64,000 nt of DNA, taken from contig NZ_KB899406.1 of assembly GCF_000378205.1 (NCBI RefSeq), positions 310,001 to 374,000 on the forward strand. Reading direction: 5' to 3'. Under the pieces are notes generated by a model, which saw only the letters and a program-made list of their open reading frames with translations, was not told the origin of the DNA and did no database searches. This stretch comes from Sediminispirochaeta bajacaliforniensis DSM 16054 (lineage in GTDB: Bacteria; Spirochaetota; Spirochaetia; DSM-16054; Sediminispirochaetaceae). Positions within the stretch are counted from its first letter, which is position 1, and each line of letters starts with the position of its first letter. This document shows, in pieces, positions 1 through 64,000 of the stretch. Made by a program: the position numbers and the translations under genes.

Positions 1-2
1 AG

Positions 3-707
3 TCATATCTGGAAAGCAGGCCCTTTTTTCCGAAGCGGGGAGCCGACGGCGTTCTCGAGACCGAAGATCTCTGCTGGACGATTCCCGATACCGGAGGCAG
101 GGCCATAGATGAAATCGGTATCACCGTCGAAGGCCGCGAAAAGGAGCTCTGTTTTGGTAAACTGTTGCTTCACCGTTTTTCCACCGAGGGCAGGGGAACT
201 CAAACCCTTGATTTCTCGAAGGAGTGTGTGGAATTCGATACCATCACCCAAACCACCTATGACGGCGGGGCATGGATGCTCGAGGAAAGCCACGTTCAGG
301 CCATCTGTCCGGAGAGAAACGAACTCTATACCGGAAACTTTTATACCCGTGATCTCCTGCTCCGGACGACGATCACACCGGAACACGGTGAAAGTCACAT
401 GCTGATCCTCCGGGCGAAGGGACGGCGTCACGGTTATTTCGTCGGCTTCGACGGGAAAGACAGGGTCCGCCTTATGAAGAATGACAACGGCCTGGAAGAG
501 TGTGCGAGTGTTGCCTTTCCCTGGCGCCATGGCAGGTGCTATGAGGTTGAGTCATCGATCCGGGGAGATACCATCATCTTTTCTGTAGAGGGACAGAAGG
601 TTCTGGAATATTGTGATCCTGCTCCCTATCGATATGGTATGTACGGGCTGGCTCAGCTTTCGGCGTCCCGGACTCTGTTTGGCTCCGTGGTGGGAGAAGA
701 GCTATAG
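3..707 (+). CDS. ADP-ribosylglycohydrolase family protein, C-terminal part
   Basis: The reading frame is already open at the first base and runs to a TAG at 705-707, so the gene starts upstream of the window and only about 234 C-terminal residues are seen. They resemble the beta-rich accessory region that follows the catalytic ARH domain in many bacterial ADP-ribosylglycohydrolase-family proteins: a stretch reading WTIPDTGG, then a concanavalin-like module with a GYFVGFDGKDRVRLMKND core and a FPWRHGRCYEV turn. The catalytic domain with its paired Asp metal ligands is not in the window, so activity cannot be judged. The family call rests on remembered domain similarity and is moderate. Confidence 0.55.
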   Translation, partial: SYLESRPFFPKRGADGVLETEDLCWTIPDTGGRAIDEIGITVEGREKELCFGKLLLHRFSTEGRGTQTLDFSKECVEFDTITQTTYDGGAWMLEESHVQAICPERNELYTGNFYTRDLLLRTTITPEHGESHMLILRAKGRRHGYFVGFDGKDRVRLMKNDNGLEECASVAFPWRHGRCYEVESSIRGDTIIFSVEGQKVLEYCDPAPYRYGMYGLAQLSASRTLFGSVVGEEL

Positions 708-788
708 GAACGTTTGTTTTGGTGGGTATTGAAGGTTTGTTCCGGAAAAAAGATGGCTGCCGGCCATGCCGACAGCCATCCCTGTTTT

Positions 789-2576
789 TTATTCCTGATT
801 GCTTTCTGCCGCGGCGTTTTCCCCGGCAATCTTACCGAAGACATTGATATCAACCAGGGCGTTTCCGCCCAAACGGTTGGATCCGTGAATTCCTCCCGTG
901 GTTTCTCCTGCAGCATAAAGCCCCGGAATCACATTACCATCTTTATCGATGACCTGGGTCTTTTCATTAATCTTGATGCCGCCCATGGTGTGATGGACCG
1001 TCGGCTTCCTCGCACCTGCGTAATACGGGGGCTGATCAATCTTGTCGGCGAAAAGGGTTCGTCCGAATGCATCCGGTCCGCCTGTTTCAACGGCCTTGTT
1101 GAATTCGGCAACCGAAGCCTTCAGGTTATCTGCATCAACACCGATTTCATCGGCCAGCTCTTCCAGGCTATCCGCTTTATACGCCCGACCCTGATCAAGA
1201 AGCTCCTGCATCGTTTCGTTGAAGTTGTTCTTGATGTCGGTGGTGGGGTAACAGTGACCATCGAGGATGACCCACATAAAGGCGTCTTCCTGGTCGAAGA
1301 GGGCTTTTGTCATTACATCACGACGGGCTCCTTCGTCGACAAAACGCTTGCCATCCTTATTAACGAAGATGCGGTTTTCAACCCCCAACTCGATATTTCC
1401 CGAAAGGCTGCCGGTATCCGGGTCCCCCATGGGAAGCAGCTGAATATACTCCATGCCGACAAGATCGGCACCAACCTTCTCGGCCAGGGCCAAGCCGTCA
1501 CCTGTAGCACCGGGATGGTTTGTTGTCTTGATAGTGGTAAGGGTAGGCCATATCTTGTTGTACTTGTCCCGAAGTTCTATATTTGCACCGAAACCGCCGG
1601 TGGTGAGGATGACCGCCTTATGCGCCTGGGCAACTATCGTGGCATCGGGTCCTGTCGCTTTTACGACGCTGACGCGACCATCTTCCTTGTAGAGATCGAC
1701 GGCCCTTGTATCGGTAAGGAGGGTGATTCCGTCATGTTGCTTGATGTAATTCATGTAGGTTTCGATGTAGCCCGTACCAAGCGGCTTTACCGGCTTATGG
1801 GCCCTGGGCCACAGTCCGCCCAAAACGGTGAAGATCTGACCCTTGAATTCCATGCCCAGACTTTCCAGCCACTGGAGCGTGGGGTAGGCGTTTTCCACCA
1901 TGGTGTGGATGAGAACCGGATTACCTAATTCATCTCCCCCTTCATAGGTCTGGGTATAATGCTTTTCGATTGAATCTTCGATACCTGCCGGTTTCTGGCG
2001 GGAGGGGTCGACCGCATTATAGGCCGCTCCCGATATAATGGTATTGCCTCCTACCTGCGGCATCTTTTCCAGGACGATGACCGTTGCACCCTTCTGATTG
2101 GCGGAAACCGCTGCGGCAAGCCCTGCGCCGCCTGCACCAACGACGACAATATCGGCGTTCATTACCTTAGTGGCCGATGAAACAGCATCGGCATCGCTTT
2201 CAGCCTTTCCTGCCGAAAGGGCTGCGATATCCGCACCTGCGGCTTGCAGAGCAGCGGTAACCGCTCCGATGATCGCCTTGCTGGAATAGGTTGCACCTGA
2301 AACCGTATCTACAGCCAGGGTTTGCCCTTCGATAATTGCTTTGGGAATCCGATCAAAAGCGGCATCGGAGACCCCCGGCGTCTCATTGTTCTGAATCACC
2401 TTTATCTCTTTGATGGAGGTGTCGTCTACCGTTACCTCCAGGACAACATCGTCGCCATGGATTCCCGGTGCGGCACCCTCATAGGTTCCTGCGGTAAAGC
2501 GTTGTTCCTTTTTTCCGCAGCCGATTGTCATAAAGACAAGTAGGATTACCATGGACAAAGTAATCAGTCGCTTCAT
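789..2576 (-). CDS. Exported FMN/FAD flavoprotein reductase (fumarate/urocanate reductase type)
   Basis: The 595-residue protein has a lipoprotein-like signal ending at Cys20 (MTIGC, a slightly degenerate lipobox). An FMN-binding domain follows at about 25-115, with SGATYSS at 93-99 as the usual site of covalent FMN attachment. A FAD-binding_2 reductase domain then starts at GAGGAGLAAA (147-156). The pattern ARRD in the middle and HTMGG plus SNRLGGNALVD near the C-terminus match the substrate-binding and proton-donor regions of soluble fumarate reductases. It probably reduces an unsaturated acid (fumarate, urocanate or another enoate) outside the cytoplasmic membrane as an electron sink. No haem-binding CXXCH is present, so electrons must come from a partner not seen here. 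A GGAGGA site precedes the ATG. It appears monocistronic. Confidence 0.85.
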   Translation of the reverse strand: MKRLITLSMVILLVFMTIGCGKKEQRFTAGTYEGAAPGIHGDDVVLEVTVDDTSIKEIKVIQNNETPGVSDAAFDRIPKAIIEGQTLAVDTVSGATYSSKAIIGAVTAALQAAGADIAALSAGKAESDADAVSSATKVMNADIVVVGAGGAGLAAAVSANQKGATVIVLEKMPQVGGNTIISGAAYNAVDPSRQKPAGIEDSIEKHYTQTYEGGDELGNPVLIHTMVENAYPTLQWLESLGMEFKGQIFTVLGGLWPRAHKPVKPLGTGYIETYMNYIKQHDGITLLTDTRAVDLYKEDGRVSVVKATGPDATIVAQAHKAVILTTGGFGANIELRDKYNKIWPTLTTIKTTNHPGATGDGLALAEKVGADLVGMEYIQLLPMGDPDTGSLSGNIELGVENRIFVNKDGKRFVDEGARRDVMTKALFDQEDAFMWVILDGHCYPTTDIKNNFNETMQELLDQGRAYKADSLEELADEIGVDADNLKASVAEFNKAVETGGPDAFGRTLFADKIDQPPYYAGARKPTVHHTMGGIKINEKTQVIDKDGNVIPGLYAAGETTGGIHGSNRLGGNALVDINVFGKIAGENAAAESNQE

Positions 2577-2735
2577 TCTTCTTTCCTCCTATAATGTGTC
2601 GATAAATCTGTAAAATTGATATGTACCGATTATAATACACATTTATACCATATATTATGACTATTTTTCTAAAACAAAATAGTTTTTAAGATTTTTTGTG
2701 AAATATACTGATATTATTGAACCTGTATAGGTGCA

Positions 2736-4010
2736 TTAAAAACTGCATCGGGCGCCGATCCAGGCACAGTCAAGATCATCGTAGGCAGTATAATCTCCCT
2801 TTCCTCCCTCTCCGTCGCTGTAGTATTGAATCCCGCCCCGAAGTGAAAGCGCATCGCTGAGGCTCCATTCTGCTTCTAGTTCAATTGCCGAATCCCAGTA
2901 GACCATTCCCATAGCGAGGGATGCCGAGAGGGTGAGGGTCTCCCGCAGCAGGTCCTTTGAGATGCTTACGGTCCCCGTGCTGCTCCTTCTATCCCGGTCC
3001 ATAGCATCTTCATAATCGAGGACCCAATCTTCCATGTACTGGGCGGTCAGCGACCACCCGTTTCCCGGTATCCAGTCGACTCCTGCCAGGCCCATGATCT
3101 GGTTTTTTTCTAGGGATTGGCCAAAGCCTTCGGCCGCAGAGAACCGCCGACCGACGAAAAGGGCACCTTCCGTCCGCAGAACCAACGCCTTTACGGGAAT
3201 GGCGGCGTCGAGACCGGTCATCCATATCTGATAATAACGTGATTCCACCTCTACGGTTCCGGAGCTGCCGTCTACCGTCAGGCTCCTTTCCTGGACCGGG
3301 AGATCTTCCCATCCGTGGAAAAGGGAGAGGCTTAGGTCCATACATGGAAGGTACCAGGAACCTCTGATGGCCCATTCACTGTCCCAGAAATCTTTCGGCA
3401 GATTCTTTTCCGTGAAATCATAGGAAACCGGAAGAGCAGATCCCTGGTACGCAATGGAATCGGGATGCTCGCTCGTGAGAGGGTTGAGAGGGTCGGTTGG
3501 AAGAAGAGAAGATGTGTAGACTGGAATCCATATGGTTTCTATGGTGGAAAGAGCTCCCAGAATCCTCAGCTTGACCGCCTCGGCGGGAAGGCGTGTGTCT
3601 TCGTATTCCTGCCCCACGAAGCCTGTATAGTCCTTGGGCGAGACAATATCGGTGATTTGCAGTCCGTCTGCCTTACCCCAGATGATAATCTGGCGTCCTA
3701 TCCGCAGGTCGAAAGCTTCGGACATATATTCATAGTAGAGTTCCTTCAGGGTGAACCCACTTTCGGAAGGGGCAAGGCTGTCGTAGACACCATCTACCGA
3801 TGCAAAGAAGCTTGAGTCTCCCGAATACAGGCGTATTTCACTTCGCAGCCTGCTTTCGGCGCTCAATAGGTTCTGATCATCTCCCGTGCCAAAGGCGTAG
3901 TGTGAATCTGCAAAACCGCTGGTCTCCAGCTGGGCATAAAGCAGGGGACAGGGAAGCATAATGCAAAAAAAGGCCGCCAAGGCGGCGGCCCTTATATGGT
4001 TTTTCTTCAT
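2736..4010 (-). CDS. Predicted outer-membrane beta-barrel protein (DUF1302-like)
   Basis: The 424-residue product has a cleavable signal peptide (hydrophobic segment ending in LLYAQ at about 26). The rest alternates aromatic and polar residues as in a porin-like barrel and ends in a C-terminal phenylalanine, a usual outer-membrane signature. The stretch DLRIGRQIIIWGKADG around residue 100 is typical of barrels encoded next to RND-type exporters. Its start overlaps the stop of the upstream LolA-like gene (TGATG), so the two are translationally coupled. With the RND gene further upstream, this suggests a three-part system moving a lipid or lipoprotein to the outer membrane. The exact cargo is unknown. 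Confidence 0.7.
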   Translation of the reverse strand: MKKNHIRAAALAAFFCIMLPCPLLYAQLETSGFADSHYAFGTGDDQNLLSAESRLRSEIRLYSGDSSFFASVDGVYDSLAPSESGFTLKELYYEYMSEAFDLRIGRQIIIWGKADGLQITDIVSPKDYTGFVGQEYEDTRLPAEAVKLRILGALSTIETIWIPVYTSSLLPTDPLNPLTSEHPDSIAYQGSALPVSYDFTEKNLPKDFWDSEWAIRGSWYLPCMDLSLSLFHGWEDLPVQERSLTVDGSSGTVEVESRYYQIWMTGLDAAIPVKALVLRTEGALFVGRRFSAAEGFGQSLEKNQIMGLAGVDWIPGNGWSLTAQYMEDWVLDYEDAMDRDRRSSTGTVSISKDLLRETLTLSASLAMGMVYWDSAIELEAEWSLSDALSLRGGIQYYSDGEGGKGDYTAYDDLDCAWIGARCSF

Positions 4011-4825
4011 CAGCGAATTCTCCCCTGCTCAAGAGTTGAAACCCTGAAAAGAGCGTCCGATACTTCCTGGTTGTAGCTGACGCCCCGGGTTTCCAGAAGG
4101 GTGGTGTGCTGATCCTGCAGATTCTCCATTTTCATTTGTCTTGCCGTCCATATTCCGTCGATCTGTTCAATTTGAGAAACGACAAGTTTCTTGAGCAGCT
4201 TGCCCTGACGGTCAAAGTAGTCAACTTGAACAATCATGGAAATATCCTGACGGACCTTTGATATCTTTTTTGAATACATATAATTGGGGTCTTTCGGCGT
4301 CGATTCGACAACCCAACACCGCTTTCCGTCCACCGTTTCTTCCCCAATCAGCTTGTGTTCGTCCTCGTCGACTTCCCTGTCCCCCATATCGTCGTAGGTA
4401 AAGTCGGTACCCATGAAATAGTCGTTACGAGAGGACCCTGATATCCTTCGGACCTTTCGCAATGCCGGCATGAAGAGCCATGTATCATCATCTTTGCCAT
4501 TCTCTTCATACGACCACGTCAGATAGCCTACGCCCTTGACGTCGGAGGGAGTCAAGAAAACCATAACGGTTTTTTCGTCCTCACCATAATCTTTGCTGTA
4601 TGAGAGTACCTCCCTGGTCCTTACATTTCCCCTGCGGCTGGTGAGGGTCATGATCATCTCGTTGCGGCTGGTATCTCCGTCGTCCCGATCGTCCACCATC
4701 TGCATGATGTCGCGGCCGCTAAGACTCTGGGCTCCTATCGACAGGACCGGAAGAGTGAACAGAGCCAGGAATACAAGCAGACATAGAACGGGATTCAGGC
4801 TTTTCTCGGCAATTCTGGTATGCAT
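4010..4825 (-). CDS. LolA-like outer-membrane lipoprotein-sorting protein
   Basis: This 271-residue exported protein has a signal peptide of about 32 residues (hydrophobic core LCLLVFLALFTLPVL). The mature part resembles the outer-membrane lipoprotein-sorting family related to LolA (PF17131 type): an N-terminal helix reading RDIMQMVDDRDDGDTSRNEM followed by beta strands with the common VMVFLTPSDVKGVGYLTW and RISGSSRNDYFMGTDFTY segments. Family members are periplasmic half-barrels that carry a hydrophobic ligand between membranes. It lies between the RND transporter gene and the barrel gene on the same strand, and that order recurs in many bacteria. It is the probable periplasmic shuttle of the system. 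Confidence 0.85.
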   Translation of the reverse strand: MHTRIAEKSLNPVLCLLVFLALFTLPVLSIGAQSLSGRDIMQMVDDRDDGDTSRNEMIMTLTSRRGNVRTREVLSYSKDYGEDEKTVMVFLTPSDVKGVGYLTWSYEENGKDDDTWLFMPALRKVRRISGSSRNDYFMGTDFTYDDMGDREVDEDEHKLIGEETVDGKRCWVVESTPKDPNYMYSKKISKVRQDISMIVQVDYFDRQGKLLKKLVVSQIEQIDGIWTARQMKMENLQDQHTTLLETRGVSYNQEVSDALFRVSTLEQGRIR

Positions 4826-4852
4826 ACGCTACTCCTTTGATTTGGGATATGA

Positions 4853-7240
4853 TTAAAGAATTTTCCGATCGGCCGTTTCTTTACCGAAGGGCTTTGTTAT
4901 ATAGATCAGGATCGGGGTCATGAGGTAGTCGGCGGCAAGGGCAGCGGTAAGGCCGATGACCGCCAGTATGCCGACCCGGGAAAGGGTATTAACAGGTGAA
5001 AAAATATACATGGCAAAGGATGCCGATAGAATCACAGTGGTCATTGCAAGCGTCTTACCTATGTTCCGAAAGGAGATGAGTATCGCATCATGGTAATTCC
5101 CTCCCCGTTCGAACTCATATTTAATGTGGTTGATGAAATGTATCGTATCGTCTACTGCAATACCGAGGAGCATCGGCATAATGGTCATGGTCATCATATC
5201 GAGGGAGAAACCGAAATATCCCATGATTCCTCCGATTACCACAATGGGAGTAATGTTGGGGATCATTCCGATAAGTCCGGTTCTGAGGCTTCCGAACACA
5301 AGAGCAAGAAGAATTCCAATGACACAAAGTGCCGTCAGGAATGATTTTAATTCTCCGATGACGATTTTTTCATTCATGGCTGCAAAACGTACAGCACTTC
5401 CCACTATATCGACTCTTGCGTGAGGAAATAGCTCTGTGCCGAGCCGACGTATGTGATCAAGCTCATAGACTATTTCATTGGCATCAAACCTTGATAGTTC
5501 GATTTGCGCACGTAGAATTGAGTAGTTTTCATCTATCCATTCGTAGGTCTTTGTTCCTCCCGAAAGCTCGTAGAGAAAGAGCAACTGGCTAACCATTTCC
5601 CTATTCTCAGGTATCTGATAGTAGTCGGGGTCATCTTCATGTAGGGTCCTGTTCATTTCTTTTACAATATCAAGAACGGAATAAATTTTAGGGACTCCAT
5701 TGCTTTTCTTTGTGAGTTCGAAGCTTCCTGCTTCTTGAATAAGCTTGTCCAGCCTTCTCAGGACATCGGGATCCTTAACGGCATCCTGCTCCCCGAGGTC
5801 TACAGTAAGGTTGTAGGAGATATACGAGCCAAGCTGGGAGTTGACTACATCATAAACCCTTTTTATATAAGGGATTTTTAGGCCCATGAACTCAAAACTG
5901 TCTATGTTTACGCTAACCTTGAAGACTCCCGGAATAAGAAGTACAGCCGCTATAATAAAAACAAGTAGGATTGATTTCCTTCTGGTAACGACAAATTCAC
6001 CAAGACCGCGAAAACGGCGATCGGAAACGCTCATCCCTTTTGCCTGCAGAAGATCGCTGCTGTCCGTTCGGTCTTTTCCAAAACTGAGAAGAATTGGGGT
6101 CAGTATGATGACATAAAGGTAGACAACACCGACAACTGCGGCACAGGTAAGGCCCAGCCAGCGGATTGGTATGATGCCTGCAGCGGAAAAGGAGAGTACC
6201 GATCCCATAGTGGTTGCCGCTGTGAAAAAAATGGGCCAGCCTGTTTCCTCTACTGCTGTGATAACCGATTTTTTCCGATTTCCTGTTTCACGAAAATATC
6301 TTTTGAACGTGTTGATAAGATGAATAGAGTAACCAACCGCCAAGGCCATGCCGAGAAGCACAGGAAGTGTCATCATATTCGCATCAATGGCGGTCCCAAT
6401 CCAACCGTAGATGCCGTATACTAATGCTATACCTGCAATGGTGGTGAATAATGGTACCAAAAGGCCTCTAAGCGACCTAAGAAAAAGAAGAAGCAATAGC
6501 GCCATGGCAATAAAGCCGGTACCGACTCTAAGAGCGGCTTCACTGCCCATGAAATCCCGTTCTTCAGTTTCGGTATAGGGCATGCCGACCGCCTTAATGG
6601 TATAGTAAGGGCTTTCCCATTTGGGGTCTGTAACCACTGCGATGGCAGCCTCTCCTGCCCGATACATTGGTTCCACATCGTTTTCCGCTTTCCATACCGC
6701 TTCGTCCGGATATTCCTTCAGGGAAAGAGAAATCCAGGTTTCCTTTGCGTCTGCCGATACAATTTTGTTTACAAGGGCCTCTCTGGAAAGAACCAGTTTT
6801 TTAATTTCAGCCAATTCCTGTGGGCCGTGCGGAATTTCGTCTCCCACCGGATTTATGACAGCTATTCCTTCTTCGGTCCCTACTGAGACATCCAATTCGG
6901 TCAACGATGTAATCTCATCGGCATAAGGGACCTTGAGTAATAGCTCGTTGCCGATTTCACGGATCATTTGCAAGACGTGTGGCTGAAACACATCATCCGA
7001 TTCAACAAGAAGAGCAATGGTATCATTGTTCCCGAAAAGCTCTTCAAAACGGTCCGTTGCGATCTCAATCTCATCGGCCTTGTTAAACCATTCGTCATTA
7101 GAGCTTGTAACTGCGACCTTATTCAGGCCGCTGAAACCAAGAGCAGAAACAAGGAGCATAAACAGAAGAATGAGCCAGCGATGGGCGATAAGCCAGGTGC
7201 CGATTCTCCGAAATATACTATTAACACGATGGAGTTGCAT
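4853..7240 (-). CDS. RND superfamily exporter (MMPL type)
   Basis: This 795-residue membrane protein has the duplicated RND/MMPL layout. One N-terminal membrane helix (about 18-35) precedes a large periplasmic loop, followed by a five-helix bundle (about 235-395) with a sterol-sensing-like segment (LPVLLGMALAVGYSIHLINT). A second helix and loop come next, then a second bundle with the matching motif MPMLLGIAVDDTIHFINH near 705. The aspartates of GIAVDD are the expected proton-relay residues. Short RND exporters of this kind move lipids, hopanoids or lipopeptides. It starts the minus-strand operon with the LolA-like and barrel genes, with a good AGGAG site before the ATG. Confidence 0.9.
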   Translation of the reverse strand: MQLHRVNSIFRRIGTWLIAHRWLILLFMLLVSALGFSGLNKVAVTSSNDEWFNKADEIEIATDRFEELFGNNDTIALLVESDDVFQPHVLQMIREIGNELLLKVPYADEITSLTELDVSVGTEEGIAVINPVGDEIPHGPQELAEIKKLVLSREALVNKIVSADAKETWISLSLKEYPDEAVWKAENDVEPMYRAGEAAIAVVTDPKWESPYYTIKAVGMPYTETEERDFMGSEAALRVGTGFIAMALLLLLFLRSLRGLLVPLFTTIAGIALVYGIYGWIGTAIDANMMTLPVLLGMALAVGYSIHLINTFKRYFRETGNRKKSVITAVEETGWPIFFTAATTMGSVLSFSAAGIIPIRWLGLTCAAVVGVVYLYVIILTPILLSFGKDRTDSSDLLQAKGMSVSDRRFRGLGEFVVTRRKSILLVFIIAAVLLIPGVFKVSVNIDSFEFMGLKIPYIKRVYDVVNSQLGSYISYNLTVDLGEQDAVKDPDVLRRLDKLIQEAGSFELTKKSNGVPKIYSVLDIVKEMNRTLHEDDPDYYQIPENREMVSQLLFLYELSGGTKTYEWIDENYSILRAQIELSRFDANEIVYELDHIRRLGTELFPHARVDIVGSAVRFAAMNEKIVIGELKSFLTALCVIGILLALVFGSLRTGLIGMIPNITPIVVIGGIMGYFGFSLDMMTMTIMPMLLGIAVDDTIHFINHIKYEFERGGNYHDAILISFRNIGKTLAMTTVILSASFAMYIFSPVNTLSRVGILAVIGLTAALAADYLMTPILIYITKPFGKETADRKIL

Positions 7241-7359
7241 GAAGGTCTCCTGTTGGTAGTTTTGCTTATAAAAGTTAGTTTAAACTAATTAAAGAGCTCC
7301 CTTCTGTCTCGCCTTATCGGACTAAAAAATGATCTAAAAGGACGAGGGGCTCTCTGCTG

Positions 7360-8334
7360 CTAATGTTCCTCTTTTTGGGCTTTTTTACGAAATTGTAAAG
7401 GGGTAATGCCGTAGACACTTTTGAAGGCAGAAGCAAACTTGCTTGGATTTGAATATCCTAATCGATTTGCAATTTCAAGGACGGTTTCATCACCCTCTTT
7501 AAGCTGCCTGCTGGCATGTTCCATTCTGCAGTTTTTGATGTAGGTATAGACTGGGACATGGAATGTTTTGCGAAACGCTTCTTTTAGTGTTGTCCTGCTC
7601 ATGAAAAAGGAATCGCAAAGAAGATCGATTGATAGTTCTTGTTCAACGGCTTTATCAATGTATTGCTTTACTTTTTTAATTCTTTCTACAGATCGGACCG
7701 AAGGCTGATGCGTATTGGGGCACTCTTTTCCAATAAACTCCATTTCCAAGAAAAAGAGTTCCATGGCCCTGATGCGTAAAAGTTCCATATTTCCGCATAA
7801 AAACAGATTTTTTAATATTTCCGTCAGTGCCATAGCATGAGCCGGCGTCGGAATCGTAAGGCAGGGTGCATGATGCTGCAGCAAACGATAGAAGCCTTCC
7901 ACTCTGTCGGCTTCTACTCCCAGCGTTTTTTTAAAAGAAGCTGTGATTGTGTCTACGTAACAGAAAATATCGATACTTCTGAATAAGCCTTCCGAGAATT
8001 CCGCTTGCAGGAAGTACTGTCTTCCTCCATAGTAAACCGCATGATTGGGACTAGTGGAAAAGCGGCTACCGTTGTCCCCTTCGGCCCAAAAACCTCCCTG
8101 TTCGCAGTAGTCGATTTTAATGACCCTGCCGCCGAATTTTTGATGTTCGTTATTCTTTAACGGCCGGCGTACGTACAGATGGTTAAAGCTGATATAGAAA
8201 CCAGGCAAAATAGGGATAAGCTCGCAATGTCCTTCTCCCAGCTCCTTTTTCAGCTGTAAGCGAATGACCCGCTGGTCATCGATTACATAGCTGGAAGCTT
8301 CAGATAAGAAATACTCTTCCAGGATATTGTTCAT
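7360..8334 (-). CDS. AraC-family transcriptional regulator
   Basis: The 324-residue protein carries a C-terminal AraC/XylS DNA-binding domain at about 220-318: a first helix-turn-helix around LSIDLLCDSFFMSRTTLKEA and a second around VLEIANRLGYSNPSKFASAF, followed by the usual YGITPLQFRK signature. The N-terminal 200 residues are a sensor region with no recognised ligand motif. It lies 119 bases upstream of the RND export operon on the same strand and downstream of a GntR gene. It could regulate the exporter, or it could be co-transcribed with it. Confidence 0.88.
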   Translation of the reverse strand: MNNILEEYFLSEASSYVIDDQRVIRLQLKKELGEGHCELIPILPGFYISFNHLYVRRPLKNNEHQKFGGRVIKIDYCEQGGFWAEGDNGSRFSTSPNHAVYYGGRQYFLQAEFSEGLFRSIDIFCYVDTITASFKKTLGVEADRVEGFYRLLQHHAPCLTIPTPAHAMALTEILKNLFLCGNMELLRIRAMELFFLEMEFIGKECPNTHQPSVRSVERIKKVKQYIDKAVEQELSIDLLCDSFFMSRTTLKEAFRKTFHVPVYTYIKNCRMEHASRQLKEGDETVLEIANRLGYSNPSKFASAFKSVYGITPLQFRKKAQKEEH

Positions 8335-8429
8335 AAGATCACCTGTTTAGGGATGCTAATATAAATAGCCAGAGCTATCAAGACGAGTATAAAGGCACTC
8401 GATCACATGCCGATCCCAAACGTCTGCAT

Positions 8430-9083
8430 CTATCGCATAAAGGAAAAGCGTTCCTTTATAGACCAAATATCATGGCGTAACAGCTGTTCGGCTTTCTCTA
8501 TCTCTCCCTCGGAGAGGGCCGCATAGATGTCTTCGTGCGTATGGTCATTATAAGAAAGATACTCTTCTGCGGGTTTGTCCCAAAACAGTTGTGCAATCGC
8601 CCGCCATAAGAGGTGTATGGTGCGGTTTAGTGCGTCGGTGATCAAAGAATTGTCGGACATGGAATTTAGTGTAACGTGAAATTTTGTATTATTTTCCCAC
8701 CAACTTTGCAAATCGACAAAATGCTGATTTTCAATATAGTTCGTTTCCTCCACCATTGCCTTCAATTGCTTCATTTTGTCTGGGTGAATATTCTTCGCGG
8801 CAAGATGTAAGCCCTCTATTTCCAGAATCAGACGAAATTGTGTGGCTTCGTGGATATCGCGTTCGGTAAGTTGAATGATCTGGTAACCCGAACGGGGAAT
8901 ATTACGAATGATATTTTCGTTACATAGTTCGATGAGGGCTTCTCTGATGGGTGCCTTGCTGACCTTGAATCGAGTAGCCAGCTCTCCTTCCTTCAGGAAT
9001 TCATGCATCGGAATTCTATTCTGAATGATCAAATCCAAAATTTTATCATGGACCTGCTCTTTTAGGGTCATTTTTTTTGCCAT
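8430..9083 (-). CDS. GntR-family (FCD) transcriptional regulator
   Basis: The start is placed at the ATG at 9083, which has a GGGAGAAG ribosome site 6 bases upstream; longer in-frame starts run through the promoter of the divergent operon. The 217-residue product begins with a winged helix-turn-helix (FKVSKAPIREALIELCNENI) followed by an all-helical FCD ligand domain. That domain has the expected metal-ligand pattern (RLILEIEG, FHVTLN, HTHEDIYAAL). It is divergent from the UroD-type methyltransferase/ABC operon, and a perfect palindrome sits between them, so it most likely represses that operon and itself. The effector is unknown. Confidence 0.88.
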   Translation of the reverse strand: MAKKMTLKEQVHDKILDLIIQNRIPMHEFLKEGELATRFKVSKAPIREALIELCNENIIRNIPRSGYQIIQLTERDIHEATQFRLILEIEGLHLAAKNIHPDKMKQLKAMVEETNYIENQHFVDLQSWWENNTKFHVTLNSMSDNSLITDALNRTIHLLWRAIAQLFWDKPAEEYLSYNDHTHEDIYAALSEGEIEKAEQLLRHDIWSIKERFSFMR

Positions 9084-9141
9084 GTAGTGCTTCTCCCTTG
9101 TTTCACAATAACGGAAAGAGGGGCTTTGCACAATATAAATA

Positions 9142-9196
9142 TTGACAAAGGTATTATTATAAAAGATAATACTAATATGATTACAAATCATATTAG
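9142..9196 (+). promoter_or_regulatory. Sigma-70-type promoter with overlapping palindromic operators
   Basis: TTGACA (9142-9147) and GATAAT (9165-9170) are separated by 17 bases, close to a consensus housekeeping promoter reading toward the UroD-type gene. Starting at the end of the -10 box is a perfect palindrome with 11-base arms and a 3-base centre (9172-9196; arm CTAATATGATT). A second, shorter inverted repeat GTATTAT/ATAATAC (9151-9157 and 9166-9172) brackets the -10. This is the expected place for a repressor to block transcription. The adjacent divergent GntR regulator is the likely binder. Confidence 0.75.
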
Positions 9197-9207
9197 ATGA
9201 GGTGCGT

Positions 9208-10164
9208 ATGACGAAAAAGGAGCGAATTCTCGCTGCAATGCAAGGAAGGCATGTCGATTGCATTCCTGCCGGTTTTTATCTTCACTTTCCCGAGAAATCC
9301 TTTTTCGGAAAAGAAGCGGTGGAAGCTCATCTGAACTTCTATAAGCAAACTGATACAGATTTCTTAAAAGTCATGAATGAAAATTTGTATAGGACAGTAT
9401 CCCCCTTGACGGGGGCGGATGATTGGAAACATGTACGACCTCTTACGGGAAAAGAGCCTTGGATTCGAAATCAGGTCGACATTATTAAAGAACTGGCGGA
9501 TCGGGTTGGTGATGAGGTCTTTATTTTGGCAACAATCCATGGTGTTTTTGCATCTGCTTTTCATGCAACCGGATTGCCCGATAGTGCCTTTGCACGACGG
9601 AATCCTGTTTGTGAACATCTCTGCCAGAAGCCGGAACTTGTTGGCCGGGCTCTGGGGATAATTGCGGAAGGTCTTTCGTGTTTTGCACAGGCTTGTCTTG
9701 ACGCCGGGGCGGACGGCATCTACTATGCCGCTCTTGGTGCTGAGTCATACCGCTTTGACCGAAAGACGTTTGAATCCTATATCAAACCGCATGATCTTAC
9801 GGTCTTACATTCTTTTGATTCATCGATGTGCACGGTGCTTCATATGTGCAAGGATCGATTACACATCGATCTCTACCAGGACTACCCGGGAGAAATTGTC
9901 AATTGGGCAATCCATGAGCAGAACATCGGTTTGTCGGAGGGACGTGAGCTTTTCAGACGGACAATTCTGGGCGGGTTTGATGACCGTAGTGGGATCTTGG
10001 TAGATGGTTCCCCCGCGGATATCAAGTCGGAAGCCCGGCGTATCATAGAGACCGCCGGTACCCGTTCGTTTATTTTAGGAGCGGATTGTACGCTTCCGAC
10101 AACGATTTCCTATGAGAAAATCAGGATGGCAGTGGAAGCTGCCCATTCGTATCCTGGCCAATAA
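9208..10164 (+). CDS. UroD/MtaA-family methyltransferase-like protein
   Basis: The start is the ATG at 9208 with GAGGT just upstream; a GTG two codons earlier is less well placed. The 318-residue protein belongs to the uroporphyrinogen decarboxylase fold group (opening MTKKERILAAMQGRHVD). It carries the H-x-C...C zinc pattern of the corrinoid methyltransferases MtaA/CmuA: HMC at 212-214 and Cys294 in GADCTLP. This favours a zinc-dependent methyl transfer activity over haem synthesis. It is the first gene of an operon with a sugar-type ABC importer and a cysteine desulfidase-like gene, so the imported compound may be methylated or demethylated. No corrinoid protein gene is visible nearby, which leaves the methyl acceptor unknown. 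Confidence 0.75.
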   Translation: MTKKERILAAMQGRHVDCIPAGFYLHFPEKSFFGKEAVEAHLNFYKQTDTDFLKVMNENLYRTVSPLTGADDWKHVRPLTGKEPWIRNQVDIIKELADRVGDEVFILATIHGVFASAFHATGLPDSAFARRNPVCEHLCQKPELVGRALGIIAEGLSCFAQACLDAGADGIYYAALGAESYRFDRKTFESYIKPHDLTVLHSFDSSMCTVLHMCKDRLHIDLYQDYPGEIVNWAIHEQNIGLSEGRELFRRTILGGFDDRSGILVDGSPADIKSEARRIIETAGTRSFILGADCTLPTTISYEKIRMAVEAAHSYPGQ

Positions 10165-10191
10165 ATCCTACAGAAACAAAAGGAGTATGTG

Positions 10192-11562
10192 ATGAGAAAA
10201 AACTTGCCCTTTATGCGATGGATCATTGCCGCCATCTTCATTCTCGGAATGGTAACGGGATGTGCAAAGGAGACCGATTCGCAGAAAGACGCCGACACTG
10301 GTGCTGGGTATCCCAATGGTACCATGGTCCTTTATGATTATGGTCAGCCACAGTATTGGCTACAGTTTTTTACCAACTATCTTGTCGACCATCCGGAAGA
10401 GACCGAGGGTGTTTCTGTCGAAATGGTGCAGACAGAGGGTGAGGCCGATGTCCGTCAGAAGGTCCAGATGTCGCTGACTGCCGGTTCCTACGGCGAACTT
10501 CCCGATGCGATTGCGACCGCGCCGGTAAGTATGCAGGCCCTTGCAGAAGGGGGAGCTCTCATGGATATGACTGATTTTCTTACTCCGTATATGGATGATT
10601 TCTTTCCGGGAACCTTCGATCAGATCACCTACAAGGGGAAAATTTACGGCTTGCCGAAAAGTCTTCGTCCCCAGTTGATATTTTATAACAAGGATGTTTT
10701 TGATACGTACGGTATCGATCCTGCCGAAATGGACACCTTTGCAGGTTATTTGGAGGTTGGGAGAAAACTCAAGAAACTGAGTAACGGTACCGTTTATCTT
10801 TCTTATATTGATCCGGGTTCCCGAACCTGGCGTTACTACGGACGACGGGGATTTATGCCGCAGGCAAATGCCAGGATCTGGGATGATGCTGGAAATATCG
10901 TCATCGATAAGGATCCTGGCGCTCGGCGGGCCTTTGAGACGATTCGTCGATTGTATGAAGAGGGACTGCTTTTGAAAAGCAAAATTTTTGAACCACCCCT
11001 TTATGAGGCCTGTCGCAACGGGCAGATAGCGACCTTTTATATAGGGGCCTTCTGGGACGAGTTCCTCCGAAAAAATCTGCCGGATATGAAGGGTTCGTGG
11101 AGGGTCATGCCTGCACCGGTCTATTCCGATATCGGTACAAGGGGTGCTGCGGTAATCGGCATTCAGGCGATTGTCAAAAAACCGAAACCCGTATATGCCG
11201 GTTTATACGAGGATATTTGGCTTGATTTTCACTTCAATGGAGAGGCCAGGAAGAAGTGGACCATTTCCATGGAGGAACAAAATGCCCCTTATCCTAATCC
11301 GATCACAGAAAAGCTTCTTGAAGATCCCTTTTGGAAGGAACCCTCCGCATTTTACGGGGGCCAGTCCTTCCGGGAGATGGAGGGGATAGGGCTGAGAGAC
11401 GCCTCGGAAAATATGCGAGTCACTAGTGACGACGCCGAAGCCGATCTGATTATCTCGGCAGAGCTTGAGAAATATCTTGCAGGTGATCAGTCTATGGATG
11501 AAGCGGTAATAAACATGGGAAAGAATTTACGGGCGAAAATCGGTAAAACCGAGGCCAAATAG
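10192..11562 (+). CDS. ABC transporter solute-binding lipoprotein (family 1)
   Basis: AGGAG at 10181-10185 selects the ATG at 10192 (456 residues). A lipoprotein signal ends in MVTGC (Cys near residue 23), so the protein is membrane-anchored in the periplasm. The body is a family-1 extracellular binding protein as used for sugars and polyols: GKIYGLPKSLRPQLIFYNKD around 150 and the usual long C-terminal helical lobe. It is followed by two MalF/MalG-type permease genes. A strong hairpin after its stop probably raises its expression over the permeases, as is common for binding proteins. The ligand cannot be read from the sequence. Confidence 0.9.
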   Translation: MRKNLPFMRWIIAAIFILGMVTGCAKETDSQKDADTGAGYPNGTMVLYDYGQPQYWLQFFTNYLVDHPEETEGVSVEMVQTEGEADVRQKVQMSLTAGSYGELPDAIATAPVSMQALAEGGALMDMTDFLTPYMDDFFPGTFDQITYKGKIYGLPKSLRPQLIFYNKDVFDTYGIDPAEMDTFAGYLEVGRKLKKLSNGTVYLSYIDPGSRTWRYYGRRGFMPQANARIWDDAGNIVIDKDPGARRAFETIRRLYEEGLLLKSKIFEPPLYEACRNGQIATFYIGAFWDEFLRKNLPDMKGSWRVMPAPVYSDIGTRGAAVIGIQAIVKKPKPVYAGLYEDIWLDFHFNGEARKKWTISMEEQNAPYPNPITEKLLEDPFWKEPSAFYGGQSFREMEGIGLRDASENMRVTSDDAEADLIISAELEKYLAGDQSMDEAVINMGKNLRAKIGKTEAK

Positions 11563-11573
11563 CACCGAGATCC

Positions 11574-11610
11574 CTTATTCGGGGGAATCCGTTCCCCCGA
11601 ATAAGATTTT
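11574..11610 (+). terminator. Intercistronic hairpin after the binding-protein gene
   Basis: A perfect 14-base-pair stem (CTTATTCGGGGGAA, 11574-11587, with 11592-11605) with a 4-base loop is followed by ATTTTTG. It lies between the binding protein and the first permease. It is probably a partial terminator or RNA 3-prime stabiliser that sets a high binding-protein to permease ratio. Confidence 0.8.
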
Positions 11611-11631
11611 TGTTTGAAATAGGAGCATAGA

Positions 11632-12528
11632 GTGTACTGGGGTAACGGCACTTCTTTGATAAGGCAAATCCTGAAATACAAAAACTGCTATCTATTTATT
11701 GCACCTTTCTTTGTTCTCTTTTTTGTATTTCAACTTTTTCCTCTGGTCTGGTCACTTGTTTTAAGCTTTCATGAATGGAACGGTTTGGGTGCGATGAAAC
11801 CGATAGGGCTCGCAAACTATAAAGCCCTTTTCACCGATTACATGTTTCTCGACGGACTCAAAAATACGACATTGTACTGGGTTGCTTCGCTTGTGCTTAT
11901 TCTACCCCTTGCTCTTATTATTGCTTCTTTACTGAACTCCGTTAAAAAGGGGAGGGGGCTTTTCAAATTGCTTTCGTTCCTTCCTTATATTACCGCAACC
12001 GTCGCTGTCGGCTTAATTTTCAATATAATGTTTGATTACAATTCCGGCTTTATCAATCAACTTATTCAGGCTTTTGGGGGGAAGCCCGTCGCATGGCTGA
12101 CAAGTACAAAGCTGTCGAAGGTTCCCGTTATCATTCTCAATGTCTGGAGGATAACGCCGTGGTATACCCTGATTCTTTTCTCAGGCCTTTTAACCATTCC
12201 CGTCGAACTCTATGAGGCCGCAACCATTGACGGAGCCAATTGTCTGACGAAATTTTTTAGGATTACCATTCCTTCTCTTTCCAATCTTCTTTTCTTCTGC
12301 TTTATCACGATTGCCGTTGATTCTTGGAAAATTTTTGCCGAACCCTATATCTTAACGAAGGGTGGACCGGGTACCTCCTCTTTATCCTTGTTTCAGTACC
12401 TGTATATCAATGGCTTTACTCTATTCAAACTTGGATATGCATCTGCCGTAGGGTATATTCTCACCCTTATTCTTCTTTGTGTATCTGTTATGCAGCAGAA
12501 GATTCTGAAGCAGCAAAGCGGTTTATAA
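11632..12528 (+). CDS. ABC sugar-type permease, MalF-like
   Basis: The 298-residue integral membrane protein has about six helices and the type-I ABC coupling loop EAATIDGANCLTKF near residue 195, where the transport ATPase docks. It probably starts at a GTG (11632), with AGGAG 6 bases upstream. It pairs with the following MalG-like permease. No ATPase gene lies in the operon, so a shared MsmK/UgpC-type ATPase encoded elsewhere probably energises it. Confidence 0.88.
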   Translation: MYWGNGTSLIRQILKYKNCYLFIAPFFVLFFVFQLFPLVWSLVLSFHEWNGLGAMKPIGLANYKALFTDYMFLDGLKNTTLYWVASLVLILPLALIIASLLNSVKKGRGLFKLLSFLPYITATVAVGLIFNIMFDYNSGFINQLIQAFGGKPVAWLTSTKLSKVPVIILNVWRITPWYTLILFSGLLTIPVELYEAATIDGANCLTKFFRITIPSLSNLLFFCFITIAVDSWKIFAEPYILTKGGPGTSSLSLFQYLYINGFTLFKLGYASAVGYILTLILLCVSVMQQKILKQQSGL

Positions 12529-12534
12529 GGGGAT

Positions 12535-13386
12535 ATGATCGTGTATGGAATAAAAAACATCGGTACGAGACTGAAGAGGTCCGTTACTTTCGTTGCGCTG
12601 ATCATCGTTGTTGTCGTTTCGCTTTTCCCTGTATGCTGGATGCTTTTGACGGCACTGAAGCCGGTTTCCGAAAGCTTTAGCACCCTGGGATCAATCATCC
12701 CAAACAAACCCACTTTTGCAAATTTCCCTTCGGTGATGCAATTGTTCCCCATGGGACGGAACTTTTTCAATAGCGTCGTTGTCAGCATTGTAGGAACAGC
12801 AACAACACTTTTTTTCTGTTCACTTGCAGGATTTGCCTTTGCGAAATTCGACTTCCCCGCTAAGAATTTTCTATTTGCTTTTCTCTTGGCAACAATGATG
12901 ATTCCTCCTGAGGCATCGGTCATTCCTGTTTTCATTATCATTCGAAAATTGGGCTGGGTAAATAATCTCCTTGCACTTATCGTTCCGAGAGCCGCAACTG
13001 CTGTAGGGATTTTCTATATGCGGCAGTATATCTCTGCTTTTCCGACGGAATTGCTTGAGCAGGCCCGTATCGACGGCTGTCGGGATTTTGGAATCTACTG
13101 GAAGATCGTTTTACCCGTTATTCGGCCTGCAATTGCATCCTGGGCCGTTCTTGCACTTATTGCCCGGTGGAATGATTTTTTCTGGCCTCTTATTTTTATG
13201 AGATCAAAAGAGATGTATACCTTGATGGTCTCTATCGCGCTTCTTCCTGTAAGTGAGGGACTTTCCACGCCCTGGCCTGTTATTATGGCCGGGACATCAA
13301 TGGCTGTAGTGCCGATTATCATTATGTATGTTATGCTGACAAGATTCCAGCTGGCAGAGCTTTCTGCCGGAGCAGTAAAGGGGTAA
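12535..13386 (+). CDS. ABC sugar-type permease, MalG-like
   Basis: The 283-residue protein starts at an ATG six bases after the MalF-like stop. It has a first helix near 20-40, four to five further helices, and the EAA coupling loop EQARIDGCRDFGIYWK at about 182. The motif STPWPVIMAG near the end is usual for MalG-type permeases. It completes the membrane channel of the importer. Its stop is 6 bases before the next gene, which continues the operon. Confidence 0.88.
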   Translation: MIVYGIKNIGTRLKRSVTFVALIIVVVVSLFPVCWMLLTALKPVSESFSTLGSIIPNKPTFANFPSVMQLFPMGRNFFNSVVVSIVGTATTLFFCSLAGFAFAKFDFPAKNFLFAFLLATMMIPPEASVIPVFIIIRKLGWVNNLLALIVPRAATAVGIFYMRQYISAFPTELLEQARIDGCRDFGIYWKIVLPVIRPAIASWAVLALIARWNDFFWPLIFMRSKEMYTLMVSIALLPVSEGLSTPWPVIMAGTSMAVVPIIIMYVMLTRFQLAELSAGAVKG

Positions 13387-13392
13387 TAATCC

Positions 13393-14676
13393 ATGTGGAC
13401 AGAATATCTGAATGTCTTGCACAAAGAGATCCTTCCTGCCGTCGGGTGTACGGAACCTGCGGCGGTTGCGCTTGCTTGTGCCACTGCCGCCCATTTCCTA
13501 CCGAACCATCCTGAGTACATCAAGGTAGAGGTGAGTAGAAACATCTTTAAAAACGGGCTTGGGGTCGGTATTCCCGGAACGAAACAACACGGCCTTGGCA
13601 TTGCGGCGGCTCTTGGTGTTTGTGGGGGCAACTATACGGCGGGATTAGAGGTCCTTGCCGCTTTGTCCGACGAGGTCGTTGCTGCTGCGGAAGAGTTGGT
13701 TGCACGGAAGCGGGTGGTGATAAGCCTCGCCGGTGAGGGGACAGGCGATATCTATGTACGGGCATTGGTTTCGGCAGGTGGAGAAGAAGCGGTTGTTGTC
13801 ATAGAAGAGGAACACAGTCGCATTACCGAGATCACGGTAAATGGTACGGTGCGTAAGGTCCACTCTTCCCTTCCCGTGCATAAAGAACGTTCTTCTTTTT
13901 TTCAGAATCTCAATCTGCGGGCAATTGTTCGCTTTGCAACCGAAGTATCCTTTGATGAAATCAAATTCCTGCTTGATGCCGCCGTCATGAACGAGGCAAT
14001 TGCCCTTGACGGTATCAGCTGCGGTTACGGACTTCATGTGGGGCAGGCGTTTAAGGAAAAATCGATATTTGGGAATTCGACGGAGCACCTTCCTCCCATC
14101 TTGAAGGCTGCTCTGCTTTCCGCCGGTGCTTCCGATGCCAGAATGAACGGTTCGAGCCTGCCCGTTATGAGTAACTCCGGCAGTGGAAATCAGGGAATCA
14201 CCGCTACTGTTCCCATCGTGGTTTTCGCGAAAGAACTGAAAACCAATGACGAGCGTCTTGCCCGTGCTCTTGCCTTGAGCCATCTGGTGGCGATTTATAT
14301 AAAACATTTTGCCGATCGACTTTCGGCCTTCTGCGGAGCCGTTACAGCAGCGGCCGGCGCGGCATGCGGGATTTCGTTTCTCATGGGCGGCTCGTACGAA
14401 GAAATCGCGATGACATTGCAGAATTCTCTTTCCGGGGTGACCGGTATGATCTGCGACGGAGCGAAATCAAGCTGCGCTCTTAAAATTGCAACTGCCGTTC
14501 AAAGTACACTCTTGTCGAGTTCTCTCGCCCTTCAGCACTATACCATTGCAGGTGGCGAAGGTATTGTCGATCCCTGCGTCGATACGACCATCAGGAATAT
14601 CGGAACCCTGACGAAACAAGGTATGCGAAGCACCGATTCTACCATTCTGGAGATCATGCGATCCCAGGGGCGATGA
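13393..14676 (+). CDS. L-cysteine desulfidase family protein (UPF0597/CyuA type)
   Basis: The 427-residue protein opens with EILPAVGCTEPAAVALA, the hallmark of the UPF0597/L-cysteine desulfidase family. Conserved cysteines include Cys19 in GCTEP and the pair in MICDGAKSSCALK near 355-365, which are expected to bind a [4Fe-4S] cluster. The family converts cysteine (or a related thiol or hydroxy amino acid) to pyruvate, ammonia and sulfide, and is related to iron-sulfur serine dehydratases. It is the last gene of the GntR-flanked operon, so the real substrate may be whatever the ABC importer brings in. A terminator-like hairpin follows. Confidence 0.8.
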   Translation: MWTEYLNVLHKEILPAVGCTEPAAVALACATAAHFLPNHPEYIKVEVSRNIFKNGLGVGIPGTKQHGLGIAAALGVCGGNYTAGLEVLAALSDEVVAAAEELVARKRVVISLAGEGTGDIYVRALVSAGGEEAVVVIEEEHSRITEITVNGTVRKVHSSLPVHKERSSFFQNLNLRAIVRFATEVSFDEIKFLLDAAVMNEAIALDGISCGYGLHVGQAFKEKSIFGNSTEHLPPILKAALLSAGASDARMNGSSLPVMSNSGSGNQGITATVPIVVFAKELKTNDERLARALALSHLVAIYIKHFADRLSAFCGAVTAAAGAACGISFLMGGSYEEIAMTLQNSLSGVTGMICDGAKSSCALKIATAVQSTLLSSSLALQHYTIAGGEGIVDPCVDTTIRNIGTLTKQGMRSTDSTILEIMRSQGR

Positions 14677-14707
14677 AGGCAGGAATCATGAGCATCATAT
14701 CGTCAAT

Positions 14708-14761
14708 ACCGATCCCACGACCCGGGAATTGTGCATTATAGGCATGGGATGGTCTTTTTTT
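14708..14761 (+). terminator. Probable rho-independent terminator
   Basis: ACC-g-ATCCCA pairs with TGGGAT-g-GT across a loop of about 28 bases and is followed by CTTTTTTT (14754-14761). It closes the methyltransferase/ABC/desulfidase operon and separates it from the downstream symporter gene. Confidence 0.6.
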
Positions 14762-14824
14762 AGAGCCTTGGACAAGTAGTAATAATTTGGTACGTTTTTT
14801 TATTACCGCGAAAAGGATGGAAAC

Positions 14825-16297
14825 GTGATCAATTATGCTACTTTAGTCACTTTTGTTGTCTATTTTGTCTTTCTAATGGCCGTAGGAATCTATTTTTATC
14901 GGCGAACCAGTAATCTTGAAGATTATTTGCTCGGAGGCCGTGGAATGGGGAGCTGGGTCACTGCCCTCTCTGCCCAGGCCAGCGATATGAGCGGATGGCT
15001 CCTTATGGGGCTTCCGGGGGCTGTCTATTTGTGGGGAATCGACCAGAGCTGGATTGCCATCGGATTGGGAATCGGGACATTTTTTAACTGGCTATTGGTT
15101 GCACCTCGTCTGCGTATGTATACCGGGAAGCTACATTCCATGACTTTGTCGGGTTTCCTTGGTGACCGTTTTGGAGACCCTAGCGGCCTTATCCGGATTA
15201 TTTCCGCCCTTATCACCCTGCTGTTTTTCACCATCTATGCCTCTTCCGGCCTTGTCGCGGCGGGAAAATTGTTTGTCGCCATGTTCGGGATGCACTATGC
15301 CCTTGCCGTTATCGTAGGGGCCGTTGTCATGATTTTATATACCTTTTTGGGGGGATTCCTTGCCGTTTGCTGGACCGATCTTTTTCAGGGCCTCTTGATG
15401 TTTATGGCGATCATTATTGTCCCCATTGTCGGCTTGCAGCATGCGGGAGGTGTGTCGGTTATCGGCCGGTCGATTGCCGAAAAGGGGCTTTCGACTTCGC
15501 TTTTCACCTCCGGTCCCGGTATTGCCGGAATCGTCGCGATTATTTCCACCATGGCCTGGGGGCTTGGTTATTTCGGTCAGCCGCATATTCTTGCCCGGTT
15601 TATGGGGATCAAGTCGATAAAGGAGCTACCCAAAGCTATGACTATAGCAATGATATGGGTAGTGATATCTCTGACAGGAGCGGTGATTGTCGGGCTTATC
15701 GGTACGGCCGTGGTACCGGGCCTAAGCGGGGGAAATGAAGAAAAGGTATTTATCCTCATGATCGATGGGCTCTTTAATCCTTGGCTTGGAGGAGTGCTTC
15801 TTGCTGCCATTCTGGCTGCGATTATGTCTACAATTGATTCACAGCTTCTCGTTTCCTCTTCTGCCCTTACCGAGGATTTTTATAAACACATCATTAGAAA
15901 AGAGGCCTCTGACAAAGAGCTTATCTGGGTTGGAAGAAGTTGTGTGCTGATTATCGCTCTCATTGCCTTGCTCCTTGCCCTTAATCCCAATTCGACGGTT
16001 TTGGGGCTTGTCTCATACGCATGGGGCGGCTTCGGTGCAGCCTTTGGTCCGGCCGTTCTGATGGCGCTTTTTTCCAGAAAAACCGGATGGCAGTCAATTC
16101 TCGGCGGTATCGTCGTCGGGACCGTTGTGCTGGTTATTTGGAAAAACCTTGGCCTTGGTTCGGTCATGTACGAGATCGTTCCCGGCTTTTTGGCTAATTT
16201 TTTGACCGTTTTTCTGCTGAATTTCAGGTTCGGTCAGCAGAATGAGAGGATCCTATCCGAATTCGATGAGGTCGAACAGAGTATTGCAAAGGGATGA
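14825..16297 (+). CDS. Sodium:solute symporter (PutP-like SSS family)
   Basis: The 490-residue membrane protein probably starts at GTG 14825, with an AAGGATGG site upstream. It has about 13 hydrophobic helices. The N-terminal pattern NLEDYLLGGRGMGSWVTALS and the following ASDMSGWLLMGLPGAVY are diagnostic of the PutP/SSS family, and the Na+-site helices are present (AILAAIMSTIDSQLLVSSS near 335). PutP itself imports L-proline with sodium; other members take pantothenate, sugars or acids. It sits after a terminator, so it is probably transcribed on its own. Its link to the upstream operon is only positional. Confidence 0.88.
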   Translation: MINYATLVTFVVYFVFLMAVGIYFYRRTSNLEDYLLGGRGMGSWVTALSAQASDMSGWLLMGLPGAVYLWGIDQSWIAIGLGIGTFFNWLLVAPRLRMYTGKLHSMTLSGFLGDRFGDPSGLIRIISALITLLFFTIYASSGLVAAGKLFVAMFGMHYALAVIVGAVVMILYTFLGGFLAVCWTDLFQGLLMFMAIIIVPIVGLQHAGGVSVIGRSIAEKGLSTSLFTSGPGIAGIVAIISTMAWGLGYFGQPHILARFMGIKSIKELPKAMTIAMIWVVISLTGAVIVGLIGTAVVPGLSGGNEEKVFILMIDGLFNPWLGGVLLAAILAAIMSTIDSQLLVSSSALTEDFYKHIIRKEASDKELIWVGRSCVLIIALIALLLALNPNSTVLGLVSYAWGGFGAAFGPAVLMALFSRKTGWQSILGGIVVGTVVLVIWKNLGLGSVMYEIVPGFLANFLTVFLLNFRFGQQNERILSEFDEVEQSIAKG

Positions 16298-16303
16298 ACT
16301 CTT

Positions 16304-16329
16304 GCCTATATCACTCAGATGATATAGGC
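16304..16329 (+). terminator. Hairpin after the symporter gene
   Basis: GCCTATATCA and TGATATAGGC form a perfect 10-base-pair stem with a CTCAGA loop, 7 bases after the symporter stop. There is no T-run downstream, so it may stabilise the mRNA end rather than terminate by itself. Confidence 0.5.
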
Positions 16330-16475
16330 CGTAAAAAAATGTGCCGTGGACATGAAGGTGATAGAGTACATGCGCTCACCTCATTTGAACCCTTATGCCA
16401 AAAGGAACGACATTGAAGTGTAGGGCACTTTTCGTTATAATATAAAGAACTACTATGTTAAATAGGAGCGTGTTC

Positions 16476-16751
16476 ATGTATTATGCCGCGTATGAGAAGA
16501 AAACATCGAAGACGAAAAAGTGGAAAATTTTCAGCACTAAAAGCGATTTATTATCCCATTTTGAAAAGGTTGAACCTCGTGCAGTTCCCGAATCCAAGGA
16601 TGTGGTTGAACTTGATCAGAATCTTTCTTCATGGAGCATTGCAAAGCTTACGCCTGCTACCAGAAAAAAATTAGAAGACCATTTTGAAAAACCTGCGGCG
16701 GAGCTGAACGGCAAGGGTGACTTCCTTCCTGATTTGGTAAAAAAGTTATGA
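16476..16751 (+). CDS. Small lysine-rich protein of unknown function
   Basis: I do not recognise this 91-residue protein. The ATG at 16476 is chosen because AGGAG lies 7 bases upstream; an in-frame ATG seven codons earlier lacks a site. It is highly charged, with an N-terminal basic part (KKTSKTKKWKIFSTK) and predicted helical segments containing LTPATRKKLEDHFEK. There is no signal peptide or membrane segment, so it should be cytoplasmic. It stands alone between the symporter and a transposase relic. Confidence 0.55.
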   Translation: MYYAAYEKKTSKTKKWKIFSTKSDLLSHFEKVEPRAVPESKDVVELDQNLSSWSIAKLTPATRKKLEDHFEKPAAELNGKGDFLPDLVKKL

Positions 16752-16889
16752 TAGGATCTAAAGTCTGACCTGAACAGTGCTGTCGTAACACTTTAGAAAG
16801 GCAAAACTTGGTTCACTGCGTAATTATGGCACCGAAAGAGCCGTATCGGGTGAAGTTTTCAAATATACTTTTTAAACTACGACTTCTAA

Positions 16890-17560
16890 AGATGGTAAAA
16901 TGTAGTGTTGGAGAATCTGCAAAGCCGACCACTGCCTCGTCAATCTCGAAATCCTGATTGGTCACAGCATAGTAGAGCAGAAGTGTCTCCCTGCCGTACT
17001 ACCATTGCATCCTGGTATGCAGGTGCCTCAGCAGGGCTCACCACCATTGGAGGAAATAGTTCAGAGATCGGTACACGTTTTCCGCCGAATAGCGAGAGTC
17101 CCCAACGAAAATATCCCGCTTCTCCCTGGCTCTCTTCTTTGGGCAGGGGAAGACCCCCCGGTTAAGAACCAGCATTTTAAAGATGGAGTTGAGGGTTGCC
17201 CAAAGTTTTTGTACCGCCTGCGGTTGTTCAAGAAACAATCAATCTCCAGCTGGTGGTAAAGTACTGAAAGAGCTCCATAACCAATATTCTTACGGAGTTT
17301 TTATTCTGAGGAAAGTAAAATCTTTACACGCCATGGTGCTGTGCCCCGGCACTATTACCTGAATTGTATCCTTGAGGCGTTTTCTCTCGGCTGTCATTTG
17401 TTTGGCTACTGCCTTGAAATGTGCAATTGGATCGACAAACTGTTTCTCGAGCTCATTGAGATAACTTATGTCTTTGATCATCCATTGCCCTGTGGCCTCA
17501 ATAATTTAACGTTTGGTTCTGCTGGTCTTTTTCCCGTACAGTATTCCTAAAAAAATATCA
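16890..17560 (-). mobile_element. Decayed IS1634-type transposase
   Basis: Read on the minus strand and allowing several frameshifts, this stretch spells the N-terminal half of an IS1634-family (IS4-like DDE) transposase. The pieces in order are: ISYLNELEKQFVDPIAHFKA (about 17470-17410), NIGYGALSVLYHQLEIDCFL (about 17290-17230), LNSIFKMLVLNR...PKKRAREKRDIF...ENVYRSLNYF (about 17200-17050) and LYYAVTNQDFEIDEAVVGFA (about 16978-16920). In active members the last motif reads YYDVTN, whose Asp is the first catalytic residue; here it is Ala. The C-terminal half and clear terminal repeats are missing. It is an inactive remnant marking the left edge of the catabolic island. Confidence 0.65.
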
Positions 17561-17644
17561 TCACGTGTTTATAACATAGGGATTTATTTCTGTTATTAGA
17601 ATAATTCAACTATAAAAGTGTGGTAGAAATTAAAAATATTAGAC

Positions 17645-17690
17645 TTGACATATAGAATATCGGTGTTAGTATATGATATATAAAAATAAA
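17645..17690 (+). promoter_or_regulatory. Promoter and AT-rich operator before the dctP relic
   Basis: TTGACA (17645-17650) and a TAGTAT -10 (17667-17672, spacer 16) are overlapped by the palindrome TATATGATATA centred at 17675. The region closely matches the one before the intact dctP copy (25469-25507), including the GGTGTTA motif and the AAAGGAGCAAGA ribosome site. It probably still drives dctQ, dctM and the dehydrogenase gene. Confidence 0.7.
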
Positions 17691-17701
17691 AGGAGCAAGA
17701 T

Positions 17702-17934
17702 ATGCGTAAGCTTATTATGGTGTTTGTGGCGACTGCGCTGGGGTTTGCCAACGGCAAGCGGAGGTAACGATGAAAATCCAGCACAACCTGCCCACAACGC
17801 AGGTGATACTCGGGCTATTGAAGGAGCCATGGAAGGCAAAGATGGGTCCGGTGTACGCGTCGGTGGAGAAGCTGATAAGCAGCCAGGCCTGGGCCAAGCT
17901 GCATGAAGGAGCCGATGCGATCAGGGAGAAGTGA
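17702..17934 (+). pseudogene. Internally deleted dctP (TRAP solute-binding protein) relic
   Basis: The start, signal-peptide codons, a short block around QHNLPTTQ, and the last 36 or so codons (from MGPVYASVEKL to the TGA) match the intact dctP at 25526-26572 almost base for base. About 80% of the gene between them is gone. Two of the junctions fall at short repeats present in the intact copy: ACGCAGG (25670 and 26360) and TGAAGGAG (26382 and 26457). The remainder is out of frame, so no binding protein is made. It occupies the usual binding-protein place before dctQ and dctM. Upstream signals are intact. Confidence 0.9.
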
Positions 17935-17994
17935 GCAGCATGGTGATGGGCCTGCGGCCCCTCCCATGGATATCATTGCAAAATAGGAATCTAT

Positions 17995-18540
17995 ATGAAG
18001 AAACTATCAAGCCTTTTAGGAAACCTGGATTATTTCATTCAGCCAATTCTCATGATCATATTGTTGGCCGCGGCTTTGTTGCAGGTCTTGTACAGGTTTG
18101 TTCCTTTCGTCCATACCCCATGGACCCTGGAATTGATAACTTATCTGTTCAGTGCTTCCGTATGGCTGGGGATAAGTATTGCAGTCAAGGAGAACAGTCA
18201 TGTCGGTATCCTGGCGGTCTACAGCAGGTTCCCGAGGAAGATCAGGATTTTCTTCAAGATATGCAACTATGGCATCTTTGCTGCGATGATGCTTGTCTTT
18301 GCCTTCCTTGGATTGCAGGCACTTGTCGGATACTGGCGAACTGAAAACATTTCTCCCGCCCTGCATGCCCCGTATTGGTTGCTCCGCAGTCCGATAGCCA
18401 TAGGTGGAATTTACTCGGTCTATAGGATTGTTCAGCAGATAGCGGCAATTATCAGGCATACGGATCCGGAATTCTTCGATACCCAGAGCAAGCCCGTGGA
18501 TCCTTCTGTGTATTGTGATCAGGTTGGAGGGATAGAGTGA
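17995..18540 (+). CDS. dctQ: TRAP transporter small permease (DctQ)
   Basis: The 181-residue protein has four hydrophobic segments and the family landmarks of DctQ: a second helix reading LITYLFSASVWLGISIAVKENSHVG and a third helix region around IFAAMMLVFAFLGLQAL. It forms the small membrane subunit of a tripartite ATP-independent periplasmic transporter, which imports acids or sugar acids using a sodium gradient. Its stop overlaps the start of dctM (TGATG). The binding-protein gene that should precede it is the deleted relic, so function depends on the intact dctP at 25.5 kb. Confidence 0.9.
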   Translation: MKKLSSLLGNLDYFIQPILMIILLAAALLQVLYRFVPFVHTPWTLELITYLFSASVWLGISIAVKENSHVGILAVYSRFPRKIRIFFKICNYGIFAAMMLVFAFLGLQALVGYWRTENISPALHAPYWLLRSPIAIGGIYSVYRIVQQIAAIIRHTDPEFFDTQSKPVDPSVYCDQVGGIE

Positions 18541-19826
18541 TGCCAATAATGAGCATCTCGGTTTGCTTGGGAGCTTTGATCCTGATCGTGATCGGAGCTC
18601 CGGTCTTGGTAGCCATCGGTTTCTCCAGCATCATGGTACTCTGTTGCTTCCATCCTGTGCCGTTCATTTCCATTCCCCAGTTGATGTTTTCCGGTATGGA
18701 ATCCTATACATTGGTCGCGATTCCCCTGTTTGTCCTGGCAGGTGTCCTGATGGAATCCTGCGGCGTTGCAAGAAATATCATTGCGTTCTGCAAGGCTCTC
18801 GTCGGATGGGCCCGCGGTGGTTTGGGTGCGGTCAATGTCGTATCAAGCTTCATTTTCGGAGGTATTTCAGGTTCTTCAGTCGCCGATACTGTATCGATAG
18901 GGGCCATTATGATTCCTGAGATGATCGATGATGGCTATGACAGGAACTACTCCGCAGGTATCACCGTCATTTCCTCGACGCTGGCTGTCGTCGTCCCCCC
19001 TAGCATCCTTATGATAGTCCTTGGAGGCGTCGCTGAGGTTTCTGTGTCAAGGTTGTTGATCGGCGGTCTTGTTCCTGGCGCCTTGATGGCTGTCACCATG
19101 ATGATTCAGAACTACTACATTGCCAGGAAACACCATTATGGGAGTGTAGCCAAGTTTTCCCTTAGGTCCCTTTGGTCGACGTTTAGGATTGGTTTTTTTG
19201 CCTTGGGTGCACCTCTGATCATCATCCTCGGAATCATGACCGGGATCGTCACGCCAACGGAATCAGGAGCCTTAGCGGTATTCTATACCTTGGTGGTCTC
19301 CAAGTTCTGTTATCATAGCTTGTCATGGGATGTACTGAGGAGGGCGTTCGTCGAAGGTGCTAAGATGACGGCAGCGGTCGTGGCGATCATTGCTTCTTCA
19401 TCGATCTTTACGTTCATCATGACCTTCGAAGGATTGCCGCAGATAGTAGCAGGGGCCTTGATGAAGCTTTCTACGAATCCGATTGTGATTCTTCTGCTCA
19501 TAGATGTGTTCCTGCTTTTCGTGGGCATGCTGATCGATGCCAGTGTTGCGATAATCATACTGAGCCCGATCTTGTATCCGGTCATCCTCAATCTTGGCAT
19601 CGATCCGGTGTATTTCGGGGTATTGTTCGTCCTCAACCTTGCAATTGGGCTGGTCACGCCACCCTTCGGTGTGTGTCTGTTCAGCGTCTGCAATGTCGGT
19701 GACATCAGCATGGAAGACTTGCTCAAGGGATCCCTGTCTCTCTACGGTTCCCTGTTCGGGACCTTGTTGCTGGTGACCTTGTTTCCGCAGATAGTCCTAT
19801 GGCTGCCCCAGGTCTTGTTTGGCTGA
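18540..19826 (+). CDS. dctM: TRAP transporter large permease (DctM)
   Basis: The start at ATG 18540 overlaps the dctQ stop; a GTG one codon earlier is also open. The 428-residue protein has about 12 membrane helices and the DctM signatures GGISGSSVADTVSIGAIMIP (about 100-120) and PPSILMIVLG (about 155), plus ILSPILYPV and VTPPFGVCLF in the C-terminal half. It is the channel subunit that accepts substrate from the periplasmic binding protein and couples import to sodium. It is followed 31 bases later by a dehydrogenase gene, probably in the same transcript. Confidence 0.92.
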   Translation: MPIMSISVCLGALILIVIGAPVLVAIGFSSIMVLCCFHPVPFISIPQLMFSGMESYTLVAIPLFVLAGVLMESCGVARNIIAFCKALVGWARGGLGAVNVVSSFIFGGISGSSVADTVSIGAIMIPEMIDDGYDRNYSAGITVISSTLAVVVPPSILMIVLGGVAEVSVSRLLIGGLVPGALMAVTMMIQNYYIARKHHYGSVAKFSLRSLWSTFRIGFFALGAPLIIILGIMTGIVTPTESGALAVFYTLVVSKFCYHSLSWDVLRRAFVEGAKMTAAVVAIIASSSIFTFIMTFEGLPQIVAGALMKLSTNPIVILLLIDVFLLFVGMLIDASVAIIILSPILYPVILNLGIDPVYFGVLFVLNLAIGLVTPPFGVCLFSVCNVGDISMEDLLKGSLSLYGSLFGTLLLVTLFPQIVLWLPQVLFG

Positions 19827-19857
19827 TTTGGAATGAATTGACCTTTAAGGAGTATAT

Positions 19858-20892
19858 ATGAAAGGTTTAGTGAAGTATGCTGCCGAACCCGGTAACATGG
19901 AAGTAAGGGAAGTTGCAGAACCGGTGGTGAAGCCCGATTTCGTCAAGATTGAAGTGATGTCCAGCGGCATCTGCGGTTCTGACCTGCATATTCTGCACAG
20001 CGATATCGCCATCCCTGTCCGTCCCCCGGTCATCACAGGCCATGAGTTCAGCGGGGTAGTCGTCGAAGTCGGAGACGGTGTTTCCAACTGCAAGGTCGGT
20101 GACCGTATTTCGTCGGAGACTGCATACGGTTACTGCGGTACCTGCGAGAACTGCAAGAACGGACGCTATAATCTGTGTGACCATAGATTGACTCTTGGCT
20201 ATTGGTTCAACGGGGCCTTTGCGGAGTATACCATGGTCCCCGCTGACAGAATCCATAAACTTGCGGACAATGTGTCTTTCAAGGAAGGGGCCTTGCTGGA
20301 ACCTTTGGCCTGTGTCTGCCATGCGACTATTGATCTGGCACGGATCAAGGCTGGTGACATCGTCTTGGTATCGGGACCTGGGGCTATCGGGCTTATGACC
20401 CTGCAGGTGGCCAAGGCTCACGGTGCCACGGTCATCGTGTCAGGGACGGATATCGATGTGGAGCGTCTCGGCATCGCGCAGAAGCTCGGGGCAGACCTCG
20501 TCGTCAACGTCTCAAGGGAGAAACTGTTGGATCTGGTAGGTGACCTGACCGACGGCAGAGGTGTCGATGTCGTATTTGAATGTTCCGGATCCGCCCCAGG
20601 GACAAGAACGGGCCTTGAGGCTGTGAAGAAGTATGGACAATTTGTCCAGATCGGTTTGGCGGGCAAACCCTTTGAAGTCGATTTCCCAAGGATCTGCTAC
20701 AAGGAAATCAAGGTGACGGGATCCTTGGGATCCATATGGTCTTCATGGGACAGTGCCATACGTCTGGTTTCCACCGGTAAGGTTAACCTCAAAGCATTAG
20801 CCACCCATGAGTTCAAGCTGGAGGATTGGGAAGAGGCCTTCAGGACCTTTGAAGAGAAGAAGGGGTTGAAGATACTCATCAAGACTCATTGA
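19858..20892 (+). CDS. Zinc-dependent medium-chain dehydrogenase (polyol/threonine dehydrogenase type)
   Basis: The 344-residue protein is a zinc MDR oxidoreductase. The catalytic zinc ligands are Cys39 (GICGSDLH), His62-Glu63 (GHEFSG) and Glu148 (EPLACVCHA). The structural-zinc cysteines are Cys93, Cys96, Cys99 and Cys107 (CGTCENCKNGRYNLC). The NAD-binding loop is GPGAIGLMTLQVAKA. Relatives oxidise sorbitol, L-iditol, threonine, galactitol or sugar acids. Its position directly after the TRAP permeases suggests it acts on the imported compound or an early intermediate. A rho-independent terminator follows. Confidence 0.88.
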   Translation: MKGLVKYAAEPGNMEVREVAEPVVKPDFVKIEVMSSGICGSDLHILHSDIAIPVRPPVITGHEFSGVVVEVGDGVSNCKVGDRISSETAYGYCGTCENCKNGRYNLCDHRLTLGYWFNGAFAEYTMVPADRIHKLADNVSFKEGALLEPLACVCHATIDLARIKAGDIVLVSGPGAIGLMTLQVAKAHGATVIVSGTDIDVERLGIAQKLGADLVVNVSREKLLDLVGDLTDGRGVDVVFECSGSAPGTRTGLEAVKKYGQFVQIGLAGKPFEVDFPRICYKEIKVTGSLGSIWSSWDSAIRLVSTGKVNLKALATHEFKLEDWEEAFRTFEEKKGLKILIKTH

Positions 20893-20929
20893 GGTCCTTC
20901 CTATGGTTGGTTTCGGAGTAGGAGCGGGC

Positions 20930-20964
20930 TTTGTCTGCCTCTGCTCCTTTTCTTCGAAGAATGG
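20930..20964 (+). terminator. Rho-independent terminator after the dehydrogenase gene
   Basis: AGGAGC (20930-20935) pairs with GCTCCT (20953-20958), with an inner GGGC/GCCT helix, and is followed by TTTTCTTC. It ends the dctQM-dehydrogenase transcript. Confidence 0.75.
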
Positions 20965-21022
20965 CATGGGTCTATGATGACTTTTCTGTTTTTCCTACAT
21001 TTGTTAGGTACCGCTGTCATAC

Positions 21023-22387
21023 ATGCCGGCAAGATGGTTGAGAATAGAGGAAATGAGCAAGAAGTTTCGGAATGAAGAATTTGATAGAGACGGTGTGGTC
21101 TTCGGTATGTTGAAGGATGTGCCTTTGCCAAGGATGGCCTTGGTCAAGCAGCATTTTGATGCTTCACATCTTGAAGACATACCGACCGAGATGGCGAAGC
21201 AGTTCGACAAGGCGGGCATCGGGAACCGTATACATCCGGGCATGTCCGTCGCCATCACTGTAGGTTCCAGAGGATTGGCGAACATCCCATTGATCGTGAA
21301 GGAAATAGTACGCAACGTAAAGCGGCTGGGCGGAAAACCGTTTATCGTTCCTGCGATGGGGTCCCATGGCGGTGCCACGGCGGAAGGACAACGGAGCATA
21401 GTGGAAGGCTTGGGCGTCACGGAATCCTTCGTCGATGCACCGATTAGGGCGACGATGGAAACGGTTCCTGTCGGCATCTCCCCCGATGGAAAGGAAGTTC
21501 GGATAGACGCCAATGCCGCCGTAGCCGATGGAATTATCGTCCTTGGACGGGTAAAGCCTCATACAGCTTTCAGGGGAAAGTATGAAAGCGGCCTTTTCAA
21601 GATGATGGCAATCGGATTGGGAAAGCAGCAAGGGGCACAGATATGCCATGATCAGGGATTCGGCATGATGGCGCACAATGTGGAACAGTTCGGGAATACG
21701 ATATTGCAGTCTGTGCCGATCTTGTTTGGAATCGCGATCGTCGAGAATGCCTTTGATGAAACGGCGTTGATAGAAGCTGTCCCGAAGGAGGCGATTCCCG
21801 CCCGTGAACCTGAACTGCTTGAGACTGCAAGATCCTTGATGGCCAGGATAGGGTTCAAGGATATCGATATAATGGTCATCGACAAGATCGGTAAGAACTA
21901 TAGTGGAGACGGTATGGATCCGAACATCACTGCTTCCTATAGTACGCCATATGCCTCGGGCGGTCCTAATGTACAAAGGTATGTCGTCCTTGATCTGAGC
22001 GAAGAAACCCACGGTAATGCCTTGGGGGCCGGGCAGGCTGACTTCGTCACGAAGAGGTTGTTCAACAAGCTGGACTTCGATGCCGCATATCCGAATGCAT
22101 TGACATGCACCGTCGTATCCGGAGTACGGGTTCCGTTGATCCTCAATACCGACCGCCTTGCATTACAGGCTGCGGTATTTACTTGCGTAGGCATAGATAA
22201 GCGTTTCCCGAGGATCGTTAGGATCGCCAATTCCTCGCATGTAGATGCGATATCTGTTTCCGAAGCGCTTCGCGATGAAGTACGTGCAAGCGATGGACTG
22301 GAATTCCTTTCCGATTTCAAGCCTTTTTGCTTCGATGAAGAAGGCAACCTTGACTTGAGTGCCGAAGACTATGCCGCCGGCTTATGA
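21023..22387 (+). CDS. LarA-superfamily (DUF2088) protein of unknown substrate
   Basis: The 454-residue protein (or 444 if it starts at the ATG at 21053; neither start has a well-spaced ribosome site) belongs to the DUF2088/LarA-like group: VPAMGSHGGATAEGQ near 115 and GRVKPHTAFRGKYESGLFK near 185. It lacks the GxGARKSVLPG lysine loop that carries the nickel-pincer cofactor in true lactate racemase, so it is a distant paralog of the next gene rather than a second racemase of the same kind. Such proteins are often found in sugar-acid catabolic clusters. Adjacent to a full LarA, it may form a pair acting on the same hydroxy acid. Confidence 0.7.
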   Translation: MPARWLRIEEMSKKFRNEEFDRDGVVFGMLKDVPLPRMALVKQHFDASHLEDIPTEMAKQFDKAGIGNRIHPGMSVAITVGSRGLANIPLIVKEIVRNVKRLGGKPFIVPAMGSHGGATAEGQRSIVEGLGVTESFVDAPIRATMETVPVGISPDGKEVRIDANAAVADGIIVLGRVKPHTAFRGKYESGLFKMMAIGLGKQQGAQICHDQGFGMMAHNVEQFGNTILQSVPILFGIAIVENAFDETALIEAVPKEAIPAREPELLETARSLMARIGFKDIDIMVIDKIGKNYSGDGMDPNITASYSTPYASGGPNVQRYVVLDLSEETHGNALGAGQADFVTKRLFNKLDFDAAYPNALTCTVVSGVRVPLILNTDRLALQAAVFTCVGIDKRFPRIVRIANSSHVDAISVSEALRDEVRASDGLEFLSDFKPFCFDEEGNLDLSAEDYAAGL

Positions 22388-22447
22388 TCCGCCCAGGATC
22401 GACTGCTGTAGTGGATATCCCGATGGGGAATCATGGAGGGAGCGCGT

Positions 22448-23722
22448 ATGATCATTGAGTTTCCTTATGGAAAGGAATCATTGAAACTGGATGTTGGAGA
22501 AGAGCGACTGCAGGGAATCCTGTTGTCCAAGCTGCATGGTTATGAAGCGGCCATGAGGCAGGAAGAATTGGTGGAAAACGCTTTGCGGCATCCCGTCGGG
22601 AGCCCCGGGCTTTCGTCGTTGGCCGACGGGAAAAAGAAGGTTGTGCTCATCGCCAGTGACCATACGCGTCCTGTTCCCAGCAAGCTGATGGTTCCTGCTA
22701 TGCTTCGTGATATACGGGAGGGGAATCCTGATGCCGAAATTACCATCCTTATCGCAACCGGCTGTCATAGAGGGACGACGGAGGATGAACTCATCAGTAA
22801 ATTCGGTTCCGACATCGTCCGAAATGAACATATCTGCATCCATGATTGTGATGACCGGCTAAATATGGTCAAGATAGGTACATTGCCGAGCGGCGGTGAA
22901 TGTTTCATCAACCGCATAGCCGTTGAAGCGGACCTGCTTGTTTCCGAAGGGTTCATCGAACCTCATTTCTTTGCAGGTTTCTCAGGTGCCCGTAAGAGTG
23001 TCCTTCCCGGGGTCGCGAGCCGGGAAACCGTTCTGGCGAACCATTGTTCTGAATTCATCACGCATCCCAAGGCCAGGACAGGCATCCTTGAAGGAAATCC
23101 CATACACAGGGATATGGTCTGGGCTGCAAGGAAGGCCGGCTTGGCATTTATCTTGAACGTGGTCATCAATTCCCGTAAGGAAATCATCCATGCCGTCGCG
23201 GGGGACATGGAGGAATCCCATGTGCAAGGTTGCCGTTTCCTCGACGGTCTGTGTCGCGTTGAGGCACGTCCTGCGGATATCGTCATCTCGACCAATGGAG
23301 GATATCCCCTCGATCAGAATATCTATCAGGCGGTCAAGGGCATGACTGCAGCCGAAGTGACGGTCAGGAAAGGAGGGGTCATCATAATGGTGTCCAGATC
23401 CGAAGACGGGCATGGCGGCGAAGGATTCTTCCATCAGATGGCTGATGAACCGGATATCTACAGGACCATGGATCTCTTCCTCTCACGTGGGCGGAACGAA
23501 ACGGTCGCAGATCAGTGGCAAACGCAGATATTCATCCGGGTACTTCAGAAAGCCCATGTCATTTTTGTATCGCAGGCACCAGACCGGATGGTCCGTGCAC
23601 TCCATATGATCCCGGCACACTCCCTTCAGGAGGCGATGGCGGAAGCCGAAGCCCTTATCGGTCGTCACCATGCCACGGTCACGGCCATTCCTGATGGCGT
23701 GTCCGTGATAGTTGTCCAGTGA
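22448..23722 (+). CDS. larA: LarA-type nickel-pincer racemase/epimerase
   Basis: GGAGGGAGCGCGT before the ATG at 22448 fixes the start (424 residues). Each active-site residue known from Lactobacillus lactate racemase is present, one position earlier: Arg74 (DHTRP), His107, His173, Lys183 (GARKSVLPG), His199, Gln294, Lys297 and Trp357. Lys183 would hold the nickel-pincer nucleotide covalently. The family interconverts the C2 configuration of alpha-hydroxy acids; relatives act on lactate, malate, gluconate and other acids. In this island an aldonate-like epimerase is more likely than a lactate racemase. The cofactor genes larB, larC and larE are not in the window. Confidence 0.85.
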   Translation: MIIEFPYGKESLKLDVGEERLQGILLSKLHGYEAAMRQEELVENALRHPVGSPGLSSLADGKKKVVLIASDHTRPVPSKLMVPAMLRDIREGNPDAEITILIATGCHRGTTEDELISKFGSDIVRNEHICIHDCDDRLNMVKIGTLPSGGECFINRIAVEADLLVSEGFIEPHFFAGFSGARKSVLPGVASRETVLANHCSEFITHPKARTGILEGNPIHRDMVWAARKAGLAFILNVVINSRKEIIHAVAGDMEESHVQGCRFLDGLCRVEARPADIVISTNGGYPLDQNIYQAVKGMTAAEVTVRKGGVIIMVSRSEDGHGGEGFFHQMADEPDIYRTMDLFLSRGRNETVADQWQTQIFIRVLQKAHVIFVSQAPDRMVRALHMIPAHSLQEAMAEAEALIGRHHATVTAIPDGVSVIVVQ

Positions 23723-23793
23723 TTATGCTGTCCGGGGATGGCCTGCCCTACGGGCGGAAAGCTCATCCGTTTCCTTCCTGTCGGCCCTTCGAT

Positions 23794-24507
23794 TCAATGG
23801 GTGTGCATCGACTGGGAGATCTTTGAATCTTCCTGCTTTTCATCCCAGAAGATATCAAGTCCCTGCAGGGTGATGTTCTTGCTGGTTGCCATGTGCTTCT
23901 CTATTGCATGGCTTGTCTTTTTTGAATCGTGGAGCCGCAGGGCGGCGATTAGGGCCATATGTTCGTTGAAGGTCTTATCGATGATGTCCTGGGAATAGTT
24001 TGTGACGAATATCCAGCGTCTGATGAGCCAGTCCTGTTCCTGCAGGGGGCGGAGGATGTCCCGCAACCTTGGATTGTCTGCGCATCGTCGCACGGTGTTG
24101 TGGATGAGCATGTCGGCTTCGATGAATTCGTCGATGGATTGGTTCCTTGTGTTCTTGCATTTGTCGACATACTGCTTTTCCATCTCATCGATTTCTTCAT
24201 CGGTCATGGCAACGGCAGCCAACTGGAATGCCAGGTTCTCCAAAGTGCTTCTGATGAGACTTATATCCAGGACATCCTTCTTTGTAGGGTTGAAGACCGA
24301 ATAGCTTTTCCCGTCATAGGTTACTAAGCCTTCGAACACGAGATTACGCAAGCCTTCCCTGACCGGAGTCATGCTTACATTGATTTCCTTTGCCAGGGGC
24401 TCGACGATTAGCCTGTCTCCGGGCCGGAATTCCAAAGATACTATTTTTGATTTGATTATCTGGGCCACCTGCTCGTTCAAGTTTACCTTTGTGATTCCCA
24501 TTATCAT
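23794..24507 (-). CDS. GntR-family (FCD) regulator, paralog 1
   Basis: The ATG at 24507 is preceded by GAGGAG; longer TTG starts are unlikely. The 237-residue protein has a winged helix-turn-helix (KEINVSMTPVREGLRNLVFE) and an FCD domain. It is clearly a paralog of the regulator at 27622: both read LEF(R/K)PG(D/T)RLIVE, KEINVSMTP, YDGKSYSVFNP and WLIR(R/S)WIF at matching places. Its own promoter carries the AT-rich palindrome found before other genes of the island, which suggests autoregulation. It converges with the larA gene. The effector is probably an intermediate of the pathway. Confidence 0.88.
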   Translation of the reverse strand: MIMGITKVNLNEQVAQIIKSKIVSLEFRPGDRLIVEPLAKEINVSMTPVREGLRNLVFEGLVTYDGKSYSVFNPTKKDVLDISLIRSTLENLAFQLAAVAMTDEEIDEMEKQYVDKCKNTRNQSIDEFIEADMLIHNTVRRCADNPRLRDILRPLQEQDWLIRRWIFVTNYSQDIIDKTFNEHMALIAALRLHDSKKTSHAIEKHMATSKNITLQGLDIFWDEKQEDSKISQSMHTH

Positions 24508-24550
24508 GTATGCACTCCTCTGATTTACTATGAAAAACAACAAATCATAT

Positions 24551-24578
24551 TTTATATATTATATACTCTAACTGACAA
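24551..24578 (-). promoter_or_regulatory. Promoter and AT-rich operator of GntR paralog 1
   Basis: On the minus strand, TTGTCA (24578-24573) and TATAAA (24556-24551) are 16 bases apart. The 13-base palindrome TATATATTATATA (24553-24565) overlaps the -10. It matches the island-wide operator pattern. Confidence 0.6.
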
Positions 24579-24589
24579 GACAACATTAA

Positions 24590-25460
24590 TCAATATTTTA
24601 TTTCAGCAGTTCTCAAAGTAGCAAAAATACCTGCCTCGCCCTCGGCGTTAGCTTGGCATTTTTCAAACCTAAGCAGCATTGAAGAAAAATATTGTTGACT
24701 CTTTTGAATGCAAAAGATCAGTAATGGCATGAGGGAAACTGTTATCATCAGTCAGCGCCTGAAGATCCTGAAAGAAGGTCTTCCTGTTGGGAATCGTTTC
24801 GCACAGCAGCAGATAGGGCCGGCTGAACAGTTCAGCCACGGTATGGAAAAGAAAAACAGGTTTAATGTCATAAGAAAACTAGAGAGGTGCTTTTCTCAGC
24901 CCCATATGCACTCATAGCGTTCATGCAATTGCTGCGACGTGAACTCCTTACGATATTCATATAAGTACTTATGAAGAAATGTCTTACACATATAAATAAA
25001 ATTGCAATCGGCTTTACGAAATGATTTTCAACCACCGTTTTACTGCCCTGTTTTCACAGTCCTGCTTGGTGCTCTCGTCATCGACGGTTATAAACTCCGG
25101 TGGAATCTTGTGTACGCCAAATATACTTCATACATCGTGTTCTTTCCGGTCTGTACATCCGAAAAAGTTTCAATTGAGCCTTCAAGAAACTAAAACAATA
25201 CAGCAAAGCTGTTGCCGTCTCTTCCACAAGGAAAAGCATAGTGTAGAGATATTGACGATTCATGCCGACCCCATATTTGTCTCATTGAGAATTGCGGATT
25301 TTGTTCCTGATTTCCCTTCTTGATTACCATGGCAAATCCATTTTGGCCGCTCATAAACCAGTAAAGATGTGGTAACGAGCATGTTTTCGGTATGATTCAG
25401 CTGATTGACTTCTGCAACAAAACATGCAGGGTATCGGCGAAATCTCAAACGTGTATTCAA
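24590..25460 (-). mobile_element. Gene-free stretch, probable decayed transposase
   Basis: No intact gene is seen in about 880 bases. Minus-strand translations give short broken pieces such as ITVDDESTKQDCENRAVKRWLK (about 25100-25040, read across a frame change), FVAEVNQLNHTENML (about 25430) and EFTSQQLHERYECIWG (about 24940). The KQDCE...KR...LK pattern recalls a transposase family common in Treponema and Bacteroides, but the match is from memory and weak. Stops and frame changes are frequent. It lies just before the intact dctP promoter, as the IS1634-type relic lies before the deleted dctP. Confidence 0.35.
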
Positions 25461-25468
25461 AATCATGC

Positions 25469-25507
25469 TTGACATATGAAATACCGGTGTTAATATATCA
25501 TATATTA
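25469..25507 (+). promoter_or_regulatory. dctP promoter with 17-base palindromic operator
   Basis: TTGACA (25469-25474) and TAATAT (25491-25496) are spaced by 16 bases. TAATATATCATATATTA (25491-25507) is a perfect palindrome covering the -10 and start region, the best example of the island operator. AAAGGAG follows before the ATG. Confidence 0.75.
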
Positions 25508-25525
25508 AAATGAAAGGAGCAAGAC

Positions 25526-26572
25526 ATGAGGAAGCTTATTATGGTGTTTGCGATGGCTGTGATGGCGGCGACGCTGGGGTTCGCCAACGGGCAGGCGGAG
25601 CAAGGCCTGGGGGGCGGGGATCCTCACCAGGCGGCGGTGACGATGAAGATCGAGCACAACCTGCCCACCACGCAGGCGTGGCAGGACGGGTTCACCTATA
25701 TAAAGGACGAGATGGGGATGCTGTACCCCAACCTGGACTGCACAATCTACCCCAACGGACAGCTGGCGAAGGGGGATTGGAAGATCATCTTCGAGCAGGC
25801 GCAAAGCAACGTGGTGCAAATAACCTGCGAGAGTCAGGTGACGCTGGCAACGCTGGTGCCGCAGCTGTTTGCGTTGTCCACGCCGTTCTTGTTTGATGAC
25901 ATGGACCACTTGCTGCGGTTCATGGACACCAATCCCGACTACGTGCAGGGGTGGTTCGACCAGTTGGAGGAGAAGAACCTGAAGGTACTCACCTACTGGC
26001 CTCGGGGGCCGCGGCAGCTGGTGAACTCCAGGCGCCCGGTGGTGGTGCCGGAGGACATCCGCGGGCTGAAGTTCCGGGTTCCGGCGATGGACCTGTTCAT
26101 CACGACGTTCAACGCGATGGGGGCTAAGCCGGTGCCGATGCCATCCGGGGAGATTTACACGGGTATCCAGCTGGGGACGGTGTGCGGGGAGGACAACTCG
26201 CTGCAGACGGTGTGCAACACGAAGACCTATGAGCAGTGTAGGTACATGAACGTGTGGAACTACATGGCCGACGGGGTGCTGGTGGTGGTGAACAAGAACT
26301 GGTACGACGGCCTGCCGGAGGGCTTCAGAGCTGATCTGGACCGGGTGGCGAAGGAGTCTACGCAGGTGATGCTCGGGCTGGTGAAGGAGCGAGAGGTGTC
26401 GGCCCGGCGGACAATGGAGACTTACGGGATCCAGTTCACAGACTTCACTGCGGAGATGAAGGAGCCGTGGAAGGCGAAGATGGGTCCGGTGTACGCGTCG
26501 GTGGAGAAGCTGATAGGCAGCCAGGCCTGGGCCAAGCTGCAGGCAGGAGCCGATGCGACCAGGGAGAAGTGA
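25526..26572 (+). CDS. dctP: TRAP transporter solute-binding protein (DctP)
   Basis: The 348-residue protein has a signal peptide ending near LGFANGQAEQ and the DctP fold: HNLPTTQAWQDGFTYIKDEM near 52, then the helix-strand segment GLKFRVPAMDLFITTFNAMG with the arginine that pairs with the substrate carboxylate (Arg in KFRVP), and PMPSGEIYTGIQLGTVCGEDN. It captures the substrate in the periplasm for DctQM. It is separated by about 6 kb from its likely membrane partners, whose adjacent dctP is destroyed. Codons end strongly in G or C (GCG, CTG, GTG), unlike flanking genes. A terminator follows. Confidence 0.9.
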   Translation: MRKLIMVFAMAVMAATLGFANGQAEQGLGGGDPHQAAVTMKIEHNLPTTQAWQDGFTYIKDEMGMLYPNLDCTIYPNGQLAKGDWKIIFEQAQSNVVQITCESQVTLATLVPQLFALSTPFLFDDMDHLLRFMDTNPDYVQGWFDQLEEKNLKVLTYWPRGPRQLVNSRRPVVVPEDIRGLKFRVPAMDLFITTFNAMGAKPVPMPSGEIYTGIQLGTVCGEDNSLQTVCNTKTYEQCRYMNVWNYMADGVLVVVNKNWYDGLPEGFRADLDRVAKESTQVMLGLVKEREVSARRTMETYGIQFTDFTAEMKEPWKAKMGPVYASVEKLIGSQAWAKLQAGADATREK

Positions 26573-26631
26573 ATCAGCATGGTGACGGGCCTGGGGGCTC
26601 TCCCCCGTACATCATCAGAAAAATTCATGCT

Positions 26632-26660
26632 GCCGCCTGTAATCCCGGGCGGCTTTTCTT
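26632..26660 (+). terminator. Rho-independent terminator after dctP
   Basis: GCCGCC (26632-26637) pairs with GGCGGC (26648-26653) and is followed by TTTTCTTT. It makes dctP a single-gene transcript. Confidence 0.75.
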
Positions 26661-26735
26661 TGTTTACCGGGTCTGTTTCCATATGTTTGAAAATTGAAAT
26701 TGACATCTTCCGTTTTTGGTAGTACGGTTTAAATA

Positions 26736-26776
26736 TAATATATGAGATTTTGAAATATAAATTTAATATATTAAAT
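26736..26776 (+). promoter_or_regulatory. AT-rich palindromes before the SDR gene
   Basis: Two elements resemble the island operator: TATAATATATG at about 26736-26745, and the perfect 16-base palindrome ATTTAATATATTAAAT at 26761-26776, which lies 20 bases before the start codon. A TTGACA at 26700-26705 has no well-spaced -10, so the exact promoter is unclear. Confidence 0.5.
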
Positions 26777-26795
26777 AAACAAAAAGGAAATGAAG

Positions 26796-27548
26796 ATGGA
26801 AGGCTTGAACGGCATGTGTGCGATCATCACCGGATCTGCACAGGGAATGGGAAAAGGCATCGCATTGGGGCTGGCGCGTCGTGGTGTCAATGTAGCCCTC
26901 TGCGATCTGAAATGGGCGGAACTGCAAGAAACCGGTGACCAGATAAAGACAGAAACCGGAGTGCATGTCCTTTGCAGGAAGGTTGATATCTCAAAGCAGG
27001 AGGAAGTCGAGAATTTCGTCAAGGAAGCGGAGACGGAATTCGGCAGGATCGATATTTTGGTGAATAATGCCGGAATCCATCCCCTCAAACCGATCGAGCA
27101 GATCAGCAGCGAGGAATGGGATCTCGTCTTCGCCGTCAACGTAAAGAGCGATTTCTTCTTTGCAAAGGCTGTATTGCCCGGGATGCGCAAAAGAAAATTC
27201 GGCCGCATCATCTGCATCTCCTCTGAAGCCGGTAAAAACGGAGGTACGGTCGCCGCACTTCACTATGCTGCTTCCAAGGGCGCTGTCCTGGGCTTCGTGA
27301 GGAACCTTGCCCAGCAGGTCGGTGCCGATGGAATCACTGTCAACGCCATTGCTCCTGGGCGGATCATGACTGCGATGAGCGGTGCTGTTTCACCTAAGGA
27401 GAACCGGAAGTTCATCGATATGAGCATAACCAAAAGTCTGGGTAAACCGGAGGATATAGCCTATGCCGTATGTTACCTGGCCAGTCGTGAAGCATCGTTC
27501 GTGACGGCGGAGACAATGGCAGTGAACGGGGGTACCCTGAGGGATTGA
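26796..27548 (+). CDS. Short-chain dehydrogenase/reductase (SDR)
   Basis: The ATG at 26796 has AAAGG at the right distance; the ATG at 26790 is too close to it. The 250-residue classical SDR has the NAD(P)-binding TGSAQGMGKGIA near residue 11, the NNAG motif near 88, the catalytic Ser of ICISSEAG and the YAASK pair (Tyr and Lys) about 15 residues later. The acidic residue in ALCDLK after the second strand favours NAD(H). Relatives include gluconate 5-dehydrogenase and other sugar-acid or polyol dehydrogenases. Its place in the island suggests a redox step on the imported compound. The paralogous GntR regulator gene follows. Confidence 0.9.
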   Translation: MEGLNGMCAIITGSAQGMGKGIALGLARRGVNVALCDLKWAELQETGDQIKTETGVHVLCRKVDISKQEEVENFVKEAETEFGRIDILVNNAGIHPLKPIEQISSEEWDLVFAVNVKSDFFFAKAVLPGMRKRKFGRIICISSEAGKNGGTVAALHYAASKGAVLGFVRNLAQQVGADGITVNAIAPGRIMTAMSGAVSPKENRKFIDMSITKSLGKPEDIAYAVCYLASREASFVTAETMAVNGGTLRD

Positions 27549-27621
27549 GTGGAAGGAAGTCCCTGCGGTCCAGGCGAACCGCAGAAGTTCATTCCATGGG
27601 AAGCAAAAGGAGGAACTGTCC

Positions 27622-28353
27622 GTGGCCAACAGTACGGTAAGCAAGATTACGTTTAGCGATCAGGCAACCCAGATCATCAAGGACCGCATCATATCCTTGG
27701 AATTCAAGCCGGGTACCCGTTTGATCGTCGAAACATTGTCCAAGGAGATCAACGTTAGCATGACTCCCATCAGGGAGGGGCTGAGGTCGCTTGTATATCA
27801 GGGATTGGTGGAATATGACGGTAAAAGTTATTCTGTCTTCAATCCCGATGCCAAGGAAGTGATGAATATCTGCGATGTTAGGAGCACCCTGGAGTGTTTG
27901 TCGTTCCGCTTGGCTTCGAAGCATATGAGCGATCGGGAGATCCAGTCTTTGATCGTCCGTTATGCCAAGCTCAACGCGGCTACGGACGCAATGATGTCAA
28001 GGCAGTTCATCGCCGGGGACCTCCTGATCCATGATACCGTACGGGAACATACGGGGAACGCACGTCTGCAGGAGTTGCTACTGCCCTTGCAGCTGCAGTA
28101 TTGGTTGATCCGAAGCTGGATATTCAAAAAAGAGTATTCTTCCGTGGTGATACAGCGGACAAACGAGGAACACAAGAACATATTGGAAGCCCTGAAGCAT
28201 CGTGATGAGGAGAGCCTTGTAAAATTGGTGAAGGTCCATATGCAGCGGGGAAGGGATTTTACACTGATGAGCCTGGACCGTTTTCTTGACCATGGCAATG
28301 AGACGATCTCCAGTCGTTTCAGGGCAATGGAGGAGTCTTCTGTTCAGCCGTAG
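27622..28353 (+). CDS. GntR-family (FCD) regulator, paralog 2
   Basis: The GTG start has AAGGAGGA 8 bases upstream. The 243-residue protein has a winged helix-turn-helix (KEINVSMTPIREGLRSLVYQ) and an FCD effector domain with the usual metal or ligand positions (DVRSTLE, LLIHDTV, NEEHKNILEALKHRD). It shares long identical stretches with the regulator at 23794-24507, so the two probably arose by duplication and may recognise the same AT-rich palindromes. It is likely co-transcribed with the SDR gene, 73 bases upstream. Confidence 0.88.
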   Translation: MANSTVSKITFSDQATQIIKDRIISLEFKPGTRLIVETLSKEINVSMTPIREGLRSLVYQGLVEYDGKSYSVFNPDAKEVMNICDVRSTLECLSFRLASKHMSDREIQSLIVRYAKLNAATDAMMSRQFIAGDLLIHDTVREHTGNARLQELLLPLQLQYWLIRSWIFKKEYSSVVIQRTNEEHKNILEALKHRDEESLVKLVKVHMQRGRDFTLMSLDRFLDHGNETISSRFRAMEESSVQP

Positions 28354-28391
28354 CACGGATGGGTGAGGAAATTTTTTTGCCGGGCTTTATA

Positions 28392-28476
28392 AAATATTAA
28401 ATATAGTATTCGACAATAGTATATTTAATATTTGACAATAGTACTGTTTGAGGTTAGCATCTTATATATGATATAT
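28392..28476 (+). promoter_or_regulatory. Inverted repeat, promoter and operator before the transketolase genes
   Basis: A long inverted repeat with 14-base arms (28392-28405 and 28420-28433) lies just upstream of TTGACA (28432-28437), which has TAGCAT 17 bases further on (28455-28460). A 13-base palindrome ATATATGATATAT (28464-28476) covers the likely start point and matches the island operator. The segment GACAATAGTA occurs twice (28412 and 28434). Confidence 0.7.
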
Positions 28477-28518
28477 GAGACCATATCAAAATACAGTTTG
28501 AGAAGGAGTAGAGTATAA

Positions 28519-29409
28519 ATGGGAAGTAAAATCAAGGAGCTGCTTGCAGATCCCAATCGTAGATTTTCCCCCGCGGAACTTGCTGCCTTGGCCGCCTGGT
28601 TTCGGATGGAAATGTTTGATGTGCTTCATCAACGGGGCACAGGTCACTGGGGAGGATCAGCCTCCAGCGCGGAATTGACAACTGCATTGTATTTCAACCG
28701 AATGAACATCAGGCCTGATAAACCTGATTGGGAGGATCGGGATCGATTTGTCCTGAGCAAAGGACATGCTTCCGTGAATCTATATACCGTGCTTGCCAGC
28801 AGAGGATATTTTCCTATCGAGGAACTGCCTGCGTTCAGGACTCTCGGTTCCCGGCTCCAGGGGCACCCCTGCATGGCCAAGCTGTGTGGAGTCGACATGT
28901 CCACAGGAGCTTTGGGACATGGAATCTCGGTCGGTCTCGGCATGGCCTTGGCGGCACAGTTGAGTGGCAGGAAGTATTGGACGTATGTGATGACCGGAGA
29001 AGGCTGCCTTGATGAAGGCCAGAGTTGGGAGGCCTTGTTGATGGCCGCAAAATACCGGCCGGAGCGCTTTGTCCTGATGGTCGACTACAACAAGGTTCAG
29101 CTTGACGGTACCCAGGATGAAATATTGCCGCTTGGACCGCTTGTGGACAAGTTCAGGGCTTTCGGCTGGAACGTATGTCCCCTCAGCCTGGACGGGAATG
29201 ATACCGTGGACATCTGCAGGTCCTTCGACTGGTTGGACAGCGATGAAATATGGCCCAAAGTCGTCATATATGACACGGTCAAGGGCAAAGGAGTCTCCTT
29301 TTCCGAAGGCAAGAACACCTGGCATGGTGCTAAGATAACCGATGAAGCCTTTGAAAAGGGTAAGCCGGAACTAATGGAAGACATAAGGAAGAAGGAGGCT
29401 GTGCTATGA
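28519..29409 (+). CDS. Transketolase, N-terminal (thiamine-binding) subunit
   Basis: The 296-residue protein matches the first third of transketolase: GHWGGSASSAELTTALYF, DRFVLSKGHAS, GVDMSTGALGHGISVGLGMA, and the thiamine diphosphate/Mg motif MTGEGCLDEGQSWEA...DYNKVQLDG. The first motif residue is GEG rather than the more usual GDG. The pyrimidine-binding and C-terminal parts are supplied by the next gene, whose start overlaps this stop (ATGA). Two-subunit transketolases move a C2 ketol unit between sugars. In catabolic islands they often act on unusual ketoses rather than in the pentose phosphate pathway. Confidence 0.92.
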   Translation: MGSKIKELLADPNRRFSPAELAALAAWFRMEMFDVLHQRGTGHWGGSASSAELTTALYFNRMNIRPDKPDWEDRDRFVLSKGHASVNLYTVLASRGYFPIEELPAFRTLGSRLQGHPCMAKLCGVDMSTGALGHGISVGLGMALAAQLSGRKYWTYVMTGEGCLDEGQSWEALLMAAKYRPERFVLMVDYNKVQLDGTQDEILPLGPLVDKFRAFGWNVCPLSLDGNDTVDICRSFDWLDSDEIWPKVVIYDTVKGKGVSFSEGKNTWHGAKITDEAFEKGKPELMEDIRKKEAVL

Positions 29410-30350
29410 ACTTGGCTATGAGAGATGCTTTCGGCAGGAAGCTGGAAAGCCTGGGGGCGACCCACCCTGAATTGGTGGTATTGGATGCAGATGTCTCGTC
29501 TTCAACGAAGAGTACCTATTTTGCCAAGGCCTTTCCCAATCGTTTTTTCAACTGTGGTGTCGCGGAAGGGAACCTTTGCGGAGTCGCATCCGGCCTTGCT
29601 GCATCGGGATATCATCCTGTCGTCAATGCCTTTGCGATTTTCCTGGCACTCAAGGGAGCCGATCAGATAAGGAACGACGCCTGCTACAACAAGCTGCCGA
29701 TCATATATGCCGGAGCCTATGGTGGTCTGTCTGATTCCTTCGACGGTGCGAGCCATCAATCCATCACGGACATTGCCATCATGCGGGCGTTCCCCAACAT
29801 GGAGGTGATAGTCCCTAGTGATGCGACCCAGGCTGGACAGGCCCTTGAGTATGCATTGGGTGTACAGGGGCCCGTATACATACGGCTCAACCGAAACGAG
29901 ATGCCGGACCTTCCCGTATCCGATGACTTCGAGACAGGAAAGGTGATCCGGATCCGTTCAGGTTCGGATGTCACGATCGCTGCGAACGGAATCACGGCAT
30001 CTTTTGCCAATGAGGCTGCAGGTTTGCTTGCGTCAAGGGGCATTGAAGCCGAAGTCCTTTCCGTGCCGTTCGTAAAGCCGTTGGATGCCAAGGGACTTGA
30101 AGAAAGCGTCGCCAGGACAGGCCGGCTGATCACCGTGGAGGAGCACAACCTCATGGGTGGCTTCTATGGTGCTGTATGCGAGAAGTTTGCCCGTGACGGG
30201 GTCTGCTGCGACATGGATGCCGTCGGCCTCGAGGATGTCTTCACGGAAACCGGTGACTATATCGATCTGCTTGCAAAGTACGGGATCAGCGCCGAGGCCA
30301 TTGCCTCGAAGGCAGAAAAGCTGATCGGCAGGCATGAAGAAAGGAGATGA
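29406..30350 (+). CDS. Transketolase, C-terminal subunit
   Basis: The 314-residue protein supplies the pyrimidine-binding domain (VLDADVSSSTKS, FFNCGVAEGNLCGVASGLAASG with the catalytic Glu of VAEGN) and the C-terminal domain (SDVTIAANGITA, LITVEEHNLMGGFYGAV). With the upstream subunit it completes one transketolase. The stop is 5 bases before the iron-type alcohol dehydrogenase start, so the three genes form one operon. The pairing suggests that the aldehyde left or formed by the transketolase reaction is reduced by that dehydrogenase. Confidence 0.92.
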   Translation: MNLAMRDAFGRKLESLGATHPELVVLDADVSSSTKSTYFAKAFPNRFFNCGVAEGNLCGVASGLAASGYHPVVNAFAIFLALKGADQIRNDACYNKLPIIYAGAYGGLSDSFDGASHQSITDIAIMRAFPNMEVIVPSDATQAGQALEYALGVQGPVYIRLNRNEMPDLPVSDDFETGKVIRIRSGSDVTIAANGITASFANEAAGLLASRGIEAEVLSVPFVKPLDAKGLEESVARTGRLITVEEHNLMGGFYGAVCEKFARDGVCCDMDAVGLEDVFTETGDYIDLLAKYGISAEAIASKAEKLIGRHEERR

Positions 30351-30354
30351 TGAA

Positions 30355-31635
30355 ATGGATTACAAGAAAAAAGCGTATGAACTGCTCAAGGAGTGGAAAG
30401 GTGACGACTATATCTTCGGGCTGGGTGTGCTGGATCAGGTAGGGCGGATCGCTTTAGACTATGGCAAGACGGCCTTGGTCGTCTGCAACCAGACCTATAT
30501 GATGCCCGTTCTGGAACGTGTCCTCGGATACCTGAATGCTTCCGGGGTCAAGCTTGCAGGAGAGTCTGTGGCTCCCGATGCAAAGCCCAATGCTCCGAGA
30601 GAAGATGTCTATCGGTTGGTGACCTATATCCTCCAGTACAAGCCTGACTCGATCATCGCCGTTGGCGGTGGATCGACGATCGATGCCTGCAAATGCGCAA
30701 GCGCCCTTGCGACGTTCGGAGCTTCGGTGACTCCCGAGGTCGATCATTACTTCGGAACCGGAATCGTGACCGAGGGACTATCAAATACAGGCAAGCAGCT
30801 CGTTCCGGTCATCGCCGTGCAGACCTCCGCTTCGTCGGGAGCCCACCTGACCAAGTATTCGAACATAACCGATCCCGTAGCCGGTCAGAAGAAGCTCATC
30901 GTAGATCCTGCCATTGTGCCTGCCACCAGCATCTTTGACTATGAAGTGACGGCGACGATGCCGATCAAGGTTACCATTGACGGAGCCCTGGATGCCATAG
31001 CTCATACCTTCGAGGTGTATTGTGGTGCAAAGGGCGACAAGCTGGAACTATGTCGGGATCTGGCGGTCACGGCGATTTCCTTGTGTGCGGAGAATGCAAG
31101 AACCTTGGTTAAAGATCCGAAGAACCTCGAGGCGAGGGAAGCCATCGGACTTGCCACCGACCTGGGTGGCTATGCAATCATGGTAGGAGGTACCAGCGGA
31201 GCCCATCTTACAAGCTTTTCATTGGTCGATATCGTCGGGCATGGTACTGCTTGCGGCATCATGAATCCTTACTATGCTGTATTCTACTCCAAGGCCATCC
31301 AGCCTCAGCTGAAGGTCGTAGGTGATATATTCAGGACATATGGCTATGCCGATGCTTCCATCGGTACCCTTGAAGGTCGGGCTTTGGCGGAAGCCGTCGC
31401 ACGGGCAATGATCGCCTATGGAAAGAGCATCGATGCCCCGACGAAGCTCGATGAGCTGGATGGGTTCGGAGAGAAGCACATCCAGAGGGCCTTGAAAGCC
31501 GCAAAAGATCCCCAGCTTAAGATGAAACTGCAGAATATGCCGGTACCGATGACCGCGGATGATGTCGATTCATACATGGAGCCGATCCTACGTGCAGCTG
31601 TCGGCGGTGATCTTTCCATCATCAAGGAAATGTAG
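30355..31635 (+). CDS. Iron-type (group III) alcohol dehydrogenase
   Basis: AAAGGAG sets the ATG at 30355 (426 residues); an ATG seven codons earlier lies inside the previous gene without a site. The fold is the Fe-ADH type: nucleotide loop AVGGGSTIDACKCAS, and metal ligands in DGALDAIAHTFEVY (Asp, His) and in GAHLTSFSLVDIVGHGTACG (two His). Family members interconvert aldehydes and alcohols with NAD(P)H and Fe2+, for example lactaldehyde, glycolaldehyde, succinic semialdehyde or sulfoacetaldehyde reductases. Being in one operon with the split transketolase, it probably reduces a short aldehyde made in this pathway and recycles NADH. Confidence 0.9.
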   Translation: MDYKKKAYELLKEWKGDDYIFGLGVLDQVGRIALDYGKTALVVCNQTYMMPVLERVLGYLNASGVKLAGESVAPDAKPNAPREDVYRLVTYILQYKPDSIIAVGGGSTIDACKCASALATFGASVTPEVDHYFGTGIVTEGLSNTGKQLVPVIAVQTSASSGAHLTKYSNITDPVAGQKKLIVDPAIVPATSIFDYEVTATMPIKVTIDGALDAIAHTFEVYCGAKGDKLELCRDLAVTAISLCAENARTLVKDPKNLEAREAIGLATDLGGYAIMVGGTSGAHLTSFSLVDIVGHGTACGIMNPYYAVFYSKAIQPQLKVVGDIFRTYGYADASIGTLEGRALAEAVARAMIAYGKSIDAPTKLDELDGFGEKHIQRALKAAKDPQLKMKLQNMPVPMTADDVDSYMEPILRAAVGGDLSIIKEM

Positions 31636-31644
31636 TCAGCGATG

Positions 31645-31681
31645 GCCATACCGGGCGGTGGAACCTACCGCCCGGTATGGC
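31645..31681 (+). terminator. Strong hairpin after the alcohol dehydrogenase
   Basis: A perfect 15-base-pair stem (GCCATACCGGGCGGT, 31645-31659, with 31667-31681) has a 7-base loop. It starts 10 bases after the stop. There is no T-run. With the next hairpin it separates the enzyme operon from the ABC genes. Confidence 0.65.
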
Positions 31682-31696
31682 GGCATGTTGTTCTAT

Positions 31697-31742
31697 GGAA
31701 AGGGAAGCAGACAACCCCCGGCGATCGTCTGCTTCCCTTTCC
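31697..31742 (+). terminator. Second strong hairpin before the ABC genes
   Basis: A perfect 16-base-pair stem (GGAAAGGGAAGCAGAC, 31697-31712, with 31727-31742) has a 14-base loop. It may be a processing or stabilising element, or a terminator with a purine-rich stem. The ABC genes have no obvious promoter of their own after it. Confidence 0.6.
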
Positions 31743-31803
31743 GTTCCGTCGTGGCCTTTGGGACATCGGATTTCTCTGCCCTTGATAAGAAAGGAGGTTT
31801 TTC

Positions 31804-33327
31804 ATGGAAAAGGTAATATTGGAAGCCCTTGGGATTTCCAAGCTGTTCTCCGGCGTAGTCGCATTGCAGGATGTCAATTTTACCCTCATGGAAGGCGACG
31901 TGCACGCCTTGATGGGAGAAAACGGCGCCGGTAAGTCGACCCTTTCGAAGATAATCGCAGGAATTCTTAGAAGCAACGGGGGCAAGTTGTCGGTCAGAGG
32001 TGAGGAATGTAGCTTTTGCTCAACCATCGAAGCCAGGTGGAAAGGGATAGCCATCGTGACTCAAGAATTCAGCTTGTTGCCTGATTTCTCGATCGCCGAA
32101 AACATCTTCATCACCAACCCTGCATACTATAAACATGCTTTCCTCAAGAACCGTTCGAAGATGTTGAAGGATACCGTCGCCTTGCTGAAACTATTCAACA
32201 TGCAGAATTCTCTCAAGCCGTATACAAAGGTAAATACGCTGTCTGTCGCCCAGTGTCAGGTCATCGAGATACTGAAGGCTGTTTCCTCCGGTGCAGAAAT
32301 CATCATACTCGACGAGCCTACGGCTTCATTGTCCAGCAAGGAAATCGACCAATTGTTCGAATTGATCCTGACCTTGAAAGGACGGGGTATGTCCTTCATC
32401 ATCGTATCGCATAAGATACAAGAAATCTATGCGATATCGGATCGCATCACCGTACTGCGCGACGGTCGCGGGATACTGGATGGTGTAAGGACCTGTGAAC
32501 TTGGACAGAAGGAGTTGATCAAGGCTATGGTCGGCAGGGAGGTCAATGATCTGTATGGTTCCGGTCTACGGCGCCGTTGTCAAGATGTCAACTTCCAGTC
32601 CAGCGAAATCGTGTTTGAAGCGAAAGATGTCTCGGCTGCCGGAGGTCGGGTCCGTCATGCATCCTTCAAACTGTGCAAAGGCCAGATCGTTGGTTTTTCC
32701 GGACTGATAGGGGCAGGACGGTCCGAGTTCATGCGGAGTATCTTCGGTGCGGACAGACGTATTTCAGGAGAAGTGTTCCTTCATGGGAAGAAACTTGATC
32801 GGGTTTCCATCAGGAAGATGATGTGTTCCGGAATTGCCTATGTATCGGAGGACCGGAAGCAGGAAGGATTAGTTCAGAACATGAATGTAGTTAGGAACAT
32901 CAATCTTGCTAAACTCGTCTGCACGCCTGGTTTCCTGCTAAACAGGAAGCGGGAAGATGAGGATTGTTCCCAGATGATCAGGAAATTCAACATCAAGGTT
33001 CCTGGATTCGATGCCCTGGTGAAGACCCTTTCAGGAGGAAACCAGCAGAAGGTCCTGCTGGGAAAATGGATGCTCATCGATCCGGAAGTTCTTATCGTCG
33101 ATGAACCTACCAGGGGCATCGATATAGGAGCCAAGGCCGATATCTATGCGATTCTACGTGAGTTGGCGGGACAGGGAATTTCCATCGTCATGATTTCTTC
33201 TGAAATTCCGGAGATCCTCGGAATATGTGATTATGTCTATATCATGCGTGAGGGACGGCTGACCGGTGCATTCCCCGTTGAGGAACTGGACGAAGAAAAG
33301 ATCGGATATTATTCGACGTTAGGTTAG
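31804..33327 (+). CDS. Sugar-type ABC transporter ATPase (RbsA/XylG type)
   Basis: The 507-residue protein has two fused nucleotide-binding domains. The first has Walker A GENGAGKST (about 38-46), a QEFSLLPDFS Q-loop and Walker B IIILDEPTASL. The second has the degenerate Walker A GLIGAGRSEF, signature LSGGNQQKVLLGKWM and Walker B LIVDEPTRGID. This duplicated form energises importers for ribose, xylose, rhamnose, autoinducer-2 and related sugars. The permease follows 17 bases later. The binding protein is encoded convergently at 35349-36326. Confidence 0.93.
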   Translation: MEKVILEALGISKLFSGVVALQDVNFTLMEGDVHALMGENGAGKSTLSKIIAGILRSNGGKLSVRGEECSFCSTIEARWKGIAIVTQEFSLLPDFSIAENIFITNPAYYKHAFLKNRSKMLKDTVALLKLFNMQNSLKPYTKVNTLSVAQCQVIEILKAVSSGAEIIILDEPTASLSSKEIDQLFELILTLKGRGMSFIIVSHKIQEIYAISDRITVLRDGRGILDGVRTCELGQKELIKAMVGREVNDLYGSGLRRRCQDVNFQSSEIVFEAKDVSAAGGRVRHASFKLCKGQIVGFSGLIGAGRSEFMRSIFGADRRISGEVFLHGKKLDRVSIRKMMCSGIAYVSEDRKQEGLVQNMNVVRNINLAKLVCTPGFLLNRKREDEDCSQMIRKFNIKVPGFDALVKTLSGGNQQKVLLGKWMLIDPEVLIVDEPTRGIDIGAKADIYAILRELAGQGISIVMISSEIPEILGICDYVYIMREGRLTGAFPVEELDEEKIGYYSTLG

Positions 33328-33344
33328 AAAAGGAGAATTTTATT

Positions 33345-34313
33345 ATGCTGGTGTCAAGAATTCGCAGCAGCAGGTTGGGGCAGGAATACAAATCAGAGTT
33401 GACAATGTTTTTTATTTTCATTGTTTTCTTTATTGCCATGAGCTTTGCCTCGCCTTATTTCTTTACGAAAAACAATATACTTAATGTGATGAGTCAGGTT
33501 TCGGTAAACTCCATGTTGGCGATAGGCATGACGATCGTCATCATTACAGCTGGAATCGACTTGTCGGTCGGGGCGATTCTTGGATTATCCGGCATGGTCG
33601 GTGGAATGGTGCTGATGAACACCCACAACATCATGCTTGGCGTCTTAGTCATCCTATGTATTTCCGTGGTGGTCGGTGTCGTTAATGGTTTTTTGATCGG
33701 ATACCTCAGTATGCCGGCATTCATCGTTACATTGGGGATCATGGAGATCTGCAGGAGCCTGGATTATGTGATATCCGATGCCAATACGGCTTCTAAGTTT
33801 CCTTCCGGCTTTGCTTTCCTGGGCAAGAGTAAGGTGTTCGGCAGCCTGCCCTTTTATGTCATCTTCATCATCGTGATGTTTCTGTTTTTCTCATGGTTGC
33901 TGTCAAGGACCAAGTTCGGTCGTTTCCTCTATGCGATCGGTTCCAATGCAGAGGCTGCTAGACTTACGGGTATAAACATCAAGTTCAACGTCATGATGGC
34001 CTATGTGGTTTCCGGATTAATGTGCGGGTTCGGCGCTTGGATGATGACTTCTCGCCTGATGGCATGCGACCCGACCTATGGGGTAGGTAATGAAATGGAT
34101 GCAATCGCCGCCGCGGTCATAGGCGGGACTTCCATGAGCGGCGGAAAAGGAACCATGGCTGGAACCTTCATCGGTGTTCTGCTTGTCGGTTTCCTGCGCA
34201 ATGCACTCAATATCTTGGGCGTCAATCCTTTTTGGCAGGGAACGGTAATAGGTACTGTGATAATCGTGGCTGTTATGGCTGAGCAACTTTCCAAGTTGAA
34301 TCATCGCAGCTGA
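33345..34313 (+). CDS. Sugar-type ABC transporter permease (RbsC type)
   Basis: The 322-residue membrane protein has 8 to 10 helices. Landmarks are GMTIVIITAGIDLSVGAILGLSGM (about 63-86), AFIVTLGIMEICRSL and AIGSNAEAARLTGINIKFN, which includes the coupling loop, then AIAAAVIGGTSMSGGKGTMAGT. These are diagnostic of the ribose/xylose-type permease. It forms the homodimeric channel for the preceding ATPase. A terminator follows 32 bases after the stop. Confidence 0.92.
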   Translation: MLVSRIRSSRLGQEYKSELTMFFIFIVFFIAMSFASPYFFTKNNILNVMSQVSVNSMLAIGMTIVIITAGIDLSVGAILGLSGMVGGMVLMNTHNIMLGVLVILCISVVVGVVNGFLIGYLSMPAFIVTLGIMEICRSLDYVISDANTASKFPSGFAFLGKSKVFGSLPFYVIFIIVMFLFFSWLLSRTKFGRFLYAIGSNAEAARLTGINIKFNVMMAYVVSGLMCGFGAWMMTSRLMACDPTYGVGNEMDAIAAAVIGGTSMSGGKGTMAGTFIGVLLVGFLRNALNILGVNPFWQGTVIGTVIIVAVMAEQLSKLNHRS

Positions 34314-34345
34314 TCATTCCCCGTTGACGGGTGTTTTCCTTTGAG

Positions 34346-34376
34346 GTTCCGGCGTGCGTATATGCCGGAACTTTTT
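34346..34376 (+). terminator. Rho-independent terminator after the ABC permease
   Basis: GTTCCGGC (34346-34353) pairs with GCCGGAAC (34364-34371) and is followed by TTTTT (34372-34376). It ends the plus-strand half of the island. Confidence 0.85.
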
Positions 34377-34505
34377 GTCAGGGTTGTATAACCTTATGGC
34401 GTTTCTGGGGAATCATTAGTGGCACGACCGGTGCCTCACGGCTTCGCAGTGAATGCAAAAAGCAGAAACAATGCTTTGCTTGTAGGTAAGCCGTTGCGAA
34501 AATCC

Positions 34506-34548
34506 CAACAAAAATGTCATCTAATGTCATTTGGTGACATTTTTGTTG
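34506..34548. repeat. 14-base inverted repeat between convergent operons
   Basis: Arms CAACAAAAATGTCA (34506-34519) and TGACATTTTTGTTG (34535-34548) are perfect complements. The loop carries another copy of TGTCAT (34526-34531). There is no gene within about 365 bases here. It may be a structural element or a remnant of a mobile-element end. Confidence 0.55.
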
Positions 34549-34582
34549 AGAAATATTGGTAAGCTAAGCTCTTGAGGCTGTA

Positions 34583-34615
34583 CATGAAAACGTCCCCCTG
34601 CAGGGGGGGGCGTTT
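34583..34615 (-). terminator. Terminator of the minus-strand cyclase/binding-protein operon
   Basis: On the minus strand, AAACG plus a C-run pairs through a TGCA loop with a G-run and CGTTT, ending in TTTTC. The hairpin spans about 34588-34615. It lies 66 bases after the cyclase stop and faces the plus-strand terminator at 34346. Confidence 0.7.
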
Positions 34616-34681
34616 GGATATATTATTCCGATTCGTCGGATAAGCCCATGGGCTTGTGCTGTGAATGCGAGAGAGGGATCC

Positions 34682-35356
34682 TCAGATGATACCTACTGCC
34701 CGTACCGGAGCTCCGGAGAAATGCCGCCATTTCAGCGGAAGAGCCATGAAGAAACAACTTTCGGCTTCCATCAATTCGTCCGGGAAATATATTTCTTCCA
34801 CCGCCCATATATCATGGGAGAGCAACACTTCATGTGCGGGCCGGCCTGTGCCTTCATACCATCCGCCGATACTCATGCAATCTATGCCGACTCCCTTGAT
34901 GTGCTTGGCGACGAACAATTCGGAAATTTCTGCCGTCAAATAAGGCCAGTCATGGTGGTAGATTTCTTCGAATCCCCGCATATGGGACCATCCGGTGTTG
35001 ATCAAGATGATGTCATCCTTACTAATGTTCCCAATGTAGCGTTCAATATGCGAAGGTGATATTCCTTCTTTCAGCTTGATGGCCCCCCTCAGGTCGACGA
35101 GCAGTGCATGTCCCATGAAATTCCCGATAGGAATTTCATCGATTGTTCTTCCGGAGGGGAAAAAGTGGAACGGGGCATCCATGTGTGTGCCCGTATGACT
35201 ATTCAGACGGATCTGTTCTGCCTGGAATCCGTCCTTCTCGTGCTCTGCTTCCAGCCTTACGATCGTTGGTTCATATGTCGGCCAGCCGGGGCAATGGTCG
35301 TATACCGGCTGGGACATATCAAAGCATTTTCTGTCGTCTAAGTTGATGTCATTCAT
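34682..35356 (-). CDS. Cyclase-family metal hydrolase (kynurenine formamidase-like fold)
   Basis: The 224-residue protein carries the HTGTHMDAPFHF motif (about 54-65) of the cyclase/KynB/isatin hydrolase family, where the two His and the Asp bind Mn or Zn. DMSQPVYDHCPGWP near the start is also typical. Its start overlaps the stop of the binding-protein gene by 8 bases (translational coupling). Family members hydrolyse amide, lactam or ester/lactone bonds. In a sugar-acid island a lactone or cyclic amide opened after import is plausible, but the substrate cannot be named. Confidence 0.82.
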   Translation of the reverse strand: MNDINLDDRKCFDMSQPVYDHCPGWPTYEPTIVRLEAEHEKDGFQAEQIRLNSHTGTHMDAPFHFFPSGRTIDEIPIGNFMGHALLVDLRGAIKLKEGISPSHIERYIGNISKDDIILINTGWSHMRGFEEIYHHDWPYLTAEISELFVAKHIKGVGIDCMSIGGWYEGTGRPAHEVLLSHDIWAVEEIYFPDELMEAESCFFMALPLKWRHFSGAPVRAVGII

Positions 35357-36326
35357 CTGTCAAGGCGACTTCTTTGAGCGTTGTATAGATCGACCCGATG
35401 TTGTCTTGGGTCACCAGCAGGGTGTTCATCTTAATTTCTTTTTCAACTGTTTCTCCTTGTAGGATCTTGTCGATGCAATCGGCGGCCTTGCGTCCCATGA
35501 GCACAGGTTGTTGAGCGGCCGTTGCAAGCATGCGTCCGTCTTGGATCGCTTCTACGACATCAGGAGAACAGTCGAATCCTACGACCATTACGTCTGTACG
35601 ACCTGCGGATTCCAGGGCCGAGCAACATCCCATCGAAGGATCTTCCGAGTGGCAGAAAATTGCCTTGAGTTCGGGATGGGCTGTGATGAGGTCCTGCGTA
35701 TAGGTTTCACCTTCCTGTCTGTTGACCTTCTCCATCTGTTTGAAGCCAACGTCGACGGCACCGACCGTTGCGATTCCTTCGTTGAATCCTTCCTTTCTCA
35801 ATACTCCGTTGATCCTTGCTTGGTTCAAGGCTATTTGGGCCACTTCATCTCCTTTCTTCAGTTTCATAGCTACGTATTCGCCCAATTCCTTTGCTCCGGC
35901 CTTGTTGTTCGTCGAGATGAAGGCTGCATAGGTTCCTCCATCGGTGCCGATATCGCAAATAACCACGGGAATCCCTGCATCTTCAGCTAATTCTAGTACA
36001 TTTGTACATGATGCGCTGTCGGTCGGTGATACGATAATTGCATCCACTTGCTTCGTGATGGCATCCTGGACGTTCGAGGACTGCGTGTTTGCGCTGTTCT
36101 TTGAATCATAAGTCACTACAGAAGAATTCGCATTGAGTATCTTGACCTCGGATTCGATGCCATGTCGTATATATCGCCAGAACGGTACGTCTAGTGATGG
36201 AGTGATATAGGCGACGTTGTATCCACCGACCTTTGTTCCGCCGACTGTCACTTCCTGCTGCCCGTTTGCAAAGAGACTTGCTCCAAGGATGAGTCCCATG
36301 CTGATGAGACACGTAACCTTTTTCAT
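35349..36326 (-). CDS. Sugar-type ABC solute-binding protein (RbsB type)
   Basis: TGGAGG before the ATG at 36326 fixes the start (325 residues); an upstream in-frame start is not needed. A signal peptide ends around LFANGQQEV. The mature protein is a periplasmic-binding type-1 fold: AYITPSLDVPFWRYIRHGIE, DAIIVSPTDS, PVVICDIGTDGG, LKAIFCHSEDPSMG, VMVVGFDCSPDVVEAIQDG. It is the likely partner of the convergent RbsA/RbsC-type genes. Its promoter carries the island operator, so the importer and the enzymes are probably induced together. Confidence 0.9.
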   Translation of the reverse strand: MKKVTCLISMGLILGASLFANGQQEVTVGGTKVGGYNVAYITPSLDVPFWRYIRHGIESEVKILNANSSVVTYDSKNSANTQSSNVQDAITKQVDAIIVSPTDSASCTNVLELAEDAGIPVVICDIGTDGGTYAAFISTNNKAGAKELGEYVAMKLKKGDEVAQIALNQARINGVLRKEGFNEGIATVGAVDVGFKQMEKVNRQEGETYTQDLITAHPELKAIFCHSEDPSMGCCSALESAGRTDVMVVGFDCSPDVVEAIQDGRMLATAAQQPVLMGRKAADCIDKILQGETVEKEIKMNTLLVTQDNIGSIYTTLKEVALTDE

Positions 36327-36347
36327 AGAAACCTCCAATGTTTAACG

Positions 36348-36387
36348 ATTATATATAATATTTTAACACTGGTATACTAAATGTCAA
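36348..36387 (-). promoter_or_regulatory. Promoter and AT-rich operator before the RbsB-type gene
   Basis: On the minus strand, TTGACA (36387-36382) and TAAAAT (36365-36360) are 16 bases apart. They are followed by the perfect 12-base palindrome ATTATATATAAT (36348-36359). The GTGTTA just before the -10 is shared with the two dctP promoters. Confidence 0.7.
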
Positions 36388-36388
36388 G

Positions 36389-36879
36389 TTGTTTTGTGAA
36401 GACCAGTCGTACACGCGAACCGGTTGACAACTGCATTGACCGCATTGTATTGACGCAATACCGAGGTAAATGGTGCTGTGGGATCCGTAAATGTGGGAAG
36501 AACTGGCGCAGCATCTGAGTCGTCAGCCTAGTTACTATCGTGATGGATCGAATTGTCTGTGGTTTATTGAATAATGTCGCCTGCATTTCCATAGACTTTT
36601 ACGAAACAGATTCGAATAGGTCATGAGACTTCATCAAAAGGCTCACTCATGCGTAAGCATATGTCACAATATTTCCCTTAAGAGCCAAGCTGTACAATGA
36701 TACTGAGGCCAGATCCTTTCACTTCTCTTGATCAAAATTTTCTAAATACTTCGTTTCTATATGTTATGTTACAGTCTCTGATACAATTCTAAAATCATCA
36801 GGCAAGAAAATATACGCGTTATGCTTGTTGTTAGATACTATCAGTAGTGTTGCTTAGTGGTGCAGGATGTTCTCTATTG
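36389..36879. other. Gene-free stretch at the right edge of the island
   Basis: About 490 bases hold no convincing gene: the open frames are short, lack ribosome sites and have no recognisable family pattern. I see no intact repeats or RNA. It may be decayed sequence at the junction between the island and the thioesterase gene. Confidence 0.5.
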
Positions 36880-36880
36880 C

Positions 36881-36914
36881 AAAAAAGACAGGCGCTACAG
36901 ATGAAAGTAGCGCC
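36881..36914 (-). terminator. Terminator of the thioesterase gene
   Basis: On the minus strand GGCGCTAC (36914-36907) pairs with GTAGCGCC (36898-36891), followed by TGTCTTTTTT. It lies about 47 bases after the thioesterase stop. Confidence 0.85.
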
Positions 36915-36960
36915 GTCAGGTATCAATAACAGTGGATTACAAAGAGGATATCCTTAGCGT

Positions 36961-37704
36961 TTAATCACTTTTCCGTCCTATCCGGGCTGAGAACGAGGGG
37001 GTACCGTCTTCAAGATAGCCGTAAACCGATGAATCCGATTCGGTATCGTATCGCCGAAGTAATACCTTGTCGCCATACGATGCCGCCTGCAGATAGTTAA
37101 TGGCAAAGTGAAGCTTCCCGCTTATGGTGATCTCTTCGGGGGTATAACAATCCAGAAACCAGCGGACATAGCGGGTGTTGTTTACATGGTTGTTCTGATC
37201 GAGATCTGAATAACGCGCTGTGACCTCCATCTCTTGCGTACTGTCGTTGTCGATTTCCGAAATTTTAGGTGCCGTTTCCCCTACGGCAAGTCCAAGGCCA
37301 TCCAAAGAGAGATCGGCGAATATCGTCTGAGGCCGTATCGGACGCATGGTATCCAATTTTAGCAGCAGCCAGGAGCTTGTCGCGCGGGCGCAGACCGTTC
37401 CCTCTTCCGATTCAAGAATATAATCACGTATGGCAAAGGGGCCCTGCGGCTGTTTGGGCCAAGTGCTTACTTTTAATTGGTCCCGATGCTTCGGAAATGT
37501 ATCGATTTCGAGAAGTAAGCGGGAAAGCACCCACATCAGATTTTCCTGTTTACTGTATGTTTCTCCAAATTCCAGTTCCTCTGCATTAAGGAGTGCGGCT
37601 TCCTGAAAGAGCGCGAAGAAGGAAGGAAGGGACAATACTCCCCTTGCATCGGTTTCGCTGTACATCACGGTATGTTCTGTTGTGTATCTTGATACTTGTT
37701 TCAT
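36961..37704 (-). CDS. Acyl-ACP thioesterase (double hotdog)
   Basis: The ATG at 37704 has GAGGA 4 bases upstream and is preferred to the ATG ten codons earlier, which has no spacing from its purine run. The 247-residue protein has two hotdog domains. The first covers YSETDARGVLSLPSFFALFQEAA; the second contains the acyl-ACP thioesterase catalytic block RYSDLDQNNHVNNTRYVRW (Asp, Asn, His). It releases fatty acids from acyl carrier protein and so shapes membrane lipid chain length. It appears to be a single-gene unit with its own terminator. Confidence 0.87.
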   Translation of the reverse strand: MKQVSRYTTEHTVMYSETDARGVLSLPSFFALFQEAALLNAEELEFGETYSKQENLMWVLSRLLLEIDTFPKHRDQLKVSTWPKQPQGPFAIRDYILESEEGTVCARATSSWLLLKLDTMRPIRPQTIFADLSLDGLGLAVGETAPKISEIDNDSTQEMEVTARYSDLDQNNHVNNTRYVRWFLDCYTPEEITISGKLHFAINYLQAASYGDKVLLRRYDTESDSSVYGYLEDGTPSFSARIGRKSD

Positions 37705-37907
37705 CGATTCCTCGTTAATCACTATTTGCTCCATCCTAAAAAAAGATGGGGTTCATTGCAAGGTCCTCATCCTGTGTGTTGGAATAGGACACCCCAAAAG
37801 GAGCAGAGTAGTCTATTTCCTGCTGGTAGAAACTTTAATAACATCCTCATTATGGTCTATTTACGGGGGCGAAAATGAGGTGTTTACTTTAAAGAAAGGA
37901 GGCAAGA

Positions 37908-39422
37908 ATGAAAAAGAAAGGTGCTTGGATGCTTCTGTTTTTCGGACTCTGTCTTGTTATCGGAACCCTGCAGGTCGGGCCTGTTTCGGCTTGCTCAACC
38001 CTGCTTGCCGGAAAAGACGCGACGAAAGACGGATCTGTGCTGTTGGGACATAATGAGGACAATGGTGGGGTTTGCAATACCTTACAGTGGCGGGTTCCCC
38101 GGCAGTACCATAGCAAAGGTGAGGTTGTTCATCTAAAACGCGGGGGAACCTTAGCTCAGGTGGAAATGACCTATGCCTATATATGGTCGGAAAATGTAGG
38201 TCTTGAATGGAGTGATGGCGGGATAAATGAGTTTGGGGTAACGGTCGGAAGTAATTGGGCAGGTTCTCGTGTTCAGCCTGAGGATGCGGAATTAACCGAC
38301 GGCGGTATCGGGTACATGCTTAGGCACCTCATACTTCAACGGGCAGGATCGGCTCGCGAGGGTGTTGAGATAGCGACACAACTTGTCAGTCGGTTCGGTT
38401 ATGCACATCCCGGCCGTTCTTATCAGATTGCCGATCCCCAGGAAGCTTGGGTCCTCCATATCATACGGGGAAAGCACTTTGTTGCGGAACGGGTACCGGA
38501 TGATGAGGTGTATTTTATTCCAAATGTGTATGTTATTCATGATGTCGATTTTGACGACCATGAAAATTTTATTGTCTCACCGGGATTAAAAGAGTATGCG
38601 ATAGCCCACGGGTGGTACGAGCCGAGCGATACCTTTGATTTTGCAAAGATCTTTGCGGATCAGGAAAGCCTGGTGGCCAATTCCAATACCTATCGCCAAC
38701 GTGGCGCTCAATTTTTGTTGACCGGTAAGGAGCCTGTCTTTTTGGAAGGGGAATGGAAGCTTCCCTTTGCGGTTAAGCCGAATAGGAAGATAGGGGTTGA
38801 GGATGTGGCTCAAATTTTGCGGTATCATTATGAGGGTTCGTCGCTCTCTTCAAACGAAGGATACCAGGATGGAAGTCCCCATGGAACTGGTGAACGAAAG
38901 ATTTGCGTTTCCAGCACAAACACCTCGTTTATTGCTCAGTTGCGGGACGGGATGCCCAGAGAGATCGGTTGTATTTATTGGCTGGCAACGGGTTCTCCCT
39001 GTACCTCCGTTTATGTCCCCTGGTATTTGGGCATGACGACACTTCCCGAACAGTGGCATATGGCGAAGGAAACTCCCTTCAACACCCAACGTTCTTTTCT
39101 CGATTATCATTTTGAGCCGACGGAATATCGGCTTCGATTCAATACCGATTCCGCCTATTACACCTTTTGTGCCCTCGAATACCTGATTGAGAGCAACTAT
39201 AAGGAAGAAATCGGCGAGGTACAAAAAAACTGGAAAGCAATGGAGGCTCGAGAATTTGCTTTGCAACCCGAGATCGAAGCGACGATGTTACGCCTGTTTG
39301 ACACGGATAAAGAACTGGCTATGGAGTATGTGACGCAATACTCGACCTTCGTCTCTTTGGAAGCCTTGAGTAAGGCCCATGTGATGCTAAATAATGTGCA
39401 GACAAAGTATATGACACATTAG
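37908..39422 (+). CDS. Exported C69-family dipeptidase
   Basis: AAAGGAGG precedes the ATG. The 504-residue protein has a signal peptide ending in PVSA, after which Cys29 (ACSTLLAGKDATKDGS) is the expected N-terminal nucleophile of family C69 (PepD-like) peptidases. Other family landmarks are GHNEDNGG, GINEFGVTVG, RFGYAHPGRSYQIADPQEAWVLHI and the PCTSVYVPWYLG block. Signal cleavage directly before Cys29 would expose the nucleophile, which makes the enzyme active outside the cytoplasmic membrane. It probably cleaves dipeptides for the amino-acid importers further on. A strong terminator follows. Confidence 0.9.
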   Translation: MKKKGAWMLLFFGLCLVIGTLQVGPVSACSTLLAGKDATKDGSVLLGHNEDNGGVCNTLQWRVPRQYHSKGEVVHLKRGGTLAQVEMTYAYIWSENVGLEWSDGGINEFGVTVGSNWAGSRVQPEDAELTDGGIGYMLRHLILQRAGSAREGVEIATQLVSRFGYAHPGRSYQIADPQEAWVLHIIRGKHFVAERVPDDEVYFIPNVYVIHDVDFDDHENFIVSPGLKEYAIAHGWYEPSDTFDFAKIFADQESLVANSNTYRQRGAQFLLTGKEPVFLEGEWKLPFAVKPNRKIGVEDVAQILRYHYEGSSLSSNEGYQDGSPHGTGERKICVSSTNTSFIAQLRDGMPREIGCIYWLATGSPCTSVYVPWYLGMTTLPEQWHMAKETPFNTQRSFLDYHFEPTEYRLRFNTDSAYYTFCALEYLIESNYKEEIGEVQKNWKAMEAREFALQPEIEATMLRLFDTDKELAMEYVTQYSTFVSLEALSKAHVMLNNVQTKYMTH

Positions 39423-39439
39423 GATAGTGCTCAGGTAAG

Positions 39440-39478
39440 ACGAGGGCCCCCTTTCCATATAAGAAAGGGGGCCCTCGT
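39440..39478. terminator. Strong hairpin terminator between convergent genes
   Basis: A perfect 16-base-pair stem (ACGAGGGCCCCCTTTC, 39440-39455, with 39463-39478) and a 7-base loop lie 18 bases after the peptidase stop and about 80 bases beyond the convergent aldo/keto reductase stop. Confidence 0.75.
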
Positions 39479-39558
39479 TAAAGCTCTATTTATGCTATCA
39501 TGATACGGATTTAGCATTGAGAACAAGACCCGATACTACCGGAAACCATGGCTTTCTT

Positions 39559-40680
39559 TTACACCTCTAATAACGTTCCGGCTTTTTTCAACTCCGCTAT
39601 GATCGAAATGTGCTGGGGGCACGCCTCTTCGCACTGACCGCATTCGATGCACTCTGATGACTTTCCCCCATCCCTGGTTTCCCACATGTAGCTTCCCTTT
39701 GCTCCCTCCAGGTTTTTGTAGACCAGATAGGTGTTCATGGCACGAAAGATTTGCGGAATCACAATATCCTGAGGGCAACCCTCCATACAGTAACGGCAAT
39801 CGGTACAGGGTATACTTGGGATGCTTTCCAACACTTCTTGTACCGTGGTGACGGCCCTTCTCTCCTCGGGGGAAAGAGGCTGAAAGGATTCCATAGACGA
39901 TAGGTTGTCCTCCATCTGATCAATGGCGGACATACCGCTGAGAACGGTTATCAGGCCGTCCAGGGATGCGGCGTAGCGAATCGCCCAGGATGAGAGCGAT
40001 ACCTTGGGATTTGCTTTCCCGAAAACCGATGCGGCCGATTCCGGAAGCGTTGCCAGCGATCCGCCCTTTACCGGTTCCATGATGATAATCGGTTTATTGT
40101 GCTTTCGTGCAACCTCATAGCATTTGCGTGATTCGATCGAGGGACTTTTCCAATCCGCATAGTTAATCTGAAGCTGCACAAATTCCATATCCGGATGTTT
40201 TTTCAGCACTTCGTCCAGTACGGCGGCTTTGTCGTGAAAGGAAAAACCGAGATGCTTGATACGTCCTTTATTCTTCTGTTCGGCAAGGAAGTCCCATATT
40301 CCGTAGTCGTCGAAGACCTGTGTCCTCTTGTCCCCCAGATTATGAAGGAGGTAGAAGTCAAAATAGCCTGCGCCCGTTCGTTCCAGTGAGGTCCAAAACA
40401 TATTTTGGGCTTCCTCAGCATTCTTCGCTCCGGCCCAGGCCGGGAGCTTTGTCGCAAGCTGAAACCGCTCCCGCGGATATCGGTCAACCAGAGCCTCTTT
40501 TGCAGCCTCTTCCGATTTGCCGTTCAGATAACCGTATGCCGTATCGAAATAGGTAAAGCCTCTCTCCAGAAATAGATCGACCATCTGTTTTGTTTGCTCG
40601 ATGTCGACTTCTTCTCCGATCATGGGCAGCCGCATCAGGCCAAACCCGAGTTTTGGAATTGTTTCTCCTATATATGCCAT
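39559..40680 (-). CDS. Aldo/keto reductase with C-terminal 2x[4Fe-4S] domain
   Basis: The 373-residue protein begins with an aldo/keto reductase barrel (PKLGFGLMRLP; the Asp-Tyr pair in YFDTAYGYLNGKSEEAAKEAL; KHLGFSFHDK). It ends in a ferredoxin-type domain with two CxxCxxCxxxCP motifs, CTDCRYCMEGCP at about 295 and CIECGQCEEACP at about 347. Such fusions are frequent in anaerobes and probably pass electrons between ferredoxin-like carriers and carbonyl substrates. The substrate is unknown. It is not clearly in an operon, and the ATP-binding gene upstream ends 150 bases away. Confidence 0.88.
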   Translation of the reverse strand: MAYIGETIPKLGFGLMRLPMIGEEVDIEQTKQMVDLFLERGFTYFDTAYGYLNGKSEEAAKEALVDRYPRERFQLATKLPAWAGAKNAEEAQNMFWTSLERTGAGYFDFYLLHNLGDKRTQVFDDYGIWDFLAEQKNKGRIKHLGFSFHDKAAVLDEVLKKHPDMEFVQLQINYADWKSPSIESRKCYEVARKHNKPIIIMEPVKGGSLATLPESAASVFGKANPKVSLSSWAIRYAASLDGLITVLSGMSAIDQMEDNLSSMESFQPLSPEERRAVTTVQEVLESIPSIPCTDCRYCMEGCPQDIVIPQIFRAMNTYLVYKNLEGAKGSYMWETRDGGKSSECIECGQCEEACPQHISIIAELKKAGTLLEV

Positions 40681-40830
40681 TTATTCATTATAGGGGGTTC
40701 CCGTTTGATAATCCATAACGATTTTTTGTCAAAAAGCGAGCCAGGAGGTGAAAGTGTGCAGGATTTTATGTGTAATGTCTCTGCATTGATACGTGCTCGG
40801 AATCCTGGTGGTGACGGTGACCTGGATAGT

Positions 40831-41613
40831 TTATTGAGCCGCTTCTTCCTGCAGAATTTTTCGTAGGAATGCTTTGATTCGGGGATGGTCGGGATTGGAA
40901 AATAGCTTTTCCGGGTCCGCATCCTCGATGATTTGTCCCTGATCCATAAAGACGACCCGGTCGCATACGTCACGGGCAAAGCCCATCTCGTGGGTTACCA
41001 CCAGCATGGTCATATCTTCGTTCGCAAGCTGCCGCAGGACCGACAAGACCTCTCCCACAAGTTCGGGGTCAAGGGCGCTGGTCGGCTCGTCGCAAAGAAG
41101 AACATCCGGCCTCATCGCAAGGGCCCTTGCGATGGCTACCCGTTGTTTCTGCCCTCCCGAAAGGCGATTGGGATACGCATCGGCCTTGTCCTCAAGTCCT
41201 ACTTTCGAAAGCAGTTCACGGGCGTAAGGCTCGATCTCACTCCTTCGCATTTTGTTTACCATCATGGGGGCCTCAATGAGGTTTCCCAGTACCGACTTGT
41301 GGGGAAAGAGGTTGAAGTGCTGAAAGACCATGCCGAGCTTTTTCAAACCCCGTCGTACTTGACGTTCGGGAAGTCTGATACGCTGACCATTCCCATCGGA
41401 AGAGATGATCACATCATCCTCGATGGCGATTTCACCGGAATCGATGACTTCCAGTTGATTGATACAGCGCAGCAGGGTACTTTTTCCCGATCCGGAAGGC
41501 CCGATGATCGAGATCACTTCACCTTTTTTTACCTGAAGCGAGACGTCCCGCACCGCTGCAAGTTCTCCGAAGTATTTGGAAACCGAGCGAATATTGAGAT
41601 ACAAATCAGTCAT
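40831..41613 (-). CDS. Polar amino-acid ABC transporter ATPase (GlnQ type)
   Basis: The 260-residue ATPase has Walker [10 protein letters not shown] (about 39-47), [11 protein letters not shown]-loop, signature [17 protein letters not shown], Walker [15 protein letters not shown] and the switch histidine in VVTHEMGFA. This combination is typical of glutamine/histidine/arginine importers. The start overlaps the upstream permease stop by 8 bases. It is the last gene of a three-gene operon with permease and binding protein. Confidence 0.93.
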
Positions 41614-42247
41614 AGTAGGCCATCCGTCGTTCCAGGTAGCGGAAAAATCGTATCACCACCGACGTCATAAGCAGATAAAGAATAGCCGCCACTGCAAAGG
41701 GCGTCAGGGAGAAGTCTCTGGTAAAGATCTCCTTTGCCGAGCGCAGCAATTCTCCCATTCCGATAACCACAACCAGGGCGGTATCCTTGACCAGGGTGAT
41801 TGCCTCGTTGGTGGTAGGCGGCAGTACCACGCGAACGGCCTGGGGAAGAATGATTCGCCGCATCGTCTGCCAGTAATTCATATTCAGAGCCTTGGCCGCC
41901 TCATACTGGCCTGAATCTATGCTTTCGATTCCCCCCCGAAATATTTCCATAAAGTAGGCCCCGTAGTTGAGTACGAATGTGAGGCTTGCAGCGAGAAAAG
42001 GGCTTAGGGAAATACCGAAGATGGTCAGACCGTAGTAGAAGAAAAAAAGCTGTAATAATAACGGTGTGCCCCGAAATATCCAGCCGTAAAAACCTAAAAC
42101 ACGATCAAGGGCTTTGGGGCCCGATACCCTTCCCAGAGCACAAAATATTGCCAGGGGCAGTGCAAAAAGCAGGGTAACGACATACAACTGCAGGGTCAGA
42201 ATACACCCCTGCAGAAGATGAGTCGTTACCTGAAGGATATAATCCAA
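41606..42247 (-). CDS. Polar amino-acid ABC transporter permease (HisM/GlnP type)
   Basis: The 213-residue protein has about five helices and the amino-acid-permease coupling sequence [19 protein letters not shown], followed by [27 protein letters not shown]. The latter is diagnostic of the His/Glu/Gln/Arg/opine permease group. It probably works as a homodimer because the operon has only one permease gene. It is 12 bases after the binding-protein gene. Confidence 0.92.
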
Positions 42248-42259
42248 GTTTCAGAACCC

Positions 42260-43060
42260 TTACTGCTTTACGATGGCTTCGCCGAACCACTTTCGAGAGA
42301 TCTCATCGGCGCTGCCGTCGGCTTTCATCTCATCAAGCACCTTGTCGAGTTCCTGTTTCAACTTGACATCGCTCTTTCTGATGCCGACACCGTAGGTCTC
42401 CGAACCGAAATCATCGCTAATGACTTCATAGATTCCAGGCTTCTTGCTGATGTAGTAACGCCCGACAATCTCATCCACGATAACAGCATCGGTGCGACCG
42501 GCTGCAAGGTCGAGAAGCGCTTCCACATTATTGGAGTATTTTTTCACATCACCTAAGCTTGCCGCAACCTCTGCATCGTTGTTGAGGGCAACTTCACTGG
42601 AAGACCCCATCTGAAGTCCCACAACTTTGCCGGCAAGGTCGGATTTTTCTTTAATAGCCGAACCCTTCGGAACGACGATAATCTGGCGATTGTCGAGGTA
42701 GGGCTTGGAAAAGTTGATCTTTTCCATTCTGCTTTCGGTAATTGACATACCGTTCCACACTACATCGATATCACCCTTGTTGAGGCTCAGGATAACCCCG
42801 TCCCAGTCCACAGGCTTGAACTCTGCCTTTACCCCAAGGCGCTTTGCAGCCTCTTTTGCAAGATCGATATCGAAGCCTACAATTTCATTGGATTCGTCGC
42901 GAAATCCCATGGGTGGAAAACTGTCGTCAAGACCGACGACAAGCACACCCTTGGCGCGAATTGCATCGATATCGGATGACGATTCTTTGGCTCCTCCGGC
43001 AAAGAGAAGGGCACCGGAGCTGATCAGCAGTATTAGTGATAACCAGAAGATTCGTTTCAT
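42260..43060 (-). CDS. Polar amino-acid ABC solute-binding protein (family 3)
   Basis: The 266-residue periplasmic protein has a signal peptide ending at LLFAGGAKESS and the family-3 pattern: KGVLVVGLDDSFPPMGFRDESNEIVGFDIDLAKEAAKRLG, then DVVWNGMSITESRMEKINFSKPY and a second lobe with LAGKVVGLQMGSSSE. The acidic Asp in GFDIDL and the Arg in SRMEK fit alpha-amino-acid binding. Upstream on the same strand lie a short leader ORF and a terminator-like hairpin, so expression may be attenuated. The ligand is not resolved. Confidence 0.92.
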   Translation of the reverse strand: MKRIFWLSLILLISSGALLFAGGAKESSSDIDAIRAKGVLVVGLDDSFPPMGFRDESNEIVGFDIDLAKEAAKRLGVKAEFKPVDWDGVILSLNKGDIDVVWNGMSITESRMEKINFSKPYLDNRQIIVVPKGSAIKEKSDLAGKVVGLQMGSSSEVALNNDAEVAASLGDVKKYSNNVEALLDLAAGRTDAVIVDEIVGRYYISKKPGIYEVISDDFGSETYGVGIRKSDVKLKQELDKVLDEMKADGSADEISRKWFGEAIVKQ

Positions 43061-43170
43061 GAAAGACTCCTATTGGTACTGGGCTATCTGATGTACTTGT
43101 TTATACACCTTTCCCATGGCTGGGGGCAAGAGGCGCAAGCAGACGATTGTGGCGTGATTGGGTAATTCCA

Positions 43171-43209
43171 TAAAAATCGGCTCCTGACGGAGAGGCCGCC
43201 GGGAGCCGA
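43171..43209 (-). terminator. Terminator-like attenuator before the amino-acid ABC operon
   Basis: On the minus strand TCGGCTCC (43209-43202) pairs with GGAGCCGA (43084+93 to 43177, i.e. 43184-43177) across a 17-base loop, followed by TTTTTA. It lies 9 bases after a 24-codon leader ORF and about 110 bases before the binding-protein start, the layout of a transcription attenuator. Confidence 0.65.
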
Positions 43210-43217
43210 CTAATAAA

Positions 43218-43292
43218 TCACAACCGGTGAGAGAGAAAAAAAATAAGCATTGAGACCCCTACCGCAGGGCCCACGTGTCGAATTGGTTCCAT
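43218..43292 (-). CDS. Possible 24-residue leader peptide
   Basis: A 25-codon frame starts at ATG 43292, with AAAAAGGAG 9 bases upstream, one of the stronger ribosome sites in this area. It ends at TGA 43220-43218. The peptide (MEPIRHVGPAVG... ending LSHRL) has no run of one amino acid, so it is not a classic codon-stalling leader. It does contain a hydrophobic patch MLIFFL. A terminator hairpin follows 9 bases later. It may be a true leader peptide whose translation controls read-through into the importer operon, or a chance frame. Confidence 0.45.
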   Translation of the reverse strand: MEPIRHVGPAVGVSMLIFFLSHRL

Positions 43293-43446
43293 CGTGTACA
43301 ATCTCCTTTTTCCAGAATCTGGTCTGAAAAAAGGATAGCGGCCTCTTACTTCGGAAGGTAGTCGACCATTGGTATGATTTTGCGGAAATTGGGAACTATT
43401 TTGTCTTAATAGGTAATACTATAGCGCTCTTGTCCAGATGGATCCA

Positions 43447-43917
43447 TCACACAAGATCGGCGACCTCTGCTGAGGCAGCCCGGATCAGGTCCCCCGGGGC
43501 TATGTTCACCTGAAGACCTCTCGTCCCCGCACTGACATAAATCGTCTCATACAAGGTACAACTTTCATCGATAAAGGTCGGGTAGTGCTTTTTCATGCCA
43601 ATCGGGGAGCAGCCTCCCCGGATATAGCCGGTGAGCTGCTTTATCTCTTTTACCGGGATAAGATCCGCCTTCTTCGATCCGGATACCTGCGCCGCTTTCT
43701 TCAGATCCAACTCGCAGGAGCCTGGAATAACGCATACGAAGATATCACCGGAAGAACTGCGCAGAACAAGTGTTTTAAAGACCCTGTCGATATCAAGACC
43801 GGCCTTGTCTGCGGCTGCCTTGGCACTCAGGTTCTCCTCGTCGACCTCGTAGCTTTGGAGTGCATAGTTGATTCCATGGCTTTCCAGCAGGCGCATGGCA
43901 TTTGTTTTTTCCATCAT
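43447..43917 (-). CDS. ybaK: YbaK/EbsC-type Cys-tRNA(Pro) deacylase
   Basis: AAGGA before the ATG at 43917 gives a 156-residue protein; a longer frame overlaps the LysE gene. It matches YbaK/ProX editing enzymes: an N-terminal RLLESHGINYALQSYEVDEE, then VFKTLVLRSSSGDIFVCVIPGSCELDLKKAA with the conserved Lys, and TGYIRGGCSPIGMKKHYPTFIDES. It hydrolyses mischarged Cys-tRNA(Pro) in the cytoplasm. It lies 50 bases after the second LysE gene on the same strand. Confidence 0.92.
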   Translation of the reverse strand: MMEKTNAMRLLESHGINYALQSYEVDEENLSAKAAADKAGLDIDRVFKTLVLRSSSGDIFVCVIPGSCELDLKKAAQVSGSKKADLIPVKEIKQLTGYIRGGCSPIGMKKHYPTFIDESCTLYETIYVSAGTRGLQVNIAPGDLIRAASAEVADLV

Positions 43918-43967
43918 GCTGATCCTTCTTTTCTGTTGTAACGGAAAACGGAGTGACGGAAAAGTGG

Positions 43968-44606
43968 CTATGAATGGCTGTGTACCAATAACTTTGCTCC
44001 CAGAAGGATAAATATTAATCCGCTTGTCTTTTGGAGGTAGTTTCCCCATGTTGGGCTCCTACGCAGACCTGCGGAAATCCTGGATGCGGCACAGGCAAGG
44101 GCGAGGCACCAAAGGGTCCCGGTGAAGAGGAAGGTCATCCCAAGCAGGAGAAAGCCGCCTATCCCATGGGCAGTATGGGGATCGATGAATTGGGGCAGGA
44201 AGGAGAGAAAAAAGAGCACAACCTTCGGGTTAAGCAGGTTGGTGAGAAGACCTTGCCGATAAAGCCTGAAGGCAGTTCCCCGCTGTTCCTTTTTTTCAGG
44301 AATGGTGAGGGACATGGTGGATCTGGAGACAATGATCCGAGTGCCGAGAAAAAGCAGGTAGAGCGCACCGCAATAGCTCACGATGGAGAAGGCCACTGCG
44401 GATTGGGCCAGAATGGCTGAGAGGCCCAGGGCTGCAAAGCTTGTGTGGACCAGGATGCCGCTGGAGATCCCCAGGGTCGAATAAAAGCCCGCCTTCCTTC
44501 CCTGGGCGATGCTTCGAGTCAAAATGTAGATGGTGTCCGAGCCGGGAATCAAATTCAAAATGATTCCCGACATAATGAACTCCGGATAGTGCACAATGCC
44601 TAACAT
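43968..44606 (-). CDS. LysE-family amino-acid exporter, second copy
   Basis: The 212-residue protein has about six helices and the RhtB/LysE layout. The N-terminal motif reads NLIPGSDTIYILTRSIAQGRKAGFYSTLGISSG, where most members have PGPD; the Pro-to-Ser change is unusual. YLLFLGTRII and TNLLNPKVVLFFLSFLPQFI are also typical. It starts 4 bases after the stop of another LysE gene and lacks a clear ribosome site, so it is probably translated by coupling. The two may form a hetero-oligomer or have different export substrates. Confidence 0.88.
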   Translation of the reverse strand: MLGIVHYPEFIMSGIILNLIPGSDTIYILTRSIAQGRKAGFYSTLGISSGILVHTSFAALGLSAILAQSAVAFSIVSYCGALYLLFLGTRIIVSRSTMSLTIPEKKEQRGTAFRLYRQGLLTNLLNPKVVLFFLSFLPQFIDPHTAHGIGGFLLLGMTFLFTGTLWCLALACAASRISAGLRRSPTWGNYLQKTSGLIFILLGAKLLVHSHS

Positions 44607-44610
44607 GATC

Positions 44611-45231
44611 TTACCGACTTACCGTTTTTGCCACCAGGAGCGTTCCTGCCGCGGCCATGAAACCTCCCGCCGATGCATTGAGCAGCCGCATGCTCCGCGG
44701 CCCCCTGAAGAAGCTTCGGATATAATCCGCAAGCTTTGCGTAGAGCAGCATAACCGTACCGAGAATCGTCATCACAAGGGCAGAGATGATGAGGCCGTCG
44801 GAAAATCCCAGTGCTTCAAGGTCGAGGAAGGTGGGGAGAAAGCCGCAGTAAAAAACAACGACCTTGGGATTCGAGAGGGTAAGGAAAAGGCCGCTGAGGT
44901 AGGTTGAATGGCCCGTGCTGCCGTTACCCTCACGTATTTCTTCTTGCTCTTTTTGCACGATGGCTTTCACACCGATGAAGATCATATACAGTCCGCCGAC
45001 GATCCGTATTAGGGTAAACAGCGGGGAGATGCTGCGGGCGATAAAGCTCAGTCCGAAGATTGCAAAGGTAAGATAGAAAAGATCGCCGGTAACGATTCCG
45101 GCGATCATAACGATGCTGCTTTTAAATCCGGCCCGTAGCGATTGACTTACCACGGCCAAGACTCCGGGGCCGGGGGTGGCCGTTAAGATAAACATCGCGA
45201 GGGCGAAGCCGAGAATACTCATCAGTGTCAT
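44611..45231 (-). CDS. LysE-family amino-acid exporter, first copy
   Basis: The 206-residue membrane protein has the canonical TATPGPGVLAVVSQSLRAGFKSSIVMIAGIVTGD start and LSNPKVVVFYCGFLPTFLDL in the middle. AAGGAG lies 9 bases before the ATG. LysE/RhtB proteins export excess amino acids such as lysine, threonine or homoserine. Lying between two amino-acid importer operons and a peptidase region, it probably protects against high internal amino-acid levels when peptides are used as food. Confidence 0.9.
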   Translation of the reverse strand: MTLMSILGFALAMFILTATPGPGVLAVVSQSLRAGFKSSIVMIAGIVTGDLFYLTFAIFGLSFIARSISPLFTLIRIVGGLYMIFIGVKAIVQKEQEEIREGNGSTGHSTYLSGLFLTLSNPKVVVFYCGFLPTFLDLEALGFSDGLIISALVMTILGTVMLLYAKLADYIRSFFRGPRSMRLLNASAGGFMAAAGTLLVAKTVSR

Positions 45232-45258
45232 AATCTATAGCTCCTTATTCTGCCACAT

Positions 45259-46059
45259 TTACGAAATTGCATGGATCTGCTTGAGGAATTTGCGGGTGCG
45301 CCCGTTTTCGGGTTCTGAAAAAAACTTTTCCGGCACCTGACGTTCCACAATCTTCCCCTCATCCATAAAAATGACATGATCTGCAACCCTCCTGGCAAAT
45401 CCCATTTCATGGGTGACACAGAGCATGGTCATACCCTCTTCCGCCAGGGTGACCATGACATCTAGTACCTCATTCACCATTTCCGGGTCAAGAGCCGATG
45501 TCGGTTCGTCAAAAAGCATGATTTTCGGCTGCATGCAAAGGCTTCGGGCAATGGCCGCCCGCTGCTGCTGCCCTCCCGAGAGCTGCGCGGGGAATTTATG
45601 GGCGTGCTCGGCGATATTGACCCGCTTAAGGTACTTCCAGGCGATCTTTTCTGCATCACGCTGAGACATCTTTCTGATCCAGATCGGTGCGAGGGTCAGG
45701 TTTTGCAGGATGCTAAGGTGAGGGAAGAGATTAAAGCTCTGGAATACCATTCCCACCTCCTGTCTGATACGCGAAACATTCTTCGTGTCGTCGGTAAGTT
45801 CATGGCCCATTACATTGATTGATCCCCTCTGATGTTTTTCAAGGCGATTGATACACCTGATCAGGGTCGATTTCCCCGATCCCGAGGGGCCGCAAATGAC
45901 GATCTTCTCTCCTTTATCGACATTGAGATCGATATCCACCAGCACATGGAACTCATCAAACCACTTGTTCAGTTGTTTTATGGCGATGATTCGCTCGTGG
46001 CTTGACGCATGTGGAGCCGGAGCGATGGGGGCTTCCGCCGTCATTACTGCCTGTTTCAT
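45259..46059 (-). CDS. aapP: General amino-acid ABC transporter ATPase (AapP type)
   Basis: The 266-residue ATPase has a 25-residue N-terminal extension before the usual fold: Walker [29 protein letters not shown], signature [17 protein letters not shown], Walker [15 protein letters not shown] and [15 protein letters not shown] precedes its ATG, which overlaps the stop of the upstream permease (ATGA). It ends the four-gene amino-acid importer operon. Confidence 0.92.
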
Positions 46060-47129
46060 GTTGTTCCTCCTACTTCAGGTAAGGTGTGTACTTTTTCTTC
46101 TATGCGATTGGTAATCCGCGATATGGTGAAGCAGATAATCCAGTAGATAAGTCCCGCAAAGAGATATCCTTCGGGTTCCATACCGAGCCAATTGCTGTCG
46201 CTGGCCAGGGGACTGACCATGCCAAGCAGATCGAACATGCCGATAATAAGGACAAGGGTGGTATCCTTCAGAAAGGAAATGGAAATTCCGCCGATGTTTG
46301 CAACGGTGACCTTGAGCACCTGGGGAAGGATGATGAGGTACTGCTGCAAACTGAAACCGAAGCCGAGAGAGTCGGAGGCTTCATACTGTCCCTTGGAAAT
46401 GGACTGCAGTCCGCCCCGTATAACCTCGGCCAGATATGCGGACTGAAAACAGGTCATGCCGATTACGACCCTGATGATTTTATCGATGGATATCTGAGGT
46501 GGCAGAAAAAAGGGAACAACCACCGACGCCATGAAGAGGATCGTTATCAAAGGGATTCCCCTGAAAAATTCAATGTACGCTACACTAAGGCCCCTGATGA
46601 CGGGCTTGGGGCTCCTTCGTCCAAGGGCAAGGGCTATGCCGATAGGAAAGGAGTAGAGAAGTCCCAGGGCGGAAAGGATCAGGGTGAGGGTGAGGCCTCC
46701 CCAGTCGTTCGTAGAAACCTTTTCCAGACCGGCCCCTCCGGAGAGAAAAAAGATGATGACAATCGGCCAGATAAGCATGTGGGAGGCGAAGACCAACACC
46801 TTGTGGCGTATCTTCTTCATGAAATAGGGGATGAAGGAGAGTGCCATGATCAGGAAGGTGATGATGATTCTCCATATCTGTTCCTTTGGGTAGAAGCCGA
46901 AGATGAAAAAACGGAGTTTTGCCCTGATAAATGCCCATGTCGATCCGTTTTTGACGGCCACCTCCCGGTTTTCTCCGCTCCATACCGCATTGATAAAGGC
47001 CCACTGGATCAGCCATATGCCGAGCCGTGCGGCAAGGTAGAGTATTACCAGAGACAAAACAATATTGAAGGGTGAATTAAAATAATCCCGCTTTATGGCC
47101 TTAAGCAGATTTTTTATCTTGTCATTCAA
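46056..47129 (-). CDS. aapM: General amino-acid ABC permease (AapM type)
   Basis: The 357-residue permease has an unusually long N-terminal part with three extra helices before the core, as in AapM/YhdY. The core contains the coupling loop [30 protein letters not shown] and the segment [21 protein letters not shown]. It pairs with the AapQ-type permease encoded just upstream; their genes overlap (ATGA). Together they form the heterodimeric channel. Confidence 0.9.
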
Positions 47130-48291
47130 GGGGGACCTCCTCTTTTTCCAACAGCTCTCCCTTTTTGTTGATGATTGAACGATTGTACCAATTCATCAGC
47201 AGTGAGGTTACGAGACTTATGGAGAGATAGGTAAGCATGACCAGGGACATCACCTCCAGGGCCCGTCCCGTCTGATTAAGGGTTGTACCGGCAAAGACCG
47301 ATGTAAGATCCGGGTAGGCGACCGCCATCCCGAGCGATGTGTTCTTGATAAGATTCAGATACTGGTTTGTGACCGGCGGTATCATTGTTCGCATCGCCTG
47401 GGGGATGATAATGAGCTGGAGCCTCCTGTATCGATTAAAGCCGAGGCTCTTTGCCGCTTCCAGCTGCCCCTTGGGGACCGCTATGATGGAACTCCTGACA
47501 GCCTCGGAGATGTAGGTCGAGGTGTATGTTCCCAGGGCAACCACCACGGAAAAAAGCTCCGGCCTGATTGTCGTTCCGCTCGAGAATTTGAACTTGGTGA
47601 TTTCCGGAAGCACGATCTGAAACGGTTTGGCAATGGCTGTGAAAAGGACCAGAGCCAGGATGATCGCCAGCTGGAGCGGCCATAGTTTTTTGTGTACTCC
47701 CCGAAGGACCATCTTCTTTTTTACATATCCAATGTAGAAGATTGCGACAATGGAGACGAAAAAAAGAATCCTGAAGCTCGTAGCGCTTGTTTGAGGGATA
47801 AAAGAGGGTATGGTGATGCCCCGCACATTTATGTAGAGCCAGTCGCCCAGCTTGAACGATTCTTTGAAGGGGGGCAGGACATTAAGAAAGACGACCTGGT
47901 ACCAAAAAAGGACATGTAGCAGCGGCGGAATATTCCGAAGCGTTTCGACGTAGAAGACCGCAACATTATGTATCAGTTTGTTTTTTGATAAGCGCATCAG
48001 CCCGATCAGAAAGCCGAGGAGGGTAGCCAGCACAATGCCGATTATCGAGGCTACCAGGGTGTTAAGCAGGCCTATAACGAAGGTCCTGCCGAAGGTATCC
48101 GATTCGGTGTAGGAAATCAGGGTTTGACTGATGGAAAAACCGGCGGTTTCACGCATGAAGCCGAATCCGATGCCGATATTCCTGCTGGTAATATTCCGGA
48201 TGTAGTTATATCCGAAAAAGGTGAAGATCGCTATCAGGACTATAATGATCGCCGTCTGTATTGTTATGCTTCGTGTTTTTGTTCTGTTCAT
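47122..48291 (-). CDS. aapQ: General amino-acid ABC permease (AapQ type)
   Basis: The 389-residue permease has AapQ/YhdX landmarks: NIGIGFGFMRETAGFSISQTLISY near 35-60 and LRNIPPLLHVLFWYQVVFLNVLPP near 130, then a long cytoplasmic/periplasmic insert and the coupling loop KGQLEAAKSLGFNRYRRLQLIIIPQAMRTMIPP. TFGRTFVIGLLNTLVAS begins the conserved core. It is separated from the binding-protein gene by about 80 bases with a hairpin. Confidence 0.9.
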   Translation of the reverse strand: MNRTKTRSITIQTAIIIVLIAIFTFFGYNYIRNITSRNIGIGFGFMRETAGFSISQTLISYTESDTFGRTFVIGLLNTLVASIIGIVLATLLGFLIGLMRLSKNKLIHNVAVFYVETLRNIPPLLHVLFWYQVVFLNVLPPFKESFKLGDWLYINVRGITIPSFIPQTSATSFRILFFVSIVAIFYIGYVKKKMVLRGVHKKLWPLQLAIILALVLFTAIAKPFQIVLPEITKFKFSSGTTIRPELFSVVVALGTYTSTYISEAVRSSIIAVPKGQLEAAKSLGFNRYRRLQLIIIPQAMRTMIPPVTNQYLNLIKNTSLGMAVAYPDLTSVFAGTTLNQTGRALEVMSLVMLTYLSISLVTSLLMNWYNRSIINKKGELLEKEEVPLE

Positions 48292-48321
48292 ACGAATACC
48301 AATTCATGTGATCGTAAGGAT

Positions 48322-48345
48322 GCCGCCCGACTGGTGCCGGACGGC
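48322..48345 (-). terminator. Intercistronic hairpin after the aap binding-protein gene
   Basis: On the minus strand GCCGTCCG (48345-48338) pairs, with one G-T wobble, to CGGGCGGC (48329-48322). There is no T-run. It is likely an mRNA-stabilising or partial-termination element between the binding protein and permease genes. Confidence 0.45.
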
Positions 48346-48372
48346 TTGCAAACGGACCGAAGGAGTGCGCGC

Positions 48373-49470
48373 TTAGCGGATAGGCATTCCGTACTGGATT
48401 CCTCCCTTGGTCCACAGGGCATTGAGCCCCCTGGATATGTTCAGTGGTGAACCGCTTCCCAGGTTTCGTTCGAAGCTTTCACCATAGTTGCCGATATATT
48501 TAATGATGTTGTAACCGGCGTTGTTCTCCAGGCCGAAACCCTCCCATACACCGCCTTCGGAGCCGAGCAGCCTTTTGACGTTGGGGTTGTCGCTCGTTTC
48601 CTTCATTTCGTCCACATTATCCGAGGTAATACCGTATTCCTCGGCATTGAGCATGGCGAAAAGGGCCCATTTCACAATATTGAACCATTCATCGTCGCCC
48701 TGCCTGACAACCGGCCCCAAAGGTTCTTTCGAGATCAGTTCGGGAAGCATGATGAAGTTTTCAGGTTCCTTGAATTTGGTTCTGAGGGCGTACAACTGTG
48801 ACTGGTCGCTGGTAACTGCGTCGGCTCGTCCCGCTTCAAGGGCCGCCGATGCCTGATCGTTTTTTTCAAAGGTGATCAGCTCGAAGTCCATATTGTTTTT
48901 TCGAAAATAATCGGAGAGGTTGAGCTCGGTAGTCGTTCCTGACTGCACCGCGACGGTTGCCCCGTCGAGATCTGCCAGGGACGTAATCCCCGAGCCTTTG
49001 GCAACCATGAAGCCCTGACCGTCGTAATAGTTGACACCGGAAAAGTTTACGCCCAACTGGCTGTCCCTGGTCGCTGTCCAGGTTGTGACACGGACAAGCA
49101 CGTCGATTTCACCCGACTGAAGCGCAGTGAAGCGTTCCTTTGCACTCAATGGACGGCATTCGATCGCGTCGGGATCTCCGAGTACGGCGGCGGCGACGGC
49201 TCTTCCCAGATCGACGTCGAAACCCTGCCATATGCCTTCGCTGTCGGGGGCCGAATATCCGGGGATCCCCGCTGTTACCCCCACGATGACCTTGCCCCGT
49301 TCCTTCACCAGCTCCAGGGTCGATTTACCCGTTTCCGGGGCAGCCGTCGATGATTCCGCTGCCGCCGGCTCTTCGGATTTCGAAGATCCGCAGGAAGCCA
49401 GCGCAATTGTCACGAATACGGCAAGGAATAGGCCCCAAAGGGCTGTTCGTCTTGATCGCTTGTTTACCAT
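48373..49470 (-). CDS. aapJ: General amino-acid ABC solute-binding lipoprotein (AapJ type)
   Basis: GGAGAG before the ATG at 49470 gives 365 residues. A lipoprotein signal ends in IALASC. The protein matches AapJ/BztA-type binding proteins, longer than other family-3 members: GKVIVGVTAGIPGYSAPDSEGIWQGFDVDLGRAVAAAVLG, RPLSAKERFTALQSGEIDVLVR and GPVVRQGDDEWFNIVKWALFAMLNAEEYGI. It binds a range of L-amino acids at the outer face of the cytoplasmic membrane. It heads the operon with two permeases and the ATPase. Confidence 0.92.
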   Translation of the reverse strand: MVNKRSRRTALWGLFLAVFVTIALASCGSSKSEEPAAAESSTAAPETGKSTLELVKERGKVIVGVTAGIPGYSAPDSEGIWQGFDVDLGRAVAAAVLGDPDAIECRPLSAKERFTALQSGEIDVLVRVTTWTATRDSQLGVNFSGVNYYDGQGFMVAKGSGITSLADLDGATVAVQSGTTTELNLSDYFRKNNMDFELITFEKNDQASAALEAGRADAVTSDQSQLYALRTKFKEPENFIMLPELISKEPLGPVVRQGDDEWFNIVKWALFAMLNAEEYGITSDNVDEMKETSDNPNVKRLLGSEGGVWEGFGLENNAGYNIIKYIGNYGESFERNLGSGSPLNISRGLNALWTKGGIQYGMPIR

Positions 49471-49842
49471 TTTTCTCTCCATCCTTTTCGTTTTAGATAT
49501 ATATGCAATATTCGTACCGAATGGTGGTTGTATTGTGAGGAAAAGCGAAAAATAGGGTAAAAGTGCTGTATCTTTTAAGAAAAAGCCTGCTTATGCCCTC
49601 GTTTTTATGAAAAATAGATGCTCATCAGATTCTCAGTAGGACTTATTGTCTATTATATACATACGTAAATGTAATAAATACAAAACTATACTACAAATAT
49701 GTATGGAGTATGATACTCTTCCTGCCCCCCCCTCGTGGCATCATTTGGTGGAGAACATGGGAGTATTAGCCTTTCCCTCTGTTCCCTGATGTTTGATTCG
49801 AATATAGTGATTGCGTCAATTGTAGATGATAAAGGTATAAAA
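49471..49842. other. Intergenic region between divergent genes
   Basis: About 370 AT-rich bases separate the divergent aapJ-type and amidohydrolase genes. Promoters for both should lie here. The segment around 49640-49690 (TATTATATACATACG...) is a candidate, but no box pair is convincing. No RNA gene or repeat is seen. An in-frame extension of the amidohydrolase into this region lacks a ribosome site. Confidence 0.45.
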
Positions 49843-51162
49843 ATGATTCATCGTATCGAAACAATTGTAAATGATCTGACGAAGACGATAATTACGTATC
49901 GAAGAGATTTCCATCGATACGCCGAGACCGGGTGGCTCGAGGTTCGAACGGCCTCTTTGATTGCGCGAAGGCTCGACCAGCTGGGCTATGAGGTCAGGGT
50001 TGGAGCTTCTGTTCTCAAAGCCTCAGAAAGGATGGGGTTGCCCGATCCCGAGGCCCTGAAGATCCAATATCTCAGGGCCCTGGAGCAGGGCGCCGACCCT
50101 GAATATGCCGAACTCGTAAAGAATGGTTTCACGGCCGTTGTTGGTATCATAAAAAATGGGGACGGCCCTGTGCGGGCCGCCCGTTTTGACATTGACGCGG
50201 TGCAGGTTCCGGAATCGAATGATCCCGGGCATCTTCCCTTTGCCGAGGGATTTGCTTCGGTGAATCCGAATATGATGCATGCCTGCGGCCACGATGCCCA
50301 TGCTGCCATAGGTCTCGGTGTGGCGGAAACCCTGGCAAGGTTGAAGGATGAACTACACGGAACAGTTAAACTAATCTTTCAGCCTGCGGAGGAAGGGGTT
50401 AGAGGAGCAAAGGCAATGACCGCTTCCGGAATTGTCGATGATGTTGATTACATGATCGGTGGCCATATAGGAATAGTTCCTCATGCATGTGGCAAAGTTT
50501 CGTTTCGTTTGGCAGGGTTTCTTGCCACTACAAAGATCGATGTCTACTATGAAGGGAAACCGAGTCATGCCGCAGGGGCTCCTGAACGTGGAAAAAATGC
50601 TTTGCTTGCCGCTGTGACGGCAACGGCCAATATTCACAGCATTTCGGCCCACAGCAAGGGAAGAAGCATGGTGAATGTCGGATGCCTGAACGCCGGTACG
50701 GGCAGGAACGTCATACCCGCCACAGCCTTTATGTCACTTGAAACGCGAGGCTCCACATCGGAAATTAACGAGTATGTAAAAGAACGGGTGCTGAGGATCG
50801 TCGATGCAGCAGCGGAAATGTATGAGGTACAAAAGAAGGTAGTTTTCATGGGAGAGTCTGAAACTGCAGTCGGAAATCAGGATTTTATCGAATATGCCGA
50901 AAAGATTGTTGCCGGGAATAGGCATATCGAAGCGATCGTCTCCGAGCCTATTCTTCTGGCGGGAAGTGAAGATTATACCTGCTTCATGAAAGCGGTACAG
51001 AAGAGGGGAGGGAAGGCCTTGTTCATGCTGTATGGAACCGACATGAAAGAGACACACCACAATTCGGCCTTCGATATCGATGAAAGGAGCCTTCCCATTG
51101 CCGTAACAACCATTTCTTGGCTGCTTTTATCCTTAAACAACGGAATGCGAACAGCAGTGTGA
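49843..51162 (+). CDS. M20-family amidohydrolase (aminobenzoyl-glutamate hydrolase type)
   Basis: AAAGG 8 bases before ATG 49843 gives a 439-residue protein. Metal-binding motifs are MMHACGHDAHAAIGLG, QPAEEGVRGAKAM and GGHIGI, and the dimerisation lid contains YEGKPSHAAGAPERGKNALLAAV. The insert with LPDPEALKIQYLRALEQGADPEYAE resembles the AbgA/AbgB group rather than short peptidases. It probably removes an acyl or aminobenzoyl group from an amino acid in the cytoplasm. It is divergent from the general amino-acid importer, so a shared role in N-acyl amino-acid use is plausible. Confidence 0.85.
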   Translation: MIHRIETIVNDLTKTIITYRRDFHRYAETGWLEVRTASLIARRLDQLGYEVRVGASVLKASERMGLPDPEALKIQYLRALEQGADPEYAELVKNGFTAVVGIIKNGDGPVRAARFDIDAVQVPESNDPGHLPFAEGFASVNPNMMHACGHDAHAAIGLGVAETLARLKDELHGTVKLIFQPAEEGVRGAKAMTASGIVDDVDYMIGGHIGIVPHACGKVSFRLAGFLATTKIDVYYEGKPSHAAGAPERGKNALLAAVTATANIHSISAHSKGRSMVNVGCLNAGTGRNVIPATAFMSLETRGSTSEINEYVKERVLRIVDAAAEMYEVQKKVVFMGESETAVGNQDFIEYAEKIVAGNRHIEAIVSEPILLAGSEDYTCFMKAVQKRGGKALFMLYGTDMKETHHNSAFDIDERSLPIAVTTISWLLLSLNNGMRTAV

Positions 51163-51193
51163 TAATCAACAGCCGCAGAGATCGTGTCCGCTT

Positions 51194-51631
51194 TTACTCG
51201 TATCGCAGCGCTTCGATGGGATAGAGATTTGCTGCCTTTCTTGCCGGATAGTATCCGAAAAAGATTCCCACTCCGGCGGCGAACAGGGCCGAAACGATGA
51301 CGACGATCGGATCGATCACGGTGGGAATGTTTGCAAACCGATTGACGAACAAGGCTGCAATAACGGAGATGATGATACCGATGAGGCCCCCCATCAGGCT
51401 CAGCAGGATCGATTCTGAGAGAAATTGGAGGAGAACATCCACCGTCCCTACCGCCTCAAGAGTGCCGGAGCTGGTAACGGTATTCTCGATGTCGCCTCGT
51501 TCTATCGTGGTAAAGACATAATGGGTTTTTGCTGCTTTCTATGTGCATCCTGCACATAGAAGGACAAATCCTATCATGACGAGCAGCAATTCTTTTTTCG
51601 TGATGCGCTGTTGTATCAAATTCATCTTCAT
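51194..51631 (-). pseudogene. macA-macB deletion fusion relic
   Basis: On the minus strand a single frame of 146 codons begins with ATG 51631 (GGGAG upstream) and a lipoprotein-like signal (LLLVMIGFVLLCAGCT). It hits a TAG at 51541-51539, then continues with FTTIERGDIENTVTSSGTLEAVGTVDV, the N-terminus of a MacA/HlyD membrane-fusion protein. Without a frame change this joins LLQFLSESILLSLMGGLIGI...EALRYE, the last 80 residues of a MacB/FtsX-type ABC permease. All of the rest of macA, the ATPase and most of the permease are missing. It is a one-step deletion product plus a nonsense mutation and should be non-functional. Confidence 0.8.
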
Positions 51632-51847
51632 GTATACTCCCAGATACCTGATGGTGGTATGCTAAGCACTTTTTTCCCTCTTGGATAACGGGCTCTATCC
51701 CGCCGGCGGCGACCTTTTACAGAACGTTTACATTGCCGAAGCAATCTTTACAATTGTGTACCCGAAAGAAATGAAGATGCCTTCTTTATGGCCGAGTCCT
51801 GGTACTTGCTTGATGGAAAGCTATCTTAACGAGTACAATAGAGCCAT

Positions 51848-52540
51848 ATGAAATCGCTTAAAAAGGAAAGGGTCTCGCTTCTGGTTACGGATGCAATAAA
51901 GGAGATTATCGACTCTGAACATCTGAAACCGGGTGATAAACTTTATAGTGAGAATGAGTTAGCGAATAAACTTGAGGTAAGCCGTTCTTCTGTCCGTGAG
52001 GCAGTAAGGATGCTTGAGGTTACCGGGATCGTTAAGGTTTTTCAGGGGAAGGGGATTTTCATAAGTGCGCCCGAAGAGAATGATTGTCCGATTCGAAGTT
52101 GGGTCGTAGATAACATGGAACTATTGAAGGAGCATTTTGAAGTTCGTCTTCTTATAGAGCCCCATGCCGCCTCGTTGGCGGCCAAATGGGCAAGTAAAGA
52201 GGCTCTTGCCGAATTAGCAGCGCATTACTCTCTGTTTTGTGATTTTGTCCGGCAGAAGAACCTTGTGGAAGCCATAGAGAAGGATAGTGCCTTTCATCTT
52301 TTAATTGCCAAAATGACAAAAAACCGCACGCTTTCTGTTTTAATGAATACCATGACCAAAACGCTGAATGAGGGCTGGTTCGCCAGTTTAAATATGCCGG
52401 GGCGATTGGAGCGGACGGTTGATGAGCACGGTGAAATTCTAAAGACTCTTCAAGTGGGTGATGGTGTGACAGCTGCACGGCTCATGACCGACCACCTTCA
52501 TAATGCCCTGGAAGACATCAAGGCCTATACTCACATATAG
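51848..52540 (+). CDS. GntR-family (FCD, LldR/FadR-like) regulator of the glycerate cluster
   Basis: The 230-residue protein has a winged helix-turn-helix (NELANKLEVSRSSVREAVRMLEVTGIVKVFQGKGIF) of the FadR/LldR subgroup and an FCD ligand domain (EVRLLIEPHAASLA, DSAFHLLIA, EHGEILKTLQVGD) with His residues expected to bind a metal and carboxylate effector. The next gene has an operator fitting the TNGTNNNACNA consensus of this subgroup. It probably responds to glycerate or a related hydroxy acid and represses the downstream genes. Confidence 0.9.
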   Translation: MKSLKKERVSLLVTDAIKEIIDSEHLKPGDKLYSENELANKLEVSRSSVREAVRMLEVTGIVKVFQGKGIFISAPEENDCPIRSWVVDNMELLKEHFEVRLLIEPHAASLAAKWASKEALAELAAHYSLFCDFVRQKNLVEAIEKDSAFHLLIAKMTKNRTLSVLMNTMTKTLNEGWFASLNMPGRLERTVDEHGEILKTLQVGDGVTAARLMTDHLHNALEDIKAYTHI

Positions 52541-52553
52541 CATAAAAAACAGT

Positions 52554-52599
52554 TTGACAGATAAGAGATTTGCTTTTACAATCTTTACTTGTCAGACAA
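52554..52599 (+). promoter_or_regulatory. Promoter with LldR-type operator TTGTCAGACAA
   Basis: TTGACA (52554-52559) and TACAAT (52577-52582) are exactly 17 bases apart. TTGTCAGACAA (52589-52599) is a perfect palindrome just after the -10, at the expected start site, and fits TNGTNNNACNA, the known consensus of LldR/FadR-subgroup regulators. It should control the hydrolase-GntP-TPR-glycerate kinase genes. Confidence 0.8.
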
Positions 52600-52640
52600 C
52601 AGATAACATACAACTTTATGGAAAGGAAATTGCTTCACCA

Positions 52641-53483
52641 ATGAGCATAACAATAACAACCTTAATTGAGAATTCCATAGGTGAGCACAAGGGGCTTTCC
52701 GGAGAACATGGGCTTTCATTCTTTATCGACAAAGATGGGGAGATGCTTCTTTTCGACACCGGCAGCAGCCGGAGGTTTATTGACAATGCAAAAAAACTGT
52801 TAGTTGATGTTGGACATGTTCGCCATGTAATTCTTAGCCATGGTCACTATGACCACACAGGAGGCTTCCGCCCCTTTGTTGAAGCGTATCCCGATTCTCA
52901 GTATACGTTATGGACGGGGAAGGGGTTTTTTGAGAAAAAATATGGTATATATGGTCCTTCCCTCCAATATCTTGGTAATGATTTTGACGAACAGTTCCTT
53001 GAGACCCGTTCAATCATTCATAAAGAGGTCACAGCTGATACTACCGAAATTGCTCCGGGGACCTGGATTGTTACGAACTTTAAGAAGATTCATTCCGAAG
53101 AGGTTATAAACCCACGGTTTGTGATCCGGGATGATACGACACATAGAGCGTATCCTGATGAATTTCGTGATGAAGTGCTATTAGTCTTAGAAGCTGCAAA
53201 GGGACTCGTGGTTCTTGTTGGATGTGCCCATCCAGGAATTCTCAATATGCTTGATACGGTAGCAGCGCGCTTTGATAAGCCTATCTACGCCCTTCTCGGG
53301 GGGACCCATCTCGTTGAAGCCTCAAGCCGGCGGATCCGTTATGTTATTGACGATTTCATAAAGCGAAAGATTTCGATCATGGGAGTTTCTCACTGTACAG
53401 GAGAAAAGGCCGTCTCTTTTCTGGAAGAACGAAGTCATTCTTCTTTCAGAAATAGTACAGGTTCAACTTTAATTATCGAATAA
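52641..53483 (+). CDS. MBL-fold metallohydrolase
   Basis: The start at ATG 52641 leaves the operator and promoter upstream and gives 280 residues; the ribosome site is weak. The metallo-beta-lactamase motif LSHGHYDHTGGF is at about 62-73, with an acidic metal ligand in FDTGSS, VGCAHPGILNML around 195 and a C-terminal GVSHCTGEKA. This pattern is that of the group annotated as dihydropterin-ribofuranosylaminobenzene phosphate synthase-like hydrolases. In this operon, between a GntR regulator and a GntP symporter, a lactonase or phosphoesterase acting on a glycerate precursor is possible but not shown. Confidence 0.8.
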   Translation: MSITITTLIENSIGEHKGLSGEHGLSFFIDKDGEMLLFDTGSSRRFIDNAKKLLVDVGHVRHVILSHGHYDHTGGFRPFVEAYPDSQYTLWTGKGFFEKKYGIYGPSLQYLGNDFDEQFLETRSIIHKEVTADTTEIAPGTWIVTNFKKIHSEEVINPRFVIRDDTTHRAYPDEFRDEVLLVLEAAKGLVVLVGCAHPGILNMLDTVAARFDKPIYALLGGTHLVEASSRRIRYVIDDFIKRKISIMGVSHCTGEKAVSFLEERSHSSFRNSTGSTLIIE

Positions 53484-53509
53484 TCACAGATTAAGAAAGG
53501 AGAGAGGAA

Positions 53510-54853
53510 ATGCCTGGATGGTATCTATTCCTTGCGGTCATCATTGCCATAGTGGGAATGGTGTTATTAATTTCAAAATTGAACTGGCATCCCTTTGTGG
53601 TTCTGCTTTTAGCAGCCTATTTTGTCGGAATTGTCTGTGGTATACCCGTAGACGATTTGATCAGTACCATTACCTCTGGTTTCGGCAGCATTCTCGGTAG
53701 CATCGGGATTGTTATTCTTGCGGGGACAATCATCGGAACTATTCTGGAAAAAACCGGTGCTGCATTGACAATGGCAAATGCCATTCTAAAGGTTGTGGGA
53801 AAAAAACGGGCTCCGTTAACCATGAGCCTTACCGGTTACGTGGTTAGTATTCCTGTTTTTTGCGATTCAGGGTTCGTCATCCTTTCGCCTATCAATAGGG
53901 CCTTGGCGGAAAAATCGGGGATTTCACTGGCCGTTATGGCCACCTGTCTCAGCTCTGGGCTTTATGCCACCCATTGTCTGGTTCCACCTACACCTGGTCC
54001 CATTATCATGGCCGGGACCCTAAAAGCCGATTTAGGCTTGGTTATCTTACTCGGCCTTGCCGTTTCGATCCCTGTACTTTTGGCCGGCTACTTTTATGCG
54101 TTGAAAATTTCCAGCAGATACGATATCCCCGCCAATCCGGAGGTGACTCTCGATGAGCTGATGGACAAGTATGGGAAACTCCCTAACGCTTTGCGCTCTT
54201 TTGCTCCGATATTATTGCCCATCATCCTCATTGCTTTCAAATCTATTGCCGATTTTCCTTCGGCCCCATTTGGATCCGGAGTTGCAAAGTCTTTCTTTGA
54301 TTTTATTGGAAATCCCGTTACCGCCCTTATTCTCGGTATCGGCCTCGCCGTAACGCTTATCCCGAAAGCCGAACCCAAAGGTACCTCGTTCAAATGGATG
54401 AGTGAAGGGATCGTCAGCGCTGCAGGAATCCTTGCCATAACAGGTGCAGGCGGTTCTCTGGGCCAGGTGCTCCGGGCCCTTCCGATCGCCGATGTTCTTT
54501 CCAGCTCACTTATAGAGATGCATGCGGGGCTTCTTATCCCCTTTATCATAGCCGCCCTGCTCAAAACCGCTATGGGAGCTTCCACCGTATCGATGATTGT
54601 TACTTCTGCTATGATTGCTCCTCTTATGGGAGACATGGGGATGACTTCCGAGATTGCCAAGGTCCTTACGGTCCTTGCCATCGGTGCCGGATCCATGACC
54701 GTCTCTCATGCAAACGATAGCTACTTCTGGGTCGTTTCTCAATTTTCCGATATGGATACCTCGACGGCATACAAAACCCAAACCGGGGTTACCCTTGTGG
54801 AGGGAGTTGTAGCCATCATCGTTATCATGATACTCGGGGCCATCTTCATCTAA
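53510..54853 (+). CDS. GntP-family gluconate/glycerate symporter
   Basis: The start has AAAGGAGAG upstream. The 447-residue membrane protein has 12 to 14 helices and the GntP signatures GTIIGTILEKTGAALTMAN (about 75-93), VVSIPVFCDSGFVILSPI (about 115-132), ATHCLVPPTPGPI and SHANDSYFWVVSQFSDMD near the C-terminus. The family imports gluconate, glycerate or related hydroxy acids with protons. Association with glycerate kinase points to D-glycerate as substrate. A hairpin follows, then the TPR gene. Confidence 0.92.
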   Translation: MPGWYLFLAVIIAIVGMVLLISKLNWHPFVVLLLAAYFVGIVCGIPVDDLISTITSGFGSILGSIGIVILAGTIIGTILEKTGAALTMANAILKVVGKKRAPLTMSLTGYVVSIPVFCDSGFVILSPINRALAEKSGISLAVMATCLSSGLYATHCLVPPTPGPIIMAGTLKADLGLVILLGLAVSIPVLLAGYFYALKISSRYDIPANPEVTLDELMDKYGKLPNALRSFAPILLPIILIAFKSIADFPSAPFGSGVAKSFFDFIGNPVTALILGIGLAVTLIPKAEPKGTSFKWMSEGIVSAAGILAITGAGGSLGQVLRALPIADVLSSSLIEMHAGLLIPFIIAALLKTAMGASTVSMIVTSAMIAPLMGDMGMTSEIAKVLTVLAIGAGSMTVSHANDSYFWVVSQFSDMDTSTAYKTQTGVTLVEGVVAIIVIMILGAIFI

Positions 54854-54881
54854 ACACCAGTAAAAAACGATTTCATAACGG

Positions 54882-54917
54882 AATAATACCGGATACTATT
54901 ATGTGTCCGGTATTATT
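54882..54917 (+). terminator. Hairpin between gntP-type and TPR genes
   Basis: AATAATACCGGA (54882-54893) and TCCGGTATTATT (54906-54917) form a perfect 12-base-pair stem with a 12-base loop. There is no T-run, so it may reduce rather than stop read-through. Confidence 0.55.
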
Positions 54918-54943
54918 AGATGCAATAGTGACACGAGGGGCCT

Positions 54944-55579
54944 ATGGGAATTCTTGATCGTTATTACGAGCGAAGGACGCTCAATGCCATGGTGCAAAGC
55001 CAATGGGCAGAGGCTGAACGGTATTTGTTAAAAATGATGAAACGACGGCCTGGCGTATTGGGATTGAATTACAATATGGGAGTCGTCTTGTTGGCCCAAA
55101 AGAAATTCGATCAGGCCGAAGCCCTTCTTACACAGAGCATCGATCGTTTTGGAAGGAGCCTCCGCTTATGCCGCCTTTTGGCTGATATCTACTATTACTG
55201 GGGTAAGGGATCGTCGGCTGCCTCGTGGTACCACAAGGCTTTGGAAGAGGAACCTGCGGAGAAAGAGAAAAAGCTGATACAGCTTCGATTGAAGCTTTTG
55301 AAGGACGAAGATCGTTATTCACATATTGCGGAAAATGCACGCTTAGTAGAAGAGGCCCGTTCTCTTATGAAAAGCGATCCTGCAAAGGCCCTGGAACTCT
55401 ACCTTGAGGCGGCCGAATATGATCCTTCTGATATTGAATCCCTGAATAATATCGGGAGCCTTTATATGAATCATATGCATCAAAGCGATAAGGCGGCAGC
55501 CTTTTTCCGGAAGGTCCTCGATCTCGTAGATAATCAGGCTGTCGCCGGAAATCTTTTAAAAGCTGAAAAGGAAATATAA
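54944..55579 (+). CDS. Tetratricopeptide-repeat protein of unknown function
   Basis: The 211-residue protein has no signal peptide and consists of TPR-like helix pairs: LNYNMGVVLLAQKKFDQAEALLTQSID (about 42-68), CRLLADIYYYWGKGSSAASWYHKALEEEP (about 76-105), ALELYLEAAEYDPSDIESLNNIGSLYMN (about 148-176) and a last partial repeat. It should be a cytoplasmic protein-binding scaffold. Its stop is one base before the glycerate kinase start, so the two are coupled. Why a TPR protein sits in a glycerate operon is not clear. Confidence 0.8.
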   Translation: MGILDRYYERRTLNAMVQSQWAEAERYLLKMMKRRPGVLGLNYNMGVVLLAQKKFDQAEALLTQSIDRFGRSLRLCRLLADIYYYWGKGSSAASWYHKALEEEPAEKEKKLIQLRLKLLKDEDRYSHIAENARLVEEARSLMKSDPAKALELYLEAAEYDPSDIESLNNIGSLYMNHMHQSDKAAAFFRKVLDLVDNQAVAGNLLKAEKEI

Positions 55580-55580
55580 T

Positions 55581-56726
55581 ATGAAGATCGTCATAGCTAC
55601 AGATTCCTACAAAGGAAGTAACTCTGCAGAGCAGGTGTGCTTGGCTATCAAAGAGGGCATGCAACGGATTCTGGGCGAGCAGGAATATCATATCGTTCCC
55701 ATTGCCGACGGAGGCGAGGGAACAACGGATACCGTGGTAAGGGCCCTTGGAGGCGAAAAACGACGCTGCCGGGTGACAGACCCCTTGGGAAGAACAGTAG
55801 AGGCGGAGTGGGGGATGCTTCCGGGGCAAAAAGCCGTTTTGGAGATGGCCGCTGCCTCTGGCCTTCCTCTTGTTCCGGAAAATAAGCGGGACCCTTCTCT
55901 TTCCACTACGTATGGAACCGGAGAACTCATGAAAGCCGTCCTGGATGCCGGTTGCAAAGAGATCCTTCTTGGTATCGGAGGCAGTGCCACAAACGACGGC
56001 GGTGCAGGGATGGCACAGGCACTGGGAATTTCCTTGAAAGACAAATCGGGAAACGAGATTAAACGGGGAGGGGCGGCACTGCTTTCCCTTGATTCCATAG
56101 ATGTTTCCCGCATGGACCCCCGTATTAAAGACATAAAACTCATTACGGCGTGTGATGTCACTAATCCCCTCTGCGGTCCCCAAGGGGCCTCAGCTACCTA
56201 TGGACCGCAGAAGGGGGCAAGTCCCGCCATGGTGAAAGAGCTGGATCGTGCTCTGGCTCATTATGCCGAAATTGTAGAACGGGACCTCCATATCTCCATC
56301 GCCGAACTTCCCGGCAGCGGGGCGGCCGGAGGCCTTGGCGGAGGGCTTGTCGGTTTGTTGGGTGCGGAACTGCGGCCGGGAATTGATGCGGTCCTGAGCA
56401 TGCTTGATTTTAGTGAGCTGGTACGGGATGCGGACCTTGTCATTACCGGAGAAGGGAAACTTGACCGGCAGACCCCTTTCGGAAAGGTCCCTGCCGGGGT
56501 CGCTCTTTGGACAAAAAGGGCCGGAGAGATCCCGGTCATTGCCATTGTAGGGGATATCGGTGATGGGTTTGAAGCTGTGTATGATGTGGGTATCAATGCG
56601 GTAATCAGCACAGTGAACAGGGCTATGACGCTCGCCGAGGCTATGGAAAAAGGGCGGGACCTCCTTGTAGAGACGGGGGAGCGGGTAGCGCGATTGCTTA
56701 CCATTGGAAAGAGGCTCGCCGTATAG
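55581..56726 (+). CDS. Glycerate 2-kinase (GlxK/GarK family)
   Basis: The 381-residue protein matches the GarK/GlxK glycerate kinase family over its whole length: KIVIATDSYKGSNSAEQVC at the start, PIADGGEGTTDTV near 45, GIGGSATNDGGAGMAQALG near 132, GLGGGLVGLLGAEL near 250 and the ligand segment ITGEGKLDRQTPFGKVPAG near 290. It phosphorylates glycerate to 2-phosphoglycerate, feeding lower glycolysis. With the GntP-type symporter and the LldR-type operator it forms a glycerate uptake and use unit. Confidence 0.93.
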   Translation: MKIVIATDSYKGSNSAEQVCLAIKEGMQRILGEQEYHIVPIADGGEGTTDTVVRALGGEKRRCRVTDPLGRTVEAEWGMLPGQKAVLEMAAASGLPLVPENKRDPSLSTTYGTGELMKAVLDAGCKEILLGIGGSATNDGGAGMAQALGISLKDKSGNEIKRGGAALLSLDSIDVSRMDPRIKDIKLITACDVTNPLCGPQGASATYGPQKGASPAMVKELDRALAHYAEIVERDLHISIAELPGSGAAGGLGGGLVGLLGAELRPGIDAVLSMLDFSELVRDADLVITGEGKLDRQTPFGKVPAGVALWTKRAGEIPVIAIVGDIGDGFEAVYDVGINAVISTVNRAMTLAEAMEKGRDLLVETGERVARLLTIGKRLAV

Positions 56727-56804
56727 ATCACGTTTTGTGCAGCCTTTGTCATATCCAAACGGCTATGAATATACATCACCAGGATTCCGAACACTGACAT
56801 CATA

Positions 56805-57785
56805 CTAATGCAGAAGCATGATGAGCAGGAGGCTGAAAGCAATTTGGCAGCCCCAGGTGAGCATGCCGATTCCGAGAGCGGTTCTGCCGCCTCTGATAAG
56901 CTGGTGGAGGGTGATCTTCATGCCGATACCTGCCATTGCCACCGTAAGAAGCAATTTGCTGATTAGCTTGATCCCCTCGGCTGCGGGTGCGGGTATTATT
57001 TCCAGTGAGCGTATAACCGAAAAGAGGATAAAGAAAAGAATGTAAGACGGTATACCGGGGAGTTTCTCATCTCCAAGCTTTTTCCCTGTTTTTCGTTTCC
57101 TGATTCCCCCGAGGATAAGGACCAATGGGGTAAGAAGAAGGATTCTTCCCATTTTTACTATTGTTGCTGTCTGCCCTATTGCATCTGAAAGAGAGAATCC
57201 TGCCGCTGTTACCTGCCCCACTGCCTGGAGGGTGTCGCCTATAAGGATACCCTTTCCTGCGTTTGGGAACCCCTTCCACACAAAGAAAATTCCGGGAAGT
57301 AAAAATATTCCCACTGTCCCGAGAAGATTAATAACGGCGATGGATACGCCCACATCCTCTTCTTCTGCCTTTATGACCCCTTGAGCCGCAGCAATTGCAG
57401 AACTTCCACAGACTGCATTTCCAATTCCCACAAGCAGGCTGAGATTACGTTCCGCTTTTAGGATTTTTCCCCAAAAAAGTCCCATACCGATAGTAAAGAT
57501 AACTCCTGTAAGAATAATAACAATAGTGGAATACCCCAGGGAAAGGAGTACGCGGTAATCGAGTTCCAGGCCGAGTAAGGCAATAGCCCAGGTTAAAATC
57601 TTTTTCTCTGCAAAACGTACTCCCTCTTTTGTTATATCAGGAAGCCTTACAATGTTGGCGGTAAGCACTCCGAGCAGAATTGATATCGTTACACTTCCCA
57701 GAGGAATATATCGAGCGACTATAAACGAGACTCCGCCTATGATGATGCACATTACCAGGCCCGGCAAGATGTTTAACAATTTCAT
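56805..57785 (-). CDS. YeiH/UPF0324-type putative sulfate or sulfur-anion exporter
   Basis: AAGGAG precedes the ATG. The 326-residue membrane protein has about 9 or 10 helices and matches the UPF0324 family: ISILLGVLTANIVRLPDITKEGVRFAEKKILTWAIALLGLELDY near the start, LLVGIGNAVCGSSAIAAAQGVI near 125 and GDTLQAVGQVTAAGFSLSDAIGQTATIVKMGRILLLTPLVLI near 180-222. The family is proposed to export sulfate or sulfite, often in taurine or sulfonate degraders; that role is inferred from other organisms. It converges with the glycerate kinase gene. Confidence 0.87.
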   Translation of the reverse strand: MKLLNILPGLVMCIIIGGVSFIVARYIPLGSVTISILLGVLTANIVRLPDITKEGVRFAEKKILTWAIALLGLELDYRVLLSLGYSTIVIILTGVIFTIGMGLFWGKILKAERNLSLLVGIGNAVCGSSAIAAAQGVIKAEEEDVGVSIAVINLLGTVGIFLLPGIFFVWKGFPNAGKGILIGDTLQAVGQVTAAGFSLSDAIGQTATIVKMGRILLLTPLVLILGGIRKRKTGKKLGDEKLPGIPSYILFFILFSVIRSLEIIPAPAAEGIKLISKLLLTVAMAGIGMKITLHQLIRGGRTALGIGMLTWGCQIAFSLLLIMLLH

Positions 57786-57909
57786 GGCAACTCCTTGCCG
57801 GGAGGATAGAGAAAATAACTCTTTATGTATAATTATATTTTATGCTGAATTGATAATGAAATATTATGAATGATGAACTTGATTATTGCTAACATAAGAA
57901 GCAACGGCA

Positions 57910-57942
57910 CGGATGCTCCGTCGCCATAGGGCGAAGCATCCG
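57910..57942 (-). terminator. Hairpin after the lipoprotein gene
   Basis: CGGATGCT (57910-57917) pairs with AGCATCCG (57935-57942), with an inner TCGCC/GGCGA helix around an ATAG loop. It lies 11 bases beyond the lipoprotein stop on the minus strand. The T-run is weak (TGCCGTTGCTTCTT). Confidence 0.55.
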
Positions 57943-57952
57943 CATAGAGGGG

Positions 57953-58651
57953 TTACTTTTTTTGCAGGTTCGAGATGAGTATTTTGATTTCGTTGTATGT
58001 CAATTCTTTTGGTGAGGCTGAGGCTCTTCCTCCCAGATAGCAGAGGGTCGTTTCCTCATCTTCAAGTGCCATCTTGTTGAATATGTATTGAAAACGAAGA
58101 GAGATCTGCTTCTTTGTAGCAGCCTCTTCTCCCTGGCCTTCTTCGATGGTTCCGTCAGTCAAAAAACGGAAGTCCATGTACAAGCTGTTCTGTTTATCCG
58201 TACTATCGTACTGGGCGACTACTTTTTCCAGATAAGAGGCAAGTCGCTTTGCTCCGTCGGGAGTAATCACAACCCCACCGCTTACCTCATCGAAGGGTTT
58301 TACCTTGGCCTCTGGGTTTGTATTTCCTTCGCCAAGAACCACCATATCATCATCGACGCGATACACGTAGATGCGATCTCCCGGAGTACTCATTCTCCGA
58401 GCCGTCACATTATCCGTTACGACCTTACCTTCTACCGGGGTGACTTCATAGAATCCCACGGTCCCTGCTTCCGGGCCCTCACTCCGAATCGATGCCGGCA
58501 GCATCGTACAGCCGGAAACCATGGCAAGGATAAGAAGACCCAAAAGGTACTTCACAACCTTACCGGAAAGCCTTGTCCCTTTCCCCGTCAAAGGCGAGGA
58601 TAAGGCATCTACTGTTGAACGTACTTTTCTCATTTGCCTATCGTCCTTCAT
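57953..58651 (-). CDS. Predicted lipoprotein of unknown function
   Basis: I do not recognise the 232-residue protein. A basic N-terminal stretch of 33 residues precedes a hydrophobic segment VVKYLLGLLILAMVSGC with a good lipobox at Cys48. The N-region is long, so the true start may be further in; no candidate has a strong ribosome site. The mature part contains TVGFYEVTPVEGKVVTDNVTAR, PGDRIYVYRVDDDMVVLG and a C-terminal helical region EELTYNEIK-like. It should be anchored in a membrane facing the periplasm. It stands alone. Confidence 0.65.
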   Translation of the reverse strand: MKDDRQMRKVRSTVDALSSPLTGKGTRLSGKVVKYLLGLLILAMVSGCTMLPASIRSEGPEAGTVGFYEVTPVEGKVVTDNVTARRMSTPGDRIYVYRVDDDMVVLGEGNTNPEAKVKPFDEVSGGVVITPDGAKRLASYLEKVVAQYDSTDKQNSLYMDFRFLTDGTIEEGQGEEAATKKQISLRFQYIFNKMALEDEETTLCYLGGRASASPKELTYNEIKILISNLQKK

Positions 58652-58767
58652 TATATTTTGTAGTGAGAATATACTATTTCTTTTTTTATTTCCATACCGA
58701 TTGCTTCTGCAATTTCGGGGATACGTAGGTTCTCTTTTGACAATGCATACTTTTTTTTATTGTCATT

Positions 58768-59922
58768 ATGAATGCTCTAGTATATTCTGCTCCAACGAGG
58801 GTTCAAAATACTATGTCAGTTCTTACAGCGGCTACAGCCGGAGAAGATATTGATCCGGTCTTGCAGGCGATCTCGCAGGAAAATGTTCGGATCGTTTTGT
58901 ATTTTTTCTCTGTCGATTATAAAAAGTTGAACATAGAGGCGACTATCCACCAGTGGTTTCCCGAGGCCGTATGCCTCGGCTCATCGATGATCGGTGGGTG
59001 GGGACCGAACGGACCGATGGAAAAAGGTTTTACGGCCATGTCGCTTTCCTCTGATGAGGTGGAAACAGTGGTTTCCTCTTTTCGTGAAGGTGTTAAAGCA
59101 CATCCACGACAGACGGCACGTGAAATCGTCGAGGATATTGCTCATCAGCTTCCTGAAGGTGAAGTAAATCCCGCCGATTACATTGGAATCGTACTTATCG
59201 ACGGACTGTCGTTGGGTGAGTTGCTGATGAAAGAGTTTACCACCGCAAAGAAGTTCACCTTCCCCATTGTCGGCGGAGCGGCGGCAGATGAACTAACATT
59301 TACCGAAACATTGGTTGCGCATAATTCCAGAATGTCCAGCGACGGAGCGGCCGTAGCGGTAATGAAGATGAAGGTTCCTTTTTTCTATGATCATTTTGTT
59401 CATTATTTGCCTACCGGGAAGGAGTTCCTTATCACCCGTGCTGATCCGCAACGGCGTATTGTGTGGGAAATAAATCATATGCCTGCAGCCGATTATTACG
59501 CTAAGCTGCTGAATCTGCCGGGTCCGAAGGCGATCGACCATATCCATTTTTCACGGAATCCTTTGGGAGTGGTCATAGGCGACAGGGTTTATACACGAAG
59601 CCCCAATGCGGTAATAGATGGAAAGGGGTTGCAGTTTTACTGCTTCATAGAGGCCGGTACTAAAATGCAACTCTTAAAACAGGGTGATATTCTTGAAAAT
59701 GCCAGAGATGCACTACGAAAAGCCGAAGATTATGTATATCCCATTCAGGGAGTGGTCCTCTTTAATTGTGTCCTTCGGTATCTTGAAATGAAAGAGGATG
59801 GCAAATTGGAGAGCTTTCATCAGATTTTTTCATCCCTTCCTTACATAGGCTTTAATACTTACGGAGAGGAATTGTTCACTCATCACAACCAGACTCTTAC
59901 CGCCTTGTTCATCGGGAGATAG
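58768..59922 (+). CDS. FIST-domain sensor protein
   Basis: The 384-residue protein has the FIST_N domain (VRIVLYFFSVDYKKLNIEATIHQWFPEAVCLGSSMIGGWGPNGPMEKG, about 38-85, then PADYIGIVLIDGLSLGE) and a FIST_C domain (AADYYAKLLNLP, NPLGVVIGDRVYTRSP, GVVLFNCVLRYLEMK, YIGFNTYGEELFTHHNQTLTALFIG). FIST domains sense small ligands, probably amino acids. No membrane segment is present, so it is cytoplasmic. The ATG at 58768 has no clear ribosome site; the ATG at 58813 is an alternative. It is 5 bases before a soluble MCP-type gene and should work with it. Confidence 0.87.
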   Translation: MNALVYSAPTRVQNTMSVLTAATAGEDIDPVLQAISQENVRIVLYFFSVDYKKLNIEATIHQWFPEAVCLGSSMIGGWGPNGPMEKGFTAMSLSSDEVETVVSSFREGVKAHPRQTAREIVEDIAHQLPEGEVNPADYIGIVLIDGLSLGELLMKEFTTAKKFTFPIVGGAAADELTFTETLVAHNSRMSSDGAAVAVMKMKVPFFYDHFVHYLPTGKEFLITRADPQRRIVWEINHMPAADYYAKLLNLPGPKAIDHIHFSRNPLGVVIGDRVYTRSPNAVIDGKGLQFYCFIEAGTKMQLLKQGDILENARDALRKAEDYVYPIQGVVLFNCVLRYLEMKEDGKLESFHQIFSSLPYIGFNTYGEELFTHHNQTLTALFIGR

Positions 59923-59927
59923 ACACA

Positions 59928-60743
59928 ATGGGCCAAGCACATGCGACGACCAGGATAAGCAACGGGAAAAAGATACTGCATTACTTCGCGAGTAAAATCA
60001 ATGCGATCGTTTTTGAAATTATATCGCGAAGTCAGCTTCTGAATATTACGATCCAGTATTTGCATGAACAATTCGCTAAATTAACCGAGGTCATTGGGAC
60101 CGTCAGGTCAACCTTCCAGCAGCGAATGGAACGTTTGCTTGATGTTTTCTTGCGTTCCCGAGGCTACATCGAAGATGTGGAAGAGCATTTTTCTCATATC
60201 GATACATCTTTCGGCGATTCCTATAAGCTCGGACAGGCCTTGCAGTTGAAAGCCGAAGAGGCGGAGAAGCAGCTGAAGGAAATCGAAGATTTGTCCGAGA
60301 TGACGAATATTCTTGCAATGAATGCTTCGATTCAGGCTGCCCGTGTCGGAACGGAAGGAGCGGGGTTCGCTGTTGTCGCCAAAGAGATCCGGCGGCATGG
60401 GGAGCAATCCCGGGAGATCGTTACTCAGGCATCTGCACAGCTGCATGAAATGATCGACTTAATCTTTCAGCTCGTAGACATCATGCAGTCCATCGGTGCT
60501 GAAGTCTCATCAAGCCGGGAAATCCTGCAAAAGCTTTTGGAAACAACCCAAAAGAGCAAAGATAGTGCCGATGAAGTTCAGGAAGATGTACAATCCATAC
60601 TCAATGTGTTTCAGGAATATGATTCCCTTCGGGAAAGCTTGAATCGTATGATCGACCAATCAGCGGTTTCGAATACCGAGATTGAGGAAATCCTTCTATC
60701 CTTTCAGGCCGACCTCGCCGGTGTAAACCGTAAATTCCGTTGA
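59928..60743 (+). CDS. Soluble methyl-accepting chemotaxis signalling protein
   Basis: The 271-residue protein has no membrane helix. A coiled-coil N-terminal part leads into the MCP signalling hairpin, whose tip reads NILAMNASIQAARVGTEGAGFAVVAKEIRRHGEQSREI (about 127-164), where CheA and CheW bind. The cytoplasmic domain is short compared with transmembrane receptors. It lacks its own sensor domain. The FIST protein encoded 5 bases upstream is the likely sensor, so the pair acts as a split receptor; in other bacteria FIST and MCP domains can be fused. It may feed the flagellar chemotaxis pathway. Confidence 0.85.
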   Translation: MGQAHATTRISNGKKILHYFASKINAIVFEIISRSQLLNITIQYLHEQFAKLTEVIGTVRSTFQQRMERLLDVFLRSRGYIEDVEEHFSHIDTSFGDSYKLGQALQLKAEEAEKQLKEIEDLSEMTNILAMNASIQAARVGTEGAGFAVVAKEIRRHGEQSREIVTQASAQLHEMIDLIFQLVDIMQSIGAEVSSSREILQKLLETTQKSKDSADEVQEDVQSILNVFQEYDSLRESLNRMIDQSAVSNTEIEEILLSFQADLAGVNRKFR

Positions 60744-60807
60744 TGTTTGTAGAGGTCTCCAACTCTTCCCTGTGTGTATGCAAAGGAAAGAAGCCCTTTG
60801 TAGCCTG

Positions 60808-61158
60808 TCATTGGACTTCCAAACTCTTGCCGTCTTCAGGTTTCAGATTTTTCACACTACACAGGATATGGTTGCGGATGATGGTTTTGATCTCCATCGG
60901 TAGTGCAACATCATTGCTGTCCTTGTTTAGGGCTCTTCTAATAAACATCAGGTGCTCGGCGTAGCTAATAATGCTGCCGTTGATTGTTCGGCTTATTGTA
61001 ATGGCCCACCTATGATTTTTGCTTCCTGTATACACCATGATAAGAAGTGCAAGGATATTTTCGCATTTTTGATATACAACGTTGGTAATAGGATAATAAT
61101 CATCCGGATGATAAACTTGTTCCCAATACAGAAGGGTCAAGAATTCTTTATGCGGCAT
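60808..61158 (-). CDS. Doubtful ORF between the MCP gene and the oxidoreductase relic
   Basis: A minus-strand frame of 117 codons starts at ATG 61158 (a longer frame from 61203 exists). It has no clear ribosome site and no family pattern I know. It reads MPHKEFLTLLYWEQVYHPDD and later LMFIRRALNKDSNDVALP. The composition is protein-like, so it could be a small real gene or a gene fragment left with the neighbouring relic. The whole interval 60744-61300 otherwise holds nothing recognisable. Confidence 0.25.
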   Translation of the reverse strand: MPHKEFLTLLYWEQVYHPDDYYPITNVVYQKCENILALLIMVYTGSKNHRWAITISRTINGSIISYAEHLMFIRRALNKDSNDVALPMEIKTIIRNHILCSVKNLKPEDGKSLEVQ

Positions 61159-61299
61159 ATCTAATGCAATATACAACTGATGATCAATCAATTTGCAGAT
61201 CAATTCCCATGCACGTTGCCGAGAAATTTCTTGATATCCATATGCTGTTTCGATTTTCGAGTAAATGGGATTGTAATCAGAAGATATATATTGCGCAGC

Positions 61300-62432
61300 A
61301 TAATCGAAAGCGAAGAAGAAATGCCTGCAAGTCGGGAAGAGATTGGCCGGGCGAGGGAAGAGGGCATTATCATTATGCCGTCCTGGGGGCTCTGCAACGT
61401 CATTGAGGAAAACGGCGTAGTGAAGGGTATGGAATTAAAGAAATGTATTTCTGTCAGAGATGAAAGCGAGGCCTTTAATCCCCAGTATGATGAAAATGAA
61501 AAAATAATCGTACATGCGGAAAATATCCTCATGGCTGTCGGGCAAAAAGTTGATTTATCCTTTCTTAACGAAAAATACCAGATCCAGTTAAACAAACGCG
61601 GCCTGATCGATATTTCGGAAGAAACCCAGATGACATCGCGCGAAGGTGTGTTCGCAGGCGGTGATGTTACAACCGGTCCTGCTACGGAGATAAAAGCTAT
61701 AGCTACCGGTCATGCTGCGGCAAACGGCATGAATAGTTTTCTGGGAGTGGATACAACGCATGAATGCAGAAGTATGCAGTCGGACGACACTGATTTCCTG
61801 ACTTTTGATTCCGAGGGGATAAAAGAGAAAAAAGCTTCCACATTAAAGGAAATTCCTGCTGGGGAAAGAAGTCTGGATAAGGAAGATTCTTTTAGTCTGT
61901 CAGAAGTGGGGCAATAAAAGAGGCCAGACGTTGTATGAACTGCGGCTGTTACTCGGTAAATCCATCAGATATTGCCCCGACTTTGGTTGCACTGGATGCT
62001 ACTATTGTCACAAATATGAGGACCGTAAAAGCCCCGGAATTCTGTTGTAAAAACTTAAAGACTTCCGATACGCTGAAACCGGGAGAGCTTGTTACGGGTA
62101 TAGAACTCCCTCTGATCAAGGGTGCAACCATGCATTATGATAAATTCCGTCTAAGGGATGCTGTCGATTTTGCCATTGTAAGTGTATCGTCGATGTACAG
62201 CGTCGAAAAGGGGAAATTTACCGGAGCAAGGATCGTTTTAGGCGGTGTTGCTCCTGTTCCGCTGCGCTTACAGCATGTGGAAGGCTTTTTAATTGGTAAG
62301 CATGTAACGGACGAAACGGCACAACAGGCTGCCGATTTAGCAACTCAAAATACGGTCGTCATGGCCAGAAATGCATATAAGGTGCAGGAACTAAAAGCAT
62401 TAATAAAGGCCTCTATCTTAAGGATGCGGTAA
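61300..62432 (+). pseudogene. Truncated, frameshifted oxidoreductase (FAD disulfide-type plus CoxM-type domain)
   Basis: The frame from about 61300 gives the C-terminal half of a glutamate-synthase-beta-like NAD(P)/FAD domain: EEMPASREEIGRAREEG, ILMAVGQKVDLSF and EGVFAGGDVTTGPATEIKAIATGHAAA. It then stops at 61917. Shifting by one base at the GGGG run (61908-61911) restores GAIKEARRCMNCGCYSVNPSDIAPTLVAL, a cysteine cluster and the start of a molybdopterin-dehydrogenase FAD subunit (CoxM-like, ending 62432). Proteins with this exact domain order exist in anaerobes, so this was one gene that has lost its N-terminal half and suffered a frameshift. It is not expected to make an active enzyme. Confidence 0.75.
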
Positions 62433-62437
62433 AAATA

Positions 62438-62476
62438 GGCTGTACATTAGTGTTTTCTCAACGTTGATGTACAGCC
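62438..62476 (+). terminator. Hairpin after the oxidoreductase relic
   Basis: GGCTGTACAT (62438-62447) pairs with ATGTACAGCC (62467-62476) over a 19-base loop, without a T-run. It separates the relic from the downstream sensor gene. Confidence 0.5.
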
Positions 62477-62603
62477 TCCTATCCTTGTTATTATGAGCAT
62501 CGACGCTGTTCTATGGGCTGGCCCTGTGGCAGATGGACCGGATTTTCTTGTTTTTGTATTTAAACCATGCAAAGAGCTGCGTGATCGTTTATAGTAACAG
62601 AAA

Positions 62604-64000
62604 ATGAAGATCCATTTTAAATTTCAGATCAGTTTACTGATTTTGGTTTGTTGTATACTCATCATCTCTTCAGTTACAACGCTGCTTGCCGTTTTGTCGA
62701 TTAGTAAACGGGTGAATACGGAAAAAGCCGGTCGGCTTTTTAGCGAAACGGGGAGCAGAGTTCAGGATGAATTGACAAAAATGCTTGTTCAGGCTCAAAA
62801 GTCGGTGAATCAGGCGGCAACAATTCCTGGAATCGCTGATAAGCAAAATGATGATGGATTATCCCTGCCTTTCATACACTATTTTGTCGAGATCTTAAAC
62901 AATTACCCGGAAATTTATTCCGTGTATCGCGGTTTTTCCGATAATACCTTCCTTCAGTTAATTCATGCAGGTACCGACGAAAAGATCATACGTAAGCATG
63001 AAGCACCGAACGGGACTGTCTATATTCTACGTTCGATAATTATGACGAATCAAAATGGAGAGACAGCTCGCGAGTTATGGACCTATCTAAACGAAGACCT
63101 GGAGGTCGTTGGAAAGCGCGTACATGATGGGGTTGAGTATGTGGCATCATCTCGCCCCTGGTTTCTTTTGGCTCGGGAGAACCTGCAGGAAGGTGTGCTG
63201 ACAGATACGTATCTCTTTGATTCTTTCCAGGAACCCGGCATAACTGCTGCCAAATCAGTAGGAACAGAGTGTGTCGTAGGTATAGATATAACGCTGGCAA
63301 GTTTGGAGGATTTTCTCAACAATCTTTATGTCTCTGAGAACTGTAAAACAGCCTTATTGGATGCTAAGGGTTCTATTCTTGCCTCGAATAGTAAATTTAA
63401 AGAGTGGATCGGTTCTTCAGCTGATTATTTGGCGCCTATTAAGCCTATTAATACGACATTTAATGATAATACCGACATGCAAAGTTTGAGTGAGGTTATC
63501 CTTCCCCCCACAAGGGCAGGATCGTTTTCCATACGCGATACATATATGATCTGGAGCCGTTCTTGGGAACCGATAGTGGGACATGTTTTTGATCTCATTA
63601 TGATAGCCCCATCTGAGGATTTCTTGGGCTATCTGGCAGAGATGCGGCAGAGGGCTATTGCCTCCACTTTGTTACTACTTTGTCTGCTCTTCCCCTTTGT
63701 TATGTTTGGCAGTAGGAGGCTTAGTCACTTTCTTACTATCCTTGCACGTGAAGCAAGACGGATGAAGAATCTTGATTTCAGCGGCGATGTTCCTCAGAAA
63801 ACGATCATAGTGGAATTTGCAGAATTATCTGAGGCATTTGCATTGATGAAAAGCGCCTTAAAAGCGAAGACGAAAGATTTACAGATTGCCACTGTGAAGC
63901 TTCAGCGAATAATCGACCTGGGAATAGCTATGTCTGTTGAAAGAAATACAGATCTTCTGACGGAGCTGATACTCAAAGGTGCAAAGGAAATAGGCGATGC
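62604..64000 (+). CDS. Membrane sensor protein with GAF domain, cut by the window end
   Basis: An ATG at 62604 opens a frame with no stop to the window end (465 codons so far). The order is a membrane helix (about 8-32), a periplasmic sensor region of about 320 residues with a Cache-like look (YPEIYSVYRGFSDNTFLQ, VASSRPWFLLA, VVGIDITLASLEDFL), a second helix (about 350-372) and a HAMP-like linker. It then enters a GAF-type start, LQRIIDLGIAMSVERNTDLLTELILKGAKEIGDA. That last pattern is usual before adenylate cyclase or HD-GYP output domains, which would lie beyond the window. The ribosome site is weak. Confidence 0.8.
   Translation, partial: MKIHFKFQISLLILVCCILIISSVTTLLAVLSISKRVNTEKAGRLFSETGSRVQDELTKMLVQAQKSVNQAATIPGIADKQNDDGLSLPFIHYFVEILNNYPEIYSVYRGFSDNTFLQLIHAGTDEKIIRKHEAPNGTVYILRSIIMTNQNGETARELWTYLNEDLEVVGKRVHDGVEYVASSRPWFLLARENLQEGVLTDTYLFDSFQEPGITAAKSVGTECVVGIDITLASLEDFLNNLYVSENCKTALLDAKGSILASNSKFKEWIGSSADYLAPIKPINTTFNDNTDMQSLSEVILPPTRAGSFSIRDTYMIWSRSWEPIVGHVFDLIMIAPSEDFLGYLAEMRQRAIASTLLLLCLLFPFVMFGSRRLSHFLTILAREARRMKNLDFSGDVPQKTIIVEFAELSEAFALMKSALKAKTKDLQIATVKLQRIIDLGIAMSVERNTDLLTELILKGAKEIGD

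Follow-up and report, generated by a model that had tools for sequence, protein, structure and literature searches.

A gene island with a split transketolase and two nickel-pincer enzymes in Sediminispirochaeta bajacaliforniensis looks like an undescribed sugar-acid route

Background

The genome of Sediminispirochaeta bajacaliforniensis DSM 16054 contains a run of genes in which importers and dehydrogenases stand beside two LarA-type proteins and a transketolase (TK) encoded in two halves. The run lies in the 64,000-nucleotide stretch analysed here (contig NZ_KB899406.1, positions 310,001 to 374,000), which we call the window and to which all coordinates refer. Do these genes serve a single pathway, or have separate catabolic units come under one regulator? 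And, if there is one pathway, what does the transketolase cleave? The first-pass annotation proposed import of an aldonate or sugar lactone, C2 epimerisation by LarA, oxidation, C2 transfer by transketolase and reduction of the short aldehyde by an iron-containing alcohol dehydrogenase (Fe-ADH), with no sugar kinase in sight. Here we investigate the island and its relatives in spirochaete genomes; G and L numbers are our labels for genomes and loci.

Results and Discussion

Gene content and place of the island

The island spans 17645-36387, about 18.7-20 kb. Its 16 intact genes were scanned against protein-family models, and every family named in the first-pass annotation was found. Gene content, the common operator, absence from this place in the sister genome, recurring partners and residue motifs are established directly. 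The features are:

17644-17965, + strand: what is left of a second dctP, including promoter and operator site; it has no open frame and matches 25468-26604 in stretches of 88-92% identity
17995-18540, + strand: DctQ, TRAP small permease (PF04290, 2e-19)
18537-19826, + strand: DctM, TRAP large permease (TIGR00786, 412 bits)
19858-20892, + strand: zinc MDR dehydrogenase, predicted aldonate (C4 of pentonate) dehydrogenase; 71% identical in L061, 69% in L059
21023-22387, + strand: group-22 nickel-pincer (NPN) isomerase, LarAH22, predicted aldonate C2-epimerase (NF052515)
22433-23722, + strand: LarA, predicted glycerate racemase (NF033504)
23794-24543, - strand: GntR/FCD regulator 1 (PF00392, PF07729)
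25526-26572, + strand: DctP, TRAP solute-binding protein (PF03480, 3.7e-60); 68% in L061
26790-27548, + strand: SDR dehydrogenase (PF13561); 75% in L059, 73% in L115
27622-28353, + strand: GntR/FCD regulator 2 (PF00392, PF07729)
28519-29409, + strand: transketolase N half (PF00456)
29406-30350, + strand: transketolase C half with RSFYR head-group motif (PF02779, PF02780)
30334-31635, + strand: Fe-ADH from a subfamily of its own, predicted to reduce tartronate semialdehyde to L-glycerate (PF00465)
31804-33327, + strand: Rbs-type ABC transporter ATPase
33345-34313, + strand: Rbs-type ABC transporter permease
34682-35356, - strand: PF04199 cyclase-family hydrolase, possibly a lactonase (a guess)
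35349-36338, - strand: Rbs-type (RbsB-type) periplasmic sugar-binding protein; closest solved structures are ribose-binding proteins

The island is missing from this place in the sister genome G003, where the flanks are 92-94% identical. Its GC content does not set it apart by composition, and a search of plasmid DNA gave no close relative of it. The closest TRAP binding proteins have names that point to no ligand. An inositol pathway was considered and rejected: the MDR scores 235 bits on the IolM model (cut-off 450), and the 16 genes include no further iol gene.

A common operator

The palindrome TATATNATATA occurs four times in the 64 kb, where 0.04 copies are expected, and all four precede island genes. 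With up to two mismatches, ATATATNATATAT is found 17 times (2.48 expected); 13 of these sites, several of them overlapping, are inside the island. Genome-wide, 27 places match with at most one mismatch, and seven of them fall in the 18.7 kb of the island, 0.4% of the genome. The reversed control pattern has 25 places, so the motif itself is not over-represented; what is enriched is its clustering in the island, not its overall frequency. The sites before island genes are:

17670-17680: before the TRAP/MDR/LarAH22/LarA operon
24555-24565: before GntR regulator 1
25494-25504: before dctP
26731-26743: before SDR and GntR regulator 2, one mismatch
28465-28475: before the TK/Fe-ADH/Rbs operon
36351-36363: before RbsB and the cyclase, one mismatch

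The sites at 17670 and 25494 are not independent, because both were copied by the dctP duplication. That one palindrome precedes the island genes had been noticed from the letters and holds, but the start of the TRAP operon had to be corrected to the dctP remnant. The intact dctP at 25526 is under its own promoter, apart from the remnant that heads the operon.

Recurring partners in other spirochaetes

The Fe-ADH subfamily was found in at least 20 places in at least 18 of 392 spirochaete genomes, the best four candidates per genome having been scored. A TK pair is present in 13 of the 20 loci, a LarA or LarA-like (LarX) gene in 12 and an IolO-like protein in nine. Eight, that of Treponema socranskii included, have no LarA or LarX nearby, and one locus in a MAG (L093) has Fe-ADH with neither TK nor LarA. 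Scanning genome contigs with two N-terminal Fe-ADH patterns gave seven loci, and a LarA-Fe-ADH pair was found in a Lachnospiraceae genome too; among the best 15 of 1318 plasmid records, matches to Fe-ADH are 26-28% identical. The protein matches PF00465, and D220, H224, H291 and H303, which we take to be the Asp-His-His-His metal ligands of group III Fe-ADH, are invariant in seven sequences.

In T. socranskii eight same-strand genes, 59-71% identical to those of the island, run MDR-TKn-TKc-FeADH-DctP-DctQ-DctM-LarAH22. The gene set listed at first pass is therefore not broken into unrelated units as far as its core is concerned: MDR, TK, Fe-ADH, the TRAP importer and the group-22 isomerase stay together in a relative. 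G330 has DctPQM-MDR-SDR-IolO-like-SDR-LarAH22, and in several relatives a Tct-type importer and a PdxA-like dehydrogenase, accompanied by an IolO-like epimerase, take the place of TRAP and MDR.

Could the island still be two or three separate catabolic units, handling a sugar acid (TRAP/MDR/LarAH22/LarA), the TK/Fe-ADH substrate and a neutral sugar (Rbs/cyclase), with a regulator and a place in common and no pathway? The promoters are separate, and LarAH22 occurs in many other gene settings. The Rbs and cyclase genes carry the palindrome yet are missing from the core operons of most relatives read; the exception is T. socranskii locus L115, where an SDR, an Fe-ADH and a TK have Rbs-type genes in their vicinity. 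The single gene run of T. socranskii, the TK adjoining an MDR in G332 and the operator common to the island operons all speak against such a division, which we regard as quite unlikely.

The split transketolase

The two TK genes (28519-30350) encode a protein whose ThDP domains and catalytic His/Glu residues are kept in all 16 TKs aligned, as is the GHWGG motif of the N half. Among solved structures, the split TK of C. hydrogenoformans comes closest. The subfamily is set off by a gap in score: in the spirochaete genomes searched, at least 19 places (best five candidates per genome scored) reach 452 bits or more, and the next match has 365. Six of the 19 have no adjoining Fe-ADH. Among more distant TKs, G332 has TKn-TKc-MDR-GntR-transaldolase-like-LarA and G384 has TKn-TKc-MDR-like-...-LarA (LarA 69%).

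The position of E. coli H461, the phosphate-orienting His, is Tyr in all 22 family TKs aligned; R358, R520 and D469 (E. coli numbering) are kept. According to section 3.4 of PMC11659671, phosphate TKs have the motif RSFHR and the sulfofructose TK has RAFDR. The island TK does not match the phosphate motif, reading RSFYR with Tyr for His. Elsewhere in the genome, His occupies this position in the TK-like protein C33, which is full-length, and in a second split TK, and a TK adjoining iolB-like, iolD and iolE genes bears RAFDR, the motif ascribed to sulfofructose. The H461 position thus varies among split TKs generally, which counts against the pathway proposed below. In E. coli TktA the changes R358I/H461S/R520Q were engineered for 5-ketogluconate, which is cleaved to tartaric semialdehyde (PMC12016104). 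This triple mutant favours a keto acid as donor. A phosphorylated donor is still conceivable, because the phosphate ligands R358 and R520, both changed in the engineered mutant, are kept here.

All catalytic residues being kept, might this be an ordinary pentose-phosphate transketolase, beside dehydrogenases by chance? The genome has the C33 protein and another split TK, both with the His; the island is missing at this place in the sister genome; and the subfamily has recurring partners. These observations largely contradict this explanation already, and we give it hardly any credence. A role confined to the pentose phosphate pathway, which would have undone the first-pass reading, is not what the other TKs and the changed phosphate motif point to.

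LarA, the group-22 isomerase and glycerate kinase

LarA scores 626 bits on NF033504 (cut-off 460) and keeps the equivalents of the catalytic and NPN residues R75, H108, H174, K184 and H200; LarC and LarE are encoded in the genome. Among the best 30 LarA loci, three have LarA directly beside a glycerate kinase: G387 (70% identical to the window's), G241 (57%) and G269 (58%). G387 holds a family TK and Fe-ADH elsewhere in its genome. Relatives of LarA act on lactate and glycerate, with the physiological role left open in PMC11770544. From these operons, LarA appears more likely to be a glycerate racemase than the aldonate C2-epimerase that it was first taken for.

The residues W-Q at the positions of LarA1 W358/T359 were considered as a mark of glycerate specificity. 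They are present in 13 of the 14 Fe-ADH-linked LarA/LarX proteins aligned, but also in 25 of the best 30 LarA matches of the phylum, and the mark was rejected. The window's LarA itself has Q at the T359 position. LarX differs in a further respect, with F-M in place of F-F. Since this control failed, E/Q is described in print as usual in lactate racemases, and LarAH43 is reported there to use lactate nearly as well as glycerate, LarA residues cannot separate the two substrates.

The group-22 protein seems a better candidate than LarA for the aldonate C2-epimerase. It scores 530 bits on NF052515 (cut-off 400), and its NPN/catalytic residues R83, H115, H180, K193 and H209 are invariant in 26 sequences aligned. 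A sequence search gave no solved relative, the AlphaFold model, made from two sequences, has a mean pLDDT of 42, and the term 'group 22' is absent from the LarA papers searched for it.

The kinase that was not visible at first pass may be a glycerate kinase, one of which lies in the window outside the island:

55581-56726, + strand: glycerate kinase (PF02595, 495 bits)

It is the final gene in the order GntR, MBL fold, GntP permease, TPR and kinase, at a distance of 19 kb from the island, and has no palindrome upstream within two mismatches. The PF02595 family occurs twice in the genome and the DUF4147 glycerate kinase family is absent from it. A search of the family TK and Fe-ADH loci found no glycerate kinase in any of them; it was seen only in the window and at L175. 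In G362 and G387 (one genus), genes resembling the GntR-MBL-GntP set of the window cluster lie close to the TK operon.

Which acid may be cleaved?

Several gene contexts support a C3 product. Besides the LarA-glycerate kinase pairs and the GntR-MBL-GntP contexts, these are a distant TK in G147 (356 bits, Tyr kept) that adjoins glycerate kinase and a 2-hydroxyacid dehydrogenase-like protein, an Fe-ADH in G313 that stands between a glyoxylate-carboligase-like protein and LarA, and one in G328 that is accompanied by galactarate-dehydratase-like, DapA-like and 2-hydroxyacid dehydrogenase-like proteins. A CdaR-like regulator is found at the T. socranskii operon and adjoining Fe-ADH in L120. The carboligase-like, galactarate-dehydratase-like, PdxA-like and 2-hydroxyacid dehydrogenase-like proteins score under the cut-offs of their models.

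Alternatively, the donor might be a 5-ketohexonate of the fructuronate, tagaturonate or 5-ketogluconate type. TK would leave a tartaric-type C4 semialdehyde, Fe-ADH would reduce it to erythronate or threonate, and the LarA proteins would epimerise the tetronate at C2. The IolO-like proteins at nine Fe-ADH loci match the 5-keto-L-gluconate epimerase model best and have TM_0416 as their nearest structure; this likeness to a 5-ketohexonate enzyme counts against the C3 reading. TK cleavage of 5-ketogluconate is in print (PMC12016104); PdxA-like genes, one of them near the LarA-glycerate kinase pair of G387, recall tetronate 4-phosphate dehydrogenases; and the MDR has a low score on the L-idonate 5-dehydrogenase model (145 bits, cut-off 469). 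This alternative leaves unexplained both the LarA beside glycerate kinase and the carboligase-like, galactarate-dehydratase-like and 2-hydroxyacid dehydrogenase-like partners, and no tetronate kinase is among the proteins scanned, which are part of the neighbouring frames. We consider it rather unlikely.

A proposed pathway

We give an even chance to the reading that the island lets the cell take up and degrade sugar acids by way of a TK that accepts an unphosphorylated keto acid; the substrates of all island proteins are inferred. The TRAP importer would carry a sugar acid into the cell, a pentonate being the most likely one, and the group-22 enzyme would set its C2 configuration. MDR (or SDR) would oxidise C4, giving a keto acid, probably pent-4-ulosonate, HOCH2-CO-CHOH-CHOH-COO-. 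The split TK would then transfer the HOCH2-CO- unit to an aldose phosphate, for example to give xylulose 5-phosphate, and leave tartronate semialdehyde for Fe-ADH to reduce to glycerate. The kept Asp469 suggests a D-threo donor, and by stereochemistry the product would be L-glycerate. LarA would be needed because such a donor would not yield the D-glycerate for glycerate kinase; it would racemise L-glycerate, and the kinase at 55581-56726 would phosphorylate the product. In the least certain part, the corresponding neutral sugar would enter by way of the Rbs transporter, SDR and cyclase, being oxidised to a lactone and hydrolysed. In the Tct/PdxA-like relatives, oxidative decarboxylation of a hexarate might lead to the same keto acid, although this is a guess. 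Much of the first-pass interpretation, from one catabolic unit importing a sugar acid to the keto acid, C2 transfer and Fe-ADH reduction, is retained as inference; the role of LarA and the missing kinase are revised.

More broadly, and with slightly less than even confidence, we propose a 'carboxy-transketolase' pathway, in which a third TK head-group class (R-S-F-Y-R) would cleave unphosphorylated keto-aldonates and work together with an Fe-ADH from a new subfamily and a glycerate racemase that depends on NPN, with interchangeable TRAP/MDR or Tct/PdxA-like entry. If true, it places the racemisation of glycerate by a nickel enzyme within a pathway and gives some nickel-pincer racemases a purpose. 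Carboxylated sugars would then have a non-phosphorylated transketolase route of their own, a counterpart to sulfoglycolysis; one residue may predict transketolase donors, and two orphan spirochaete families, that of the group-22 isomerase and the Fe-ADH subfamily, would gain roles. Searches of the open-licence PMC literature found no paper joining LarA, transketolase and a TRAP transporter, none on 'glycerate racemase', none linking tartronate semialdehyde reductase with iron-containing alcohol dehydrogenase and none on a transketolase of apulose and apiose; one paper matched pentulosonate together with transketolase.

Comparison with known systems

The E. coli gar/gcl routes lead from tartronate semialdehyde through glycerate to phosphoglycerate and have CdaR-type regulators. 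In the proposed pathway Fe-ADH and LarA would stand in place of GarR/GlxR, and TK, not an aldolase or carboligase, would be the source. The apulose-4-phosphate transketolase AptAB is likewise a split TK in a dedicated catabolic pathway; its phosphorylated donor is made by a kinase, whereas the island has no sugar kinase.

In the sulfo-TK pathway (SqwGH, SqwF), described in PMC11659671 and PMC12890257 and reported from spirochaetes, a split TK takes C2 off an acidic ketose that bears no phosphate and passes it to a sugar phosphate, and a metal-dependent alcohol dehydrogenase reduces the acidic aldehyde that remains. The island TK is likewise encoded by two genes. Does it cleave a sulfo-sugar, with Fe-ADH reducing a sulfonated aldehyde? 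The island motif is RSFYR and not RAFDR, the 16 genes scanned include no sugar isomerase of the SqvD or SqwI type, and the Fe-ADH that is present reaches 90 bits on the model of sulfoacetaldehyde reductase (SarD), far below its cut-off of 700. Nickel-pincer racemases are found in place of sulfonate genes, and LarA would be unexplained. A sulfonate pathway is very improbable. The 5-ketogluconate TK (PMC12016104) is alike in using a keto acid, the donor type proposed here, and in having the same His changed. It is an engineered E. coli enzyme in which two arginines were also changed, whereas the island TK belongs to a natural subfamily in a catabolic operon and keeps them.

The two nickel-pincer proteins fall within named groups. 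The island LarA, above the cut-off for lactate racemases, differs by its gene context with Fe-ADH, TK and glycerate kinase, and the member of NPN isomerase group 22, also above its cut-off, is here found with MDR and TRAP.

Organization of the island

In S. bajacaliforniensis DSM 16054 (75 contigs, 4.57 Mb), positions 17995-36338 carry the 16 genes of the predicted sugar-acid island, apparently in six transcription units:

Unit 1: DctQ-DctM-MDR-group-22 NPN isomerase-LarA
Unit 2: GntR1, divergent
Unit 3: DctP
Unit 4: SDR-GntR2
Unit 5: TKn-TKc-FeADH-RbsA-RbsC
Unit 6: RbsB-cyclase, opposite strand

Here MDR is a zinc dehydrogenase, TKn and TKc are the halves of a split transketolase (TK), and the group-22 nickel-pincer (NPN) isomerase is termed LarAH22. 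Unit 1, the TRAP operon, is opened by a shrunken dctP copy (17644-17965), pieces of which match the complete gene and its promoter at 88-92% identity. The promoter is retained in this copy, ahead of the operon.

The palindrome TATATNATATA has four exact copies in 64 kb, all upstream of island genes (expected 0.04), and sites with one mismatch precede SDR-GntR2 and RbsB-cyclase. The sites at 17670 and 25494 are descendants of one duplication. Genome-wide there are 27 sites with at most one mismatch, seven of them in the island; since a reversed control pattern gives 25, the palindrome is remarkable in its clustering only.

The sister genome has flanks 92-94% identical up to window position 16745 and from 36958, and between them no match to the island in the 19.9 kb compared. 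One different gene, of 470 aa, takes its place. A search of this genome for Fe-ADH at E up to 1e-130 found none, and another group-22 gene is present elsewhere in it.

The transketolase subfamily

A TK profile search of 392 Spirochaetota genomes gave at least 19 places in 16 genomes at 452 bits or more, the next best scoring 365. Fe-ADH adjoins 13 of these 19, and the remaining six loci were read as well. Sixteen Fe-ADH-linked TKs, when aligned, retain their catalytic residues, have GHWG in place of GHPG, and carry Tyr instead of His at the equivalent of E. coli H461 (numbering checked by eye against PDB alignments). Five head-group positions in a larger alignment read RSFYR in 20 of 22 proteins and RAFYR and RGFYR in one each, the second position being possibly one column off relative to the long TKs. 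Among more distant TKs, Tyr is kept in loci L174 (RNFYR) and L175 (RSFYR), and L057 has Ser. Other TK proteins of the window's own genome have RPFHR (two) or RAFDR (one), and that at L053 is unlike any; two further proteins with a TK domain lie outside this comparison.

RSFHR is given for phosphate TKs and RAFDR for a sulfofructose TK (PMC11659671), and TktA R358I/H461S/R520Q is reported for 5-ketogluconate (PMC12016104). Set beside RSFYR, these motifs and this mutant mean that the donor end of the window TK is probably changed. Two points call for caution: both head-group arginines are kept in the window TK, and RAFDR also occurs in the split TK of an inositol-type cluster in the same genome (L055, G000:C7:24001-42000, at 7146-15008), which lacks D469 and adjoins iolB-like, iolD and iolE genes.

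Proposed stereochemistry

The window TK keeps D469, the residue by which transketolase recognises the D-threo configuration. Loss of a C2 unit from a D-threo pent-4-ulosonate would give tartronate semialdehyde and, on reduction, L-glycerate. Glycerate kinases use D-glycerate, so such a product would create the need for LarA. The pent-4-ulosonate could arise by C4 oxidation of D-arabinonate or L-xylonate; their C2 epimers, D-ribonate and L-lyxonate, are candidate substrates of LarAH22.

The gene set in relatives

Group-22 isomerases score above the cut-off in 26 of the 392 genomes, in settings mostly different from that of the island. Treponema socranskii (L061, judging by length and gene content the same contig as L090) has MDR-TKn-TKc-FeADH-DctP-DctQ-DctM-LarAH22, all in one direction and 59-71% identical, and genome G330 has DctP-DctQ-DctM-MDR-SDR-IolO-like-SDR-LarAH22. 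A 570-aa transaldolase-like protein adjoins MDR/LarA or LarAH22 genes in L059 (9019-10725) and L174 (5064-6785).

At E up to 1e-130, Fe-ADH was found at no fewer than 20 places, spread over 18 of the 392 genomes, and the neighbourhoods of all 20 were read. The TK pair adjoins it in 13, and LarA or a LarA-like gene (LarX) is in view at 12, counting the window's LarA 7 kb away. Fe-ADH keeps LarA or LarX even where TK is missing (five of seven places), and the two enzymes therefore probably share a small hydroxy acid as substrate. A divergent DUF362 gene is found at three of the eight places that lack LarA or LarX; DUF362 served as LarA-superfamily outgroup in PMC11770544. Loci L087 (1917-3014), L091, L114, L117, L123 and L168 each have a DUF362 gene on the side of the TK operon where GntR lies; most of these loci lack LarX. 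In L126 (8260-9539), the LarA adjoining Fe-ADH is broken into two frames.

An Fe-ADH scan of wider genome contigs gave seven loci. Those of Sphaerochaeta and other Spirochaetales/Spirochaetaceae MAGs have TKn-TKc-FeADH and a TIM-barrel gene that is IolO-like or similar, and three of these four also have LarX; others are T. socranskii and L093, where Fe-ADH stands alone. A Lachnospiraceae MAG has LarA-FeADH (61% and 59% identical). Rbs genes and the cyclase are absent from the relatives' core operons read, apart from L115, where Rbs-type genes lie near SDR, FeADH and TK. Loci L088, L115, L116, L118, L125, L169 and L173 have Tct-type importers beside the TK operon, accompanied by a PdxA-like dehydrogenase, an Asp/Glu-racemase-like protein or both; this suggests a further route of entry, possibly one for hexarates.

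Is the product glycerate?

Read for 1.5 kb on each side, three of the phylum's 30 best LarA loci carry an adjoining glycerate kinase gene, the two genes directly consecutive and on one strand:

L207, 7201-9625: LarA-glycerate kinase pair
L208, 6978-9388: LarA-glycerate kinase pair
L209, 8018-10433: LarA-glycerate kinase pair

The LarA proteins are 70% (G387), 57% (G241) and 58% (G269) identical to the window's. G387 also holds a family TK and Fe-ADH elsewhere in its genome; two of the three pairs were seen away from any TK or Fe-ADH. The pairs perhaps represent stand-alone use of L-glycerate.

Other settings also speak for a C3 product. With a distant TK (356 bits), G147 has GntR, a 305-aa protein, 2-hydroxyacid dehydrogenase-like, PdxA-like, IolO-like and racemase-like proteins, TKn, TKc and glycerate kinase (429 bits, cut-off 168). 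In G313, FeADH-LarA is preceded by a glyoxylate-carboligase-like protein (599 bits, under the cut-off of 791). Around FeADH in G328 lie proteins resembling a 2-hydroxyacid dehydrogenase, DapA and a galactarate dehydratase (the last at 224 bits, under the cut-off of 731). Tartronate semialdehyde is the product of the carboligase and of the galactarate route in known organisms. CdaR-like regulators are found as the opening gene of the T. socranskii operon and next to Fe-ADH in L120.

The first genes of the cluster that holds the window's glycerate kinase (GntR-MBL-GntP-TPR-kinase) recur near the TK operon in G362 (GntP 83%) and G387 (about 3.4 kb off), two genomes of one genus, with the kinase missing. 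Two findings count against the reading: the window's kinase lacks the palindrome upstream, and in a search of the window and of loci L047-L093, L114-L131 and L168-L175, glycerate kinase turned up in the window and L175 alone. The host genome has a second glycerate kinase, as well as LarE and a split LarC; in L056 (G000:C5, 8023-10376) LarE adjoins LarC in two frames, in the manner of the known LarC1/LarC2 arrangement.

W-Q is present in 13 of 14 Fe-ADH-linked LarA/LarX proteins aligned (numbering checked on 5huq) and W-E in the remaining one; the NPN and catalytic residues are kept wherever covered, the L126 piece lacking the R75 region. According to PMC11770544, Q359 is suggested as explaining LarAH43 activity on glycerate, E/Q is usual in lactate racemases, and LarAH43 takes lactate nearly as well. 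Given this and a control in which 25 of the phylum's 30 best LarA hits show W-Q too, the residue is compatible with glycerate and not diagnostic of it. The failed control lowers the odds of the glycerate reading and the LarA-kinase pairs raise them; we kept our estimate unchanged.

Comparison with known systems

Alternatively, the donor may be a C6 compound and the product a tetronate. For the IolO-like proteins, the best-scoring model is 5-keto-L-gluconate epimerase (247 bits, under the cut-off of 300) and the nearest structure is TM_0416; both would suit this alternative to L-glycerate formation from a pent-4-ulosonate. Searches of open-licence PMC papers found no description of the island gene set. 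Of the systems described so far, the sulfo-TK pathway comes nearest: the island resembles it in logic, but the motif and the isomerases fail to fit, and the island is not a member of it.

Follow-up and report, generated by a model that had tools for sequence, protein, structure and literature searches.

A dctP relic left by short-repeat deletions in a TRAP transporter operon, and its probable replacement by an intact copy elsewhere in the same island

Introduction

What becomes of a TRAP transporter operon whose own binding-protein gene has been destroyed? The question is raised by a stretch of 64,000 nucleotides (the window), in which the genes of a membrane pair stand directly behind the remains of a dctP gene, and an intact dctP lies farther downstream.

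17702–17934, plus strand: dctP relic, with codons 1–21, a frameshift, internal deletions of 690 and 75 bp, and the native stop TGA at 17932–17934
17995–18540, plus strand: dctQ, small TRAP permease subunit, intact (Pfam DctQ, 2e-19; 59% to Treponema socranskii)
18537–19826, plus strand: dctM, large TRAP permease subunit, intact and full length (Pfam DctM, 3e-114; 71% to T. socranskii along the entire protein)
25526–26572, plus strand: intact dctP paralogue (Pfam DctP, 4e-60), the only other copy of its type in the genome

All three components of a TRAP transporter of the DctP type (PQM) are accordingly encoded, namely DctQ, DctM and a DctP-family protein, with the dctP next to dctQM being the relic. 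The binding protein of TRAP systems is a soluble periplasmic component, so its transcription from a separate unit would be no obstacle. A preliminary description of the locus had suggested that DctQM relies on the distal dctP, and the analysis given here makes it likely that dctP was duplicated, that the copy at the ancestral site decayed, and that the distal gene supplies DctQM.

Results and discussion

Structure of the relic and its breakpoints

Global alignment and gap-free blocks confirmed that the relic is real: 17641–17990 is homologous to 25465–26624, with the middle missing. Both ends of the gene were kept, the 5′ end with the start codon and the signal-peptide region as well as the last 38 codons with the stop, and alignment to the intact copy and the promoter scan likewise bore out the retention of the promoter and the ribosome-binding site (AAGGAGCAAGAT). 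The alignment with intact dctP also recovered the codons around HNLPTTQ and a 15-bp island between the two deletions. To call the flanks near-identical, as had been done, was an overstatement, since the 61 bp of the 5′ flank are 84% identical and about 50 bp of the 3′ flank about 80%, after which the sequences are unrelated; the homology is limited to about 17641/25465 upstream and about 50 bp past the stop downstream. Within the gene, the last 116 bp are 95% identical to intact dctP and the other coding blocks 82–89%, and the higher identity at the end may stem from later gene conversion. The reading frame has been destroyed and constraint lost: the frameshift after codon 21 leads into a TAA at 17765–17767, invariant residues have changed (G>S, T>I) and the substitutions are biased towards AT.

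Both internal deletions end at short direct repeats of the parent gene, of which a single copy was left in each case, as in a pseudogene formed by short-repeat deletion. Intact dctP contains two copies of the 7-bp repeat ACGCAGG and no more, at 25670 and 26360 with a spacing of 690 bp, and the relic has one, at its junction (17797). The second repeat, TGAAGGAGC, was also found exactly twice as proposed, at 26382 and 26457 with a spacing of 75 bp; in the relic the two are fused into a single copy at 17819, though the repeat measures 9 bp and not 8. For random deletions of intact dctP, the probability of a junction homology of at least 7 bp was 0.0012 and of at least 8 bp 0.0004; these statistics, at P about 1e-3 or less for each junction, back the suggested replication slippage. 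A third repeat deletion is likely, with 36 bp removed between the copies of CAGGCGG at 25592 and 25628, and this loss, together with that of one base (one G), broke the frame of the relic. Since the orthologues are 7 residues shorter than intact DctP in the linker that holds the 36-bp difference, some of it may reflect an expansion of the intact gene. A literature search for short-repeat deletion in bacterial pseudogenes yielded little.

The native frame is regained shortly after the premature stop:

17770–17934, plus strand: 54 codons open in the frame of native dctP, beginning 2 bases past the premature TAA and behind GGAGG (GGAGGTAACGATG)

A restart at 17770 would be possible, and a function of the 54-codon frame is doubtful. 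Were the relic to act as a leader for dctQM, a short peptide would end at the TAA and translation would restart at GGAGG-TAACG-ATG and run through this frame, which we regard as very improbable. Just as little weight can be given to the related idea that ribosomes kept on the mRNA spare dctQM polarity silencing and that in-frame deletions were selected for this. The repeat deletions (36, 690 and 75 bp) are indeed all multiples of three, and GGAGG and the ATG restore the native frame only two bases past the stop. However, 83% of the repeats of at least 7 bp in dctP are already spaced in frame, hence in-frame deletions are expected and selection for them was rejected; the restart site, moreover, needs only AT-ward substitutions.

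Ancestral gene order and direction of decay

The ancestral order was assessed in six orthologous loci, from T. socranskii and five Sphaerochaeta-type or uncultured spirochaetes (DctP 59–68%, DctM 63–71%). All six have an intact dctP followed directly by dctQ and dctM, surrounded by genes for ADH, SDR, transketolase halves, Fe-ADH and a group-22 nickel-pincer isomerase in various combinations, and T. socranskii is the closest relative for DctP, DctQ and DctM alike (68, 59 and 71%). Because every one of these relatives has a contiguous dctPQM with the same catabolic genes, position 17702 is where dctP stood ancestrally, and the gene at 25526 is the displaced one. A genome of the same genus (G001) lacks 16745–36958 and has about 1.7 kb there instead, so this stretch is a catabolic island of ~20 kb in the lineage of the window's genome. 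As only one genome of the lineage carries the island, no intermediate state was visible. Many of the island genes have a GC3 slightly above the genome average. Elsewhere in the window, the segment 8382–14744 (a GntR regulator, ABC permeases and a serine dehydratase alpha-like protein) is precisely missing from that same-genus genome.

The direction of decay could be read from the substitutions. In 18 of the 20 coding differences between strong and weak bases, the relic has A or T (two-sided binomial p about 4e-4, counted after overlap between alignment blocks had been removed by hand), as expected for decay after duplication. When residues were polarised by the orthologues, the derived state lay in the relic in four cases (M>I, G>S, A>E, T>I) and in the intact copy in one (Q>E). 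A divergence of the two copies before the deletions, which had been put forward as an objection, was not seen, the coding blocks differing by only about 9% with the 18:2 AT bias in the relic. Intact DctP showed no excess divergence, at 60.0–61.4% to the Sphaerochaeta-type proteins compared with 59.7–60.6% for T. socranskii DctP.

The same end state, including use of DctP in trans, could also have been reached by reciprocal loss, if duplication took in all of dctPQM (or dctPQM-SDR), after which dctP disappeared from copy 1 and dctQM from copy 2, so that the remaining dctP of copy 2 came to stand in front of the SDR gene. The SDR gene (26790) does follow intact dctP here, and in five of the six relatives it comes after dctPQM, either at once or with ADH in between, and the homology 3′ of dctP extends about 50 bp towards dctQ. 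Yet no trace of dctQ or dctM was found between 26625 and 26790, an interval that instead holds a terminator, and the SDR gene has operator-like sites of its own upstream. We consider reciprocal loss unlikely and favour the duplication of dctP with subsequent decay of the ancestral-site copy.

Upstream of the relic, the debris of another gene was recognised:

16746–17640, minus strand: remains of an IS1634-family transposase gene, interrupted by 10 stops and immediately upstream of the dctP relic

Its minus-frame translation matches transposase frames of 578–697 aa in other genomes of the class, one of which has five copies (tblastx up to 1e-42; NCBIfam transpos_IS1634 on an intact homologue), and its DNA gave no match in plasmids. 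The segment before intact dctP, 24544–25460, is AT-rich and geneless, its translated frames are full of stops and no credible match to it was found; neither segment had a Pfam match. The presence of the same insertion element beside both dctP copies could thus be discarded, one segment being the IS1634 relic and the other being without a credible match.

Codon use of dctP

Intact dctP has a GC3 of 0.871 and a G3 of 0.593. The 396 open frames sampled from the genome gave a GC3 of 0.535 (sd 0.065) and a G3 of 0.253 (sd 0.042), with next highest values of 0.692 for GC3 and 0.389 for G3. The gene lies about 5 sd (GC3) and 8 sd (G3) out, using GTG at 93%, GTC at 0%, and GAG and AAG at 100% each. 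This extreme bias is absent from the orthologues, and the gap in GC3 between dctP and dctM is at most about 0.07 in the six loci. The relic shares the bias, with G or C in 42 of 55 third positions, so that the bias predates the duplication.

Several sources of the bias were considered. GC-biased gene conversion between the two dctP copies was dismissed as the origin of a GC3 of 0.87, the fourfold-site excess being in G only with C3 unchanged, and high expression is unsupported, as EF-Tu of this genome has a GC3 of 0.50. An isolated foreign origin of dctP was rejected as well, since DctP and DctM agree in their relatives and in their distances. A donor that favours G-ending codons would be possible; the search for one found none, with plasmid matches below 60%. 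A history of duplication and decay leaves the extreme codon use of dctP unaccounted for.

Promoters, operator and spacer

Each dctP copy is preceded by a promoter and a palindrome, and a terminator and a regulator gene lie nearby:

17645–17683, plus strand: relic promoter TTGACA-16-TAGTAT with a degenerate palindromic operator (17667–17683), from alignment to 25469–25507, promoter scan and motif search
25469–25507, plus strand: promoter of intact dctP, TTGACA-16-TAATAT, with a perfect operator TAATATATCATATATTA, from promoter scan and motif search
26632–26660, plus strand: intrinsic terminator after intact dctP (top site of the terminator scan; fold)
23794–24543, minus strand: GntR/FCD-family regulator, adjoining the operator-like sites at 24545–24568

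The promoter scan as a whole returned no more sites than chance. The promoter at the relic presumably drives dctQM, and the terminator at 26632–26660 is predicted to make intact dctP monocistronic. The palindrome TAATATATNATATATTA, with up to 3 mismatches allowed, has 8 sites in the 64-kb window against 0.2 expected, all inside the island (17667, 24545, 24552, 25491, 26729, 26736, 28462 and 36349). They precede the relic with dctQM, where one arm of the operator is weakened, the GntR gene, intact dctP with the perfect site, the SDR gene and the transketolase genes, with one site at 36349. The GntR/FCD protein is a candidate regulator of the island, with TAATATATNATATATTA as its probable operator, and the motif shared by the two units makes co-regulation of dctQM and the distal dctP likely.

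In the relatives, the spacer between dctP and dctQ may itself be regulatory. In the four that were folded, its stability exceeded that of shuffled sequence (z −2.0 to −3.8), and U-rich sequence follows the P–Q hairpin on its 3′ side in Sphaerochaeta-type loci; the hairpin is possibly an attenuator that sets the P:QM ratio. The fold of the relic–dctQ spacer is unremarkable (z −1.1). If the relic persisted because its translation as a leader ties dctQM expression to the passage of ribosomes, with DctP made separately from its extreme G-ending codons, the P:QM ratio would be set by two operons under one operator and not by a P–Q hairpin, but such a role strikes us as very improbable.

Partner genes in the genome and use in trans

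Pfam searches of the genome recovered six proteins each for DctP and DctM. DctP and DctM genes lie side by side at four places (C13, C1:144k, C3 and C17), the DctM of C4 adjoins a TAXI protein (NMT1_3), and the DctP of C7, distant from the window, adjoins a HisKA_2 histidine kinase. The dctQM of the window is the only membrane pair without a neighbouring intact binding protein, and the dctP of the window the only one without a partner gene. A third binding protein for this dctQM, an alternative raised beforehand, is absent from all six orthologous loci, each of which has contiguous dctP-dctQ-dctM. There is a single intact cognate dctP, and it carries the same operator motif as dctQM. The use of the distal DctP by dctQM appears the best reading of the locus, and it is strengthened by the congruent nearest relatives of DctP, DctQ and DctM, by the equal rate of intact DctP and by the shared operator.

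The destruction of the operon's own binding gene could also mean that the transporter is dead, with dctQM a remnant that will itself decay and intact DctP an orphan with another role, for example in sensing. DctP proteins with sensory partners may exist, one lying beside a histidine kinase in the same genome. Against this, neither dctQ nor dctM is truncated, the distance of DctM from the Sphaerochaeta-type group is little greater than that of T. socranskii DctM, the promoter and operator were kept and the catabolic genes are intact, and we judge a dead transporter to be quite improbable. At the locus L083:4345–6921, a DctP-family gene stands directly 5′ of a HisKA_2 histidine kinase gene with no TRAP membrane genes nearby, and its product is possibly a sensory binding protein.

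Proposed history of the locus

According to the preferred reading, an ordinary dctP-dctQ-dctM operon was present in the acquired ~20-kb island, and its dctP would have been duplicated as a unit of about 1.16 kb together with promoter and operator. The copy at the ancestral place would then have become dispensable and decayed, slippage between short direct repeats removing 690, 75 and probably 36 bp, the loss of one base breaking the frame and AT-ward substitutions following. The relic promoter would have been retained because dctQM still needed it. DctQ and DctM would be made from this promoter and DctP from its own, 6 kb away and under the same operator; DctP would be secreted, bind its substrate and dock on DctQM in the periplasm, so that the subunits of the transporter probably come from two different operons. 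The relic, its breakpoints, the gene order of the ancestor, the presence of a single intact copy and the common operator motif have been shown; we infer that DctQM is functional and uses this DctP, that the GntR protein of the island is the repressor and that the events took place in this order.

The locus had been called a rare direct view of subunit separation, which goes too far, as this is a normal outcome of duplication and decay; it is a clean example of a repeat-deletion pseudogene within a split TRAP operon and not a new kind of system. Its value lies in a well-resolved operon split, with a known ancestral order, the decayed gene still in place, breakpoints at base level and the replacement under the same operator, and the supply of a TRAP binding protein by a separate transcription unit could be tested on it. 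In automatic annotation, dctQM and dctP would probably each be recorded as orphans, with no link between the two.

Comparison with known systems

The closest counterparts are the canonical dctPQM operons of the six spirochaete loci, including T. socranskii, which share the orthologous P, Q and M and the catabolic neighbours; those of the Sphaerochaeta type also resemble the present locus in an AT-rich palindrome before dctP. In these operons, dctP is intact and adjoins dctQM, usually with a strong P–Q hairpin, whereas here a relic without a comparable hairpin takes its place. The separation of a binding-protein gene from its membrane genes recalls the TTT systems of Bordetella, for which orphan TctC/Bug binding proteins are well described (PMC5812351). 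There, however, the genome contains numerous additional binding proteins at scattered sites, while here a single dctP has moved and the decayed gene that preceded it still occupies the old site. Bordetella pertussis also has DctP proteins whose membrane genes are mutated (PMC5812351), and the two cases are alike in that one component of a TRAP system has been inactivated. The damage is reversed, though: in B. pertussis the membrane part is defective and the binding protein survives, whereas here it is the operon's binding gene that is defective, and dctQM and a second dctP are intact.
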